Shown in pieces: positions 1 to 64,000 of a stretch of DNA of 64,000 bases (its first letter is position 1; the number at the start of each line of letters is the position of its first letter). Under the pieces are notes generated by a model that had not been told where the DNA came from, did no database searches, and saw only the letters and a list, made by a program, of their open reading frames with translations. The translations under genes and the position numbers were made by a program. Source of the stretch: Halichondria panicea (taxonomy: Eukaryota; Porifera; Demospongiae; Suberitida; Halichondriidae); assembly GCF_963675165.1 (NCBI RefSeq), contig NC_087380.1, positions 2,533,803 through 2,597,802 of the forward strand, given 5' to 3'.

Positions 1-3000
1 CTAGTGCTATCAACAAATGCCACGGCCATCTTCCCAGCACACTGCTCATCGTATGGCGCTTGTTCTCCATTGCTATTAGCAGCTCCTATCCCAATAGTGT
101 AGATACTGTTGCAATAGCCATCAGCAGCACATGAGTCTCCCATGTGTCCACCATTGCCGGCAGCAAACACGAAAATGGTTCCTTTGCCCTGACGACCCTA
201 CAGTAAATATCATCATGCCTGTGTATATCACTAGCAGAAAGTGAAGGGTGCACTTAACACCATGAATATCGACACTATATAGCCACTAAATTGTTGAGTC
301 AAGAGGAAACATGTATATACTCCCAAGTAATACTTATAAATAATAGTTAGACACTGTTTAGGAAGTTTCTACATGATTTAGAAGCCCAAAGGGCTGGTTG
401 TAGTATCCCAAACGCAGTGAGCGTTCCACTAGCCCTGAGGACTTCTAAATCATGTGGAAACTTCCTAAACAGTGTCTAAGCATTATAGATCATAGCAACC
501 ATGAGTATTTAGCCAATCCGATTTGAATGTTCTTATCTAATCTTTGCTACAAGTGAAGTACATGATTTTCTAAGTAAGTAAGTACATGATTTTCTACATG
601 ATTTTCTAAGTAGGATAGAACACTTCATTTAGCCAATCAAATTGCAGTATTTATGGCTAATTTTATATAGAAAAACTGTTATGGAGGTGTCGATTGAATT
701 TAGATTCTGAGCGTAGTGAGGGTACTATACATGTGCCCTTGAGGTATTAAATCACGTGGACACCAACAAAACTTATTTAGTGCGCATGCATGCGCAAACC
801 TTTCCTCAAGGCTTGACAACAATTAACTTGGATACTATAAATTATAGGCATACTGTATAAGTGTCATAGTATATATATACCTACCTCTCTGAGGCACTTC
901 AGTTTCGCATGATCTTACATGCAGTCATGCTTAATACCAATAATATTATACTTGTATATTTAATTGCATGGATATCGTATAGCACATCAGAACGTACAGT
1001 TCTTGCAGCTGACTCAAGTACTTGAGAGAGCAGTTCTCCAGGTTGTTCAGCAGCTCCACCGTCGTCAGATGGTCCCCAGCTGCTGCTAAATATATGAATC
1101 TTGTCTGTCATGTGACCGAGTGCACTAGCCTCTGTGATGTCAGTTACAGCTAGTCCTAGCAATCGTATGCCTATATATACATGGAATTGTATACGGTATT
1201 AATTTACATGGTCCTCACAAAATACAATGTGTTAGCATTAATTGTATAGTACCGTATAGCACAACATTTTCGAAGATCTTAATTTATTTCGCTGTTTTCG
1301 TGGGTTAGCAATCTTCTCACAAAAATTAAGTCCCACGAAATGCACAGCTAATGGAAGACATGCACAACCGCGAAATTTATTCAACGAATTGCTTTTACCT
1401 GCCATTTCACAAAATTTAAGTGCTTCGAAAATTTAGCGCTATAAGGGTCATCATTTTGGGGAGGAAGCTGAGTATTTTGGGAGTATACTAACAGTAACTG
1501 TTGCAATTTAATGTTTAGCTTTGTAGAGCTTCATATAAGTTTTATGCATAATAAATTTCAGTGCATGAGCATTTCCTGTGAATGCAAGAGGACTATTACC
1601 AGTGATCCGACTGTTGTAGGCAACTCCCACTCCACAGTGTGAGTTGCTCTTTGCCATGGCGATCTCTCCCGCACAATTAGTCCCGTGAGATTCCCGATAC
1701 CCAAAGCCATCAACGTCTGGGAAAGGATTGCCGTCACTATCCACAACATCGGCTTGAATGGAAGAGTCCTGGTATAAGTATCGGTAAAAATTATCAACCA
1801 AGGCAAAGTTATGATAGCAGATCTTAATTGTAGATAGAGAGTATCATTGCACCAAGGGCGTATAAAAGAAGAGAGGGCATGCAACTCCACTATCAGTGCA
1901 CGTAGCTAGCAGAGTTCAAACGTGGGCAGAGGATGGTGTGCATTTGCATGAGTGCTAAAAATAGAAATTTCTATTTTTAGCATTTCATGCACATTCATCC
2001 GCCCACGTTTGAACTCTGCTCATTTGCTGTTGCATGCACTCTTCTTTTATACGCCCTTGGTATTATCAATGTGTGTATATACGGTAATAACATATAGTAA
2101 TCTAATGCCTTACTTACATAGTTTGCTCTCAGATCAGAGTGAGTGTACTCCACCCCTGCATGGAAATGAAAACAACCATAGCGTCAAGTTTAAAACAATA
2201 TCAGGGTACATACCGTCATCCACAATGGCTACCACACTACCACATCCTGTTATTCCCTGTAGCCACGCCCTCTCCACATTCAAGTCTCTGCCACCAGACG
2301 CTGCAGGCAGCTGGTTATCGTTTAACTATAGCAAGAAGTTAATCATGAACAATCAGTTAGTACAGTAGCTGTTACATTAGCTTAATATAGTACCTGCACT
2401 GTTTAGCTATAACAAACAATAAATTAAATGACAGGTAACAGTATAGACTATCGCTAAATCCGGCTCTCTGAAGTACGGTCACCTCGATATACTGGTTGTT
2501 TCGTTTATCACGGATTGCTAGCTTGATTTTTACTGCACAAAACTCGCCCTGAAATGCGGCCACTCGCTATTCCATATACTATAGTCAGTTCTGGCTGTCC
2601 CAATGTATTTACGGCCTGATATGATGTTTTGGGTATGGTTTGGCAGATAAAATTGGTTAAATAGAGAGAATCATTCTTTACGAGACAGAATCGCAATTAA
2701 TATTCAAGGTATATATAGGAACCGCTTTAGTCGTGGCTAATTTCTATAGCCACCTCGCTATTCCAGCTGAACTGCATGCACTTTCCCAAGGGGTGGACCG
2801 GATTAAAGAGAGTCTACTGTATAATTAACCCTACCAGTTGCCATTGAGTGTTCCATTGTGGGTCACTGGGCACAGAGTATCCCTTCTTGACCATCTTCTT
2901 CAGCTCTTGCTGCTTCACATATCCAACCTGTACGTATTATATAGCTGTGTGTACTAGAACTGAAATGGGTGCATGACAAACTCGAAATTAGAACAACCAC

Positions 3001-3858
3001 ATTGGGCATTACCGTCTAGAAATTAAAAAGTTCATACAGGAACAGGCAATCTGATCGGTTGTAGAGGTACAACTTATAAATTTGATTGGCTAGAGCTTAC
3101 TGCTGTTATGATCTTAACTGTTCTTATTCACAATTCCTGTTCTGTTCTGTTGTTTATATGTTAAAATCTAGACACTTGAGGTTTTTGGGTAGAAAACCCT
3201 CACTGCACGCGTTCCACGTGTAAAATCTCTAATACGTAGTACGTAGCCAGTGTATATTAACAGTGTACGTGTAGCTATAACAATGTAATATCCTTGACAA
3301 TATCCACATAGCAACAATGGAATTATGAGATGAGCTAGTCACTTCACGTGCACACTCACAATACTCTCACTCTCCATAGCAACAATGCTGCATGTCACAT
3401 GCACACTCACATTACTCTCACTCTCCAGAGCCTGACTGAGATGGTAGACAGGCAGACCACCGAGGCTTCTCTTCCCAAGCAAAGTGTGCTCAGGCATCAC
3501 AAAGTGGTACATGTCCTTGAGGAGATCTGGGCTCACCTACAGCCAACGAGTTGGAGCACATTGAGACTGAGTAGTATCAAGTCTAGCGGACTATAAAGAT
3601 ATACATAGTTAAATCTCAAGGTGCTGACGGTTAGCGACTCTATGTCACTTAAGGCGTATAGATACATAGCTAGTAACTAATGTCTATTGACTATGAAGTT
3701 ACCAGGCCTAAATTGGTGAAGCCATACTTTGCAGCAAGCTGGTCAGCAGCTTCTGCTCCTCCCTCCACTGCCACTGCCCAGCTGTTGGTGTAGGCCCTGG
3801 CTTCACCTCCAGAGAATGTGGCTGTTAGCACCAACATCAGAGACACTGCTTGCAACAT
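1..3858 (-). CDS. furin/kexin-like proprotein convertase, N-terminal part, cut by window edge (gene A)
   Basis: Subtilisin-family secretory endoprotease that would cleave precursors after basic residues. Exons read on the minus strand: 3703..3858 (ATG, signal peptide), 3411..3536, 2835..2927, 2214..2325, 2118..2155, 1600..1768, 998..1170 and 1..197 (truncated). The start gives a hydrophobic leader (MLQAVSLMLVLTATFSG) followed by a convertase prodomain with the internal site GKRSLGG, then KKMVKK just before the mature domain. The catalytic Asp (AIVDDG), the His (ESHGTNCAGE) and the oxyanion Asn (AAGNGG) are present; the Ser exon lies outside the window. Exon sizes and phases match the neighbouring complete paralogue closely, so this is a tandem duplicate. 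Introns hold foldback elements at 347-479, 1250-1446 and 1851-2061. No frame break is visible in the exons seen. Family assignment is firm; substrate is unknown. Confidence 0.85.
347..479. mobile_element. foldback MITE-like palindrome in an intron of convertase gene A
   Basis: The ends are near-perfect inverted copies: TTAGACACTGTTTAGGAAGT at the left and its reverse complement ending at 479, with the match continuing through ACATGATTTAGAAG. The loop is about 55 bases. No coding capacity. I saw no clear target-site duplication. Confidence 0.65.
1250..1446. mobile_element. CCGTATAGC-type MITE-like element, degenerate copy
   Basis: Starts TACCGTATAGC and ends in a degenerate reverse complement (AGCGCTATA), with several internal CGAAA/TTTCG inverted stretches. 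It resembles elements at 42631-42838 and 56693-56913, which have cleaner ends. It lies in the intron between exons 6 and 7 of convertase gene A. Confidence 0.45.
1851..2061. mobile_element. 211-bp foldback MITE
   Basis: The left arm beginning ACCAAGGGCGTATAAAAGAA is matched by its reverse complement at the right end. The inner part is also an almost perfect hairpin, with GCAGAGTTCAAACGTGGGC on the left answered by GCCCACGTTTGAACTCTGC. It fills most of the small intron between exons 5 and 6 of convertase gene A. Confidence 0.7.
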
Positions 3859-4343
3859 GTCACCATAATTTCAAGCCTGATTTCAAGCCACCAGCTGTGC
3901 TATCCAGCCCCACCCATTTTCTTTGCGGCGCATGCGCATTGCTTTTCTTTTCTATTCACAACGCTGCAACAAGATTTGATGCTATCACTTACCACTTGCA
4001 CTCCTATCAAATTATGATCATTGTCTGCACAGTAAGACTGCACGGCCATTATTTACATACATGTAGACTATATAATCATGCAGTATATATACGTATATAC
4101 TCATACACTCATAGAGGGTATATAGTTTAACTTTTGGGCAAAGAAGGATTTCTGATGGATCATTTCTGAAGTTATAAAATAGCTAAACAAATTGCCTATT
4201 GATTAGTACTCATTCTGATAGCAGCTCTGCTAATAAAACGGCAGGTAAATATATGCTAAAAACATAATTACATTGCATGGCTATAGCTTATTATAGTCTA
4301 CCACATCAGTTTGCATGAACAGAACTGTTTCTTCAAACTAGAA
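3859..4343. other. intergenic gap between tandem convertase genes
   Basis: Lies between the start codon of convertase gene A and the stop codon of the upstream convertase gene, both on the minus strand. It must hold the promoter of gene A. I see no TATA box at a convincing distance, no RNA gene and no credible ORF. Confidence 0.6.
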
Positions 4344-7300
4344 CTACATGGAACCCAACCACAGAGAGAGGAGTCCTATGAAGATAGTCAGCATGGTGAA
4401 CGAACTGAGGACAACAGCACCGCCTAGTACACACGCCACTTCCGGAATATCATCATCGTAGCAATAGTTGTTTCGTTGAATAAAGTTCTGAGGGCAAGAT
4501 CCGATACACTCCCGTGTCGTAGCATTACGTTGATAGCGACAAGCATCGCAATACTGAGCCCCCGATGCTGCACAGCCTTTGTTGAAGTCACAGCTCTCGT
4601 GGCACTGATTGGGGATTCGACTGACAGCTTCGGGTGTGTTGACAGTACCGTAAAACGTTATGCCATGGGCGATCACATAAACGGTACCACGTACAAAATT
4701 GTTTCTATTCAGTACGGTCAGAGTCCATGAACCACTTGGATTTTCTCCCCAGAAATGGATGGATGAAAATCGGAATTTAATATATCCAACGGTTGTTAAA
4801 TCGCGAAGTCGATATGGCAGAATGATTGATTTGGTTGTGGAGGGAGAATTGAGCTCCACTTGAATATTGCCCCGATACGGACCACGATTGACTGTCTCCG
4901 TTGTGTCTCCTTCTTCGTAAAAGTAATTGTTATCCGGGGTGGCATCACGGAAAGAGAGAGTGAGTTCCACCACAACGTGCTCAAGATAACGAATGTCCGA
5001 TGTGTACGTAGGGTAAATAAACAACCGATCATTTGGTCCTTCGGCCACTCTAGAGTTATATAGATTTGAAAAAGTTTAACATTTAGAATTTAAAAAACTT
5101 ACCCTGTGCTAGTTGAAGGTACAATAGTGTGAATCTATTGTTCGGGCACGCTGATCCAGTTCCGGGCACGAGTAACTAGTGCCTCTGCGTCTAGAGCACC
5201 AAATCCAAACTTGTGACTGACCCTCAGCGATGGAGTGGCACCATTTGTAAACCAGTCCCCGTTGACTAGGATGTCACGATTGGAGGTGTATGCAATTAGA
5301 TACTGTACATCCCGCCAGGTCAGGTCATTACTGCATGGGTAGAGAGCATGCAATCGTATGATGGGTATAGTGATTAAATCATTAATTTTGTAGCTCTGTC
5401 GGGATAAACTATACTAAACAATGGAGATTTATGCTATATTTCTTTTAGTACACAAAACACGCTTATAGCTAAGCTATATATACACCATAATAATAAATAC
5501 ATAGTAACTTACTTTGCTTCCAACATGAGTGCAATGATCCCCGAAGCCAGGGGTGCTGCAGCACTAGTACCATCAAAGTTGTTGATACAACCGTCTCTAG
5601 TACTTGTAGTTGTCTATGGGATAAGGAAATTCATATAGGCATAGCGTATATATACAGAGGATTTCAGATTGGTTGGTAGAAGATAAAAGTTGAAGTGCAG
5701 TCAACATGACCACTAATTGCATTAGTAGGACAGTGTGTGGTTATGATTGAGTGCATGCACTTCAACTTTTAACTTCTGCCAACCAACTTGAAATCCTCTA
5801 TAGTACTAGCTGTCAGAATATGCAGTTCGATCTGCTCACAACAGAACTGATTGTGATTTTGATATAATTATACTAGAGTATAGTATTGACAGTTTCTTTC
5901 ATAAAAAATATACGGCCTGGTGCGTGTCTATTGCATGCTTGCACACTATGAGTCTGAAGCCAGAATAATTATATAGGCCTTCATCTACCAGTACAGAACC
6001 AATTAAGCTCAACCATATGACTATCGTATAGGTAGATGAGGCCTATATATTCTGGCTTCAGACTCATAGTGTACAAGCCGTCTTGACCAATATATATACC
6101 GTACTCTACCGATATTACGCCCACGTCCGAAATTACGCCCACCCCCACTTTTAAGTGAAAGTTCTTGCATAGGCTAATTTGCCTCGAGAATACGCCCACC
6201 AGGAAGTGTATTGAGCAGTTGTCAGAAAAGGTTTAGCAGTTTCTTGTGTAAGCTGGTTAGCTCTGAATATATAGCTAGCTATAGCTAGATCCTATTTGCA
6301 AGTATAAGAGACACAGGACAAGGACAATCTTCTCTGAATCTCTGTTGAAGACTCTGACAGTGACCTTCTGATGCAGAATCTTGACTTGTATACCTTCTTT
6401 ATACCTAGCTATACGTTACCTATGCATTACCATGTTCGCTGTATTTATTGTATTTCAAGAGAGCTGGCAGGCCTCAAACGCAGACAGAAAAGACCTACAT
6501 GTAGTTTCTTAATGAGTGGGCGTAATTTCGAAGCAAACACCTGGGTGGGCTTAATTTCTGCTTTTTTCGAAATTAAGCCCATCACACCTGTAGCTGCTTT
6601 GTAGCATGCAATTAGGGTGGGCGTAATCTCGGTAGAGTACGTAATAGAGGCTAAAAGCCACAGTTAGCTAGCTAGCTAGCTGAAACAGCTGCAGCAAAAA
6701 GATTTGGGGGGTTCCCCCATGTATATAATCTGCAGCAAGACTAAGTGCATGCACACTATCACTCATGCATGCAATAGACATGCACCAGGCCGTATATTTT
6801 TTCCAAAATCGGCCTGAGAACAAGGCTACAGCCTAGCGTAAAAAAGAATTCACCCTTTCCACACAAGCCATTTACACACACTCACCACAAATTGCTCCTG
6901 ACTAGTGCTATCAACAAATGCCACGGCCATCTTCGAAGCACACTGCTCATCGTATGGCGCTTGTTCTCCATTGCTATTAGCAGCTCCTATCCCGATAGTG
7001 TAGATACTGCTGCAATAGCCATCAGCAGCACATGAGTCTCCCACCGCTCCACCATTGCCGGCAGCAAACACGAAAATGGTTCCCTTGCCCTGGCGACCCT
7101 GTAGAGAATATGAAAATAAACATGCATAATTTTATATAGTCAACACATTCACAGCATGCATTGAGCATGTATACATTTTTGTTGATGTGTTTTAATCATG
7201 CACTATGCATGTAGCAGAATTAAAGTGTTAATAACTCAAAGGGGGGGGGGCATTACTACTATATAGTTTAGACACATTATGTAGCAAATATGCATGACTG

Positions 7301-10300
7301 AATTATCAAAACATGTTCTTCTTTGACTCAGTATATATGCGCATGCAGTATAGCAGAACGTACACTTCTTGCTGCTGTCTCGAGTGCTTCAGAGAGCAGT
7401 TCTCCAGGTTGAACAGCAGCTATACCGTCATCAGGTGGTCCCCAACTGTTGCTGGATATATGAATCTTGTCTGTCATGTGACCAAGTGCCTTAGTCTCTG
7501 TGATGTCAGTCTGTCCATTTAATTCTAGCAACCGTATGCCTACACGGAAATTCCAATATATACATTGTCTTACATAATGCTCAAATGAATGCCCTGTCAA
7601 ATATAATGGTTTTCTATGAACATGCATGTCATTCTAAATGTGGCAGCAATTGTGGAAATGTCAATTTTAATCCTGAAACACCATAGCCTTGTTCCTAGGC
7701 CTTCCTTTTCTTGCTGATGAAGGCAGTAAAAAACGAAATGACAACATGAGGCAGTAAAGAAATTGATTCTACGACGTCTATATATACATATTTCTTTATT
7801 CCTCCAATTAATCCCATGCATATTTTATCTTATTGTGATGAAAACAGAAGAGCCCGCATGTGCATGTGCAGGCTATAATGATAGCACCCAAACCGCACAC
7901 AAATGTTCAAAAGATTAATTTGTAGAGGCCTGCTGTACATAAAAGACACACCTGTGATCTGACTGTTGTAAGCCACCCCCACTCCGCAGATTGTATTGTT
8001 TTTTTCCATGGCGATCTCTCCCGCACAGCTAGTCCCGTGAGATTCTGGAATCCCGTTGCCATCGTTGATCGGGAAAGGATCGTTATCACTACTAGTATTA
8101 GTTACATCGGCTTGAAAGAAGGAGTTCTGGTATGTGAACAAAATTATCGATCTAATGATCAATGCATAGTTACAGCAGATAATAAGAGTATAGTTGGTTA
8201 TAGATTTGACCGTGCTTTTGCACTTAGTTTTTGTTGGTACACACTTTTGTGTACCCAATTAAATATTTCGAATCGCATTGTATAATCGTAGAGCTCAAAT
8301 GGTGACGCATGCATTGCGCTATGTTTAAACTGTATGATAATCTAAATACAGAGAAGGAAACAATTATAATTAACTCGCTATACGGTATCAATGCGTTGCA
8401 GCTACAATACCTTTACTTACATAGTTTCCTCTTAAGTCTGGGTGAGTGTAATCCACACCTGCATGGGAATGAGTCATGTTTGATGATATAGTATCAGGTT
8501 AGACATACCGTCATCCACAATGGCTACCACACTGCCACACCCTGTTATCCCCTGTAGCCACGCCCTCTCCACATTCAAGTCCCTGCCACCAGACGCTGCA
8601 GGCAGCTGGCCATCGTTCAACTATAGCAAGAAGTTCATCATGAACATTCAGTTAGTACATGCAGTAGCTTAAGTAGTGTGCTATGCAAGCTACGAGAATG
8701 GTTCCGGAAGTTCTAAATTATTCATGTTGTGTGGGTAGCCATACAGTGCAACCGTACTGTGTGATGTCATACGTGATGCCATAGGAATGTATAATAGTTA
8801 TTTTAGAAGCATAAGGTATACGTGAGATCGAGTAAACTAAAGATTATAATATGAAGCCGGTGCTCTCGTGAACGATTGATTGATTTCACTTATAACACTT
8901 CAGGTAGACCAGACCCCAGGGGTATCATGACACCATCATTTTTACCTAGCAACTGACCACCCCCACTAATTTAGCAATTGTTTACTAGTGACTAAACAAG
9001 TGCATGTTCCCAGTGTTCTCACAGAAACATGGTTCAAAAACAGAAACTGGTATATAAATGTCTGTTAGGTCCTATCGCGGCAGACGCTCTTTCCCGGGAA
9101 AATGTTTTTTCCACTACACGTACACACCACACAGTTTACAAGTTCAATGGTGGCTAATGATGTCCACTGCTGTGCTAATGAAAGCACCACGGGTGCTCAT
9201 GCCTGGGTGGAGGCACCAAAGCTTTATGGCCCCCCAAAATCCTGGCTACGCCCCTGTACTGCATGCGCATATAGCTCCAACCCAGAAGAGGTACGACACG
9301 TGTGCCTCGATTACGCAATTAGCCTCTGCAATAAACATTGAGTGTGGGCGGATAATTGGGCATAATTACGCCCACGCTCAAGGTTATTGCAGTGGCTAAT
9401 TGCCTAATTGAGGCACGCCTGTCATCCAACCCAGTATGCACAGCAAATTTGTTCCTTTTTATCGGTTGCCATGTCGCCTCAAGGCGGGGTTAAGAGGGGT
9501 ATTCATCTTAAGGTGGGTATGGGCATAAATTAATCTAAAAAAAGCATTAGTCATACATTTTGTATATAAATTATACATCATTGTACTATCATACCAGTTG
9601 CCATTGAGTGTTCCATTCTGGGTCACTGGGCACAGAGTATCCCTTCTTAACCATCTTCTTCAGCTCTTGCTGCTTCACATATCCAACCTGTATAAATATT
9701 GTACGAGTCATTGTGGTCAGACATCAAAGGAGTCAATGTAGTGCTCTTGTAAATACAGTTAGTACATGCGCCTAATTTGACACTGGTGCTTAATATTGGT
9801 GCAGTAGCTATAGACTCTCACAATTCCGGCTCTCTGAAGTACGGCCACCTCGGCCATTTTGTTTAGCACGGCTGCTAGCTAGAGGTTTGCTGCATAAAAC
9901 TCTTGCCCTGAAATGCGGCCAGTACTCGCTATATATTCCGTATACTAGCCAGTACTGGCTGCCCCAAACTTTTAATACGGCCGGATATGACGTTTTGGGT
10001 GTGGTTTAGCAGAAAAAAGGGCATACTGATTCATTATTCTCAAGACAGAACTGCGATAAGGTAGTTTTTTTGCCGTGGCTATTTTATGAAATGTGGCCAC
10101 CTCGCTATTCCGGCCATGCAAACTGTACGGTCCCAAGGGTGACCGGATTAACGAGAGTCTACTGTTATAGCAGAGGAGGTTGGAAGGATGAAGGATGTTG
10201 AGATCACACGCAAAAAGAGCAATTAAAAACTATAAATGCTATTTTTGTGTCTAGTCAGCAGTTTAAGATATCAAGAGCTAGAGATAGCAGTAAGATCTAG

Positions 10301-11749
10301 AGGATTTATCATTACCTACATGCCATACTCCTGTTCAATCCAGGAAGAGAAGCCTCATCTCCAAAGATCTAGTAGTTTGGCTAGGAGAAACCTTAGTAGA
10401 GATTTTAAATCAGCAGTATCGATGTACGCACATGCAGCGGAAGAAGCCATACTGCTCATTTTTCCTTGATGGCCTAGTAGCACAGACTCAGCATATTCAG
10501 TATAATATTCAGCATTATTTGTTCTGGTTTATTTGTTCTGGTTTTGTAGCTGCACTATATCCTTTGTAAATCACCAGGCATACATACCCAGGTGGTCAAT
10601 ATGTGGGTATTTGCGGTATAATTATATGAAATATGTGGTCTACTAATGGGTTAACCTACTAAGAAATGCGGAATGAATTACAACCGAGGCCATTAATTCA
10701 AGCTCAAATGTCATTGGCTGCTAACATACATGACAACAGTATGACGCATGGACTATTTTACGCAATAAGTATACGTTACTGTGTACCAGAAATGCAATCC
10801 ATATGCATGGGGGTGTGAGTGGCTGGCCATGATTTAAACGTATGGGGCACATCGGTATAGCATTAAGCAAACAAGTATCATCACACTAATTAATTCGTAT
10901 GGATAAGAAATTATGAGAGTGTGGGAAGGCTGAACCTGATTTAATTATTGGGACACATCAGTGTGTATAGCATTAAGTAAACCGACGTAATTGAACCTAC
11001 GAATTATGTATGATTTATGTATAGGTACTTATAACTGCATGCATGCATGTGTATCAGAAATCATATAAGGGAGTAGTGTGGGAAGGCTACTATGATTCAA
11101 TTATTATGGAATGTGTGGGGCATTGTTTTAACATGAAGTAAGAGTTAATTACTCTTATTCTTATCTATACTCTTGCACAAGGTATTATAGAAACGTAGGC
11201 ATGCAGCATTACAGTGCACACCTATCTATATACACAGCAACAATGTTAAGAGCTGAGCTAGCCACACACTGACTCACATTACTCTCACTCTCCAGAGCCT
11301 GACTGAGATGGTAGACTGGCAGACCACTGAGGCTTCTCTTCCCAAGTAAAGTGTGCTCAGGCATCACAAAGTGGTACATGTCCTTGAGGAGATCTGGGCT
11401 CACCTACAGCCAAAAATATCTTGATATCTAGTTACCTATATATAATAAATTAGCTATAGTCTAGACCGTATCTGTATTACACATGCACTCAAGGTGCAGC
11501 ACGCAGACGGCGTACATACTATATAGATCTAGATCGAGGTATGTCTAGCTACTGTGTAGACCTCAATGCAGGTAGATCAAACAGAAAGCTTACCAAGCCT
11601 AAGTTGGTAAAACCATATTTTGCAGCAAGCTGGTCAGCAGCTTCTGCTCCTCCCTCCACTGCCACTGCCCAGCTGTTGGTGTAGGCCCTGGCTTCACCTC
11701 CAGAGAATGTGGCTGTTAGCACCAACATCAGAGACAATGCTTGCAACAT
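4344..11749 (-). CDS. furin/kexin-like proprotein convertase, full gene with one in-frame TAG (gene B)
   Basis: Type I membrane serine endoprotease of the secretory pathway. Exons: 11594..11749, 11278..11403, 9595..9687, 8509..8620, 8421..8458, 7952..8126, 7364..7539, 6886..7098, 5513..5613, 5103..5330, 4344..5049; total 2124 nt, a multiple of three. Order: signal peptide (1-22); prodomain with internal GKRSLSG and a KKMVKK cleavage site; peptidase S8 domain with Asp near residue 161 (AIVDDG), His 205 (ESHGTSC), Asn 307 (AAGNGG) and Ser 380 (DGTSAAAP); P domain (GENPSGSW); Cys-rich juxtamembrane segment; TM; very short tail. The triad is intact. A TAG at 5135-5137 follows VPEQ, between the S8 and P domains, while frame and splicing stay open on both sides. 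It may be an assembly error, a nonsense allele, a read-through site or a broken gene. The long introns (5614-6885, 8621-9594, 9688-11277) hold only foldback elements and unremarkable sequence. Confidence 0.85.
5656..5803. mobile_element. foldback MITE in intron of convertase gene B
   Basis: Inverted ends AGAGGATTTCA at the left and TGAAATCCTCT at the right, followed inward by matching arms (TTGGTTGGTAGAAG and its complement, AAAAGTTGAAGTGCA and its complement). It is non-coding and sits in the intron between exons 8 and 9. Confidence 0.65.
5903..6802. mobile_element. 0.9-kb nested foldback element in convertase gene B intron
   Basis: Outer ends are inverted copies: AAAAAATATACGGCCTGGTG at the left and its complement ending near 6802, continuing into TGTCTATTGCATG. 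Inside are a second hairpin at about 5945-6075 (ACACTATGAGTCTGAAGCC and its complement) and a third inverted pair around the CCGTACTCTACCGA-type sequence at about 6100 and 6630. No protein of recognisable type is encoded. It looks like one foldback element inserted in another. Confidence 0.6.
9302..9417. mobile_element. foldback MITE in intron of convertase gene B
   Basis: Imperfect palindrome: GTGCCTCGATTACGCAATTA at the left is answered by TAATTGCCTAATTGAGGCAC at the right. The inner arms are TGCAATAA and TTATTGCA around GTGGGCG/CGCCCAC. It is non-coding. Confidence 0.55.
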
Positions 11750-12229
11750 GTCACCAGAACTTCAAGGTGGTATAGATCTAGATATAGATCTAGAGTCTAG
11801 CTAGCTAGAGTGAGTAATGTTTATATAGTGCAATAGGCCAAGCCCCGCCCATTTTCCTGGTTGATGTCATGTAAAGATAAAAATAAAATTGCATGCCTGA
11901 TTGCCTATTATCATTTAGGTGTTGTACGTTTGGTTTGTTATAGATCTAGTTTTATAGTTCTGTTTGTTGTATATATACTTTCTGTCTTGTGTGAGTATAC
12001 CGTATAGCGGAAATTTTCGATAAATGGCTCTAGTAAAGCCTTCAGGAAATGTTCGAGGTTGTGATTATTATTTGCCAAGAAATACACCCATGCACCAACA
12101 AGCTTTGCATCCCAGTTTTTAATTTTCACGTTAACTACTCTGCCCTCAAAAAACTCGAAAATGTATAGTCTATACCGCGCGAATTTATGATTGTCTGTTA
12201 GCTATATCCAGCTTTCAGACATAGCTATA
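11750..12229. other. intergenic region between convertase gene B and the receptor cluster
   Basis: Upstream of the minus-strand convertase start and before the first receptor relic on the plus strand. It contains a degenerate CCGTATAGCGG-type element at about 11998-12182, with a clear left end and a poor right end. No credible gene is seen. Confidence 0.5.
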
Positions 12230-12239
12230 CATACAGAGC

Positions 12240-12930
12240 TCAGAATCAAACCAGTCCTGCATATCATGTTGTGTGCATGGTGTGATATCGGGACCAATGC
12301 TCAGGAGTTCACTGATATATAGCTGAGAACAAAATTTCTTTCTCAACAGTCAAAACATATTCAGCTGATCAGACTATCGAAGTTCTAGCTGGTGACGTGA
12401 TTGCATGGTGCTTGCATATATATACGACCCTCCTATAATGAGGGAGGGTTGTCCGGTTTCAGAGTGCAGCTGCATGCATGGGCATAGTTGGGTAACAAGC
12501 TGGTTCCAATTGATTCCTGATAGCATTAGCTCAAGATGTGGTAATTCAGCTGTTCCTAATTCTGTTTTAGTGGGTCTCAGTAGATTTTAGTGATCCTGCA
12601 AATAGAGATTAATTGTTTATACCACAATAAACCGTAATAACAATTCGATCCTTTACTAACTACCACACCAGTCCTCCAGCTGTGACTATATAGACATGCA
12701 GTTGTACAATATCGGAAACCTTTACCTCAACAGTTACTATACTCTATATACCCGCTGTTGAAACTTCTTCTGGGATATCAATATTTCTATCCCCAATTAG
12801 TTCAGTTGTGATTGCAGCATCGGTGACATCAACTGTTAGTCCAATAACACCAATTGCTATGTCCGCAATGTACACCGTGGCTATAGCAACATCGGAAGTA
12901 GTCTCCAGTAGCATCATCCATTGCAAGTGG
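12240..12930 (+). pseudogene. decayed relic of a six-Cys receptor ectodomain and stalk
   Basis: Nucleotide resemblance to member VI of the receptor cluster is plain. Sequence near 12290-12600 parallels its ectodomain exon (CCAATGCTCAGGAGTTCACT, then GCTGGTGACRTGATTG and the AYIYDPP-like stretch). Sequence near 12660-12900 parallels its Ser/Thr-rich stalk exon (CCTTACCTCAACAGTT, ATCAACTGTTAGTCCAATAA). About 200 bases of the ectodomain are missing and several stops interrupt the frame. Only a degenerate relic remains, marking the left edge of the cluster. Confidence 0.75.
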
Positions 12931-13075
12931 TTTAAACGTCCTGCATTAATTAGAAACAACAATTATAATTTTGTAATGTCTACGTCCTATAATTGTTAAA
13001 CACAGCACACAACTGACACACGACATAATTAACGTTATTGTTCTCTGCACATGCAATCAACTTTAATAGTGTAAC

Positions 13076-13178
13076 TAGCCTCGATCCCAGGCCGAGTTTT
13101 CGCTTTTATAACGGTTAGGCGAACAGTTGTTCGCCTAACCGTTAATAAAAGCGAAAACTCGGCCTGGGATCGAGGCTA
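13076..13178. mobile_element. palindromic MITE with 9-bp target duplication (copy 1)
   Basis: An almost perfect 103-bp palindrome beginning TAGCCTCGATCCCAGGCCG and ending in its reverse complement. It is flanked on both sides by TAGTGTAAC (13067-13075 and 13179-13187), a 9-bp target-site duplication. Nine-base duplications are typical of Mutator-like elements. Related copies lie at 18606 and 22778. Confidence 0.85.
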
Positions 13179-13190
13179 TAGTGTAACATG

Positions 13191-13252
13191 ATGTGGGCAG
13201 GCGAGAGCTCTGATGTGTGGGTGTTAGACTCTCTTTGGGAGGTGTGGCTGAC
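13191..13252 (+). promoter_or_regulatory. shared upstream module of receptor members (copy at member I)
   Basis: Contains GTGGGCAGGC, then TGATGTGTGGGTGTTAGAC and GGAGGTGTGGCTG, about 90 bases before the ATG. Comparable blocks precede members II (14791-14873), III (16821-16890), IV (18531-18597) and, more weakly, V (24718-24777). A shared promoter-proximal function is inferred only from position and conservation. Confidence 0.45.
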
Positions 13253-13342
13253 TGATTCACACTAGTAACCTACTCTATCTAGCTCTATGTCAATTGAACA
13301 AGCCATCAAGCTCTAGTTTATAGTTAGTGCTGTGTGTTCATA

Positions 13343-14660
13343 ATGGAGTTGTATGCATTCTGCCTCTGTTTCATCTTGTATGGTAAGCACAGAGAAGAGA
13401 CATCTGTATATATTTGTAGAAACTTGTATAGAGTCATAAGATTTTTGTACAGGTCTGCCAGTAGTTTTGTGTCAGCTCAACTGTACCGACCAAACCTTTG
13501 GTAGTGAAAACGAAACAGAATACACTGAAGCAACAAATATGATGGTGTTTCTCAACTTGAACGATACAGTCGAGTGCTACGGTACTGTCTCCTCGTATCG
13601 ATACTGTCACTACCCCACTACACAGGGTAATCCAGTTAAACACAATGCTATTTTAGCGGTGTTTCGATTGGAAGGCAATCCTTAATGGGATCAGAAGCAG
13701 CTATCGAAGTCACAAGTATCGAACCTTTCAGTTGTAGTACTGATATGCTTGCAGCCAGTGTACAGATTGAACCTGGAGATGTACTTGGAGCATGTGTAGG
13801 TCAAAGACGAACAGGTGGTAATAGAGAACAGCTGAATCTTGTTGGGACTGATGCGACCGGATTTTCTGTCAGCGGTGTGTCTGTCAGTGACTGTCCCTCA
13901 GCCTATATAAATTCAGTAACAGTTACTGAACTGACGAATTTTTCAGACAGGATTCTTCATCTCTCAGCTGAATTCGGTGAGTTATTAGACAATACTCATG
14001 CAGTAGTAATACGAGACGTTTAATTGTTTATATAGCTCCTGCTGAGCCTCCAACTACACTCACACCCACTGATCCCCTAAACACTGATCCCCTGGCCACT
14101 AATCCACTGACAAGCTCAGGCTCTCTTGTTCCCACTCCAACAACTAATCCACCAACAGGAGGCAAAAAATCGTCAGCTTTTGTGATTCAATGTTCAAACC
14201 GTTTCTATTAGGAGCTGCCACTAACAACACAGCTGGAGTTGCAGAGTTGGTGTTATTGTTGCTCTCCTGTTTGTGGTCATCCTTGTAGCTCTGATAGTAA
14301 TCATAGTGATCGTCATTAAGAAGCGTGGGAAAACTTCATACGCTCTGAAAGAACACAGAATCCACTCACCTGGTAATTTTAGTGCACAAACATTTCTAAA
14401 TCTGTTTGAATTTCCGGTTTATCATCAGATAATGAAGTAGAGCTCAGCTCTGAAGTTTCACTTACGAACATACATAGCGAGCATGGACAAACATTCACAG
14501 TGAAGTCCAACGATGCTTATGGAACTACCACCATGAACAATAGGTCAGGTACTACAGTCGAGGAACAACTCGGAATGTGTCATAATGAAGCATATGGTAC
14601 ATCTACTGTTGTTATGACAATGAAGATCATGAGTATGATATGTTATAAACAATGTTTCAA
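13343..14660 (+). pseudogene. receptor member I: kinase-less six-Cys receptor, broken
   Basis: Same layout as members II and III: signal exon 13343..13382 (MELYAFCLCFILYG), ectodomain exon 13453..13976, Pro/Thr-rich stalk exon from 14036, TM exon 14212..14372, tail exon from 14429. Compared with paralogues, the ectodomain exon has lost about 10-11 nt near 13680, which creates TAA at 13683 and shifts the frame. The stalk donor is GC instead of GT at 14162. The TM exon has a 2-nt insertion (GCAGAGTTGG for GCAGTTGG). With several independent lesions this copy is probably a true pseudogene. The tail retains NDAYGT and NEAYGT. Confidence 0.8.
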
Positions 14661-14790
14661 TAGAATCAAAATTATTTTTTTAGCGTGTCTTTCCACGAAT
14701 GTCTATTTTATGTTCACTGTGTGTGTGTCTCTGAATGGCATATTTTAGTGTGTGCATTATTGAAACCAGTCAAGCACATCTGTGTGCTGA

Positions 14791-14873
14791 ACTGGTGTTT
14801 GATGCGTGGGCAGGCTGGCTGACATCATGATGTGTGGGTGTTTGGTCTTTGGAGGCACTAGACGTGGCTGGCC
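14791..14873 (+). promoter_or_regulatory. shared upstream module (copy at member II)
   Basis: GCGTGGGCAGGCTGGCTGAC followed by GATGTGTGGGTGTTTGG and GACGTGGCTGG, about 107 bases before the ATG of member II. It aligns with the blocks before members I, III and IV. Confidence 0.45.
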
Positions 14874-14979
14874 CTGAATCTTCTTCATTTATAGTTAGAA
14901 TCTACAGCATTTGTCAGTCTAGCAAGCTAGCAGTCTATAGTCTATAGTCAGTGTATAGTGCTGTTAAGTTGTTATCATA

Positions 14980-16335
14980 ATGGAGGTGTACTCATTCTGC
15001 CTCTTTTTCATGTTGTATGGTAAGCATAGAGAATAGAGGCTGACATGCATTTGTAGATCTATTTGTAGAGAAAACTTTTAAAATTATCAACTAGATCTAG
15101 ATCTAACCACCTTTTTCTGTACAGGTTTGCCAGCAGTTTTGTGCCAGCTTGACTGTACAGACCAAGTTTTTGGGAATGAAAATGAAACAGAATATACACT
15201 GAGGCCACAGATACGATGGTGTACCTCAACTTGAACGATTCAGCAAAGTGCTATGGTACCCTCTCCTCGTATAAATTCTGTCACTACCCCATGACGACTG
15301 GGACAGATTACAATGCTTTTTTAGCTGTGTTTCGAAGACAAGGCGATACCTACGTACCCGTAATGGAGTCAGGAGCATTTCTCCAAGTCACGGTTGCTCA
15401 AGCCTTCAACTGTAGTACTAGTGTGCCTGAGGGGTCAGGCAGTGTACAGATTGAACCTGGAGATGTAATTGGAGTGTGTTTAGGGCCATTACAAGGTCAA
15501 AGAGAACAGCTGAATCTTGTTGGAAATGATGCAACTGGGTTTTCTGTCAGTGGTGTGTCTATATCTGGTAACTGCAATTTAAATACAGCAACGGTTACGA
15601 TTAGTGAACTGATAAATCTTCCAGACAGGATTCTTCATCTCTCAGCTGAATTCTGTGAGTTGATAGTACATATCATCACGAGATGTTCATAATTACTTCA
15701 TGTTCTTAGCTCCTTCTACCGAGCCCCCAACCCTACCTCCAACCACTGATCCCCTAAACACTGATCCCCCAGCCACTAATCAACCAACAAGCTCAGGCTC
15801 TCTTGTTCCCACCCCAACAACTAATCCACCAACAGGAGGTAAAAAATCATCAGATTTTGTAATTCATGTTCAAACCGTTTCTTGTAGGAGCTACCAACAC
15901 AGCTGGAGTTGCAGTTGGTGTTGTTGTTGCTCTCCTGTTCGTGGTCGTCTTGGTAGCTCTGATAGTAATCATAGTGATCGTCATTAAGAAGCGTGGGAAA
16001 ACTTCATACGCTGTGAAAGAACACAGAACCCACTCACCTGGTAATTTTAGTGCACAAACATTTCTAAATCTGTTTGAATTTCCGGTTTATCATCAGATAA
16101 TGAAGTAGAGCTCAGCTCTGACGTTTCCCATACGAACATACATAGCGAGCATGGACAAACATTCACAGTGAAGTCCAACGATGCTTATGGAACTACCACC
16201 ATGACCAACAGTAGGTCAGGTACTACAGTCGAGGAACAACTCGGAATGTGTCATAATGAAGCATATGGTACATCTACTGTTGTTAATGACAATGAAGATC
16301 ATGAGTATGATTATGTTATAAACAATGGTCAATAG
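14980..16335 (+). pseudogene. receptor member II: kinase-less six-Cys receptor with one frameshift
   Basis: Exons: 14980..15019 (signal, MEVYSFCLFFMLYG), 15125..15654 (ectodomain), 15710..15838 (Pro/Thr stalk), 15888..16040 (TM of Val/Ile/Leu then KKRGK), 16097..16335 (tail). One extra base near 15195 (TATACACTGAGG, where paralogues read TACACCGAGG) shifts the ectodomain frame. Everything after it is open and well conserved: C-x-GT, YxxCHYP, EPGDVIGVC, LHLSAEF. The tail ends at TAG 16335 and has NDAYGT and NEAYGT plus EYDYV. With a single lesion and strong conservation, an assembly error or recent loss are both possible. No kinase exon follows before member III. Confidence 0.7.
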
Positions 16336-16820
16336 AATCAAAAATTACCATTTTCATATTTTTCTAGCGTATGCATTTCTATTTTATATGTACTCATTGT
16401 GTGTCTTCATCGTAAGTTATGTGTGCATGGTGGAACGGGTGTTGAATTACCTTAACATATTGAATTACATATTGAATTACCTTGACATATTTTTTCGCGG
16501 GTATTAATTTCTGTGTACTCGCAGATAATTTGAAAATGCATGAATCTTTTGTAGAAATGCTATGAATTAACACAACCAGAATTGGCACCAGTAAAATATG
16601 AAATCGCAGACAGTGAAAATATGCCACCTTAATTAATAAGGTCAAGGAGCATAATTATGAGATGGAGCGGCTCACTATAATATGATCGTCTAACCACATT
16701 TTTCCTTGTTTGTAATGTGCTAAGTGCGTTTGATCTATGTATAATGTTAGCAGCATTTATTTTAAGGGGTTTGACATTATCATAATGGCCGGGGCCAACC
16801 AAGGTATAATAGTTGATACA

Positions 16821-16890
16821 TATGTGGGCAGGCTGGCTGACATCGATGTGTGGGTGTTTGACACTATAATTATTCGGAGGCGTGGCTGGG
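16821..16890 (+). promoter_or_regulatory. shared upstream module (copy at member III)
   Basis: GTGGGCAGGCTGGCTGACAT, CGATGTGTGGGTGTTTGACA, CTATAATTATT, then GGAGGCGTGGCTGG, about 55 bases before the ATG. It is the clearest example of the module. Confidence 0.45.
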
Positions 16891-16944
16891 TTGAATCTCT
16901 AGCAAATCCAAAGAAGTATTGTAGCTAGTGCTGTTGTGATCATA

Positions 16945-18260
16945 ATGGAGGTGTATGCATTCTACCTCTGCTTCATCTTGTATGGTAAGAACAAAGAATA
17001 TAGAGAATAGAGGCTTAGATCTATGAACTATATAGACCACCTCTTTTTCAGTTGTACAGGTCTGCCAGCAGTTTTGTGTCGACCAAAATTTTGGTAATAA
17101 AAACGAAACAGGATACACCGAGGCCACAGATACGATGGTGTACCTCAATTTGAACAATCCAGCAAATTGCTCTGGCACACTCTCCTCGTATCGATACTGT
17201 CACTACCCCACAATGGATGCTTCTTTAACATATAATTCTATTTTAGCTGTGTTTCGATTGGTAGGCAGTGACTATTATGTAGCTGTGGATGGGTCAGACA
17301 TAGTTATTGAAGTCACAACCACTGAAGCCTTCGGTTGTGTCACTCTTCCATTCACTGCTACTGTACAGACTGAACCTGGAGATGTAGTGGGAGCGTGTGT
17401 AGGTCCAAGACAAGGTGGTAACAGACGTCAGTTGAATCTTGCTGGGAATAATGCGATCGGATATTCTGTCCGCGGTGCATCAAGATCTGGCTGTCCCACA
17501 AATAATTTAAATTCAGTAACAGTTATGAATAGTGAATTGCTGATTTTTCCAGACAGGATTCTTCATCTCTCAGCTGAATTCAGTGAGTTATTAGATAGCT
17601 AGTACAATACTTATGCAGTAGTATATAATACGAGTGATTATAATTATATTGTTCATATAGCTCCTACTGAGCCTCCAACTACACCCGCACCCACTGATCC
17701 CCCAGCCACTAATCCACTGACAAGCTCAGACTCTCTTGCTACCACCCCAACAACTAATCCACCAACAGGAGGTAAAAAATTGTCAGCTTTTGTGATTCAA
17801 TGTTCAAACCGTTTCTATTAGGAGCTGCCACTAACAACACAGCTGGAGTTGCAGTTGGTGTTGTTGTTGCTCTCCTGTTCGTGGTCGTCCTTGTAGCTCT
17901 GATAGTAATCGTAGTGATCGTCATTAAGAAGCGTGGGAAAACTTCATACGCTGTGAAAGAACACGGAACCCACTCACCTGGTAATTTTAGTGCACAAACA
18001 TTTCTAAATCTGTTTGAATTTCCGGTTTATCATCAGATAATGAAGTAGAGCTCAGCTCTGAAGTTTCACTTGCGAACATACATAGCGAGCATGGACAAAC
18101 ATTCACAGTGAAGTCCAACGATGCTTATGGAACTACCACCATGAACAATAGGTCAGGTACTACAGTCGAGGAACAACTCGGAATGTGTCATAATGAAGCA
18201 TATGGCACATCTACTGTTGTTAATAACAATGAAGATCATGAGTATATGATTATGTTATAA
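16945..18260 (+). pseudogene. receptor member III: kinase-less six-Cys receptor with one frameshift
   Basis: Exons: 16945..16984 (signal, [14 protein letters not shown]), 17060..17582 (ectodomain), 17661..17771 (stalk), 17822..17980 (TM), 18037..18260 (tail). Relative to member IV about 14 nt are missing near 17080 (just after GTTTTGTGTC), which removes the first cysteines and shifts the frame into a TAA. The rest of the ectodomain is open and very close to member IV. The tail again has NDAYGT and NEAYGT and ends EYMIML, a slightly different frame from member II. There is no kinase. It is either a pseudogene or a decoy-type receptor with an assembly error. Confidence 0.7.
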
Positions 18261-18530
18261 ACAATATTCAATAGAATCAAAAAAACTACCCTATTCATCT
18301 TTCTAGCGTATGGATTTCTATTTTCATTGTGTCTTTATCATAATTTTATTGTGTGCATGATGAAAACTGGTGTTGAATTACCTAATTAAGATGACATATT
18401 TTTTCGCGGTTATTAATTTCTGATATTTGAGTAAAGGCGCCCTGGACCACAATCTACTACTGGGCCAATAAACATGTGACACTCATATAGCCATGTAATA
18501 ACTAATACATAATTTGTAGCTAGCTAGTGT

Positions 18531-18597
18531 TTGATGCGTGGGCAGGCTGGCTGATATCGATGTGTGGGTGTGTGACACTACTATAATTATTTTGAGG
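18531..18597 (+). promoter_or_regulatory. shared upstream module (copy at member IV)
   Basis: GCGTGGGCAGGCTGGCTGAT, CGATGTGTGGGTGTGTGACA, CTATAATTATTTTGAGG. A palindromic MITE at 18606-18653 has inserted between this module and the ATG at 18726. Confidence 0.45.
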
Positions 18598-18605
18598 TTA
18601 ACATC

Positions 18606-18653
18606 TAGCCTCGATTCCAGGCCGCTGAGGTCGAGGGGCTGGAGTCGAGGCTA
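18606..18653. mobile_element. short palindromic MITE (copy 2)
   Basis: Begins TAGCCTCGATTCCAGGCCG and ends GGAGTCGAGGCTA. It is flanked by GGTTAACATC on the left and GGTTAACACC on the right, a slightly decayed 9-10 bp target duplication. Same family as 13076 and 22778. Confidence 0.75.
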
Positions 18654-18725
18654 GGTTAACACCCAAAGAAACTTCAATCAATCATTAGCTAGCATTGTAG
18701 CTACTCTAGTGCTGTTGTGATCATA

Positions 18726-21700
18726 ATGGAGGTGTATGCATTCTACCTCTGCTTCATCTTGTATGGTAAGAACAAAGAATAGAGAATAGAGGCTGACATT
18801 TAACTAACTTATAATTATCTATTTACATTGTATCTAGCTAAGTTTGGCTATAATAATTTATGTATACCACCTCTTTTTGTGCAGGTCTGCCAGCAGTTTT
18901 GTGTCAGCTCGACTGTACCGACCAAGTTTTTGGTAATAAAAATGAAACAGAATACACCGAGGCCACAGATACGACGGTTTACCTCAACTTGAACGATCCA
19001 GCAAATTGCTCTGGCACACTCTCCTCCTACCGATACTGTCACTACCCCACAATGGATGCTTCTTTAACTTATAATTCTATCTTAGCTGTGTTTCGATTGG
19101 TAGGCAGTAACTATGTAGCTGTGGATGGATCAAACATAGTTATCGAAGTCACAACCACTGAAGCCTTCAGCTGTGTCACTCTTCCATTCCTTGGTAATGT
19201 ACAGACTGAACCTGGAGATATAGTGGGAGCGTGTGTAGGTCCAAGACAAGGTGGTAATAGCAGACGTCAGTTGAATCTTGCTGGGAATGATGCGATTGGA
19301 TTTTCTGTTCGCGTGCATCGAGATCTGGCTGTCCCACAAATGATTTAAATTCAGTAACAGTTATGACTAGTGAATGTATGGTTTTTCCGGACAGGATTCT
19401 TCATCTCTCAGCTGAATTCGGTGAGTTATTAGATATTACAATACTCATGCAGTAGTAATACGAGTGATTATATCATGCTCATATAGCTCCTACTGAGCAC
19501 CCAACCACACCCGCACCCACTGATCCCCCAAACACTGATCCCCTGACCACTGATCCACTGACAAGCTCAGGCTCTCTTGTTCCCACCCCAACAACTAACC
19601 CACCAACAGGAGGTAAAAAATCATCAGATTTTGTAATTCATGTTCAAACCGTTTCTTATAGGAGCTGCCGCCGATAACACAGCTGGAGTTGCAGTTGGTG
19701 TTGTGTTCGCTCTCTTATTCGTGGCTGTCTTGGTAGCTCTGATAGTGATTGTCGTCATCGTTATTACAAAACGTGGGAAAACTTCATACTCTCTAAGAGC
19801 CAATAACAACCACCAAGCTATCGGTGAGTTAAATTAATAATTGTCATCACATTCATGTATTAATGTGCAGGTATTGATAATCAAATCTATGGAACTGGGG
19901 AGCTGGAGTCAAGCTTTACTGATGGCAAAGATGTTGAAAATAATTACGAAGTGCCTCATGAAAATGGTGATATCTCTCCATATGAGGTAGTGCCTCCCAA
20001 ACGGATTGGGACAATGGCAGCTCCAGCATCTCATAAGAACCTGTCTGTTGCATCGCGCTCAGCCACCATGCCGTGGAACATCCAGCCTGCTCCATACGAA
20101 GGAATGGTAACTAAATCTATTTATGTCAATCTCTAAATAAGGTTGAGTAAGTCCCTTTTTTGTGTGAACGGTTGTAACAGTGTACGTATTCAGAGACTAT
20201 TACCATTGTGGGTGTATCAGCATCTGCTTGATATGGGATAGGTTATGAATACTAGGTTTGCTTATAAGGAGATAATTATTATTGGGAATTGACTTATTAG
20301 GTGTGTACACACACGCATGCACCACACTATCTCTAACTCATGCATGCATGCAGGCGTTTGGTGGTGATGTGTACTCTTCTCCAATTGATGCAATGAGATA
20401 CTCGGAACTTATTGAGCAGGTATAAATTATCAGATAATTGTTGACAAATACCTGTGTGTGGGAGCCGTTTAACATAAAATAAGCACTCTATGGTTTCTGG
20501 TTACCTTTGCTTGAGGTGAAATATTTACACATTAGCAACACACTGTTTATGCTAGACAGCCGTGTGTGTGTGTGTGTTGTTACAAGAGTATTCATTGAGT
20601 GTTGTTTTAAAATATAAAGCCACAAAAGCCCTACAATGTACGTCAATACTAACAAATACGTGAATGGTTATGATGCCAGTGTTGCGGGGAATCTTCTGTA
20701 GCACTTTATTGTATTGAGCAGTTAAAATTATATTATACACCTAATTTTCAGAACAAGGAAGAAGACATATACAGTAATGTGGACCCATTCCAAGCACCTG
20801 CCGCAGATGAAGATGAGATCTACTCGCAGCTGCATTCCTGGGGCATCCTAAACTTGTCCAGCAGCGATGTTGTGTGAGTTACATGTTGATCTCCCCCATT
20901 AATAATTGATTTGCTGTTTACATTGTCCTTCTATATAATGGAAGACTGTATTAAAACCATAATAGGCTTTTAGGCGTCCACAACTGATGCTATCTTTAAA
21001 TAACATTATCATAATTATACGGTAGTGGTTTTGCGGTCTATAGCTTCACCTTCAATTTCATGCTGGCAGTGGATTATAAGTTGAAGTATCACTATTGATC
21101 ACAACCACATGTAGGGCTTACATTGTTGAAAATAAATACGCACCCACAACATACAACATAATTATATATACTCACACTGCATGTAGCGTTTCAACTTATT
21201 TTGTTATCATAGAATAAAACGTCATCTCGGCTCTGGTCAGTTTGGTAGTGTGGAACTTGGTCAATGGAATAGACATGGAACTAAGCCAGTGGACGTGGCA
21301 CTCAAGAGTCTCACCAAAACATCAGAGGAGGACAAAGTCAAGTTCCTACAAGAAGCCGCCATCATGGCTCAGTTCAGACACCCTAACGTTATCATGCTTT
21401 ATGGAGTGATTGCTAAAGAGGAGCCAGTAAGTTATAGTAATATTCACTGTAGGGGCTGGGCTATAGGTTGTCCCTTCTTTGAATGGATTTATTTTTCTTT
21501 ACTTGAAATACAGTGTCTTATTCGGGGTACATGCATTAATTGTTTCACCCAACAGATGACGTTGGTTGTCGAGTTGGCCCAAAATGGAGATTTGAGAGAA
21601 TTCCTTCTTTCAATGAGACCTGAGTGAGTTATGCAGTTTTGACTCTACAATAAATTATATTTATTCTCACTAACAGGAGCTTTGGTGAAGAGTTAGACGA

Positions 21701-22583
21701 TCGTGCTCAAGATGATGGTACTATAACAGATGTGACTGAACGGAGGGAGAGGTCTAAGACACTGCCCCCTGAATCCAGCACCATGTTCCTGAAGTTCTCT
21801 CAACAAGTTGCTCTTGGGATGCAGTATCTGGCCGGCAAAGGATTTGTGCACAGAGACCTGGCTGCTAGGAACATTCTTGTAATCAAAAATAAAATTTGCA
21901 AGGTATAAATGTGATATATGAAGCTGAGTATCATACCTGCTATTGTGTATAGGTGGCTGATTTCGGTATGTCACGTGACTTGGAGAATGAGAGCTACTAT
22001 GTATCCCACGGAGGAAAAATTCCCGTCAAGTGGACAGCCCCTGAGGCCATTCACTACAAGAAGTACTCGACTGCCAGTGATGTGTGGGCCTACGAGTGTC
22101 TGCTCTATGAGATATGGAGCATTGGGCACAAGCCGTTTGAGGGAATTCGAAATGTGGATGTATGTTGCTATTTAGCATATTTTTTTTCACTTTTTGTCAT
22201 GTTTGTAGGTTATTGAGACTGTGGACTCTGGAAAACGATTGCCTCCACCTCCTGGAATACCAAAAATACTCTATGAGCTGATGATACTATGTTGGTAAGC
22301 TAGATCTATATAGCATTGTAGGCGCGTGATTATATTCCCTTATTTCCTTAGGCATCCTGAGACTGAGCTTCGCCCTGCTTTCCGTGATATTGTGTTGACG
22401 CTGGTTGGAAATAAAGAGAGAGTTTTGGACATTCCCGAGGAAGACTCCTCCACTAACCCACTGTCTGTCGTATTGGGAGCTCCACTGGAGGCCGGGGAGA
22501 ACATGTACTCTCAGCTGCAAAGTAGATATATTGATTACGCTGCACGTAAAGAAACTGAAGAAGACTATTTTGAGATTGATTGA
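18726..22583 (+). CDS. receptor member IV: six-Cys receptor tyrosine kinase with one frameshift
   Basis: Single-pass tyrosine kinase receptor. Exons: 18726..18765, 18885..19420, 19487..19612, 19662..19823, 19871..20106, 20354..20419, 20752..20873, 21213..21426, 21556..21623, 21677..21902, 21953..22159, 22209..22294, 22352..22583. The sum is 2321 nt, one short of a codon multiple, matching a lost G near 19312 (TTCGCGTGC, paralogue CCGCGGTGC). Order: signal peptide, six-Cys ectodomain, Pro/Thr stalk, TM, cytoplasmic exon with YEVP and YEVV, twin-tyrosine exon (DIYSNV and EIYSQL), kinase. The kinase is complete: [37 protein letters not shown], activation loop with tandem Tyr (ESYYVSHGG), TAPEA. 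One odd residue is WAYECLLYE where the other members have WAYGC or WSYGC. The tail carries ENMYSQLQ. The ligand is unknown. Confidence 0.8.
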
Positions 22584-22965
22584 ACCAGTACTTTTTCTAT
22601 TGTGTGCTCTCAATTTTTAATGTCATGTTAATTACTATAATTGTGTCATTGGAGGGCATGGGGGTTGAGCCTCAAGTGTGTGGGTGTATATACAATTGAG
22701 TTGCTGATAATTATTGATGAACTCAAGAGTATCAGAGAGGCAGCATTGATTATTGCTTTACAGGGCTAGCTCTCCCTTAGCCTCGATTCAAGGCCGATTA
22801 AAATCGATTTAATCGGCTTGGAATCGAGGCTAGCTCTCCCTTTAATGGAGCATCATCTGGAACCATGCACCTATATACCACCACAGTATTTTTCCATGTG
22901 TGATCACAAGATACATGCAATAATACATGCCTGACATGAATGCCAACCATCTTGATCTTGGTTCA
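22584..22965. other. intergenic, with MITE
   Basis: Between the stop of member IV and a pseudogene fragment. It has a weak relative of the shared upstream module (GTGTGTGGGTGTATATAC near 22676) and the palindromic MITE at 22778. No coding signal. Confidence 0.5.
22778..22832. mobile_element. palindromic MITE with exact 9-bp target duplication (copy 3)
   Basis: Begins TAGCCTCGATTCAAGGCCG and ends with its near complement, CGGCTTGGAATCGAGGCTA. Flanked on both sides by GCTCTCCCT (22769-22777 and 22833-22841). Confidence 0.85.
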
Positions 22966-22971
22966 ATAGCA

Positions 22972-24680
22972 GAACAACATGGAGAAGGACATCTACAGCA
23001 ATGTGGACCAGTTCCAAGCGCCTGCTTCAGATGAAGATGAGATCTACTCGCAGCTGCGTTCCTGGGGCATCCTCAACCTGTCCAGCAACGATGTTGTGCA
23101 TGTGAGTCACATGTTGATCTCCTTAATCCAATGCATTATTTTTTGTAGGTTTTGGTCTCCTAATAATTTCCGAGTATTAGCTATGATAGAGAAAAATTTG
23201 CTACACTGGATGGTGCATGTGTGTATAATGTATTGCTAACATTGTGGTATTTCAGAATTCATGCTGGGAATCTTGATGGTACTGGCCTGGCATGCCATCT
23301 TTGGGAATGTTGGAGCCAACAATGCATGGATTTGGGTGATATGCACCGTCTTGTAACGAACAAACATGGTGGAATTACGAAATGAGCGATGATAACTACA
23401 CGATTTCTCAAGTAACGACTGAAATAATGGCAAACAATATAGGCAAGCGGATAGTTTTCGAAGCCTCTGTGTACAATTAATGTTAAATGGTCATGTGCAC
23501 CACTTTTGTTTCACTAAAATAGAAGTAACGGAAATTAGGTGAGCATGGTCCAATTTGCTGCATGGTGGGTACCACACAAAAGCATAACTCCTTACCACGA
23601 AACAGCTTTCTGTCAGTGTCTGTTTTGCTTTGTCTATGTTCAAACAATAATCTGCAAGGATTTTGTTGTCACTACTTGACTACAGTACTAGTCTCACTAA
23701 CCATTGCCATGGAAGGCTAGAGTGCATCCAGTATGTCTAAAGAGTAGATTACTGACTAGTTGAATGTACAAATGTATTATCTGGAAGAAATTGTGCTGAT
23801 ATACCATTGTAGTGGTAGGTGAATAAAACTAGGGCATTGTTTGAAAATATTTGGGTAATCCATTTAGGTAAAAATGGGGGTGATCGTAAAAAATGTATTA
23901 ACATCACAATTATCTGGAACTAAAGTCTTTCTTATCAACAGCTTAGGCCATGCAAAGTCAATTTGTAGTTTCTCAGGCTATTATTAGGCATTTGTTAATG
24001 ATAATGATATTCATAGAATTTTAATTTAAAACACACCCCTAACTTCCTCAATAAGCAAAAGTGCATAATTTTTACTAAGTCATAATTATAGCGAAGCCTA
24101 AAATTTAAGGACAGATTAGAACAAGCTGTCAAGTAGTACTAAGCCTGCATGTGTGTAACAGTCAATAGATCACACAGGAAATGGCTTACACTGTTGAATA
24201 AAATAATAATATGGACCACTCTCAGTGAACAAAATACAGTGTTTAAATATTTTGTTCCCTTTGTGCTAAAGCATGCAAAATATAAAATGTGGATGTATAC
24301 GTCATCAAATCTAGATCGTTCACTCATGTGTGCATGGTTATTGAGACTTGCATGTGGACTCTGGAAAAGTTCCATTTGTGTAAACATGAATATGGTGTTC
24401 CCCTCTCCTTACTTAGGCATTTTGAGACCGAGTTTCGTCCTGCTTTTCGTGACATTGTGTTGACGCTGGTTGAAAATAAAGAAATGGTCAGACTGAGCAT
24501 TCGGAGAACTCCCTCCACTAGTCCACTGGCTGGGGAGTATTGGGAGCTCCACTGGAGGCCAGGGAAAACATATACTCTCAGCTGCAAAAGAGATACATGT
24601 ATATTGATTACACTGCACGTAAAAAATATTTTGAGCCAAAAAACAGTCCTTTTTGTAGTGTCAAGAGTTCAAAACTCTTG
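22972..24680 (+). pseudogene. fragment of a receptor kinase: twin-Tyr exon and last exons only
   Basis: At 22972-23102 the twin-tyrosine exon is nearly intact (DIYSNVDQFQ and EIYSQLRSWG), preceded by a CAG acceptor. At about 24340-24375 a decayed version of the penultimate kinase exon appears (GTTATTGAGACT, GTGGACTCTGGAAAA). At 24418-24640 the last exon is present with frameshifts (CGTGACATTGTGTTGACGCT, TGGGAGCTCCACTGGAGGCC). The kinase exons between are missing and 23103-24330 shows nothing recognisable. It is closest to member IV and probably a partial tandem duplicate. Confidence 0.8.
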
Positions 24681-24717
24681 GTAGTGTTAATATTGTGTCC
24701 CTGCTTTCATTTTCGGC

Positions 24718-24777
24718 CTATGGTGGGTGGGACTCAGATGTGTGGGTGTACAATTGAATTTTGGAGGCGTGGCTGCT
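24718..24777 (+). promoter_or_regulatory. weaker copy of the shared upstream module (member V)
   Basis: GATGTGTGGGTGTACAATTG followed by TTGGAGGCGTGGCTGC about 70 bases before the ATG. It resembles the block before members I-IV. Confidence 0.35.
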
Positions 24778-24846
24778 TTCTTCTATGTATAATAATTTTA
24801 ATGTTGTGATCTAGGTCAAAAGATCCAAGTTGCTGTAACTAAGCAA

Positions 24847-27800
24847 ATGCAAACTATGAGTGCTCGACTTCTCCAACTAGTATGCTTGCTGTTAGGTGAG
24901 TTTAATTAGCTGGCTAGTAAACTAATGGCTGAACTCAGAGAGAGTTAGATCTAGTCAATTAAAGTATAGTCTAAGTGAGGAGATTTGTGCAGCATTAATA
25001 ATTGACTTCTTTTACAGTGCTAACTCTCCAGCTGGCTGCTGGTCAAGTGGACCCTAACCAGTGCAGTGCTAATCAGCTTGGAACTGACAGGAATCCTACT
25101 GGTAGTAGTTCAAATATTGTTCGAGAGGAGTTCCTCTACTTGAACACAAGAGATCCATCAGACTGCTGGGGTACCATCACACAAATTAACTTCTGCTACT
25201 ACGAGCCTGCTATATCTCTACGTTCAAGCAATTCGATCTACAAAATAAATTTTGGTGTGTACAGACGAAGTTCGGAATCGGATGGTACTATTGTTTACAA
25301 CCTCGTCTCAGATGTTTTCACTGTTGAGAGGACCCAGTCGCAAATAGACAATGAATTAGACTATGATGATGGTGAATATGACAACAGTGATATATGTAAG
25401 AACTTTGATCTTGATCAGCCATTCACTGTGAACCCTGGAGATATTCTGGGTGCTTGTGTGTATGATCCCCCATCGGGCAATCAACATCAACTAGATATGG
25501 TTCGTTCAACTACTAGAAATGGATATAATTTACTAAGAGCTGGAACAACAGGGTGCACAAGTACTAGCCTTCCTCAAACTGTGTCAGCACTTACTGAGAT
25601 CGATGAACTAGCTCTTCACTTGTATGCAGACATCGGTAAGCCATTATTTTGCATGTTCTTATGTATGAAATGCTCCTTATTGTAGAGCCGTTACCTCCTA
25701 CTGAAGCTCCTACAACGGAGGCTCCCACCACCCAAGCTGCAACTACACCAGCTCCTACAACAGAGGTTCCCACCACCCAAGCTGCAACTACACCAGCTGC
25801 TACAACTGAGGCTCCCACCACCCAAGCTGCAACTACCCCAGCTCCTACAACAGAAGTTCCCACCACTCAAGCTGCAACTACACCAGCTCCTACAACAGAG
25901 GCTCCCACCACCCAAGCTGCAACTACACCAGCTCCTACAACGGAGGCTCCCACCACCCAAGCTGCAACTACACCAGCTCCTACAACGGAGGCTCCCACCA
26001 CCCAAGCTGCAACTACACCAGCTCCCACCACACAAGCTGCAACTACATCAGCTCCTGCAACCGAGGCTCCCACCACCCAAACTACGACTGAAGGTCTTAC
26101 CACAGAAACCTCAACTACACAAGTTACTACCACAGAGGGTTTCACTATCATACCCCCTCCAGTAACGCAAATCCCAATGACAGATGCACCCACTACCACC
26201 AATCCACAAACAACTGAAGACGCCACAACTTCCAGTGCAGGGGAGATTGACAATGTGGCTCAGGGTGGCAGCAATAACATTGTTACAATCATCGTGCCTG
26301 TTGTAATTGTTCTGCTTTTGGTTGGTGCTGTGTTTGGATTCATGATGTTAATAGTAATGAAGAGATATCGAAAGAAAGGACGTCGGGACTTCAATATTCA
26401 AAGCAGCAGGAACCAGAGAGGAATCGGTAAATTTATATATGACATATAATTATATGATTGAAGTATGCTTTATTTTAGATAATGTGCTCTACTCTAAGCA
26501 TGCAAGATCTGCTGAACAGGACACTGTAGTGTTTAGTCCAATCGCCGATTATGACGAGGTTAAGCAGCGCAGTGATTTTCATACTGACGAGGTTAAGCAG
26601 TGCAGTGATCTTCATACTGATGAAGATTATGACTTTATCGATGAAGACAAATACGAATACCCAGAAACAGATATTGAACTAGACTATGGAAATGTCTATG
26701 CAGAAGTCGGCCCATACAATGAGGTAAAATTTAATTCCATATTCATTTGTTGACAACTCATAAATTAATTAATATTGGTCATATGCATTACCATAAAAGT
26801 AGGTGGTTAACTATAAATACTGATAAAAACAAAATATGGTCTAGTCACATGCATAACAACAGTCACATGCTTGCAAATGAATCATTGCACAATAATATTA
26901 TGCCTTCCCACAGGACACATCAGGAAATTATGATTCACCTATCGATGCCCAAGGTGGCGTCAGATTTAGTGAGCTCTTGGAAAAGGTAGTTCACTTATCT
27001 GAGCCATCAGAATAGATTGCATGTTCTCCTCTTATAAATCGATTATTTAAATGTTACACTTTACAGAACAAAGAGGCAGATCTTTATGATCACATCAGTC
27101 CCTACCAAGTCCCCGCTACAAAAGAGAGACAACTTTACGGTCAACTCAAGTCGTGGGGAACAAGAAGCATACCTCTGCATGAAATACAGTGAGTAGATAG
27201 TGTATAGCTATCCATGGTTAGCTAAGTTTATACACGTGCACCATGCAGTGTTTCTCGAGATGTTGCTCCGAGTCAGTTCCGCAGCGTAGAGCAGGGGGTG
27301 TGGCGGAAGAATGGAAGAAAACCAGTGAATGTTGAATTAAAATGTCTTGTGGAGACATCGGAGGACGACAGGGTCAAATTTCTCCAAGAAGCCGCCATCA
27401 TGGCTCAGTTCGGACACTCTAATGTCATTCTGCTGCATGGAGTTGTGATTCAAGGAAGCCCTGTACGCCATTAAATTAAAAGCTATATAAACTTCATTCA
27501 TTGATTATTTAGATGATGATTGTTGCTGAAACTGCTACAAAGGGTAACCTCAGAGACTATCTGAACTCCCTCAGGCCAAAGTAAGAAGAATTATTCAATT
27601 TCAAACAATAATGCTTTTCTGCAGGCCTGGTGACCTTGTTTCGAGCAATGTCCCAATGCGTCTGCTTAAGTGTGCTCAACAAGTGGCTCTTGGGATGCAG
27701 TACCTCTCAGCTAAAGGATTTGTGCACAGAGATCTGGCTGCTAGGAATGTGCTAATGACTAGCAATAACATCTGTAAAGTGAGCGCAACGTTCATAATTA

Positions 27801-28475
27801 TGTGTTAGTGTAGACCTTATGGTGTCGGATATACTACACAGATCGCAGAGTTTGGCATGTCCCGAAACCTTGCCGATGAAAGCTACTATGTGTCGCAAGG
27901 GGGCAGGATCCCCGTTAAGTGGACAGCTCCTGAGACCATTCACTACAAGAAGTACTCGACTGCCAGTGATGTGTGGGCCTACGGGTGTCTGCTCTATGAG
28001 ATATGGAGTTTGGGACGCAAGCCTTTTGAGGGAATACAGAATATTGATGTAAGACTGACATTATATGACAGCAATCAATCTTTCATCCCAAATTCAGGTA
28101 ATCCAACTTGTTGACTCTGGCAAACGATTGCCTCCACCGCCTGGCTGTCCAAGGTTGATCTATGAGCTTATGACCATTTGCTGGTGAGTTGCGGTTACAG
28201 CATGCTTAGAAACTACTTCTATCACTTGTTTCACTAGGCACCCCCAAACAATGGTGCGTCCTGGTTTCCGTGACATTGTGCTGACGCTAGTTGGCAGCGA
28301 GGAGATGGTCTTGAACATTCCCGAGGAGGACTCCTCCACTAAACGACTGGCTGGAGTATTGGGAGCTCCACTGGAGGCCGGAGAGAACATGTACTCTCAG
28401 CTGCAGAACAGATACATTGATTATCTCCACAAAGCTGGAATGGAGACTGATACCGACTACTTCGATGTTCTTTAA
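24847..28475 (+). CDS. receptor member V: six-Cys receptor with probable pseudokinase
   Basis: Exons: 24847..24895, 25018..25635, 25686..26426, 26479..26723, 26914..26985, 27067..27188, 27249..27462, 27513..27580, 27625..27778, 27842..28048, 28098..28183, 28238..28475; 2814 nt, 937 residues, fully open. Order: signal peptide; ectodomain with six Cys (PGDILGAC); mucin-like Thr/Pro stalk made of 45-bp repeats; TM with [10 protein letters not shown] stop-transfer; acidic tail with YAEV; twin-tyrosine exon (DLYDHI and QLYGQL); kinase domain. The Gly-rich loop reads APSQFRSV rather than GSGQFGSV, and DFG reads EFG ([10 protein letters not shown]). The Lys (VELKCL), HRDLAARN, tandem Tyr (ESYYVS) and APE are kept. 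Weak or absent catalysis is inferred. An alternative ATG three codons inside the first exon is equally possible. Confidence 0.88.
25695..26075 (+). repeat. in-frame 45-bp tandem repeat encoding a mucin-like stalk
   Basis: About seven units of a 15-residue repeat (consensus [15 protein letters not shown]), followed by degenerate units, inside the stalk exon of member V. It is rich in Thr, Pro and Ala, as in O-glycosylated spacers. Unit sequences are nearly identical, which suggests recent expansion or homogenisation. Confidence 0.85.
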
Positions 28476-28692
28476 ATGCGTACAAATTATGTTATCTGTG
28501 CATAGTTATACTGTTGACAATAAATAATTGAATACTGTGCATTTTGTTTACTATCTGTTTTGTGCACAACTTCCTACTTTTATAATATTCATTGATGGGA
28601 AAGGGATGATAAACCAGCCCCACCCCCATGAGCTGGTGTGCTTTATAGTGCTTTAGACATGAGTTTGCTATTGCTAGACTCCTGCTAGTACA

Positions 28693-32408
<3,716 letters not shown>

Positions 32409-32665
32409 ATTTAATATTTAATGCACACATTGTTTGTTTGATTAATAATTTCACCTATACTTTCATCTCAAGCTCTGTTAATTAAGAGATCATTATCCTA
32501 GGTATTCATAGAAGCCGTTGATCATGCACTCACGAGCCCCTCCCCCACTTTTGCAGAATCAGCAAACTGGAAGTTAGATCTTGTAACCTTTGTACTAGAT
32601 CTAGTAAACAAGGTCACTATAATAGCTGGCTAGGAGCACGGCGTTGTCAACACAATAGAGCTGGG

Positions 32666-35600
32666 ATGACTGGAGCAGCTAGATATATCTGGCTTCTGTT
32701 TTACGGTAATTTAAAACTCTAATCGTTAAAAAGATAATGAAGACATAAAATTAGCTAAATCTAGTCTGCCGATAGATGATCTAGATATCTATATAGCTTT
32801 ATAAACTTGAATGATCTGTTGAATGAACTGTTATATAATTATGAATGAACTGTTCCCTCAGGGCTGCTAGTGAGCATTCATTGTGTCAGTGCCCAGTCTA
32901 CTTGTGGATGGATCGGAACAAATTCTACCACACCTACTACGGCAAGCATCCAGCAGCTGTTTGTGCTTAACATGCTGGAGCCAGCAACCTGCGACGGAAC
33001 CATCTCAAATTATCAATACTGCTACTATCCGCTGATGAATGAAATCAGTTCAAATAAAGAGATTTCTTTATCGTTTGAATTTGCAGTATATCGAAGTATT
33101 AATGATTCCTACAGAAAGATGTCCGACTCTATTTTTGTCGCACAGACTGAGGTGACTGTGAAACAAATTTGTGTGACAGGATATTTCTCAGATCCAATTT
33201 CTGTTGATAAAGGTGACGTACTTGGAGCTTGTGTCAATATTAGCGCTGACAATGCTAGTACGCAAGTTAGTCCGATTGGAAACAATTCAAATTCCAATAT
33301 GTATTTGTTGACAGCTGGCATCGACCTCTGTAGTGGTTCCATTCCACCCTCAATTCCAAGACAAAGTCTCACGGAGACAAGAGGATTAGTTTTACATCTC
33401 TCGGCTACCGTATTATCGAGAACTAACTCAGGATTGATAGCCGAAGAAATTGTTGCAATTGTCGTTCCTCTAGCAGCTATAGCAATTATTGCTGTCGTAA
33501 TTATTGTGATTTACTGGAGTTGCAAACGGAGACATAGCATCAGTCCATTTGCTTCAACTGAACCACTTCTTCCTCAAAACCCTGGATATGGTGAGTATGT
33601 AATTAGTTATGTCTACATTCTCGTCGTATTGATTGCTTCAGCTTTCTGAATATTCACTTGCTTCATATACTTTTTCTAGATAATGCTATGTACTATGATG
33701 TCAGCATTATGCGCGGTGGGCACCAGTACAAATCAAGAGCGGACTCTGGCACCTACGAAGCAGTGGATTCACCTGAGTCAAGCACACAGTTTCACACTCC
33801 CATCCTTTCTGACAACTCCGCTCCTGACGACACAAGAATAGACTCGGGAAGTTATGCCGTGGTCAGACACACCTCGGTTCATAACCGAGCAGCGTTGGTT
33901 AGCCCGAGGGAGAACAGGGAAGATATGGAGGCTTCTCAAAGACATGTGTACGAGTTAGAAATCAGTAGCAGAACGCGAGGTTGCTCTTTCGAGTGCTCCT
34001 ATGAGGATGTCAATCACTACGAACCTATGGTGAGATATACTCAACCACACACCCACATACCTATATATACATTGAGCTGGTGTTTGGCTGACTAAGAATA
34101 CTTCTATGCTGTTTTTAACACGCCACCTGTTTCGTCACAATATGCTAGTACCCTGGGATGGAGTATCTTGATCCTCTTCAGGCCACTGAGAAGCCTGTAA
34201 CTATCACACAGTTGTTGGAAATGGTGAGTGTAAACTGGGTCATTGCCCTTATACGTGGGTTTGGGTGTTTAATTTGCTACAACTTCCTCTAAAATAATTG
34301 TAACGGCTGTTAGAATATACTACATGCACTAGACTAGGTCCAATAAAATGCATGGAATTTCCTGTTTCAACACTTATTTGTGGAGTTGTATACACATAAC
34401 CTATATAGTATGTGTTTATATCTGTATTTCCTCTCAGAACAAGGAAGAGGACATATACAGTGAAGTGCGTCCATTCCAGCGGCCTGCCTCAATAGAGGTG
34501 GATCTGATGGGTCAGCTAAAATCGTGGGACATACGAACTCTGGCGAGAGACACAATTGAGTAAGTTCAAAACCTGTTGATATAATCTATAGAAGTTGTAA
34601 AGCAGTGCTTTCTTATCAAACTAACTCTGTATTTCCAATCATTTATCCTTACAGCGTACAGCTGGATATTGGAACGGGGCAGTTTGGTACCGTAAAAGAG
34701 GGAGTGTGGCAGGAGGAGGATGGCAGGTCCACTAAAGTTGCACTCAAGAGCCTCAAACACGATTGTGCTCCAGATGACAAGCTCAAGTTCCTACAAGAAG
34801 CCGCCATCATGGCTCAGTTCAGACACCCTAACATCATCATGGTCTTTGGGGTTGTGGTGGAAAGCCAACCGGTGAGTGACTTATAATTACAGAGTTTTGC
34901 AGAATCCTTGCACCAGGGCTAGGGATGCGGCGATTATGCGAGCATAATTTTGAGAATAATGGGTAGCTTGGAGCATTAGGAATTATGCGGGAATAAACGG
35001 TAGAGTGGGTGGGAATAATTATGCCACGTGGCTAGCATTCTAAATAAAGCACAATTACCATTGTTATTGTACTCTACATGTAGCTCTGATCTGATCTCTG
35101 GGCTAGAGACTGCAGCTAGCTAGCTAGCTAGCCTTACCGGTAAAGACAGACCATAGACAGTATAGTAGACTACTAGTACTTTATATGGAATCTGAAGAAA
35201 ATCAAGAGATTAGATTACTGAACCTACTGAAGCCAATTCCAGTTCCAACAAGTAGAGACATATCGATGTTGGATCAACTCAAGGCACTTCGTTTGGTGAT
35301 CAGCAAGACAATACTCTTCAGGACTATGTACATTATTATATCATTATGTAGAGACTTCCTTGTGTTGCAATTTATCAAAAGATGATTTTTATTGTGATTT
35401 TAATAAAGAATAATGATTTTTTTTGAGAATAATGGGCTAAATCACTGAGAATAATAGGCTATAGCTTGGGAATTGGAGAATAGAATAATGGGTAAAATTT
35501 GGAGCATAATAGCCTCAAGCCTAACCAGGGCTAAACAGACACAGCAATGACTTCCATATATGGAAGTCAACTGCTGACTTATAATATTGTGTACATGTAT

Positions 35601-37672
35601 GCAGGGTGTCATACAGGGGACTCTAGGGATATGATTATCCGAGTCCCCTCTGGCTCCAATTCCCCAGGCATTCAGGTACCTCAGTTGTTATGACTGAGTG
35701 CTGAGTGTCCATAGCTGTTGACTTTTTTTAATTATTCAAAGTCCCCTCTATAATTTAAAATCCTGTATGACAACCTGGTATGTGTATAATTATTTGAATA
35801 GCTTGAATTGAAAGATGTCCTGTGATCCTAAGAGAGCATCAGCTTATAAGGTGGCGGATGGTGCACCAGGTAGAAATGTCGTGAAGTTGGTGTGCTTCAG
35901 CTGTGTGCAGAACTGTTGCTCTTTTCAATGATATCAGAACAGTTGATAAACAAAAACACCAGCTGTATTGACTGATATTGATAAGCTTATCATATTAAAA
36001 CAATTTCAGAGAGGCCAGATATTATTTACTTGCGAGAGGTTCTTTCTAATGAGACTGGTACACATGTTGATGCAGATTTTCAATTGCATTTACTCACTGG
36101 CCTCGTATTAACAGCTTCTTAGACAGCTTGCCCCTAAGGTCTTATACTGTAACAAAATCTCCTCAGGCAATTTTTCTGTCAGTTCCCGTCTTGTCAGCAA
36201 AAATCAGCATTTTAGGATGACCATCGAAAATCTGCAAGTCTTAATTGAAGGTCACTTCTTTGCTTTGCAAACAAGAACCATCTCTTTTGTCTGGTTATAT
36301 TTGAAGAATGCAAAAACCTCCAACATAAACTGATAATAATAAGCTTATCAATATATCAGTCAATACAGCTTGTGAATAAGCTGATGCTCTCTTAGACTCA
36401 CAGAACATCTTTCAATTCAATATACATACCTGTATAATTATGTACACTATAGTAAAGCAGTTAATTTCCATATATGGAAGTCATTGCTGTGTGTTTAGCC
36501 TTGTTGCAAGGCTCTGAAAAACCCTGCACAAATTGCAAATTACAAATTACAAATTGTATACTAAAAACAAACAACTTGTTAATTGGTTTTTCAGATGATG
36601 ATTGTAGTTGAACTTGCTACTAAAGGAGACCTCAGAAACCATCTCATCTCCATAAGACCAGAGTAAGCTGTAATGTGTATTACAGAATTCAGAATGGGTA
36701 ATGGTATTGTAAGAGTGTATTGCTTTCTATACTTTTGTGGAGTTAGATGCAACATTTTTTTAAGTGTAATTTTGTTTTCAGTTTTAGACAATCGTATAAT
36801 TTATGCAGTCCTAATGAGAAGCCTCCCGAAGGATTGAGCAAAACATTCTTAGAGTTCTCTCAACAAGTGGCTCTTGGGATGCAGTACCTCTCAGCTAAAG
36901 GATTTGTGCACAGAGACCTGGCTGCTAGGAACATACTTCTGTCCAAAAAGAATGTTTGCAAAGTATGAAAATCATTCATTTTCTGATATAATTATTATAC
37001 TTTTGTTTCAAACACCAGGTTGCTGATTTCGGTATGTCTCGCGATCTTGCTGACGAGAGCTACTATGTATCACACGGTGGTGTAATCCCCGTCAAGTGGA
37101 CAGCCCCTGAGGCCATTCACTACAAGAAGTACTCGACTGCCAGTGATGTGTGGGCCTACGGGTGTCTGCTCTATGAGATATGGAGTCTGGGACACAAGCC
37201 GTTTGAATCGCTAACAAACATCCAGGTACGTTTCAATAAGCAGTGTGTAATCTATTTGTACTTTACGACTGATAATCATTTCTTATATATAGAGTCTAGT
37301 GAGCCTTTTAACTCAGTATAACATACTTTTTTCTATTTAGGCTTTAAGAGTACTGGAAGTTGGTACAAGACTCTCTCCACCTCCTGGCTGTCCAAAGATG
37401 ATTTACGAGCTCATGACCCTCAGCTGGTATATACAATTATAAGCTTAGCTTCATTTCAATTGCATATTTCTACGCACAGGCATTCTGAGAGTTCCCAACG
37501 TCCTGGTTTTCGTGACATCGTGTTGATGCTGATTGGCAGTGAGAAGATGGTCCTGAACATTCCCGAGGAGGACTCCTCCACTAACCCACTGGCTGGAGTA
37601 TTGGGAGCTCCACTGGAGGCCGGGGAGAACATGTACTCTCAGCTGCAGAACAGATACAGTAGAAGTGTATAG
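32666..37672 (+). CDS. receptor member VII: six-Cys receptor tyrosine kinase without stalk exon
   Basis: Exons: 32666..32705, 32862..33590, 33680..34029, 34149..34223, 34438..34559, 34655..34871, 36595..36662, 36782..36962, 37019..37225, 37341..37426, 37480..37672; 2268 nt, 755 residues, open. Ectodomain and TM are in one exon with no Ser/Thr stalk between them. The ectodomain has six Cys and DKGDVLGAC. The cytoplasmic exon has YEAV and YAVV. The twin-Tyr exon keeps the first Tyr (DIYSEV) but the second is Met (DLMGQL). The kinase has [40 protein letters not shown] and TAPEA. The tail is shortened after ENMYSQLQ and ends RYSRSV. The 1.7-kb intron between 34871 and 36595 holds two inserted elements. 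Confidence 0.9.
34912..35533. mobile_element. insertion in intron of member VII, AAT-rich ends
   Basis: Both boundaries carry CCAGGGCTA, a possible 9-bp target duplication. Both ends contain GAATAATGGGTA-type sequence; inside lies GAGCATAAT-type sequence and a 66-codon ORF (35185-35385) that I do not recognise. Class unknown. Confidence 0.45.
35529..36503. mobile_element. 0.97-kb foldback element in intron of member VII
   Basis: Outer arms ACAGCAATGACTTCCATATA and its complement near 36490; inner arms TTGAATTGAAAGATGT (35806) against ACATCTTTCAATTCAA (36420), and CAGCTGTATTGACTGATATT (35960) against its near complement near 36370. The arms are long and interrupted. I found no transposase. 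Confidence 0.6.
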
Positions 37673-38000
37673 AACTAGAATATGTTTTCAGTTATGTTCA
37701 GAAAATACATAATAAGTTGCCTGTAGACTTATAGCTCAGACCACCTCTCCTCCCTTTTTATTGTGTGGCAGGAACTGCATGCTGAGAGATTATAGATTCC
37801 ACAATAAACATTTATCACCATGGAGATGTAGAGCAACACAAGAGAGGAGTAAACCAGGTCTTGCTCAGATCTCAATTCTAGTTGTAAGTGAGTTCACCTT
37901 GGTTGTAGATTATAGATTTGTTGCTGAAAAAAATGTAATGGTCTTAAAAACATGGCCTGAGGACAAATGAATCTCATCTGGGGACTAAACATATTATTTG
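37673..38000. other. intergenic after member VII
   Basis: Between the stop of member VII and a receptor-tail relic. Short ORFs only; no conserved motif recognised. Confidence 0.45.
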
Positions 38001-38004
38001 TATG

Positions 38005-38479
38005 CACAGACAGTAAAGAAGCCCTCACTATCTATCACTCTGAAGTCCAACAAGGCTTACGGTGTTCACAGTGAGACTCGAGACACTTACAGACTGCTGT
38101 ACGATAATGTTTTTGATGAATCAAACACATAATTATATGAAGCTGTATACAGAGGAACCTTTTTATGAAAGTGTTCTAGAATCAGGGGAAGGTACGGATG
38201 TGATGGGATGAACCATTATATGAATACTTGTCAGTTCACTATCAAATGCCTGACTATAATAATAGCAATTGCTTCATGGCATGCGTTTTTATTGCGTTTT
38301 TATTACAGGACAAATATCAACAACACCCGCTCAAAACTTCATCTTCATGCATTGATTTACCCCGATATGAGACTTCGAGGAAGTACCAGGAACCTACACA
38401 CTACAATGATGCGCGTCTGAAAGCAAGTGAAAATGAAATTGAAATGGACAGCAATGAGGAGGCATATATGGCAATCTGA
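38005..38479 (+). pseudogene. relic of cytoplasmic tail exons of a kinase-less receptor
   Basis: 38005-38132 encodes KSNKAYGVHSETRDTYR then LLYDNVFDESNT and a stop; it parallels the fourth exon of member VIII. After an acceptor near 38308, a second piece (ending KYQEPTHYND, SNEEAYMAI and TGA at 38479) parallels its last exon. No ectodomain precedes it. It is probably the 3' remnant of a lost copy. Confidence 0.65.
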
Positions 38480-38761
38480 TGTGAGAGATAGACAAACTGA
38501 GGAACTGGACTATGGTTATTCTGTATATACTGAATCACTGTTGTGTATGCCTCGTTATTGAGTGCTTGCATGCATACGTTAGAATGTGCTTGCCAAGTAG
38601 ACATGCATACCCTATAGCTAACTTCTGCAAACAAATTAAGCTGACTGCATCATGCCATGATACAAGTATACTGTAGCAAGATATGAGATGCAGCACAGTT
38701 TCATGTGTTGCCATAATATTGATGAGCATGCAGACATTGCTTGATTTAGTCTATTAATTTT

Positions 38762-39215
38762 CTATGCAGTGTTGGTGTTCCAGTTGTGGGCTGATGAACG
38801 AAACCAGTTCAAATCACAAGATTTCTCGATCTGCATTGTATTGAAGTATTAATAATTAGCAAGGTATCCGACTCTGTTTCTGTCAGACAGACTGAAATTA
38901 TACTGCTCAGGCCCAATTTCTGTTGATAAAGGCGACGTATTCTTGGAGCTTGTGTGACTGTCGATACTATAGTGATGCTACACAGGTTAATCTGGCTGGA
39001 CAATATGTTTGTAGCACTGCAGCAACAGCAACTATCTTAAACGATAATTTATGCCACGAACAAACTCTCCTCTCCCACAGCCAGTATACTGCATGGAAAT
39101 GTTTCGATCACCACAACGTCATCTTTTATAGTGCCTCTTTTGCTCCAGCCAACAACACCGGGGTAATCGTTGTGGCAATGGTGATTTTTTGGGTAGTCAT
39201 TTTGTACTGGTGAAG
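38762..39215 (+). pseudogene. decayed ectodomain and TM relic, related to member VII
   Basis: Matches member VII at nucleotide level: CTGATGAACGAAACCAGTTC, AGGTATCCGACTCTGTTTCT, CCAATTTCTGTTGATAAAGG, TGGAGCTTGTGTGACTG. Frameshifts and deletions are throughout. A hydrophobic stretch (VIVVAMVIFWVVILYW) near 39160-39215 may be the remnant TM segment. Confidence 0.65.
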
Positions 39216-40151
39216 AGAGGAAGATTTCGGAAGGAGGTAGCAGAGGGAAATGTTGGTATAGGAATACTAACACTGGAATCAACAGTATATACTAGTGGTA
39301 TGCGTTTTTTTTTTAATGCATACTACACACACACTCAGTATAGGGTAGGTTAGTTCAATGTACAGTGCAATAATTATGCTAGTTAGTTCAATGTTAAAGG
39401 ATCAGTGGCCTGTTATCAGTGACTCACTGATCACTAAATCGATTGGGAGGGAAGTTGCTTTTGAGGCCTTGCCTGCAGTTGAACGAGCTCCTCTGATGGC
39501 TTGGATTGAAGATCTTAGGAGTGAGAACGAGAGGCAGTATCTCAGCCAATTCATTGTGGAGGTATAGGGTTGGGTTGGGTATGAGTAAGGTGTTTGTTTT
39601 GTTTTCCCACTGCAAGAAGTATGTGGATAGTCATACTCATAGATCTACTGATAAATCCGACTAGAAAAACATTTGCAATGTGAAAAATTGCTAGGATTGG
39701 CCAGGGGAACCACAAAAAAGCGTGGAAACAAGAAATCAGACGAGATACAAAGAGAGAAAAGGCTAAATAAACTATCTGTATAGCCAGTTCCTTGATGTGG
39801 CCTTTCCCTGCAGAGATAGAACAGTTTGAACATGAGTAAAAAATAATTGAAATATTGCTAAACAAGGGCAAACCCACTGCCAATCCTATGTAAAACCTAC
39901 TGATCACAGTAATGAGGCATATGGCACATCTGAGTGATAGGCAAACAGAGGAAACTCTTGACTAGATTTTTGCTACTGGACTGAATCACAGTTTGCCTTA
40001 TACGATATTTGAGTAACTGGTCATTGTCACCTCTCTGCATGACAGGAAACCATCCAAGATTATATTGCATTCCATAGGCAGAGGCAAGTTTTCCATGTAG
40101 ATATCCACTTCTATTATAGAGTCTACAAGAAATTTAAGCAGATTGGTACAA
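39216..40151. other. intergenic stretch with a small unexplained ORF and a tail-motif relic
   Basis: Contains a 69-codon ORF at 39358-39567 (acidic C-terminal part with WIEDLRSENERQYLSQF) that I do not recognise; it could be a transposon remnant. At about 39905-39940 a short SNEAYGTSE relic of a receptor tail occurs. Otherwise nothing recognised. Confidence 0.4.
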
Positions 40152-41976
40152 ATGAGGTGCAGCACACTTTCTATAATTTCCTGTGCTTGTAAGTGTCTGC
40201 TTTAATATTTATCGCTATAGAATTAGTCTTTGCAATGAGTTAACTAGTTTTTCTATGCAGTGTTGGTGCTCCAGCAGCTGGTGTCTGGACAGCAGTGTGG
40301 TACAGTCGGTCGTGTGGGCAGTACAAGGACTGGTGATAATAGAGCATATAATGAGTTCTACATTGATCGTGGTAATCGTGCTGGATGTGCTGGGATGATC
40401 ACCTCACTCTCTTACTGTTTCCATCGACCACCATCGACTGCTCCAGTTGCTAACGAATACCTGACTACAGTTGCTGTGTACAGACCAGCGAGTACCAATG
40501 CAAATGAGAATATGTTTACTGTTGTTTCTTCACCGATCACAATACAAAAGTCAGCAACAGACCTTGAAGCTGAATTAAACGCTGCTGCTGATACTAACTT
40601 CGCCTGCTCTGCATTTAACCTACCACAACCAGTACCCATGGAAACTGGTGATGTTCTTGGAGCGTGTGTGTTTAACCCTGATGACATTACAACCTACCGT
40701 CTTGATATAGTCAGTAGAGCTGCTTTCAATAATGAAAACCTCGTGAGAACTGATACACAACCTAGTGTCCCTGCTGGCTGCAGTGCCGCCACTACTGTGC
40801 CAGGTTCCTTTGATGGAGGTGCATTTGGTGCAAGACCTATTACTGGAAGATCTCTCCACCTCTGGGCAAACATAGGTAAGTTAGGGTCTTATTATATACA
40901 AAGTGTTGACTGCAAGTAAATGTTATGTTCTACAAAAGAAACTACAACTGAAGCACTCACACCTTTTACAACTACACCTGAACTAACTGAGGACACCACC
41001 ACACTAGAAGACAGCACAACTGACATGACCACAGCAAGTGGTCCACTGATTACTAATGGAGACTCTACTACAGCAGCCACAAACCGAGGGACAACGAGCA
41101 ACCCTGATGCCACCACTGCACAATCCATTGGTGGTGGGGGAGGTGGTTCTAACGTAGCAACCATTGCCATTGCTGTGGTAGTTGCGCTCATTGTTGTGAT
41201 TGCTCTAGTCGCCATACTGTTGGTAATACTTGCGCTGTTAAGGAGACGATCAAAAACATTGGGTAAGTCACTATTTTGCAATATAATGTCTAAAGTGAAA
41301 CTACAACAGTTTGTTTACATTCGTACGTATGCAGCAAAGAGTCTACACTCGACTAGTCTAAAGTCCAACAAGGCTTGTGGTGTTCATGGTGAGACTCAAG
41401 ACACTCCCACAAACTACTATATGATAATGTTATTGATGAATCAAACACAGATAAAGTTAACACAGAGGAGCCTCTTTATGATACCGTCACAGACTCTAGA
41501 GAGGGAAGAGATATAATAGAAGGACACCTGTACATCTCAGGTATAAAATTGACATGTTTAATGTTATACCACATTCAGTTCTACAACCATGCTTATTATT
41601 CTATAGTCGTATATGTGACTGCTTATTATTTTGATGGTGTGTTTTAATTATTGCAGGACAATTAGCAACAACATGTATTCAACAGCCCATTGATTTAAAC
41701 CCCGGTGTGATTTATGAGGAAGTACCAGGACCTACACACCACAATGATGTTTGTCAGCTGATACCTTTGACAAGTAACGAAGCTTACGGTGTACACAAAT
41801 CTAGAACTACTACAGAAACTCCCGGTGAAACATGCTCACAAGACGTTGACCTGAAGTCCAACAACACATATGGAGTGAAAGGGGAGGTGCAAGTTGCTGC
41901 CATTAATGGGAGCACTGATGCAGTGTACTATAGTGTCATTGGTCAGATTCTGGAGAGACAGCAAGTGCATGCATAG
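40152..41976 (+). CDS. receptor member VIII: kinase-less six-Cys receptor, 2-nt frame break in tail
   Basis: Exons: 40152..40188 (too short to appear as an ORF; splices to give signal peptide MRCSTLSIISCALLVLQQLV), 40261..40875 (ectodomain, six Cys, ETGDVLGAC), 40939..41262 (Thr-rich stalk and TM), 41335..41540, 41657..41976. The sum is 1502 nt, two more than a codon multiple. Comparison with the relic at 38005 places a 2-nt insertion near 41406 (ACTCCCACAA against ACTTACAG). Without it the exon would read through LLYDNV, EPLYDTV and HLYIS; with it a stop follows at 41515. The last exon has SNEAYGV and NNTYGV and ends at TAG. There is no kinase before the next relic. Allele, assembly error and pseudogene all remain possible. 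Confidence 0.75.
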
Positions 41977-42289
41977 AACTGAATTTTAAATGGATATACA
42001 GCAATGAGACACATGGCACATCTGAGAGGGATAGTGACTATAATTATGATAATGCTATTCTGTAAACTGAATTACTTGATCTCGTTTTATCATGTAACAA
42101 CAGTTACTTATAGTGCAGTGTTTATTATTGTACATGCAAGTGCTGGTTAGAATGCTTATAATAATGCCTGCACCACCTTTCATGCATGTCTTGACAGGAA
42201 TCATTGCAAAATCCCAAGATTATACATTCCACGTGCAGACTTAATGTTAGATCTATACTAACACTACCACAAACAAATTAAGCTGACTG

Positions 42290-42580
42290 ATAAGTGGGGT
42301 TAAGTGTATGCAGCTGTTTCTTCACTGATCACCATAAATAGGTTGGTAACATGCAGATTCAATGCTGCTGCTGACATTAACTTTACCATGTACCTTGCCA
42401 ATACAATGAACCAACTATCAATGAATACAAAGAGACAATTTTCTAAATGGGTACACGAACAGTATATGCTATGTCAAACCATGCCATTGCTGTGGAAGTT
42501 ACTGAGTTTGCTTTAGTTGTCATACTAGTCTTGTGCTATAATAAGGAGACGATCTAAAGCATCCATTGTACTCAGTCAAT
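42290..42580 (+). pseudogene. decayed ectodomain/TM relic related to member VIII
   Basis: GTTTCTTCACTGATCACCAT and AATGCTGCTGCTGACATTAA match the ectodomain exon of member VIII. GCCATTGCTGTGGAAGTTAC and AAGGAGACGATCTAAAGCAT match its TM exon. The sequence in between is lost and the frame is broken. Confidence 0.65.
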
Positions 42581-42630
42581 CCGTAATTTATTAATTTTAA
42601 AAGTTGTCTGTAATAATCTTTACATGCATA

Positions 42631-42838
42631 TACCGTATAGCGGGGAATTTTCGTGGTGGTAAAAATTTCGTTTACCTTCAATGAGGTGATTTTCATAAGT
42701 ACAAAGTTCGTTCGACTTCATGCATGGCCTGCACTGAATTCCATGCATTCCAGTAAACCGCGCCTATGTTTTCATGGAGGCCAGCTTTCCTGCGAAAATA
42801 ACGAATTTTTACCCACGAAAATTACCCGCTATACGGTA
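42631..42838. mobile_element. CCGTATAGCGG-type MITE, well-preserved copy
   Basis: Starts TACCGTATAGCGGGGAATTT and ends CGAAAATTACCCGCTATACG plus GTA, so the ends are inverted repeats of about 24 bases. Internally it has TTTCG/CGAAA pairs. 208 bp, non-coding. Confidence 0.7.
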
Positions 42839-43129
42839 TGCATTCACTGATTGTGAGAGCATTGCAATTGCATATTATATATATAATATTATATCTGATT
42901 TGAATAAGCAGCATGTACATGAATTCATTGTTTGTATGCAAAGCGTGCAAGAAGCCCTCATTCTATCAGTCATGAAATTGACATTTAATTCTTCTTGTGG
43001 GAATACTTGCCTGCCCACTTATCAAAATAATCCAGGCCTTGACAATGAAGCATTCATAAATTATTGTACTGTACTAAGGCATGCATTATTATTGCAACAA
43101 TTAGCAACGCTTCATATGGCATTGATTAA

Positions 43130-43480
43130 AACCCTGTGATGGGACTTATGAGGAAGTAACAGGACCTATACACACTACAATGATCTGTGCATGCATGTCA
43201 GTTGATAATTATTTTTGGGCCTTATAGTGTCTACAAATCTGGAAATGAACAGAAATGCCCGGTGAATCATGCTCGTAAGAAGTTGAACTGAAGACCAACG
43301 AGGCGTATGGTATGAGAGGGGAGGTGAAAGATGTTGTCATTAATGGGACCACTGATGCAGTGTGCTATATATAGTGTCACTGACTCGCCTGGTCAGCAAT
43401 CTGGAGTGACAACCAGTGGAATTGAATTTGACAATGAGGCATATGACACATCTGAGAGAGATAGACAACAGAGGAGACCA
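43130..43480 (+). pseudogene. relic of receptor tail exon related to member VIII
   Basis: Parallels 41700-41976: GAGGAAGTAACAGGACCTA, ACTGAAGACCAACGAGGCGT (TNEAYGM), GGGACCACTGATGCAGTG. It continues into SGIEFDNEAYDTSERD, which suggests that the ancestral tail was longer than that of member VIII. Several frame breaks. Confidence 0.65.
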
Positions 43481-43510
43481 CCTCCACCCCCTTTTGCATG
43501 CATGACAAGT

Positions 43511-43561
43511 AGTCTCATGGATCAGCCCCTCGTAAGAAGGAGGGGGCTGATCCATGAGACT
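43511..43561. repeat. perfect short hairpin
   Basis: AGTCTCATGGATCAGCCCCT at 43511-43530 is answered by its reverse complement at 43541-43561 with a 10-base loop. It may be a tiny MITE; no target duplication is evident. Confidence 0.6.
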
Positions 43562-43929
43562 AGCAGGACAGGAGGAAATCGTTGCAAATCCTGCATTCCA
43601 TATTATACATTAGACAACTTTAATTATCTACTTCTACAAACATTAATGATAGATAAAAGTAGGACGAGATGCTTTCTGTATGTAATATTTGTTTCTGCTA
43701 TGTTAGTCTATGAGCATAATTATAATGATTATACTTGGCTTATTAATTGTTAGGGAATTAATCTGGTCCTATATATACTGGTGTTCCAGCAGCCCCATAA
43801 TTTATGCATGGTGTCTATAGACAGGGTTTGGGACTGATGAACGAAACCAGTTCAAATCAAGATATCGGAGTAGATCTAAGCTGTAATAATTATTAAATTT
43901 CAGAACTCATAATGGGTATTCGTTTTATA

Positions 43930-44005
43930 AGAGTGTTTATAGAGACCTGGTTGCTAGGCAATTTGAAATTCCATGGCATGTTGCTGATTTCGGTATATAT
44001 GACTC
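43930..44005 (+). pseudogene. tiny kinase-exon relic
   Basis: TATAGAGACCTGGTTGCTAGG is a decayed version of the HRDLAAR-coding DNA of members IV-VII, followed at once by GTTGCTGATTTCGGTAT, the VADFGM-coding DNA. The intervening intron and exon ends are gone. It shows the kinase family once extended to this edge. Confidence 0.55.
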
Positions 44006-44254
44006 TAAATCAGCAAGATAACACTTGTTTTTCAGTCGTGTGCTGTGACGGTTTATAATCATTGTCACATTTTGGGGGATTTTTTATACACAAATAGAAT
44101 AATGGGTGAAATTTATGGGCTATACCTTGGTATAAAAAGTCACAATTCATGAATATAATTAAACCTCTATAATGAGGGTATAGGCATCAATATTATGGTT
44201 ACATTCCATTCCAATAAGTGTACGTACGCATGGAGTGTAACATATAATTATGTC

Positions 44255-46137
44255 ACTACTGTAACAACTGTAACACCAGTCACCACTGTAACAACTGTAA
44301 CACATGTCACCACTGTAACAACTGTAACATCTGTCAACATTGTAACAACTGTAACAATTGTAACAACTGTAACAACTGTAACACTTGTCACCACTGTAAC
44401 GCTAGTCACCACTGTAACAAGTGTAACATCTGTCAACACTGTAACAACTGTAACACATGTCACCAATGCAACACATGTCACCACTGTAACGCTAGTCACC
44501 ACTGTAACAACTGTAACATCTGTCAACACTGTAACAACTGTAACACATGTCACCAATGCAACACATGTCACCACTGTAACAACTGTAACACTAGTCACCA
44601 CTGTAACAACTGTAACACCAGTCACCACTGTAACAACTGTAACACTTGTCACCACTGTAACACATGTCACCACTGTAACGCTAGTCACCACTGTAACAAC
44701 TGTAACACTAGTCACAACTGTAACAACTGTAACACTTGTCACCACTGTAACAACTGTAACACATGTCACCAATGCAACACATGTCACCACTGTAACGCTA
44801 GTCACCACTGTAACAACTGTAACACATGTCACCACTGTAACAACTGTAACATCTGTCAGCACTGTAACAATTGTAACAACTGTAACAACTGTAACACCAG
44901 TCACCACTGTAACAACTGTAACGCTAGTCACCACTGTAACAACTGTAACACTTGTCACCACTGTAACACTAGTAACAACTGTAACAACTGTAACACCAGT
45001 CACCACTGTAACAACTGTAACGCTAGTCACCACTGTAACAACTGTAACACCAGTCACCACTGTAACAACTGTAACACCAGTCACCACTGTAACAACTGTA
45101 ACACTTGTCACCACTGTAACACTAGTCACAACTGTAACAACTGTAACACTTGTCACCACTGTAACAACTGTAACACTTGTCACCACTATAACAACTGTAA
45201 CACATGTCACCAATGCAACACATGTCACCACTGTAACGCTAGTCACCAATGCAACACACGTCACCACTGTAACAACTGTAACACCAGCCACCACTGTAAC
45301 ACCAGTCACAACTGTAACAACTGTAGCACTTGTAACACTAGTCACAAATGTAACAACTGTCAACTGTAACACATGTCACCAATGCAACACATGTCACCAC
45401 TGTAACAACTGTAACGCTAGTCACCACTGTAACAACTGTAACACTTGTCACCACTGTAACACTAGTAACAACTGTAACAACTGTAACACCAGTCACCACT
45501 GTAACAACTGTAACACTTGTCACCACTGTAACAACTGTAACACCAGTCACCACTGTAACAACTGTAACACCAGTCACCACTGTAACAACTGTAACACTTG
45601 TCACCACTGTAACACTAGTCACAACTGTAACAACTGTAACACTTGTCACCACTGTAACACTAGTCACAAGTGTAACAACTGTAACACTTGTCACCACTGT
45701 AACAACTGTAACACCAGTCACCACTGTAACAACTGTAACACCAGTCACCACTGTAACAACTGTAACACTTGTCACCACTGTAACACTAGTCACAACTGTA
45801 ACAACTGTAACACTTGTCACCACTGTAACAACTGTAACACTTGTCACCACTGTAACAACTGTAACACATGTCACCACTGTAACGCTAGTCACCAATGCAA
45901 CACACGTCACCACTGTAACAACTGTAACACCAGCCACCACTGTAACACCAGTCACAACTGTAACAACTGTAGCACTTGTAACACTAGTCACAAATGTAAC
46001 AACTGTCAACTGTAACACATGTCACCACTGTAACAACTGTAACACTAGTCACCACTGTAACAACTGTAACATCTGTCACCACTGTAACAACTGTAACACA
46101 TGTCACCAATGCAACACACGTCACTACTGTAACACTT
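44255..46137 (+). repeat. left arm minisatellite, 9-bp unit in 18- and 27-bp blocks
   Basis: Built from GTCACCACT GTAACAACT GTAACACYA-type 9-mers in 27-bp and 18-bp blocks. A higher-order duplication of about 646 bp is visible: the distinctive run GTAGCACTTGTAACACTAGT occurs near 45322 and again near 45969. Because every unit is a multiple of three, all frames stay open for long distances. The resulting ORFs (Val-Thr-Thr or Asn-Cys-His repeats) are not evidence of genes. Confidence 0.9.
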
Positions 46138-46177
46138 TAGTCTGGCACCACTATAGACTATAAGTACTATAAGAACT

Positions 46178-48700
46178 AGTGTTACAGTTGTTGCATGTGT
46201 TACAGTGGTGACAAGTGTTACAGTTGTGACTAGCGTTACAGATGTTACAGTGGTGGCATGTTGTTACAGTTGTGACTAGTGTTACAGTTGTTACAGTGGT
46301 GACTGGTGTTACAGTTGTTACAGTTGTGACTAGTGCTACAGTTGTTAGAGTGGTGACTAGCGTTACAGTTGTTACAGTTGTGACAAGTGTTACAGTTGTT
46401 ACAGTGGTGACTAGCGTTACAGTTGTTACAGTTGTGACTAGTGTTACAGTTGTTAGAGTGGTGACTAGCGTTACAGTTGTTACAGTTGTGACAAGTGTTA
46501 CAGTTGTTAGAGTGGTGACTAGCGTTACAGTTGTTACAGTTGTGACTAGTGTTACAGTTGTTACAGTGGTGACAAGTGTTACAATTGTTACAGTGGTGAC
46601 TAGTGTTACAGTTGTGACTAGCGTTATAGTTGTTATAGTTGTGACTAGTGTTACAGTTGTTACAGTGGTGACAAGTGTTACAATTGTTACAGTGGTGACT
46701 AGTGTTACAGTTGTGACTAGTGTTACAGTTGTTGCATGTGTTACAGTGGTGACAAGTGTTACAGTTGTGACTAGCGTTACAGATGTTACAGTGGTGGCAT
46801 GTTGTTACAGTTGTGACTAGTGTTACACTTGTTACAGTGGTGACTGGTGTTACAGTTGTTACAGTTGTGACTAGTGCTACAGTTGTTAGAGTGGTGACTA
46901 GCGTTACAGTTGTTACAGTTGTGACAAGTGTTACAGTTGTTACAGTGGTGACTAGCGTTACAGTTGTTACAGTTGTGACTAGTGTTACAGTTGTTAGAGT
47001 GGTGACTAGCGTTACAGTTGTTACAGTTGTGACAAGTGTTACAGTTGTTAGAGTGGTGACTAGCGTTACAGTTGTTACAGTTGTGACTAGTGTTACAGTT
47101 GTTACAGTGGTGACAAGTGTTACAATTGTTACAGTGGTGACTAGTGTTACAGTTGTGACTAGTGTTACAGTTGTTACAGTGGTGACAAGTGTTACAATTG
47201 TTACAGTGGTGACTAGTGTTACAGTGGTGACAAGTGTTACAGTTGTTACAGTTGTGACTAGTGTTACAGTTGTTAGAGTGGTGACTAGCGTTACAGTTGT
47301 TACAGTTGTGACAAGTGTTACAGTTGTTAGAGTGGTGACTAGCGTTACAGTTGTTACAGTTGTGACTAGTGTTACAGTTGTTACAGTGGTGACAAGTGTT
47401 ACAATTGTTACAGTGGTGACTAGTGTTACAGTTGTGACTAGTGTTACAGTTGTTACAGTGGTGACTAGCGTTACAGTTGTTACAGTTGTGACTAGTGTTA
47501 CAGTTGTTACAGTGGTGACAAGTGTTACAATTGTTACAGTGGTGACTAGTGTTACAGTGGTGACAAGTGTTACAGTTGTTACAGTGGTGACAAGTGTTAC
47601 AGTTGTTACAGTGGTGACTAGCGTTACAGTTGTTACAGTGGTGACTAGTGTTACAGTTGTTAGAGTGGTGACTAGCGTTACAGTTGTTACAGTTGTGACT
47701 AGTGTTACAGTTGTTAGAGTGGTGACTAGCGTTACAGTTGTTACAGTTGTGACAAGTGTTACAGTTGTTAGAGTGGTGACTAGCGTTACAGTTGTTACAG
47801 TTGTGACTAGTGTTACAGTTGTTACAGTGGTGACAAGTGTTACAATTGTTACAGTGGTGACTAGTGTTACAGTTGTGACTAGTGTTACAGTTGTTACAGT
47901 GGTGACTAGCGTTACAGTTGTTACAGTTGTGACTAGTGTTACAGTTGTTACAGTGGTGACAAGTGTTACAATTGTTACAGTGGTGACTAGTGTTATAGTG
48001 GTGACAAGTGTTACAGTTGTTACAGTGGTGACAAGTGTTACAGTTGTTACAGTGGTGACTAGCGTTACAGTTGTTACAGTGGTGACTAGTGTTACAGTTG
48101 TTACAGTTGTGACAAGTGTTACAGTCGTTACAGTGGTGACATGTGTTACAGTTGTGACTAGTGTTACAGTTGTTACAGTGGTGACAAGTGTTACAATTGT
48201 TACAGTGGTGACTAGTGTTACAGTGGTGACAAGTGTTACAGTTGTTACAGTTGTGACTAGTGTTACAGTTGTTAGAGTGGTGACAAGTGTTACAGTTGTT
48301 ACAGTGGTGACTAGCGTTACAGTTGTTACAGTTGTGACAAGTGTTACAGTTGTTACAGTAGTCAAGTGTTACAGTTGTTACAGTTGTTATAGTGGTGACA
48401 AGTGTTACAGTCGTTACAGTTGTGACTAGTGTTACAGTTGTTACTGTGGTGACAAGTGTTACAGTTGTTACAGTGGTGACAGTGGTGACAAGTGTTACCA
48501 GTTGTTACAGTGGTGACTAGCGTTACAGTGGTGACAAGTGTTACAGTTGTTACAGTTGTTACAGTGGTGACTAGCGTTACAGTTGTTACAGTTGTTACAG
48601 TGGTGAGTTGTGACTAGCGTTACAGTGGTGACTGGTGTTACAGTTGTTGCAGTTGTTACAGTGGTGGTTGATGTTACATTGGTTACAGTAGTGACATAAT
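46178..48700 (-). repeat. right arm minisatellite, reverse complement of the left arm
   Basis: GTTACAGTTGTTACAGTGGT-type repeats, the reverse complement of the left-arm unit. A higher-order period of about 541 bp is visible: the block starting CATGTTGTTACAGTTGTGAC near 46257 recurs near 46798. The arm is longer than the left one (about 2.5 against 1.9 kb), so the arms have expanded independently. Confidence 0.9.
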
Positions 48701-48868
48701 TATATGTTACACTTAATTATGTGGAATGGAATGTAACCATAATATTGATGTCATTATAGAGGCTTAATTATATTCATGAATTGTGACTTTTTATACCAAG
48801 GTATAGCCACTATAATGAACTACATATAAATCTAAATCTAAAAAATTAATTGATAGTTACTGTTATAA

Positions 48869-49232
48869 TTAAACCAGTTCTTTGAAGTTGGCATAAGTTT
48901 CAAAACTGTCCACATAGTCAGCCAGTGCCTCGTGACAGAAAGCATACATCTCCTGCACAGTGGTGAATGTAAAAAGTTAACTTGGTGAAATACATGCATG
49001 TATACCACAAAGAAGACATAGTACATGTAATAAATTTAATATAGCACAATTGTCATTTGATGGCGTACCATGGCAATAACTATTTGTAAACTTACAGGAC
49101 AGCTAACGAGCCCCTCCCTCTGTTTGCGAGCAAACTTGATAAACTGGAACACATCGACCACGCCCTCAATCTTGAGTCGCTCCAGTTGAGCATGCAGGGT
49201 GATGAACACTCCAGTGCGACCAATGCCATTGC

Positions 49233-49269
<37 letters not shown>

Positions 49270-52200
49270 AATGGTAGGATGGTAGTGATGCTTACGAGAT
49301 ACTTGTTTTCTTAATGCGTACCATCACACACACACATACTCACTTGCACATGACGATAATGGGCTTGTTGCCCGAGGCCATCTGAACAGCGTTCACCTCC
49401 TGCACAACGTCCAGTAAAGCGGCAGGATTCTGTGGGGGGTCCTTCTCGGTCCAGCGGGTGATGTGGAACTGTGTCACCACACAGGGGGGCGCATCGGAGG
49501 CTGCCATAGCAACAGATAGCTTCCTGACAACGTAGTTCCCATAAGCGTCGAATGTCTGCTGAGTGACAGTGAAGTCACCATAAGTGCCTGCTTCTCCTTG
49601 GAACTTGGGCCAGTAGCGATGGCACACCTCCTGTTGAAGAAGACACTAATAAGCTAGCGAAGATACATAATTATGATTAAAAAAAAACTTTAGGAGATGT
49701 ACGTATAATGAATTTTCTTTACTTATCAAAAAGTTTTTTGCTAGCTATATAATTATAGTTCTATTCTTACGTGTAAATCATTCACTTTCCACTAATAACA
49801 TTGTGAAAGCAAACAAAGGCACACAACACATGCATACAGTGTGTTACCTGCTCCTCCTCGCTGAGGGCACAGAGCATGACGATACAGCTGCACTCGTTCT
49901 CCACCACCATCCTCCACAAGTCTCCAGTGGTGTGCTCCAGGGGACCTTGAGTGGCTATGTACCCTCGCCTCTGTTGGTAGCCCTGGACAAGAGAGAGTTT
50001 AAAACTTGAAAGATTAAACAGTCGCTAGAGAAAGACATAGTATATGTGTGATACGGCATTAGCTTCCTCACATGAATGTAGCTGGCATTGATGTAGTTAG
50101 AACCAGAAGGTGAGAACTGAAGCTGGACTCTGTGCATCTCATCTACAAATGGAAAATGAAACCTCACTTGTTCAGTGCAGTTATGAGGTTAGCTTACTTG
50201 GCAGAATCTGAGAGTATCTGTTCTTGTCTTCATTCTCCTCATTCTGAGAGCTGTAGTAGTCCTCTGTCCCGTCAAGCCCAGAAAACTCACTCAAAACCTG
50301 AACAAGCAGACACAGTGACATATGCGACTCCAACAATAATTTAAAAGTCTGGAAAACATTAGCACAGGTAATTGGACAGAGCACAGACGCACTATAGTGT
50401 ACAAACAAAGAATAGAATCACTCACCTTGAACTGTCGCTGGAAGCCAGTGGGTGTGTTCTCATCAGCAGCAGCTGGTTCTTTGAGCTGGTTGACAGTTGT
50501 CATGAGAGCATGTGCTGGTATCTCTGTCTCCCCACACACTATAAGCTCCCTGAGGGCATCATGCAGGAAGATGTACTGGGACTGAGGAAGAGGGGGTGCT
50601 TATAATGACTGACTGGCCACAGAATATTCATCACATTGCATAATTGTAAACCACACATAGCAAAATACATCGTATAAGCATGTATACATGCATGCATGCA
50701 AGCACTGTATAATCTGTAATTTAATTACTTAACTGCATACATGATTGTACAATGTTATGTATTCACAGTACATAAAATTCACACATAACACAGAGTTAAA
50801 GCGTACCAGAGTCTGTACGAGGAGCACCCTCTGTTTCCGAATATGAGTAACACAATCGTAGATATGTATCATCCCGTCCTTCTCCATACGATCCAACATC
50901 GTATCCAAGACAATGAACGTTCCCGTGCGTCCGACACCAGCGCTGCAGTGTACGAGGAGTGGGCGGGGATCATCCTGGGGGTGTGTCTTACGAACAGCAC
51001 GGGTGAAGTAGATGAGGGACATGCCACTGGAGGGGACACCGTGGTCTGGCCAGGAGGTGTAGTGGAACAGGGTCACCTCAAGCACAGGGGACGAGCCGAG
51101 GATGGGCTATAGGGGGTGGGGTTTACAGTATTTATCAATGGGTGCTTGCAAGTGTGTACAAAAGTGGTACATGTTTATAACAATTAGTCATTATTATGCT
51201 TTCTACAATACATTTGTTAGCACAATGAAGTGTTTCTGAGGGCGTTGTATGTACAGTACACCAAACCGTATTAGTTAAGCAAACTGACTTGATTGACTTT
51301 CATTTTCCTGACAGTGAAGTCAGGGAAGGCCACCATACTGGTCAGAGAGACCACGATACCACAGCCCATCTCAAGAGGTTGGTCGTCCTTCAGGGGCCAA
51401 TAACACTCACACTTTTTCTATATTGGGTTATATATGAGGGAAAAAACAATGACACTGAAAACCACTAGCAAAATGTCAATAGACAAAATCATTTGATAGC
51501 AATAGTTGAATAGTTAAGTAGCTCACCCTGTCCTCAAAACATCTTGTGAGCATAACAATCGTTTGCAATTTATTCTCGAAAATCATCTTCCAGAAATCTT
51601 CCAGCGTATCAGGCAATGGACCTGAGTTTGGAGAAATGATACCGCAATCTAATGGAAATGTTAGTGCATTTACCTTGAGTAGCAATGTATTTGGTGTTAG
51701 CCATATAGCCCTGCAAGTATTGGTGTATGAAAACGAGCAACAATCAATGATAAAAATTGACTTACGTAAACGTAGCTGGCATTGATGTAGTCTGATCCTA
51801 TGATGTCCTTCACAGGCTTCAACTTAACACGGTTGAAATCATCTGTACACAGAATAAACACAGCATAATTAGTTAACACCAAAGGAATGTACTCACAAGG
51901 AAATACATTTCCGAATCTGTTCTTGGTTGTGTTCTGGGGCAGCTTTGACTCATTGTTGGGAGATTGGGGCTCCTTGCTGATGGACTGTGGAGGCAATAAA
52001 TTATAGACATTTGTGAACAGTGAGAAAGATTGCTCGACTCTGCACACATGCTCACCGTGTACTCAGTCTCGAAGAGCTTGTCTGTGTCCTCGTGCATCGT
52101 GTCCACATGAGCAGGGAAGTCAGTCGTGTAAAATGAACTGTTCTGACTAATTCCAGATACTGTGAAATATAAAAACATATAAGAAGCAGTACGTCACTAC

Positions 52201-55200
52201 TGATATAGTGGTTACTGCTATAGACCCACGTAGATAGTCTATATGGTACTTGTCCAAAATCAACCAAATTTCCCCTGCCCATAATTTTGATCTGAGATAC
52301 GTAATACTCTTTCCACTAGTCATAATGCATCCTTTATCTGTGTGGTATTGTGATGGCTTTTTAGTGAATACCTTGTGTATTATCTCTGCCTCCTTCCTTA
52401 CTGAAGGAGGAGGTGGTCACGCCAACATACATATTTGCATCAGGGGTCAAGGTGTCAATGTGGTCATCCAGGGGTATGTCCAATGAGGTCAGGGGGTCAA
52501 CTTTCACAGTGAAGAGAGATTTACGCGTGACCCTCCCTCCACCAAACGCAAAGCTAGAGAAAGTGTGCTTACCAGATCTACGAGCCCTGAAAGAATCATG
52601 GTAAGTACCTTAGCTTGAATATCAGTTTATGCAGGTCTGAATTATTTGTACTTTTATTGTACACAGAGAAAGATAGTTTTTGCATGGAATTTCATCAGAA
52701 ATGTCTTTGACTTACCTGACAAGAATGAGAATAACTGCTCCAATAATCAGTAGAGCAACCACCAAAATGACAATCGCAGCAACTATCCCTCCAACACTGC
52801 CATTGGAACTTGGTTCTGTGAGCAGAGATGATTACTGTAGAAGGAGTACAAAAACGGTATTCTCTCACCTATACAAGATGGGGTTGTGCCACTAAATGTT
52901 CCCTGTTCAGTATCACAAGTTCTAGTTGAGGTACCATCAAGACCAAAACCAGGTGAGCAGGAAAAGGTGGCCACAGTTCCAAAAACATAACTGCCCTTTT
53001 CCACTGGACTAGAGTATGAGACCATCCCGTTAATGGGAGCCACTACCGAGTCAGAGGGACATCGAATGTTGTTGGCTGTCCTTTAAAACAGTTATATGAA
53101 TAGTGCTGATATTAAACTCACCTGTAAGATTAGCACAAACACTCACTACATCACCATGGCCATCAGGTATTCTACAACAGTAGGTTCCTAGTGGAGCCTT
53201 GATATCACCTTGACGATAGAGTCTGACAACTTGATGGTATCTGATCCAATAAAACCCACTACCAGTGACACTGTTCTCGGTGATCATTGTTCCATTAGGA
53301 AACAACCATTCTCCTGAACCTTCTCGTGGGTTGTCCCTATCCCTGCAACAGATTGTTGAGTTGGTGTGACAGGTCAAGGCAGAGTCATTTGTGGCTGCAA
53401 TTATGGTCACTAGAAGGTTACTCTTGTTGGTAGAGTACGATAATCCTTGAAGTGACAGAAAGAGTGGTTGATCTGGATGATTGAGATATAAGCATATGAA
53501 CCATGCATGGCTTATTTTGGTGCAAAGCAAACCTGCACAAACAGGAGCAGCTCCACTCCACACCCCCACAGTACTACGACCATCGCCAGTACAAGTCCTT
53601 AAATAATTTCCTCCTCTTTCCTCCATACCCAAAGGACAGAATAACATCAAGTATCGTGCTTGTGTTCCAAAGGGGTAAAGTGGTCCAGGAGAAAAATGGA
53701 TTACCGAGCCATGGGGATGAGTGAGAGGTGGACACATAATAGCTGTAATTATAAAAAATTAAATTTGATTTTGCGCATAATAATTATTACAGACTTTGGC
53801 AAAGGATGTCTTCTCCACTCCATGTCTTGTCAGGCTGACATGTTCTAATTCTCACGCTAGGAGACAGTCCGTGCCCCTCATCACAGCTGTGTGTAGCCAC
53901 AGTACCCTCCAGTCTGGGAGTAGTAGATGGACTATAGCTGATCACTCCATGGGTGAGGGTGATATTATCACAGATTGCTGCATCATTGGAAGTGAATACC
54001 AGTACATAATTATATTAAAAGGGAATGCATGGAGATTGATATTCGCATGTTTTCATACCTCTGCAACTTGGTATTGATCCAGTCCACACTCCCATTCCAC
54101 TTGTACCGTTCACGCAGGTCCTAATGTTCACACCAGACAGCTTGTAACCAGACACACACGAGTACACAGCAGTGGCCCCTTCTGCTCTCGGTGTGGTGTC
54201 AGGATTGAAGATGATGTCGCCATTCACAATTTGGTGAAGGTCTTTGCATATGGCTAAGCATTGTATACGTATACCATTACATTTAGTAGTAGTAATTAGG
54301 CCACTATTCACCTGAGCAAGTTGGTCTCGTGCTCCAACTCCCACTAGCCTCACAAATCACAGTGGCTGATCCTGACATGTGATATTTATCGTTACATGTG
54401 TACAACACTGTCCCTCCAAATGTTGTTCTGGTTAGTGATCCAGGAGATCCATTGATAACAGTGGGAAGTTCACCACAGTCCACAACTGTACGTAATAGAT
54501 ACAATTATGAAGTAAGAAAATTCATTTAACCATACTTGTACAAGTTGGTAGAGGCTCCCAGATCCCATTAGTCATACAGGTAGTTGTTGCTGTGGTGACT
54601 CCTGGAGAGATCCAGTATCCGGTTTTACAGGTGTACGTCACTGTCCCTTGGTACAATATGTCAGGATTGGGTGTTCCAGGAGATGCATTGGTGCCAGAGG
54701 GAGGATTACCACAAGTAACACCTGCATAGATTTACATAAAGTGTGGAGAAGCAGAACAGTATTATTGTTACTTACGTTGACAAGTTGGTTCAGTCTCCCA
54801 CATCCCACTATCCATACAGGTAGCTGTTGTTGTGGTGACTTCATTGGAGACCTCATACCCACTGTCACAGGTGTAGGTCACTGTCCCTTGGTAGGTTGTG
54901 TTGGTTGGTGCTCCAGGAGATGCGTTGATACCAGAGGGAGGGGGGCCACAATCCACAACTTAGTGGATGAGAACAGTTTAATCAGCATAATCATAGTCGG
55001 GGAGCAACTTCACATACGTTGACAAGTTGGTAGAGGTCCCCAAGTCCTGTCAGCCATACAGGTAACTGTTGCTGTGGTGACTCCATTGGAGAATTCATAC
55101 CCACTGTCACATGTGTAGGTCACTGTCCCTCCGAGAGCTGTGCCAGGGGTGGGTGTTCCAGGAGAGACATTCATAACAGTGGGAGGAGAGCTACAGGAAA

Positions 55201-57046
55201 CAGCTATTAAACATAACCGTGATTATGCCATATTCCAATGAATTCACAGACCACTATACCTGAACAGGTAGGTATGGTTCCATTCCAAATGCCTTCTGAA
55301 TTCACACCAGATTTAGTGCAGTTACTCTTTTTGTCCCCACTTGTTAGCTCATACCCAGTATCACACTCATAAGTAGCTGTTGTTCCATAGTCATAAGGCT
55401 CAGTTGTGTCACTGGAGTAGGCAATCACCCCATTCTCAATATCAGGGAGAGCAGAGCAGGTGATTTCTGTGGCAATATTAAGTAAACGAAAGTAACGCAA
55501 GTACAGCATATCAGATTTACCAGAACATGTTGGACTGTCACTGTCTAGCACATATCCTGCCTCACATCCACAGGTGAATGATCCCTCAGTGTTGGTACAC
55601 ACTTGCAGCTGGCAGATGTTGGGTCCAGCACACTCATCAATATCATCACCTTTACAAAGCATAATACTGATCCTAAACTATACCCACAATAATAACGTAC
55701 ATCCTCTTCCATCAGTAGCAAGTCGATATCCAGAGTTGCAGTCACAGGTGTATGATCCAGAAGTGTTGGTGCAGATCTGATCACAGCCATGAGCACCAGA
55801 GCATTCATCAATGTCTACACATGTGTGTGTAGACATGGATGCTACATTCAGTATTTCTTGGTGTATTGCAAACCTGCACAGATGGGAGCAGTTCCAGTCC
55901 ACACCCCCACAGTACTACGTCCATCACGCACACAAATCCTCACATCATTTCCTCCTCTCCTCTCCTGTCCAGGAGGGCATGTAACCATGTACATTGCTTG
56001 TGTTCCAATTAAGTATGGGGAAGTTTTTGGAGAGTAGGATATTGGCTCATAGGGAGAGTCAGCAAGAGGTGGACAGACAATAACTGTTCGAAAAAACAAA
56101 TTATAATCGTACACGTTTTTTGTTTTTAATTACCATTGCAAGTAACAATTTCTCCACTCCACGTTCTGTTTGACTGACACATTCTCTTACGTTCACCTAA
56201 AAGAACATAACCACTATTACAGTTGTGAGTGGCCGTAGTTCTTTCCAGTCTTGGAGAAGAGGTTGGGTCATAGGTCACATTTCCATTGGTGAGAGTGATG
56301 TCATCACAGAGAGCTAGCAAATGATTATGATAAATTTTACTTTATAAGTATACAGTCCACTTACGCTGACATACTGGAGCTGACCCATCCCAGCTTCCAC
56401 CACTCTTACAATTCCTGGTGGTGGTGTTTCCATAGAGGGTGTAGCCAGGGTTACAGGAATAGGTAGCTCCAGAGAAGATAGATCTGTTGTTAGGGGATCC
56501 ACCATTGTAGGTAATGTTTCCATTGGTGAGAGTGAGGTCAGAACAGGAGGTCACTGTCTCTATGTAGGAATTTATACACTCAAAAGCAAAAATCCATTCC
56601 ACCTATATAGATCTACACCAACGCACAGGTTTACCAGGTGTACTGCTGCGCTGCATGCATGCATTATTAAACAAAGGTGAATCTTCTCCACATACCGTAT
56701 AGCGGGTAATTTAAGGGGGCAAAATATTCATGGTTGAGCAATAATTATTTAGTCATTCCGTGGATAATATTTTCGTGGTTGCTGCTTGCACTGCAGGTAA
56801 AGGTATATAGGCATGGTCACTTCATTTGTGGGTAAAATATTTGTGGTTAGACCTTCAACCAACAACAAAAACCACAAATATTTTGCCTCACGAAAATTAC
56901 CTTCTATACGGTAATGAATATTGCTTGCAAGGTCAATAGCTAAACACACCCTTTCCACACACTAGTAGGAGCTGAGCAAATCCAGTCAAAAGGACCAGCC
57001 AAGAGACACAGTCACCTTGTAACTTCTTCATGCTGTCTTCATTCAT
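48869..57046 (-). CDS. receptor-type tyrosine phosphatase with CCP, EGF and Ig-like ectodomain (RPTP-1)
   Basis: Removes phosphate from tyrosines at the cell surface. 32 exons: 56950..57046, 56365..56553, 56134..56313, 55874..56083, 55701..55814, 55521..55649, 55260..55466, 55018..55203, 54776..54958, 54536..54721, 54312..54485, 54059..54253, 53795..53977, 53533..53742, 53122..53472, 52869..53075, 52716..52815, 52372..52586, 52056..52159, 51897..51984, 51766..51842, 51674..51710, 51527..51621, 51289..51417, 50807..51106, 50426..50581, 50198..50297, 50072..50142, 49848..49982, 49344..49630, 49096..49231, 48869..48952; 1704 residues, open. Order: signal peptide, CCP1-3, EGF (DIDEC) twice, CCP4-11, Ig-like domain (GTYCCRIPD), CCP12, TM near residue 1005-1030, D1, D2. 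D1 has SWPDHGVP and [10 protein letters not shown] and should be active. D2 has WTE for WPD and MCNNGIGRTG, so is probably inactive. ATG at 57031 is an alternative start. Confidence 0.9.
49236..49268. repeat. (TG)n microsatellite next to a splice acceptor of RPTP-1
   Basis: On the coding strand this is a (CA)n run ending in CACGCAG, directly at the acceptor of the D2 P-loop exon (starts 49231). The duplicate gene has (CA)/(TG) tracts in the same intron. Confidence 0.9.
56693..56913. mobile_element. CCGTATAGCGG-type MITE in first intron of RPTP-1
   Basis: Starts TACCGTATAGCGGGTAATTT and ends AAAATTACCTTCTATACGGT plus A. Internal arms CAAAATATTCATGGTTG and CCACAAATATTTTG are also inverted. 221 bp. 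It lies between the signal-peptide exon and the first CCP exon. Confidence 0.65.
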
Positions 57047-58212
57047 GCATGCATGCTTCAGAGTAATTGGCCTTAATAGTGCATGATGGCAACAGGAAGT
57101 CTGAAATATTAATGCAATTTCCGGTACACGCATCAAAGTGTACATGCACCCACATACATACACCACATACACAGAAAAAGAATCCTACACATTACACACA
57201 ATACTGTACAAATGCTAGTACTGACGGCCCCTGCATGTCCACATGGACAGTAATGTAAGCACCACAGCAATGAACTAATATCAATGGTGGTGTGTATGGG
57301 TGTGACAAGCTATGGTTGGTCGAACAAAGAAGGATTCTTTGGATATACCAGTGACCAAGAACCGTCTCACCTGGAGGGAGGGGGGAAAACTCTAAGACAA
57401 ATAAATCAATAAATAGTCGCTAATGTGTATCACACACACACAGTCGCGAATTATTATTTCATAGGCTTTCAAGGAGAGTCTTAGTAGATCACTTTGTATT
57501 ATTGCCATCATACACAGTGAACAGATTGACAAATGGAGCAAAGGCAACATGCACCATTTGTTAAACTATCACAGCCCTAGGCTATTGAAAGGTGCACAAA
57601 CATTGCCTCAGGCACAACACAACAGGTAATGCTCACAATAAACACTGAGCACTCTATCAGATTGAAAGCAAGCACACACCCACTCACTCTAAGCACAAAC
57701 AATTGCAGACAAACAGGCTAGATCTATACTCTTTGAAGGAAATGTACATAATACAATTAAATTGTGTACACAGCTATATACATGTAAGGTGCATGGAAGA
57801 GTAAATAGGGTGTAATCTGAATAGGAAACCATTGCTAGGGAAAAGGCTGAAATCTGTAATATAATTATTATGCTGAAAGTAAATAATGTGCACGTAGTAA
57901 TGGGATGCAAATATAGCGTTTTCAAGTAGCTGATCAGCTGCTGAGACTGCAGGCAGGGAGGACAGACAGTATAATACACATACATAGCAATCTTATTCCT
58001 GTCATTCATACAAATGTGTACGTATAGAACAGCTAGCAGTGCATGTGAGCACATGCGGGAAGTATTTACCACAAGGCTATACATGTAATATTTGCAGGTT
58101 GTTACTCTTTTGAACAATGAACACACTCGTTGCTTGGAGAGACATAATTCAAATAGAACAACAATCCATAACCTTTTCTACTGCATGCTCATACACATAA
58201 TTATACACACCC
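57047..58212. other. intergenic between the two phosphatase genes
   Basis: Upstream of RPTP-1 and downstream of RPTP-2 on the minus strand. Only short unsupported ORFs. A minus-strand pyrimidine tract followed by CAG at about 57370-57390 could be a splice acceptor, but no coding sequence that I trust follows. Confidence 0.4.
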
Positions 58213-58715
58213 TCATCTGTGTGGTGGACTGGTGGTCTCTGGTCTGGCCCCTCCCACTCTCGGAGGGTCGTAATTTCTCAGAGGGGGTAGTATCTTCCCA
58301 CCACGCCCCCCAAGCTCCTGCGATATCCGCTGGTAGTCAGGTCTGGAGGTCAGAAATAATGAAAGTTTATACAGGTAAAGGTTTATATGTTTTTGTAGAA
58401 GACAATGTGATGTAGCAAAGACAACACACAACATCTGCTCTTGCAACTTCCTTAAGCTACGTATCCATGTTAGTATCATTGTTGTAAGAAGAATTTTACG
58501 TACTCATGAAAACTGAATGCAGTGTGGTGGTAAACAATGAGAATCAAGAGGTTCCAAGCAATTCATAACCAACTGCACCATCATTGCTAAGCAACAATAT
58601 CTTAGCTGCAAAACACACGTATTAAGAGTCTCTCGTCCTCCTCCACTCCACTAAAGTCAGCCTCAATACGTTCAATATGAGCATTGATCTCATCGTTATA
58701 CCAATCACGCTGCTG
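58213..58715 (-). other. possible coding exons of unknown gene or alternative phosphatase C terminus
   Basis: Two protein-like stretches on the minus strand. One (58619-58714) follows a CCTCCAG acceptor and reads QRDWYNDEINAHIERIEADF, then acidic sequence ending ERLLI. The other (58213-58343) reads PDYQRISQELGGRGG then a Pro/Arg-rich end and TGA. The first would join in phase to the last codons of the RPTP-2 D2 (FKEL) if GTTTAA were used as a weak donor, replacing the normal Val-stop. The donor between the two pieces does not keep the frame I prefer. I do not recognise the sequence; it may belong to a separate small gene. Confidence 0.3.
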
Positions 58716-58926
58716 GAGGTGTAGAATTGAATAACACATTAAAACTAGTTTAGTTAGGAACACACTCTCACCCCAGCAAGTGCAATAATTCAGTAACATA
58801 AAAGTCAGTGGTAAACACATTCACAGTTTTGCTATTGGTATAATCTAAGTATGTACAATAATCTAAAAACAAAATAATTATCAAAGCAGCAGTAAATTAA
58901 ATGTTTTATGTGCGAATTACTGTTAA

Positions 58927-59414
58927 TTAAACCAGTTCTTTGAAGTTGGCATAAGTTTCAAAACTGTCCACATAGTCAGCCAGTGCCTCGTGACAGAAAG
59001 CATACATCTCCTACATAGTGGGTGGATGTACGGTGATTACTTAATATTGAAAGATAATGTCTACAAAGCACACAGGTACTTTTAGTTTACTTTCAAAATA
59101 AACAGTGTAGCTAAACATTGGATCTATACAGCATAGAATGGAGAATAGAATGTAGTAGAACAGTAGAATATAGCTTCCAATAGACTTGTAAACTTACAGG
59201 GTTGCTAACGAGCCCCTCCCTTTGTTTGCGAGCAAACTTGATGAACTGGAACACATCGACCACGCCCTCAATCTTGAGTCGCTCCAGTTGAGCATGCAGG
59301 GTGATGAACACTCCAGTACGACCAATCCCATTGCTGCATGTGTGTGAGGGGGAGGTAGTAAGGCATTAAGTGTCACTGTGGGTAGTGAGACATTGTTTAC
59401 TTTGCATAAGTTGC

Positions 59415-59446
<32 letters not shown>

Positions 59447-59505
59447 GGGGTAGTGAGACAATGAGATACTTATACTAACACGGCTGTACCATAAAAAATA
59501 AAAGT

Positions 59506-59591
<86 letters not shown>

Positions 59592-62500
59592 TCACTTGCA
59601 CATGACGACAATGGGCTTGTTGCCTGAGGCCATCTGAACAGCATTCACCTCTTGCACAACGTCCAGTATAGCGGTAGGGCTCTGTGGGGGGTCCTTCTCG
59701 GTCCAGCGTGTGAAGTGGAACTGTGTAACCACAGAGGGGGGCTCATCAGAAGTTGCCATGGCAACAGATAGCTTCCTGACAACGTAGTTCCCATAAGCGT
59801 CGAATGTCTGCTGAGTGACAGTGAAGTCACCATAAGTGCCTGCCTCTCCTTGGTACTTGGGCCAGTAGCGATGGCACACCTCCTGTTGATAAGTAGACAC
59901 GAATAGGCTAGCAAAGAATGTACGATAAAAAAACTTTAGGATACATATAATGAATTTTCTTTACTTCTTAAAAAGTTATTTGCTAGCTATAGATAGTTCT
60001 TTTCCTATGTGTAAATCATTCACTATAAACATGTGAAAGCAACTAAAGATACACACCACATAATTATAGTGTTACCTGCTCTTCCTCCATGAGGGTACAG
60101 AGCATGACAATACAGCTGCACCCATTCTCCACCACCATCCTCCACAAGTCTCCAGTGGTGTGCTCCAGGGGACCTTGAGTGGCTATGTACCCTCGCCTCT
60201 GTTGGTAGCCCTGGACAAGAGAGAGTTTAAAACTTGAAAGATAAAATCATATGAACAGTCGCTAGAGAAAGACATAGTATATGTGTGATACGGCATTAGC
60301 TTCCTCACATGAATGTAGCTGGCATTGATGTAGTTAGAACCAGAAGGTGAGAACTGAAGCTGGACTCTGTGCATCTCATCTACAAATGGATAATGAAACC
60401 TCACTTGTTCAGTGCGGTTATGAGGTTAGCTTACTTGGCAGAATCTGAGAGTATCTGTTCTTGTCTTCATTCTCCTCATTCTGAGAGCTGTAGTAGTCCT
60501 CTGTCCCGTCAAGCCCAGAAAACTCACTCAAAATCTGAGCAAGCGGACACAGTGACATAATTATGCGGCTCCATAATTTTATAATAACTGGAAAACATTA
60601 GCACAGGTAATTGGACAGAGCACAGACACACTATAGTACGAACAAAGCATAGAATCACTCACCTTGAACTGTCGCTGGAAGCCAGTGGGTGTGTCCTCAT
60701 CAGCAGCAGCTGGTTCTTTGAGCTGGTTGACAGTTGTCATGAGAGCATGTGCTGGTATCTCTGTCTCCCCACACACTATGAGCTCCTTGAGGGCATTATG
60801 CAGGAAGATGTACTGAGACTGAGGAAGGTGTGGGGGATGCTTATAATTATTGACTGACTGGTCACAGAACATTTATCACGTTGCATGGGTACACATTATT
60901 GTGATAACCACACATAGCAATCGTATAAGCATAATTATATGCATAATTATATACATGCATGCAAGCATGTACAATCAGTAATTTAACTGTGTACATGTAC
61001 AATGTCATGTATTCACAGTACATTAATTCACACATAATACAGAGTTAAGCGTACCAGAGTCTGTACGAGGAGCACCCTCTGTTTTCGAATATGAGTAACG
61101 CAATCGTAGATATGTATCATCCCGTCCTGCTCCATACGATCCAACATCGTATCCAAGACAATAAACGTTCCTGTGCGTCCGACACCAGCGCTGCAGTGTA
61201 CGAGGAGTGGGCGGGGATCATCCTGGGGGTGTGTCTTACGAACAGCACGAGTGAAGTAGATGAGGGACATGCCACTAGAGGGGACACCGTGGTCTGGCCA
61301 GGAGGTGTAGTGGAACAGGGTCACCTCAAACACAGGGGACGAGCCGAGGGTGGGCTATAGGGGGTGGAGTTTACAGTATTTATCAATGGGTGCTTGCAAG
61401 TGTGTACAACAGTACCAGTGGTACATGTTTGTAACAATTAGACATTATTATGCTTTCTACTTTACATTTATTAGCAATGAGGTGTTTCTGGGGGCGTTGT
61501 ATGTACACAGTACACCAAACCGTTTTTAGTTAAGCCAACTGACTTGATTGACTTTCATTTTCCTGACAGTGAAGTCGGGGAAGGCCACCATACTGGTCAG
61601 AGAGACCACGATGCCACAGCCCATCTCAAGAGGTTGGTCGTCCTTCAGGGGCCAATAGCACTCACACTTTTTCTATAAGGGGTTATGGAAATAACAAATG
61701 ACACCGAAAACCACCAGCAAAATGTACAAGATTTTCAATAGACAATAATTTTGATAACGAGGGTTAAATGATGTAGTAGCTCACCCTCTCCTCAAAACAT
61801 CTGGTGAGCATGACAATCGTTTGCAATTTATTCTCGAAAATCATCTTCCAGAAATCTTCCAGCGTATTAGGCAGAGGACCTGAGTTTGAAGAAATGATAC
61901 AGCAACCACTACTGGAAATGTTAGTGCATTTACCTTGAGCAGCAATGTATTTGGTGTTAGCCATATATCCCTGCAAATAATTATATAGGTGTATGAAAAA
62001 CGAGCAACAATCAATGATACAAATTGACTTACGTAAACGTAGCTGGCATTGATGTAGTCTGATCCTATGACGTCCTTTACAGGCTTCAACTTAACACGAT
62101 TGAAATCATCTGTACACAAAATAAACACAGCATAATTATAGCAAACCCAAACGAACGTACTCACAAGGGAAGACGTTTCCAAATCTGTTCTTGATTGTAT
62201 TGTGGGACAGCTTTGACTGGTTGTTGGGAGAATGGGGCTCCTTGCTGATGGACTGAGGGGAGAAAGAATTAGGCAATCAATTAACTATATCACATTTGTA
62301 AACTGTGAGAAATATTGTTCGACTCTGCACACATGCTTACCGTGTACTCAGTCTCGAAGAGCTTGTCTGTGTCCTCGTGCATTGTGTCCACATGAGCAGG
62401 GAAGTCAGTGGTGTAAAATGAACTGTTCTGACCAATTCCAGATACTGTAAAATGTAAAACAAAAGTAGTTGCTACAGGCATACTCACAGGGATGTCCATA

Positions 62501-64000
62501 GTACTCCGCCCATAGTTTGTATCTAGATACGTACATTGAGATACAATTTGATAGCCTTTCCTTAGCCATGCATCCTTTTCTGAGTGTGTGGTATTGTGAG
62601 ATGGTGGATACCTTGTGTATTATCTCCGCTTCCCTCCTTACTGAAGGAGGAGGTAGTCACACCCACATGCATATCTGCATCAGGGGTCAAGGTGTCAATG
62701 TGGTCGTCCAGGGGTATGTCCAATGGGGTCAGGGGGTCAACTTTCACAGTGAAAAGAGATTTATGCGTGACCCTCCCTCCACCAAATGTAAGGCCAGAAA
62801 AAGTGTGCTTACCAGATCTTTGAGCCCTGAAAAATTTATATTAGGTACATTGTATAATAATTATCAGCAGGAGTGCATGCACTCCTGATATCAGTTTATG
62901 CAGCTCTGAATTATTTGTGTTTTGTTAGACTTGTTTTACACAGTGCATGAATTTCCTTGACTTACCTGACAACAATGAGAATAACCGCTCCAATGATCAA
63001 TAGAGCAACCACCAAAATAACGATCCCAGCAACTATCCCTACAACCATGGCAGTGCTACTCGTAGTTGGTTCTGTGGGTAAGAAGAGAGTCGTGATGGTA
63101 ACTCATCAGATTGGACTAATATTTATGTGCATCACACACATAAATGTAAACAATATACTGTACCTTCGCATTCTGGTGGTCTGCTCCAGGTTGCATTTGC
63201 CTGACAAGTACTTGTAGCAATCCCAAAGAGTGCATAGCCATCATTACAGCTGTATGTCACTGTCCCTGTGAATGTTGTGGTTGTTGGTATCCCAGGAGAT
63301 CCATTGGTAATAGACGGAGGGGTCCCACAGTCCACAGCTATGTGTGCACATTATCATGTGATCAAATATACAATTATTATAGTAGAACATACGTGGACAT
63401 TGAGGAGCAGCACCATCCCACTGACCACTAGGAGTGCTTCCATCACCAGTACAGGTCCTCTCATTGACTCCACTTGTTAACACATGTCCATCGTTGCATT
63501 GATAAGTAGCTCTTGTTTCATAGTCATATGGTATACTAGTACCACTAAAGTAATTGATTATTCCATTTGTAATGCTTGGGAGAGCAGAGCACATGATATC
63601 TGAACCAGAAACGAGTTTTGATCTATTCAGTAGCATTCAATTAACTCACGATCACAAGTTGGTTCACTTCCATTGAATCTCCCGATTGTCCCTCTACCAT
63701 AATCAGTGACACATGTTCGACTCTCAGTACTGTTCAGACCATAACCAGGAGAGCAGGTGTAGGTGGCTACTGTGCCAAAGATGTACATGTACTTGCCATT
63801 TTGCATGCGCAATTGGTTTGAGTAAGTCACATTTCCATTAGTAGGTTCAGTCAGCGAGTTACATTGGGTTGCTGAAAGTTTTAACTAAGTAAAATAATCA
63901 TTAACTATTTAGTGCAAGTGACTTACAGACACAGCTTGGCTCCTGACCACTCCACACTCCAATGGCGTCCATTCCATCATCATCCATACACACTCGTACC
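58927..64000 (-). CDS. second receptor-type tyrosine phosphatase, ectodomain cut by window edge (RPTP-2)
   Basis: Tandem duplicate of RPTP-1. Exons seen: 63926 to beyond the edge, 63650..63871, 63393..63599, 63164..63337 (CCP domains), 62966..63071 (TM), 62612..62826, 62341..62444, 62165..62252, 62033..62109, 61934..61970, 61785..61879, 61544..61672, 61055..61354, 60663..60818, 60435..60534, 60309..60379, 60076..60210, 59596..59882, 59198..59333, 58927..59010. All fifteen cytoplasmic exons have exactly the same lengths as in RPTP-1, and the introns are still similar. D1 has SWPDHGVP and [11 protein letters not shown]2 has WTEKDPP in place of the WPD loop and a CNNGIGRTG loop. The protein ends YANFKELV. 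The three complete CCPs nearest the membrane differ from those of RPTP-1, and no Ig-like exon is seen here. Confidence 0.88.
59418..59446. repeat. (TG)n microsatellite in RPTP-2
   Basis: Short TG tract in the intron before the D2 P-loop exon of RPTP-2, counterpart of the tract at 49236 in RPTP-1. Confidence 0.9.
59510..59588. repeat. (CA)n microsatellite, about 79 bp, next to a splice donor of RPTP-2
   Basis: Pure CA tract on the plus strand, ending just beside the donor of the exon 59596..59882. In RPTP-1 a shorter CACACA stretch occupies the same position (about 49326-49337). Confidence 0.95.

Follow-up and report, generated by a model that had tools for sequence, protein, structure and literature searches.

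In vertebrates, the ectodomains of paired activating and inhibitory receptors (SIRP, PILR, KIR, LILR) are shared between the partners. ErbB2 and ErbB3 represent kinase-active and kinase-inactive partners with one ectodomain type, ErbB3 being the docking co-receptor for ErbB2. Among other receptor tyrosine kinases (RTKs), the outer domain of Eph receptors has a jelly-roll fold, and discoidin domain receptors carry a galactose-binding-like beta-sandwich. ITIM-bearing Ig receptors have been reported from the allorecognition loci of Botryllus and Hydractinia, and SHP and receptor tyrosine phosphatases are reported to be expressed in the same tissue in Botryllus (PMC12065747).

Here we describe a receptor cluster of the sponge Halichondria panicea that spans about 235 kb (C4:2.519-2.754 Mb) and contains 33 near-complete copies of a common, disulphide-rich outer domain of approximately 170-200 residues. 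As in the SIRP, PILR, KIR and LILR families, near-identical ectodomains are attached to different insides within one cluster, and ITIM-like tails are present; in contrast to these families, the partner has its own tyrosine kinase instead of an ITAM adaptor, and the ectodomain is neither Ig nor C-type lectin according to Pfam. Botryllus fester/FcoR and Hydractinia Alr likewise comprise single-pass receptors that occur in clusters and bear ITIM-type tyrosine motifs, whereas FcoR are Ig/Sushi receptors for which the excerpted text mentions no kinase domain (PMC12065747), and the sponge array is known from one genome. The array resembles Eph receptors in its predicted jelly-roll outer domain and in the kinase of copy IV, whose nearest relatives in a per-domain PDB search were Eph receptors, but none of 25 array members matched Ephrin_lbd (PF01404) at E<=1. 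EGFR was rejected as a closer kinase relative, since its 252 bits (9p9u) correspond to two 125-bit copies in one chain. The same 25 members gave no match at E<=1 to the F5/8 type C (discoidin) family of Pfam, although the array shares with discoidin domain receptors the combination of an RTK and a (predicted) beta-sandwich outer domain. Finally, like ErbB2/ErbB3, the partners have one ectodomain type and one of them looks kinase-active, but the other is entirely devoid of a kinase domain and has a separate tail family.

The stretch of DNA analysed (64,000 nucleotides; hereafter, the window) covers part of the cluster, which is nearly four times as long. We built an ectodomain profile from seven of the eight window copies, which by construction score between E 2.8e-70 and 3.9e-53. 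The profile also recovered copy I as two pieces (E 1.1e-24 and 4.2e-21) and the displaced end of copy IV (E 2.4e-6), while the best E values of the iterated profile against 7,889 control reading frames from the cluster and the outlying locus were 0.62 (reversed) and 1.7 (shuffled). This search bore out the eight copies (I-VIII) and relics placed by the preliminary description, and the alignment contains the motifs listed there (DPxxCxGT, YCYY/YCHY, GDxxGAC, QLxxVG and LHLxA). One further copy lies outside the cluster (C4:1.653 Mb), and weaker relatives turned up on C2, C4, C14 and C17, so that restriction of the module to this cluster was rejected. No relatives were confirmed in viral contigs or prokaryote genome contigs. 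Out of 33 plus-strand entries, 18 belong to a kinase class, in which a conserved juxtamembrane (JM) exon is accompanied by kinase pieces K1-K4; a T1/T2 tail is carried by 12 and a T3 tail by three. The features of the window are as follows (TM, transmembrane stretch):

12284..12435, plus strand: VI-like ectodomain relic (profile E 0.0074 for 12316-12435, VI-like residues directly before)
13343..14748, plus strand: copy I, kinase-less (profile match), frame broken near 13685; first exon from 13343, ectodomain 13497-13978, TM 14255-14317, T3 tail within frame 14410-14748
15195..16332, plus strand: copy II, kinase-less, frame break near 15195; ectodomain 15195-15656, TM 15923-15985, T3 tail within 16078-16332
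17090..18257, plus strand: copy III, kinase-less; ectodomain 17090-17584, TM 17863-17925, T3 tail within 18018-18257
18929..22580, plus strand: copy IV, kinase form, catalytic motifs intact; ectodomain 18929-19300, frame shift near 19310, remainder in 19291-19452; TM 19703-19765, JM exon within 20674-20874, kinase exons within 21187-22580
24286..24806, plus strand: two kinase last-exon remnants
25107..28472, plus strand: copy V, kinase form; ectodomain 25107-25637, T-rich linker, TM 26279-26341, JM exon within 27016-27189, kinase exons within 27226-28472
28791..32405, plus strand: copy VI, kinase form, catalytic motifs intact; Met and signal-peptide-like stretch from 28791 (by eye), ectodomain 28863-29381, TM 30302-30364, JM exon within 30942-31109, kinase exons within 31137-32405
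32912..37669, plus strand: copy VII, kinase form, catalytic motifs intact; ectodomain 32912-33412, TM 33449-33511, JM exon within 34333-34560, kinase exons within 34560-37669
40305..41943, plus strand: copy VIII, kinase-less; ectodomain 40305-40877, T-rich linker, TM 41169-41231, T1 then T2 tail (T2 match 41707-41943) with ITIM-like LLYDNV, VIYEEV and VYYSVI
49343..55677, minus strand: probable receptor tyrosine phosphatase gene within the cluster, presumably a single gene; Sushi and EGF_CA within 55207-55677, PTP matches 50792-51082 and 49343-49636
59544..61333, minus strand: second phosphatase-like gene; PTP matches 59544-59888 and 61031-61333

The ectodomain had been described as a six-cysteine module, with all six residues aligning in copies IV-VIII. 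Among 39 aligned copies and relatives, C1-C4 are cysteine in every covering row (36/36, 38/38, 38/38 and 39/39), whereas C5 is cysteine in 31 of 39 and is jointly absent with C6 in eight diverged rows. The conserved core is thus four cysteines, C5-C6 being an addition in the main, plus-strand clade, so that "six" is valid for this clade and not for the whole family. All six are present in V-VIII; in copy IV the sixth is out of frame, because the ectodomain frame shifts near 19310. The core would form two disulphides, and C5-C6 a third.

In agreement with the earlier proposal, the module is common to kinase and kinase-less receptors: in the window, kinase exons follow copies IV, V, VI and VII and none follow I, II, III and VIII. 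Across the cluster, no intact kinase occurs between any of the 15 kinase-less entries and the ectodomain that comes next. As a point against the paired-receptor explanation given below, tail pieces were also found 3' of the final kinase exon in four of the 18 kinase entries. The cluster contains the elements of RTKs, namely an ectodomain, one TM (a hydrophobic stretch) and PF07714 kinase matches; signal peptides were read by eye only. Kinase motifs such as the GxGxx loop are intact wherever the pattern matched, except in copy V and for the first loop glycine in two copies, and the tyrosine kinase looks active in most copies. Copy V, in which the glycine loop is degraded and DFG reads EFG, is likely a pseudokinase.

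We found that ectodomain kinship does not predict whether a receptor is of the kinase or the kinase-less class. On a tree of 34 ectodomains (20 kinase, 12 kinase-less and 2 unassigned), class changes nine times, at least six of these being forced by starred branches, and as few changes were obtained in 169 of 500 shuffles. As expected of paired receptors, near-identical ectodomains with differing signalling insides occur in one cluster: in five chosen pairs, ectodomains that are 80-99% identical are joined to insides of different class. DNA similarity in these pairs (83-96%) extends from the upstream flank through the ectodomain and linker, and stops inside the TM codons (two pairs) or 27-95 bp beyond (three pairs). 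Kinase-less copies with VI-like and VIII-like ectodomains have a mean identity of 33% outside and 80% in the T2 tail, and kinase copies with three ectodomain types are 33-39% identical outside and 85-93% in the K3 exon.

The conserved T1/T2 tail has about ten tyrosines, with 9 to 19 per copy in recognised tail pieces. Of 149 tail tyrosines, 25 lie in ITIM-like sites, against a mean of 5.2 and a maximum of 12 in 500 shuffles, although the consensus is short and the tails contain many other tyrosines. Two such sites are present in 11 of the 12 T1/T2 tails and one in the remaining copy; V[TI]YE[EV]V is kept in 11/12 and V[CY]Y[SR][VF]I in 12/12. No ITIM-like sites were detected in JM pieces (0/20) or T3 tails (0/3), so the presence of ITIMs on one side of the pair is a consensus match restricted to T1/T2 copies. 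Median dN/dS was 0.22 for the JM, 0.23-0.36 for kinase exons, 0.37 for T1, 0.44 for T2 and 0.52 for the ectodomain; the T3 tail, with a value of 0.56 from three pairs and without ITIM-like sites, weighs against the paired-receptor explanation. Neither the dN/dS pairs nor the motif counts are independent, because the copies are related by descent. Single ectodomain pairs ranged from 0.11 to 1.76, a spread that proves no positive selection, and we make no such claim.

The explanation we favour, with a probability of about 0.5, is that the single-pass receptors arrayed in tandem at this locus are paired; they would share ligands, and their kinases would phosphorylate the tails. It rests on the DNA of one genome, in which the shared module, the two main classes of inside, the similarity ending at the membrane, the kept motifs and an ordered SH2-SH2-PTP arrangement are directly observed. 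The kinase-less copies could instead be decoys or relics that lost the kinase and drift without a signalling role. Frames are broken in I and II (and in kinase copy IV), ectodomain fragments are numerous, and kinase remnants adjoin some kinase-less copies (after 2750102; K4 stubs at 2624679, 2637410 and 2737523), so that some of these copies are perhaps decaying duplicates. As a general account we find this unlikely, as the tail is unlike the kinase inside, keeps its 80% identity across two ectodomain subfamilies, has a median dN/dS of 0.37-0.44 and retains the two ITIM-like sites described above. By analogy with ErbB3, the kinase-less form might also be a positive docking co-receptor whose tail is a scaffold amplifying the kinase signal. 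The many tyrosines per tail, several Yxx[VIL] sites, YxxP in some copies and the loss of catalytic motifs in copy V, which indicates that such loss is possible, are consistent with this somewhat improbable alternative, but the best-kept sites among those tested fit ITIM and SH2-SH2-PTP matches exist, both observations being compatible with docking too.

A further alternative is that the ectodomain is a diverged or permuted form of a known jelly-roll, for instance of the Eph ligand-binding, discoidin/CBM, C1q/TNF or PHR type, and that the cluster is simply an expanded RTK family of the ordinary kind. Two structure models, which started from different lead sequences but drew on nearly identical sets of window rows, were both jelly-roll beta-sandwiches (pLDDT 59.0 and 64.9; pTM 0.62 and 0.68). 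Their best VIA matches were phage proteins (Z 10.2, rmsd 6.2, 164 aligned; Z 9.7, rmsd 3.8, 161 aligned), followed by the FjoAcXE CBM and the Cwp84 lectin-like domain (both Z 8.3) and PHR (Z 6.7), where Z below 8 may reflect a common arrangement alone. Foldseek gave no PDB match at E 0.001 or better for either model, and the absence of Eph and discoidin structures among the best 50 VIA matches is no evidence of a differing fold. Besides the kinship of the copy IV kinase, this alternative draws on a weak local resemblance of the array ectodomain to 12 of the 26 Ephrin_lbd matches in the genome (over 31-33 columns, with hhalign P between 6e-4 and 9e-4 and a best hmmsearch E of 0.0019 among only 39 sequences). 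However, the 26 matches all lie off C4, and the resemblance has an hhalign probability of 12-28% and a shifted register, the N-terminal part of the array domain being aligned to the C-terminal part of the Eph domain. Moreover, no family passed the cut-off in Pfam (searched with seven pieces from the window and with 25 members; lowest E 0.047, sub-threshold) or in PHROGs and NCBIfam (nine members; best E 0.057 and 0.12), and the single PDB sequence match of the seven-row profile (LAMP, E 0.13) was gone with the 25-row profile. The Eph ligand-binding domain, discoidin, uromodulin D8C (E 0.057 in 2 of 25 members) and the other sub-threshold Pfam matches were rejected on score. We therefore doubt this alternative. 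The claim that the pattern falls outside named families holds by sequence in the libraries searched, whereas "unrecognised" does not extend to the predicted fold, which is a common one. In the VIII-like group, variable columns tend to fall outside the predicted strands (24/69 in strands versus 60/111; p 0.014), but this tendency is not clear in the VI-like group (19/68 versus 40/108; p 0.25), so we gave it no weight.

If the locus is an array of paired receptors, kinase and kinase-less forms would be brought together by a ligand common to both or by contact with a second cell, and the kinase form would phosphorylate the tail of its partner in trans. The phosphorylated tail could then recruit SH2 proteins. 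The best candidate reader is an SHP-type phosphatase, in which case the kinase-less form would tune or oppose the kinase form. The genome contains SH2, SH2 and PTP matches in that order (C3:8406287-8404573, minus strand), and probable receptor-phosphatase exons are located within the receptor cluster itself. Such receptors may have a role in the recognition of cells or microbes. A bolder and, in our opinion, rather unlikely version would be an early-animal complex for self/non-self or microbe recognition, with RTKs as activating and ITIM-like receptors of the same ectodomain as inhibitory members, the two being held in step through exchange of their outer halves and receptor tyrosine phosphatases being interleaved.

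The cluster adds a receptor domain that the searched libraries (Pfam, PHROGs and NCBIfam) do not contain. Vertebrate paired receptors and the ITIM-Ig receptors of Botryllus and Hydractinia were already known; the version proposed here combines RTKs with ITIM-like tails. Were the recognition complex real, paired receptor logic would have arisen with an intrinsic kinase and in the absence of Ig domains and ITAM adaptors. Paired receptors of the proposed kind in an early-branching animal would show that the logic is independent of Ig domains and ITAM adaptors, and would point to a specific locus as a candidate for the recognition of cells or microbes in such an animal.

Reading frames, a seven-copy alignment and a profile bore out the shared Cys-rich ectodomain in the eight receptor copies of the window (I-VIII; IV-VII with a kinase, I-III and VIII without), where the preliminary description had placed it. 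As a control, the iterated profile was run on 7,889 reading frames after reversal and after shuffling, where its best E was 0.62. The genome (131 Mb, 39 contigs) has ten Wnt matches in three regions, on C3, C6 and C12, and was therefore taken to be that of an animal, perhaps a sponge given its compactness and small Wnt set. When it was searched with the protein sequences of copies VI and V, these had 40 and 34 matches; every match fell on C4 (the contig of the window, which spans C4:2533803-2597802, and to which bare seven-digit positions refer) and nearly all in C4:2.519-2.754 Mb; an outlying copy at C4:1.653 Mb was 81% identical to VI. The iterated profile search, run on C4:2514000-2764000 plus this outlying copy, yielded 34 domains that counted as near-complete, covering at least 125 of the 170 profile positions; 33 lie in the cluster, and many fragments came up besides. 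Two diverged minus-strand copies, and after them two of the new finds, served as queries in further searches, which reached more distant relatives (profile E from 2.3e-12 to 0.0042, obtained over a small set of fetched pieces).

Distant relatives of the ectodomain, from genome searches with diverged copies
C4:2770486, distant relative
C17:3173270, distant relative
C17:5372914, distant relative
C17:4256342, among the least certain (profile E 0.0042, part of the model only)
C2:6575511, distant relative
C14:843-856 kb, three near-identical places, among the least certain (profile E 8e-6 to 7.9e-4)

All five relatives outside C14 had, by eye, a transmembrane-like hydrophobic stretch in the same or next reading frame, and four frames of distant relatives scanned against Pfam gave nothing above cut-off. 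Two diverged ectodomains, C4:2525414 and 2524259, lie consecutively on the minus strand before the single transmembrane stretch found, possibly as one receptor with two outer domains.

Six conserved cysteines had been described, and this held in full for the first four. In an alignment of 39 rows (the 34 near-complete domains and the five relatives outside C14, with the C14 genes left out), cysteines C1 to C4 were present in every covering row (36/36, 38/38, 38/38 and 39/39), but C5 in only 31 of 39; among those 31, C6 was Cys in 26, Tyr in two and a gap in three, two of these being truncated rows and the third, copy II, probably an alignment slip. The five relatives and three copies from the minus strand make up the eight rows lacking C5; all eight were gapped at C6, and four had one or two cysteines elsewhere. 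We read this pattern as a four-Cys core to which one pair was added, presumably as a third disulphide.

The preliminary description knew of no named family with this pattern, and neither Pfam (seven window pieces and 25 members; none past cut-off) nor PHROGs and NCBIfam (nine members; no E under 0.05) returned a family; a 25-row profile had zero matches among PDB sequences. Two structure models, built from window sequences only and with different lead sequences (pLDDT 59.0 and 64.9; pTM 0.62 and 0.68), were both beta-sandwiches whose nearest structures by VIA were jelly-rolls.

Structural neighbours of the models (VIA; Z under 8 may reflect merely a common arrangement)
Phage tail and capsid proteins, Z 7.0-10.2
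Carbohydrate-esterase CBMs, Z 7.2-8.3
Cwp84 lectin-like domain, Z 8.2-8.3
PHR domains, Z 5.6-6.7
TNF ligands, Z about 5

Foldseek found nothing in the PDB at E 0.001 or better for either model, and a single viral predicted structure passed that value (9e-4). We conclude that a jelly-roll is the likely fold class, a conclusion that does not extend to family membership. Profile comparison with the genome's own Eph-LBD-like domains (12 fetched out of its 26 matches) gave a probability of 12-28% with a shifted register, the likeness being confined to a short stretch (P 6e-4 to 9e-4), which may reflect either chance or permutation. The 26 Ephrin_lbd matches are spread over seven contigs (C3, C14, C6, C10, C2, C11 and C1), with an array at C3:6.68-6.82 Mb, and several of the 12 fetched are very similar despite lying on different contigs.

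Mapping of transmembrane stretches, kinase exons (K1-K4), the juxtamembrane exon (JM; EDIY..PYExPA..IYxQLxxW) and tails over the cluster revealed two kinds of inside. Among 33 plus-strand entries, 18 had JM and K1-K4, 12 a T1/T2 tail, and three (I-III) a T3 tail; of three minus-strand entries, two had kinase pieces with no JM match and one had neither. With a cut-off of E 0.01, the T2 tail matched 33 places genome-wide, every one in the cluster. Against a clean split, tail pieces also occurred downstream of the last kinase exon in 4 of 18 kinase entries; because ectodomain fragments lie near three of these, we take those pieces as relic kinase-less genes, while the fourth, after copy VII, has no such fragment nearby. 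A degraded kinase piece also comes after kinase-less copy 2750102.

In a tree built from 34 ectodomains, nine changes of the kinase label were required, at least six of them forced by starred branches, and 169 of 500 label shuffles needed as few. In five pairs of our choosing, similarity stopped inside the transmembrane codons or at most 95 bp past them, and one pair had an extra 73-bp similar piece 1.5 kb downstream.

Chosen pairs and their ectodomain identity
2750102 (kinase-less) and 2753648 (kinase), 99%
2639293 and 2642234, 97%
III and IV, 91%
2679594 and 2683084, 83%
2722374 and 2718264, 80%

Across ectodomain subfamilies, kinase-less copies (five VI-like, four VIII-like) agreed at 33% outside versus 80% in the T2 tail, and kinase copies (two VI-like, four VIII-like, two of a third type) at 33-39% outside versus 85-93% in K3. 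Since different ectodomain subfamilies carry alike insides and like ectodomains carry unlike ones, outer and inner halves have been recombined, in one direction or the other.

NG86 dN/dS ratios, taken over non-independent pairs with dS 0.02-0.8, had a median of 0.52 for the ectodomain (range 0.11-1.76; 100 pairs), 0.26, 0.28, 0.23 and 0.36 for K1 to K4 (115, 101, 143 and 146 pairs), 0.22 for JM (23 pairs), and 0.37, 0.44 and 0.56 for T1, T2 and T3 (33, 89 and 3 pairs). By this ratio the outer part evolves at 1.4 to 2.3 times the rate of the kinase, with no claim of positive selection. Catalytic motifs were kept where the pattern found them, save in V and two other kinase copies; copy V (window 27226-28111), with a degraded glycine loop (APSQFRS) and EFG replacing DFG, looks like a pseudokinase, and the two others have one loop Gly changed. 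Elsewhere, at C1:15.5-17.4 Mb, there is a dense series of PF07714 matches, each scoring about 126-132 bits, possibly a large kinase array.

In the 12 T1/T2 copies, the ITIM-like pattern [SIVL]xYxx[IVL] occurred at 25 of 149 tyrosines, versus a mean of 5.2 and a maximum of 12 in 500 within-piece shuffles of these tails; eleven of the 12 copies carry V[TI]YE[EV]V and all 12 carry V[CY]Y[SR][VF]I. Sites of the ITIM-like pattern were absent from the three T3 tails and 20 JM pieces. At C3:8406287-8404573 (minus strand), two SH2 matches are followed by the first part of a PTP match, the order of an SHP-type phosphatase, inferred to be one gene. PTP matches numbered 176 genome-wide, many on C4 and at least 23 off it among the matches listed; three minus-strand pairs near 2.584, 2.594 and 2.604 Mb lie within the receptor cluster.

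Neighbouring features of the window
49343-61333, minus, receptor-type tyrosine phosphatase matches
55207-55677, Sushi and EGF_CA frame upstream of the first PTP pair
44251-48695, facing pair of minisatellite arrays, together about 4.4 kb, built of 27-base units and containing long accidental reading frames
13076-13178, perfect 34-base inverted repeat enclosing a second one, a possible small hairpin element
1508-8258, minus, possible tandem furin-like genes (two Peptidase_S8 pieces, one proprotein convertase P-domain)

One study describes ITIM and hemITAM motifs both on FcoR receptors of Botryllus and on Alr candidates of Hydractinia, and reports that Botryllus expresses SHP as well as receptor phosphatases (PMC12065747). 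The sponge-specific family mentioned in another, Src-Aque1, differs from that of the array (PMC8662651). None of the titles and abstract openings listed in searches of an open-licence library described the domain or sponge kinase/ITIM paired receptors, which is weak evidence of absence as subscription work lies mostly outside it. Paired receptors have a common outer part joined to either of two conserved inner parts, and their similarity breaks off at the membrane; all three features were found here, and we therefore propose a paired-receptor mechanism. A ligand common to the kinase and kinase-less forms would co-cluster both, the kinase partner would phosphorylate the tail of the other, and the tail would be read out by SH2 domains, with SHP as the likely reader.
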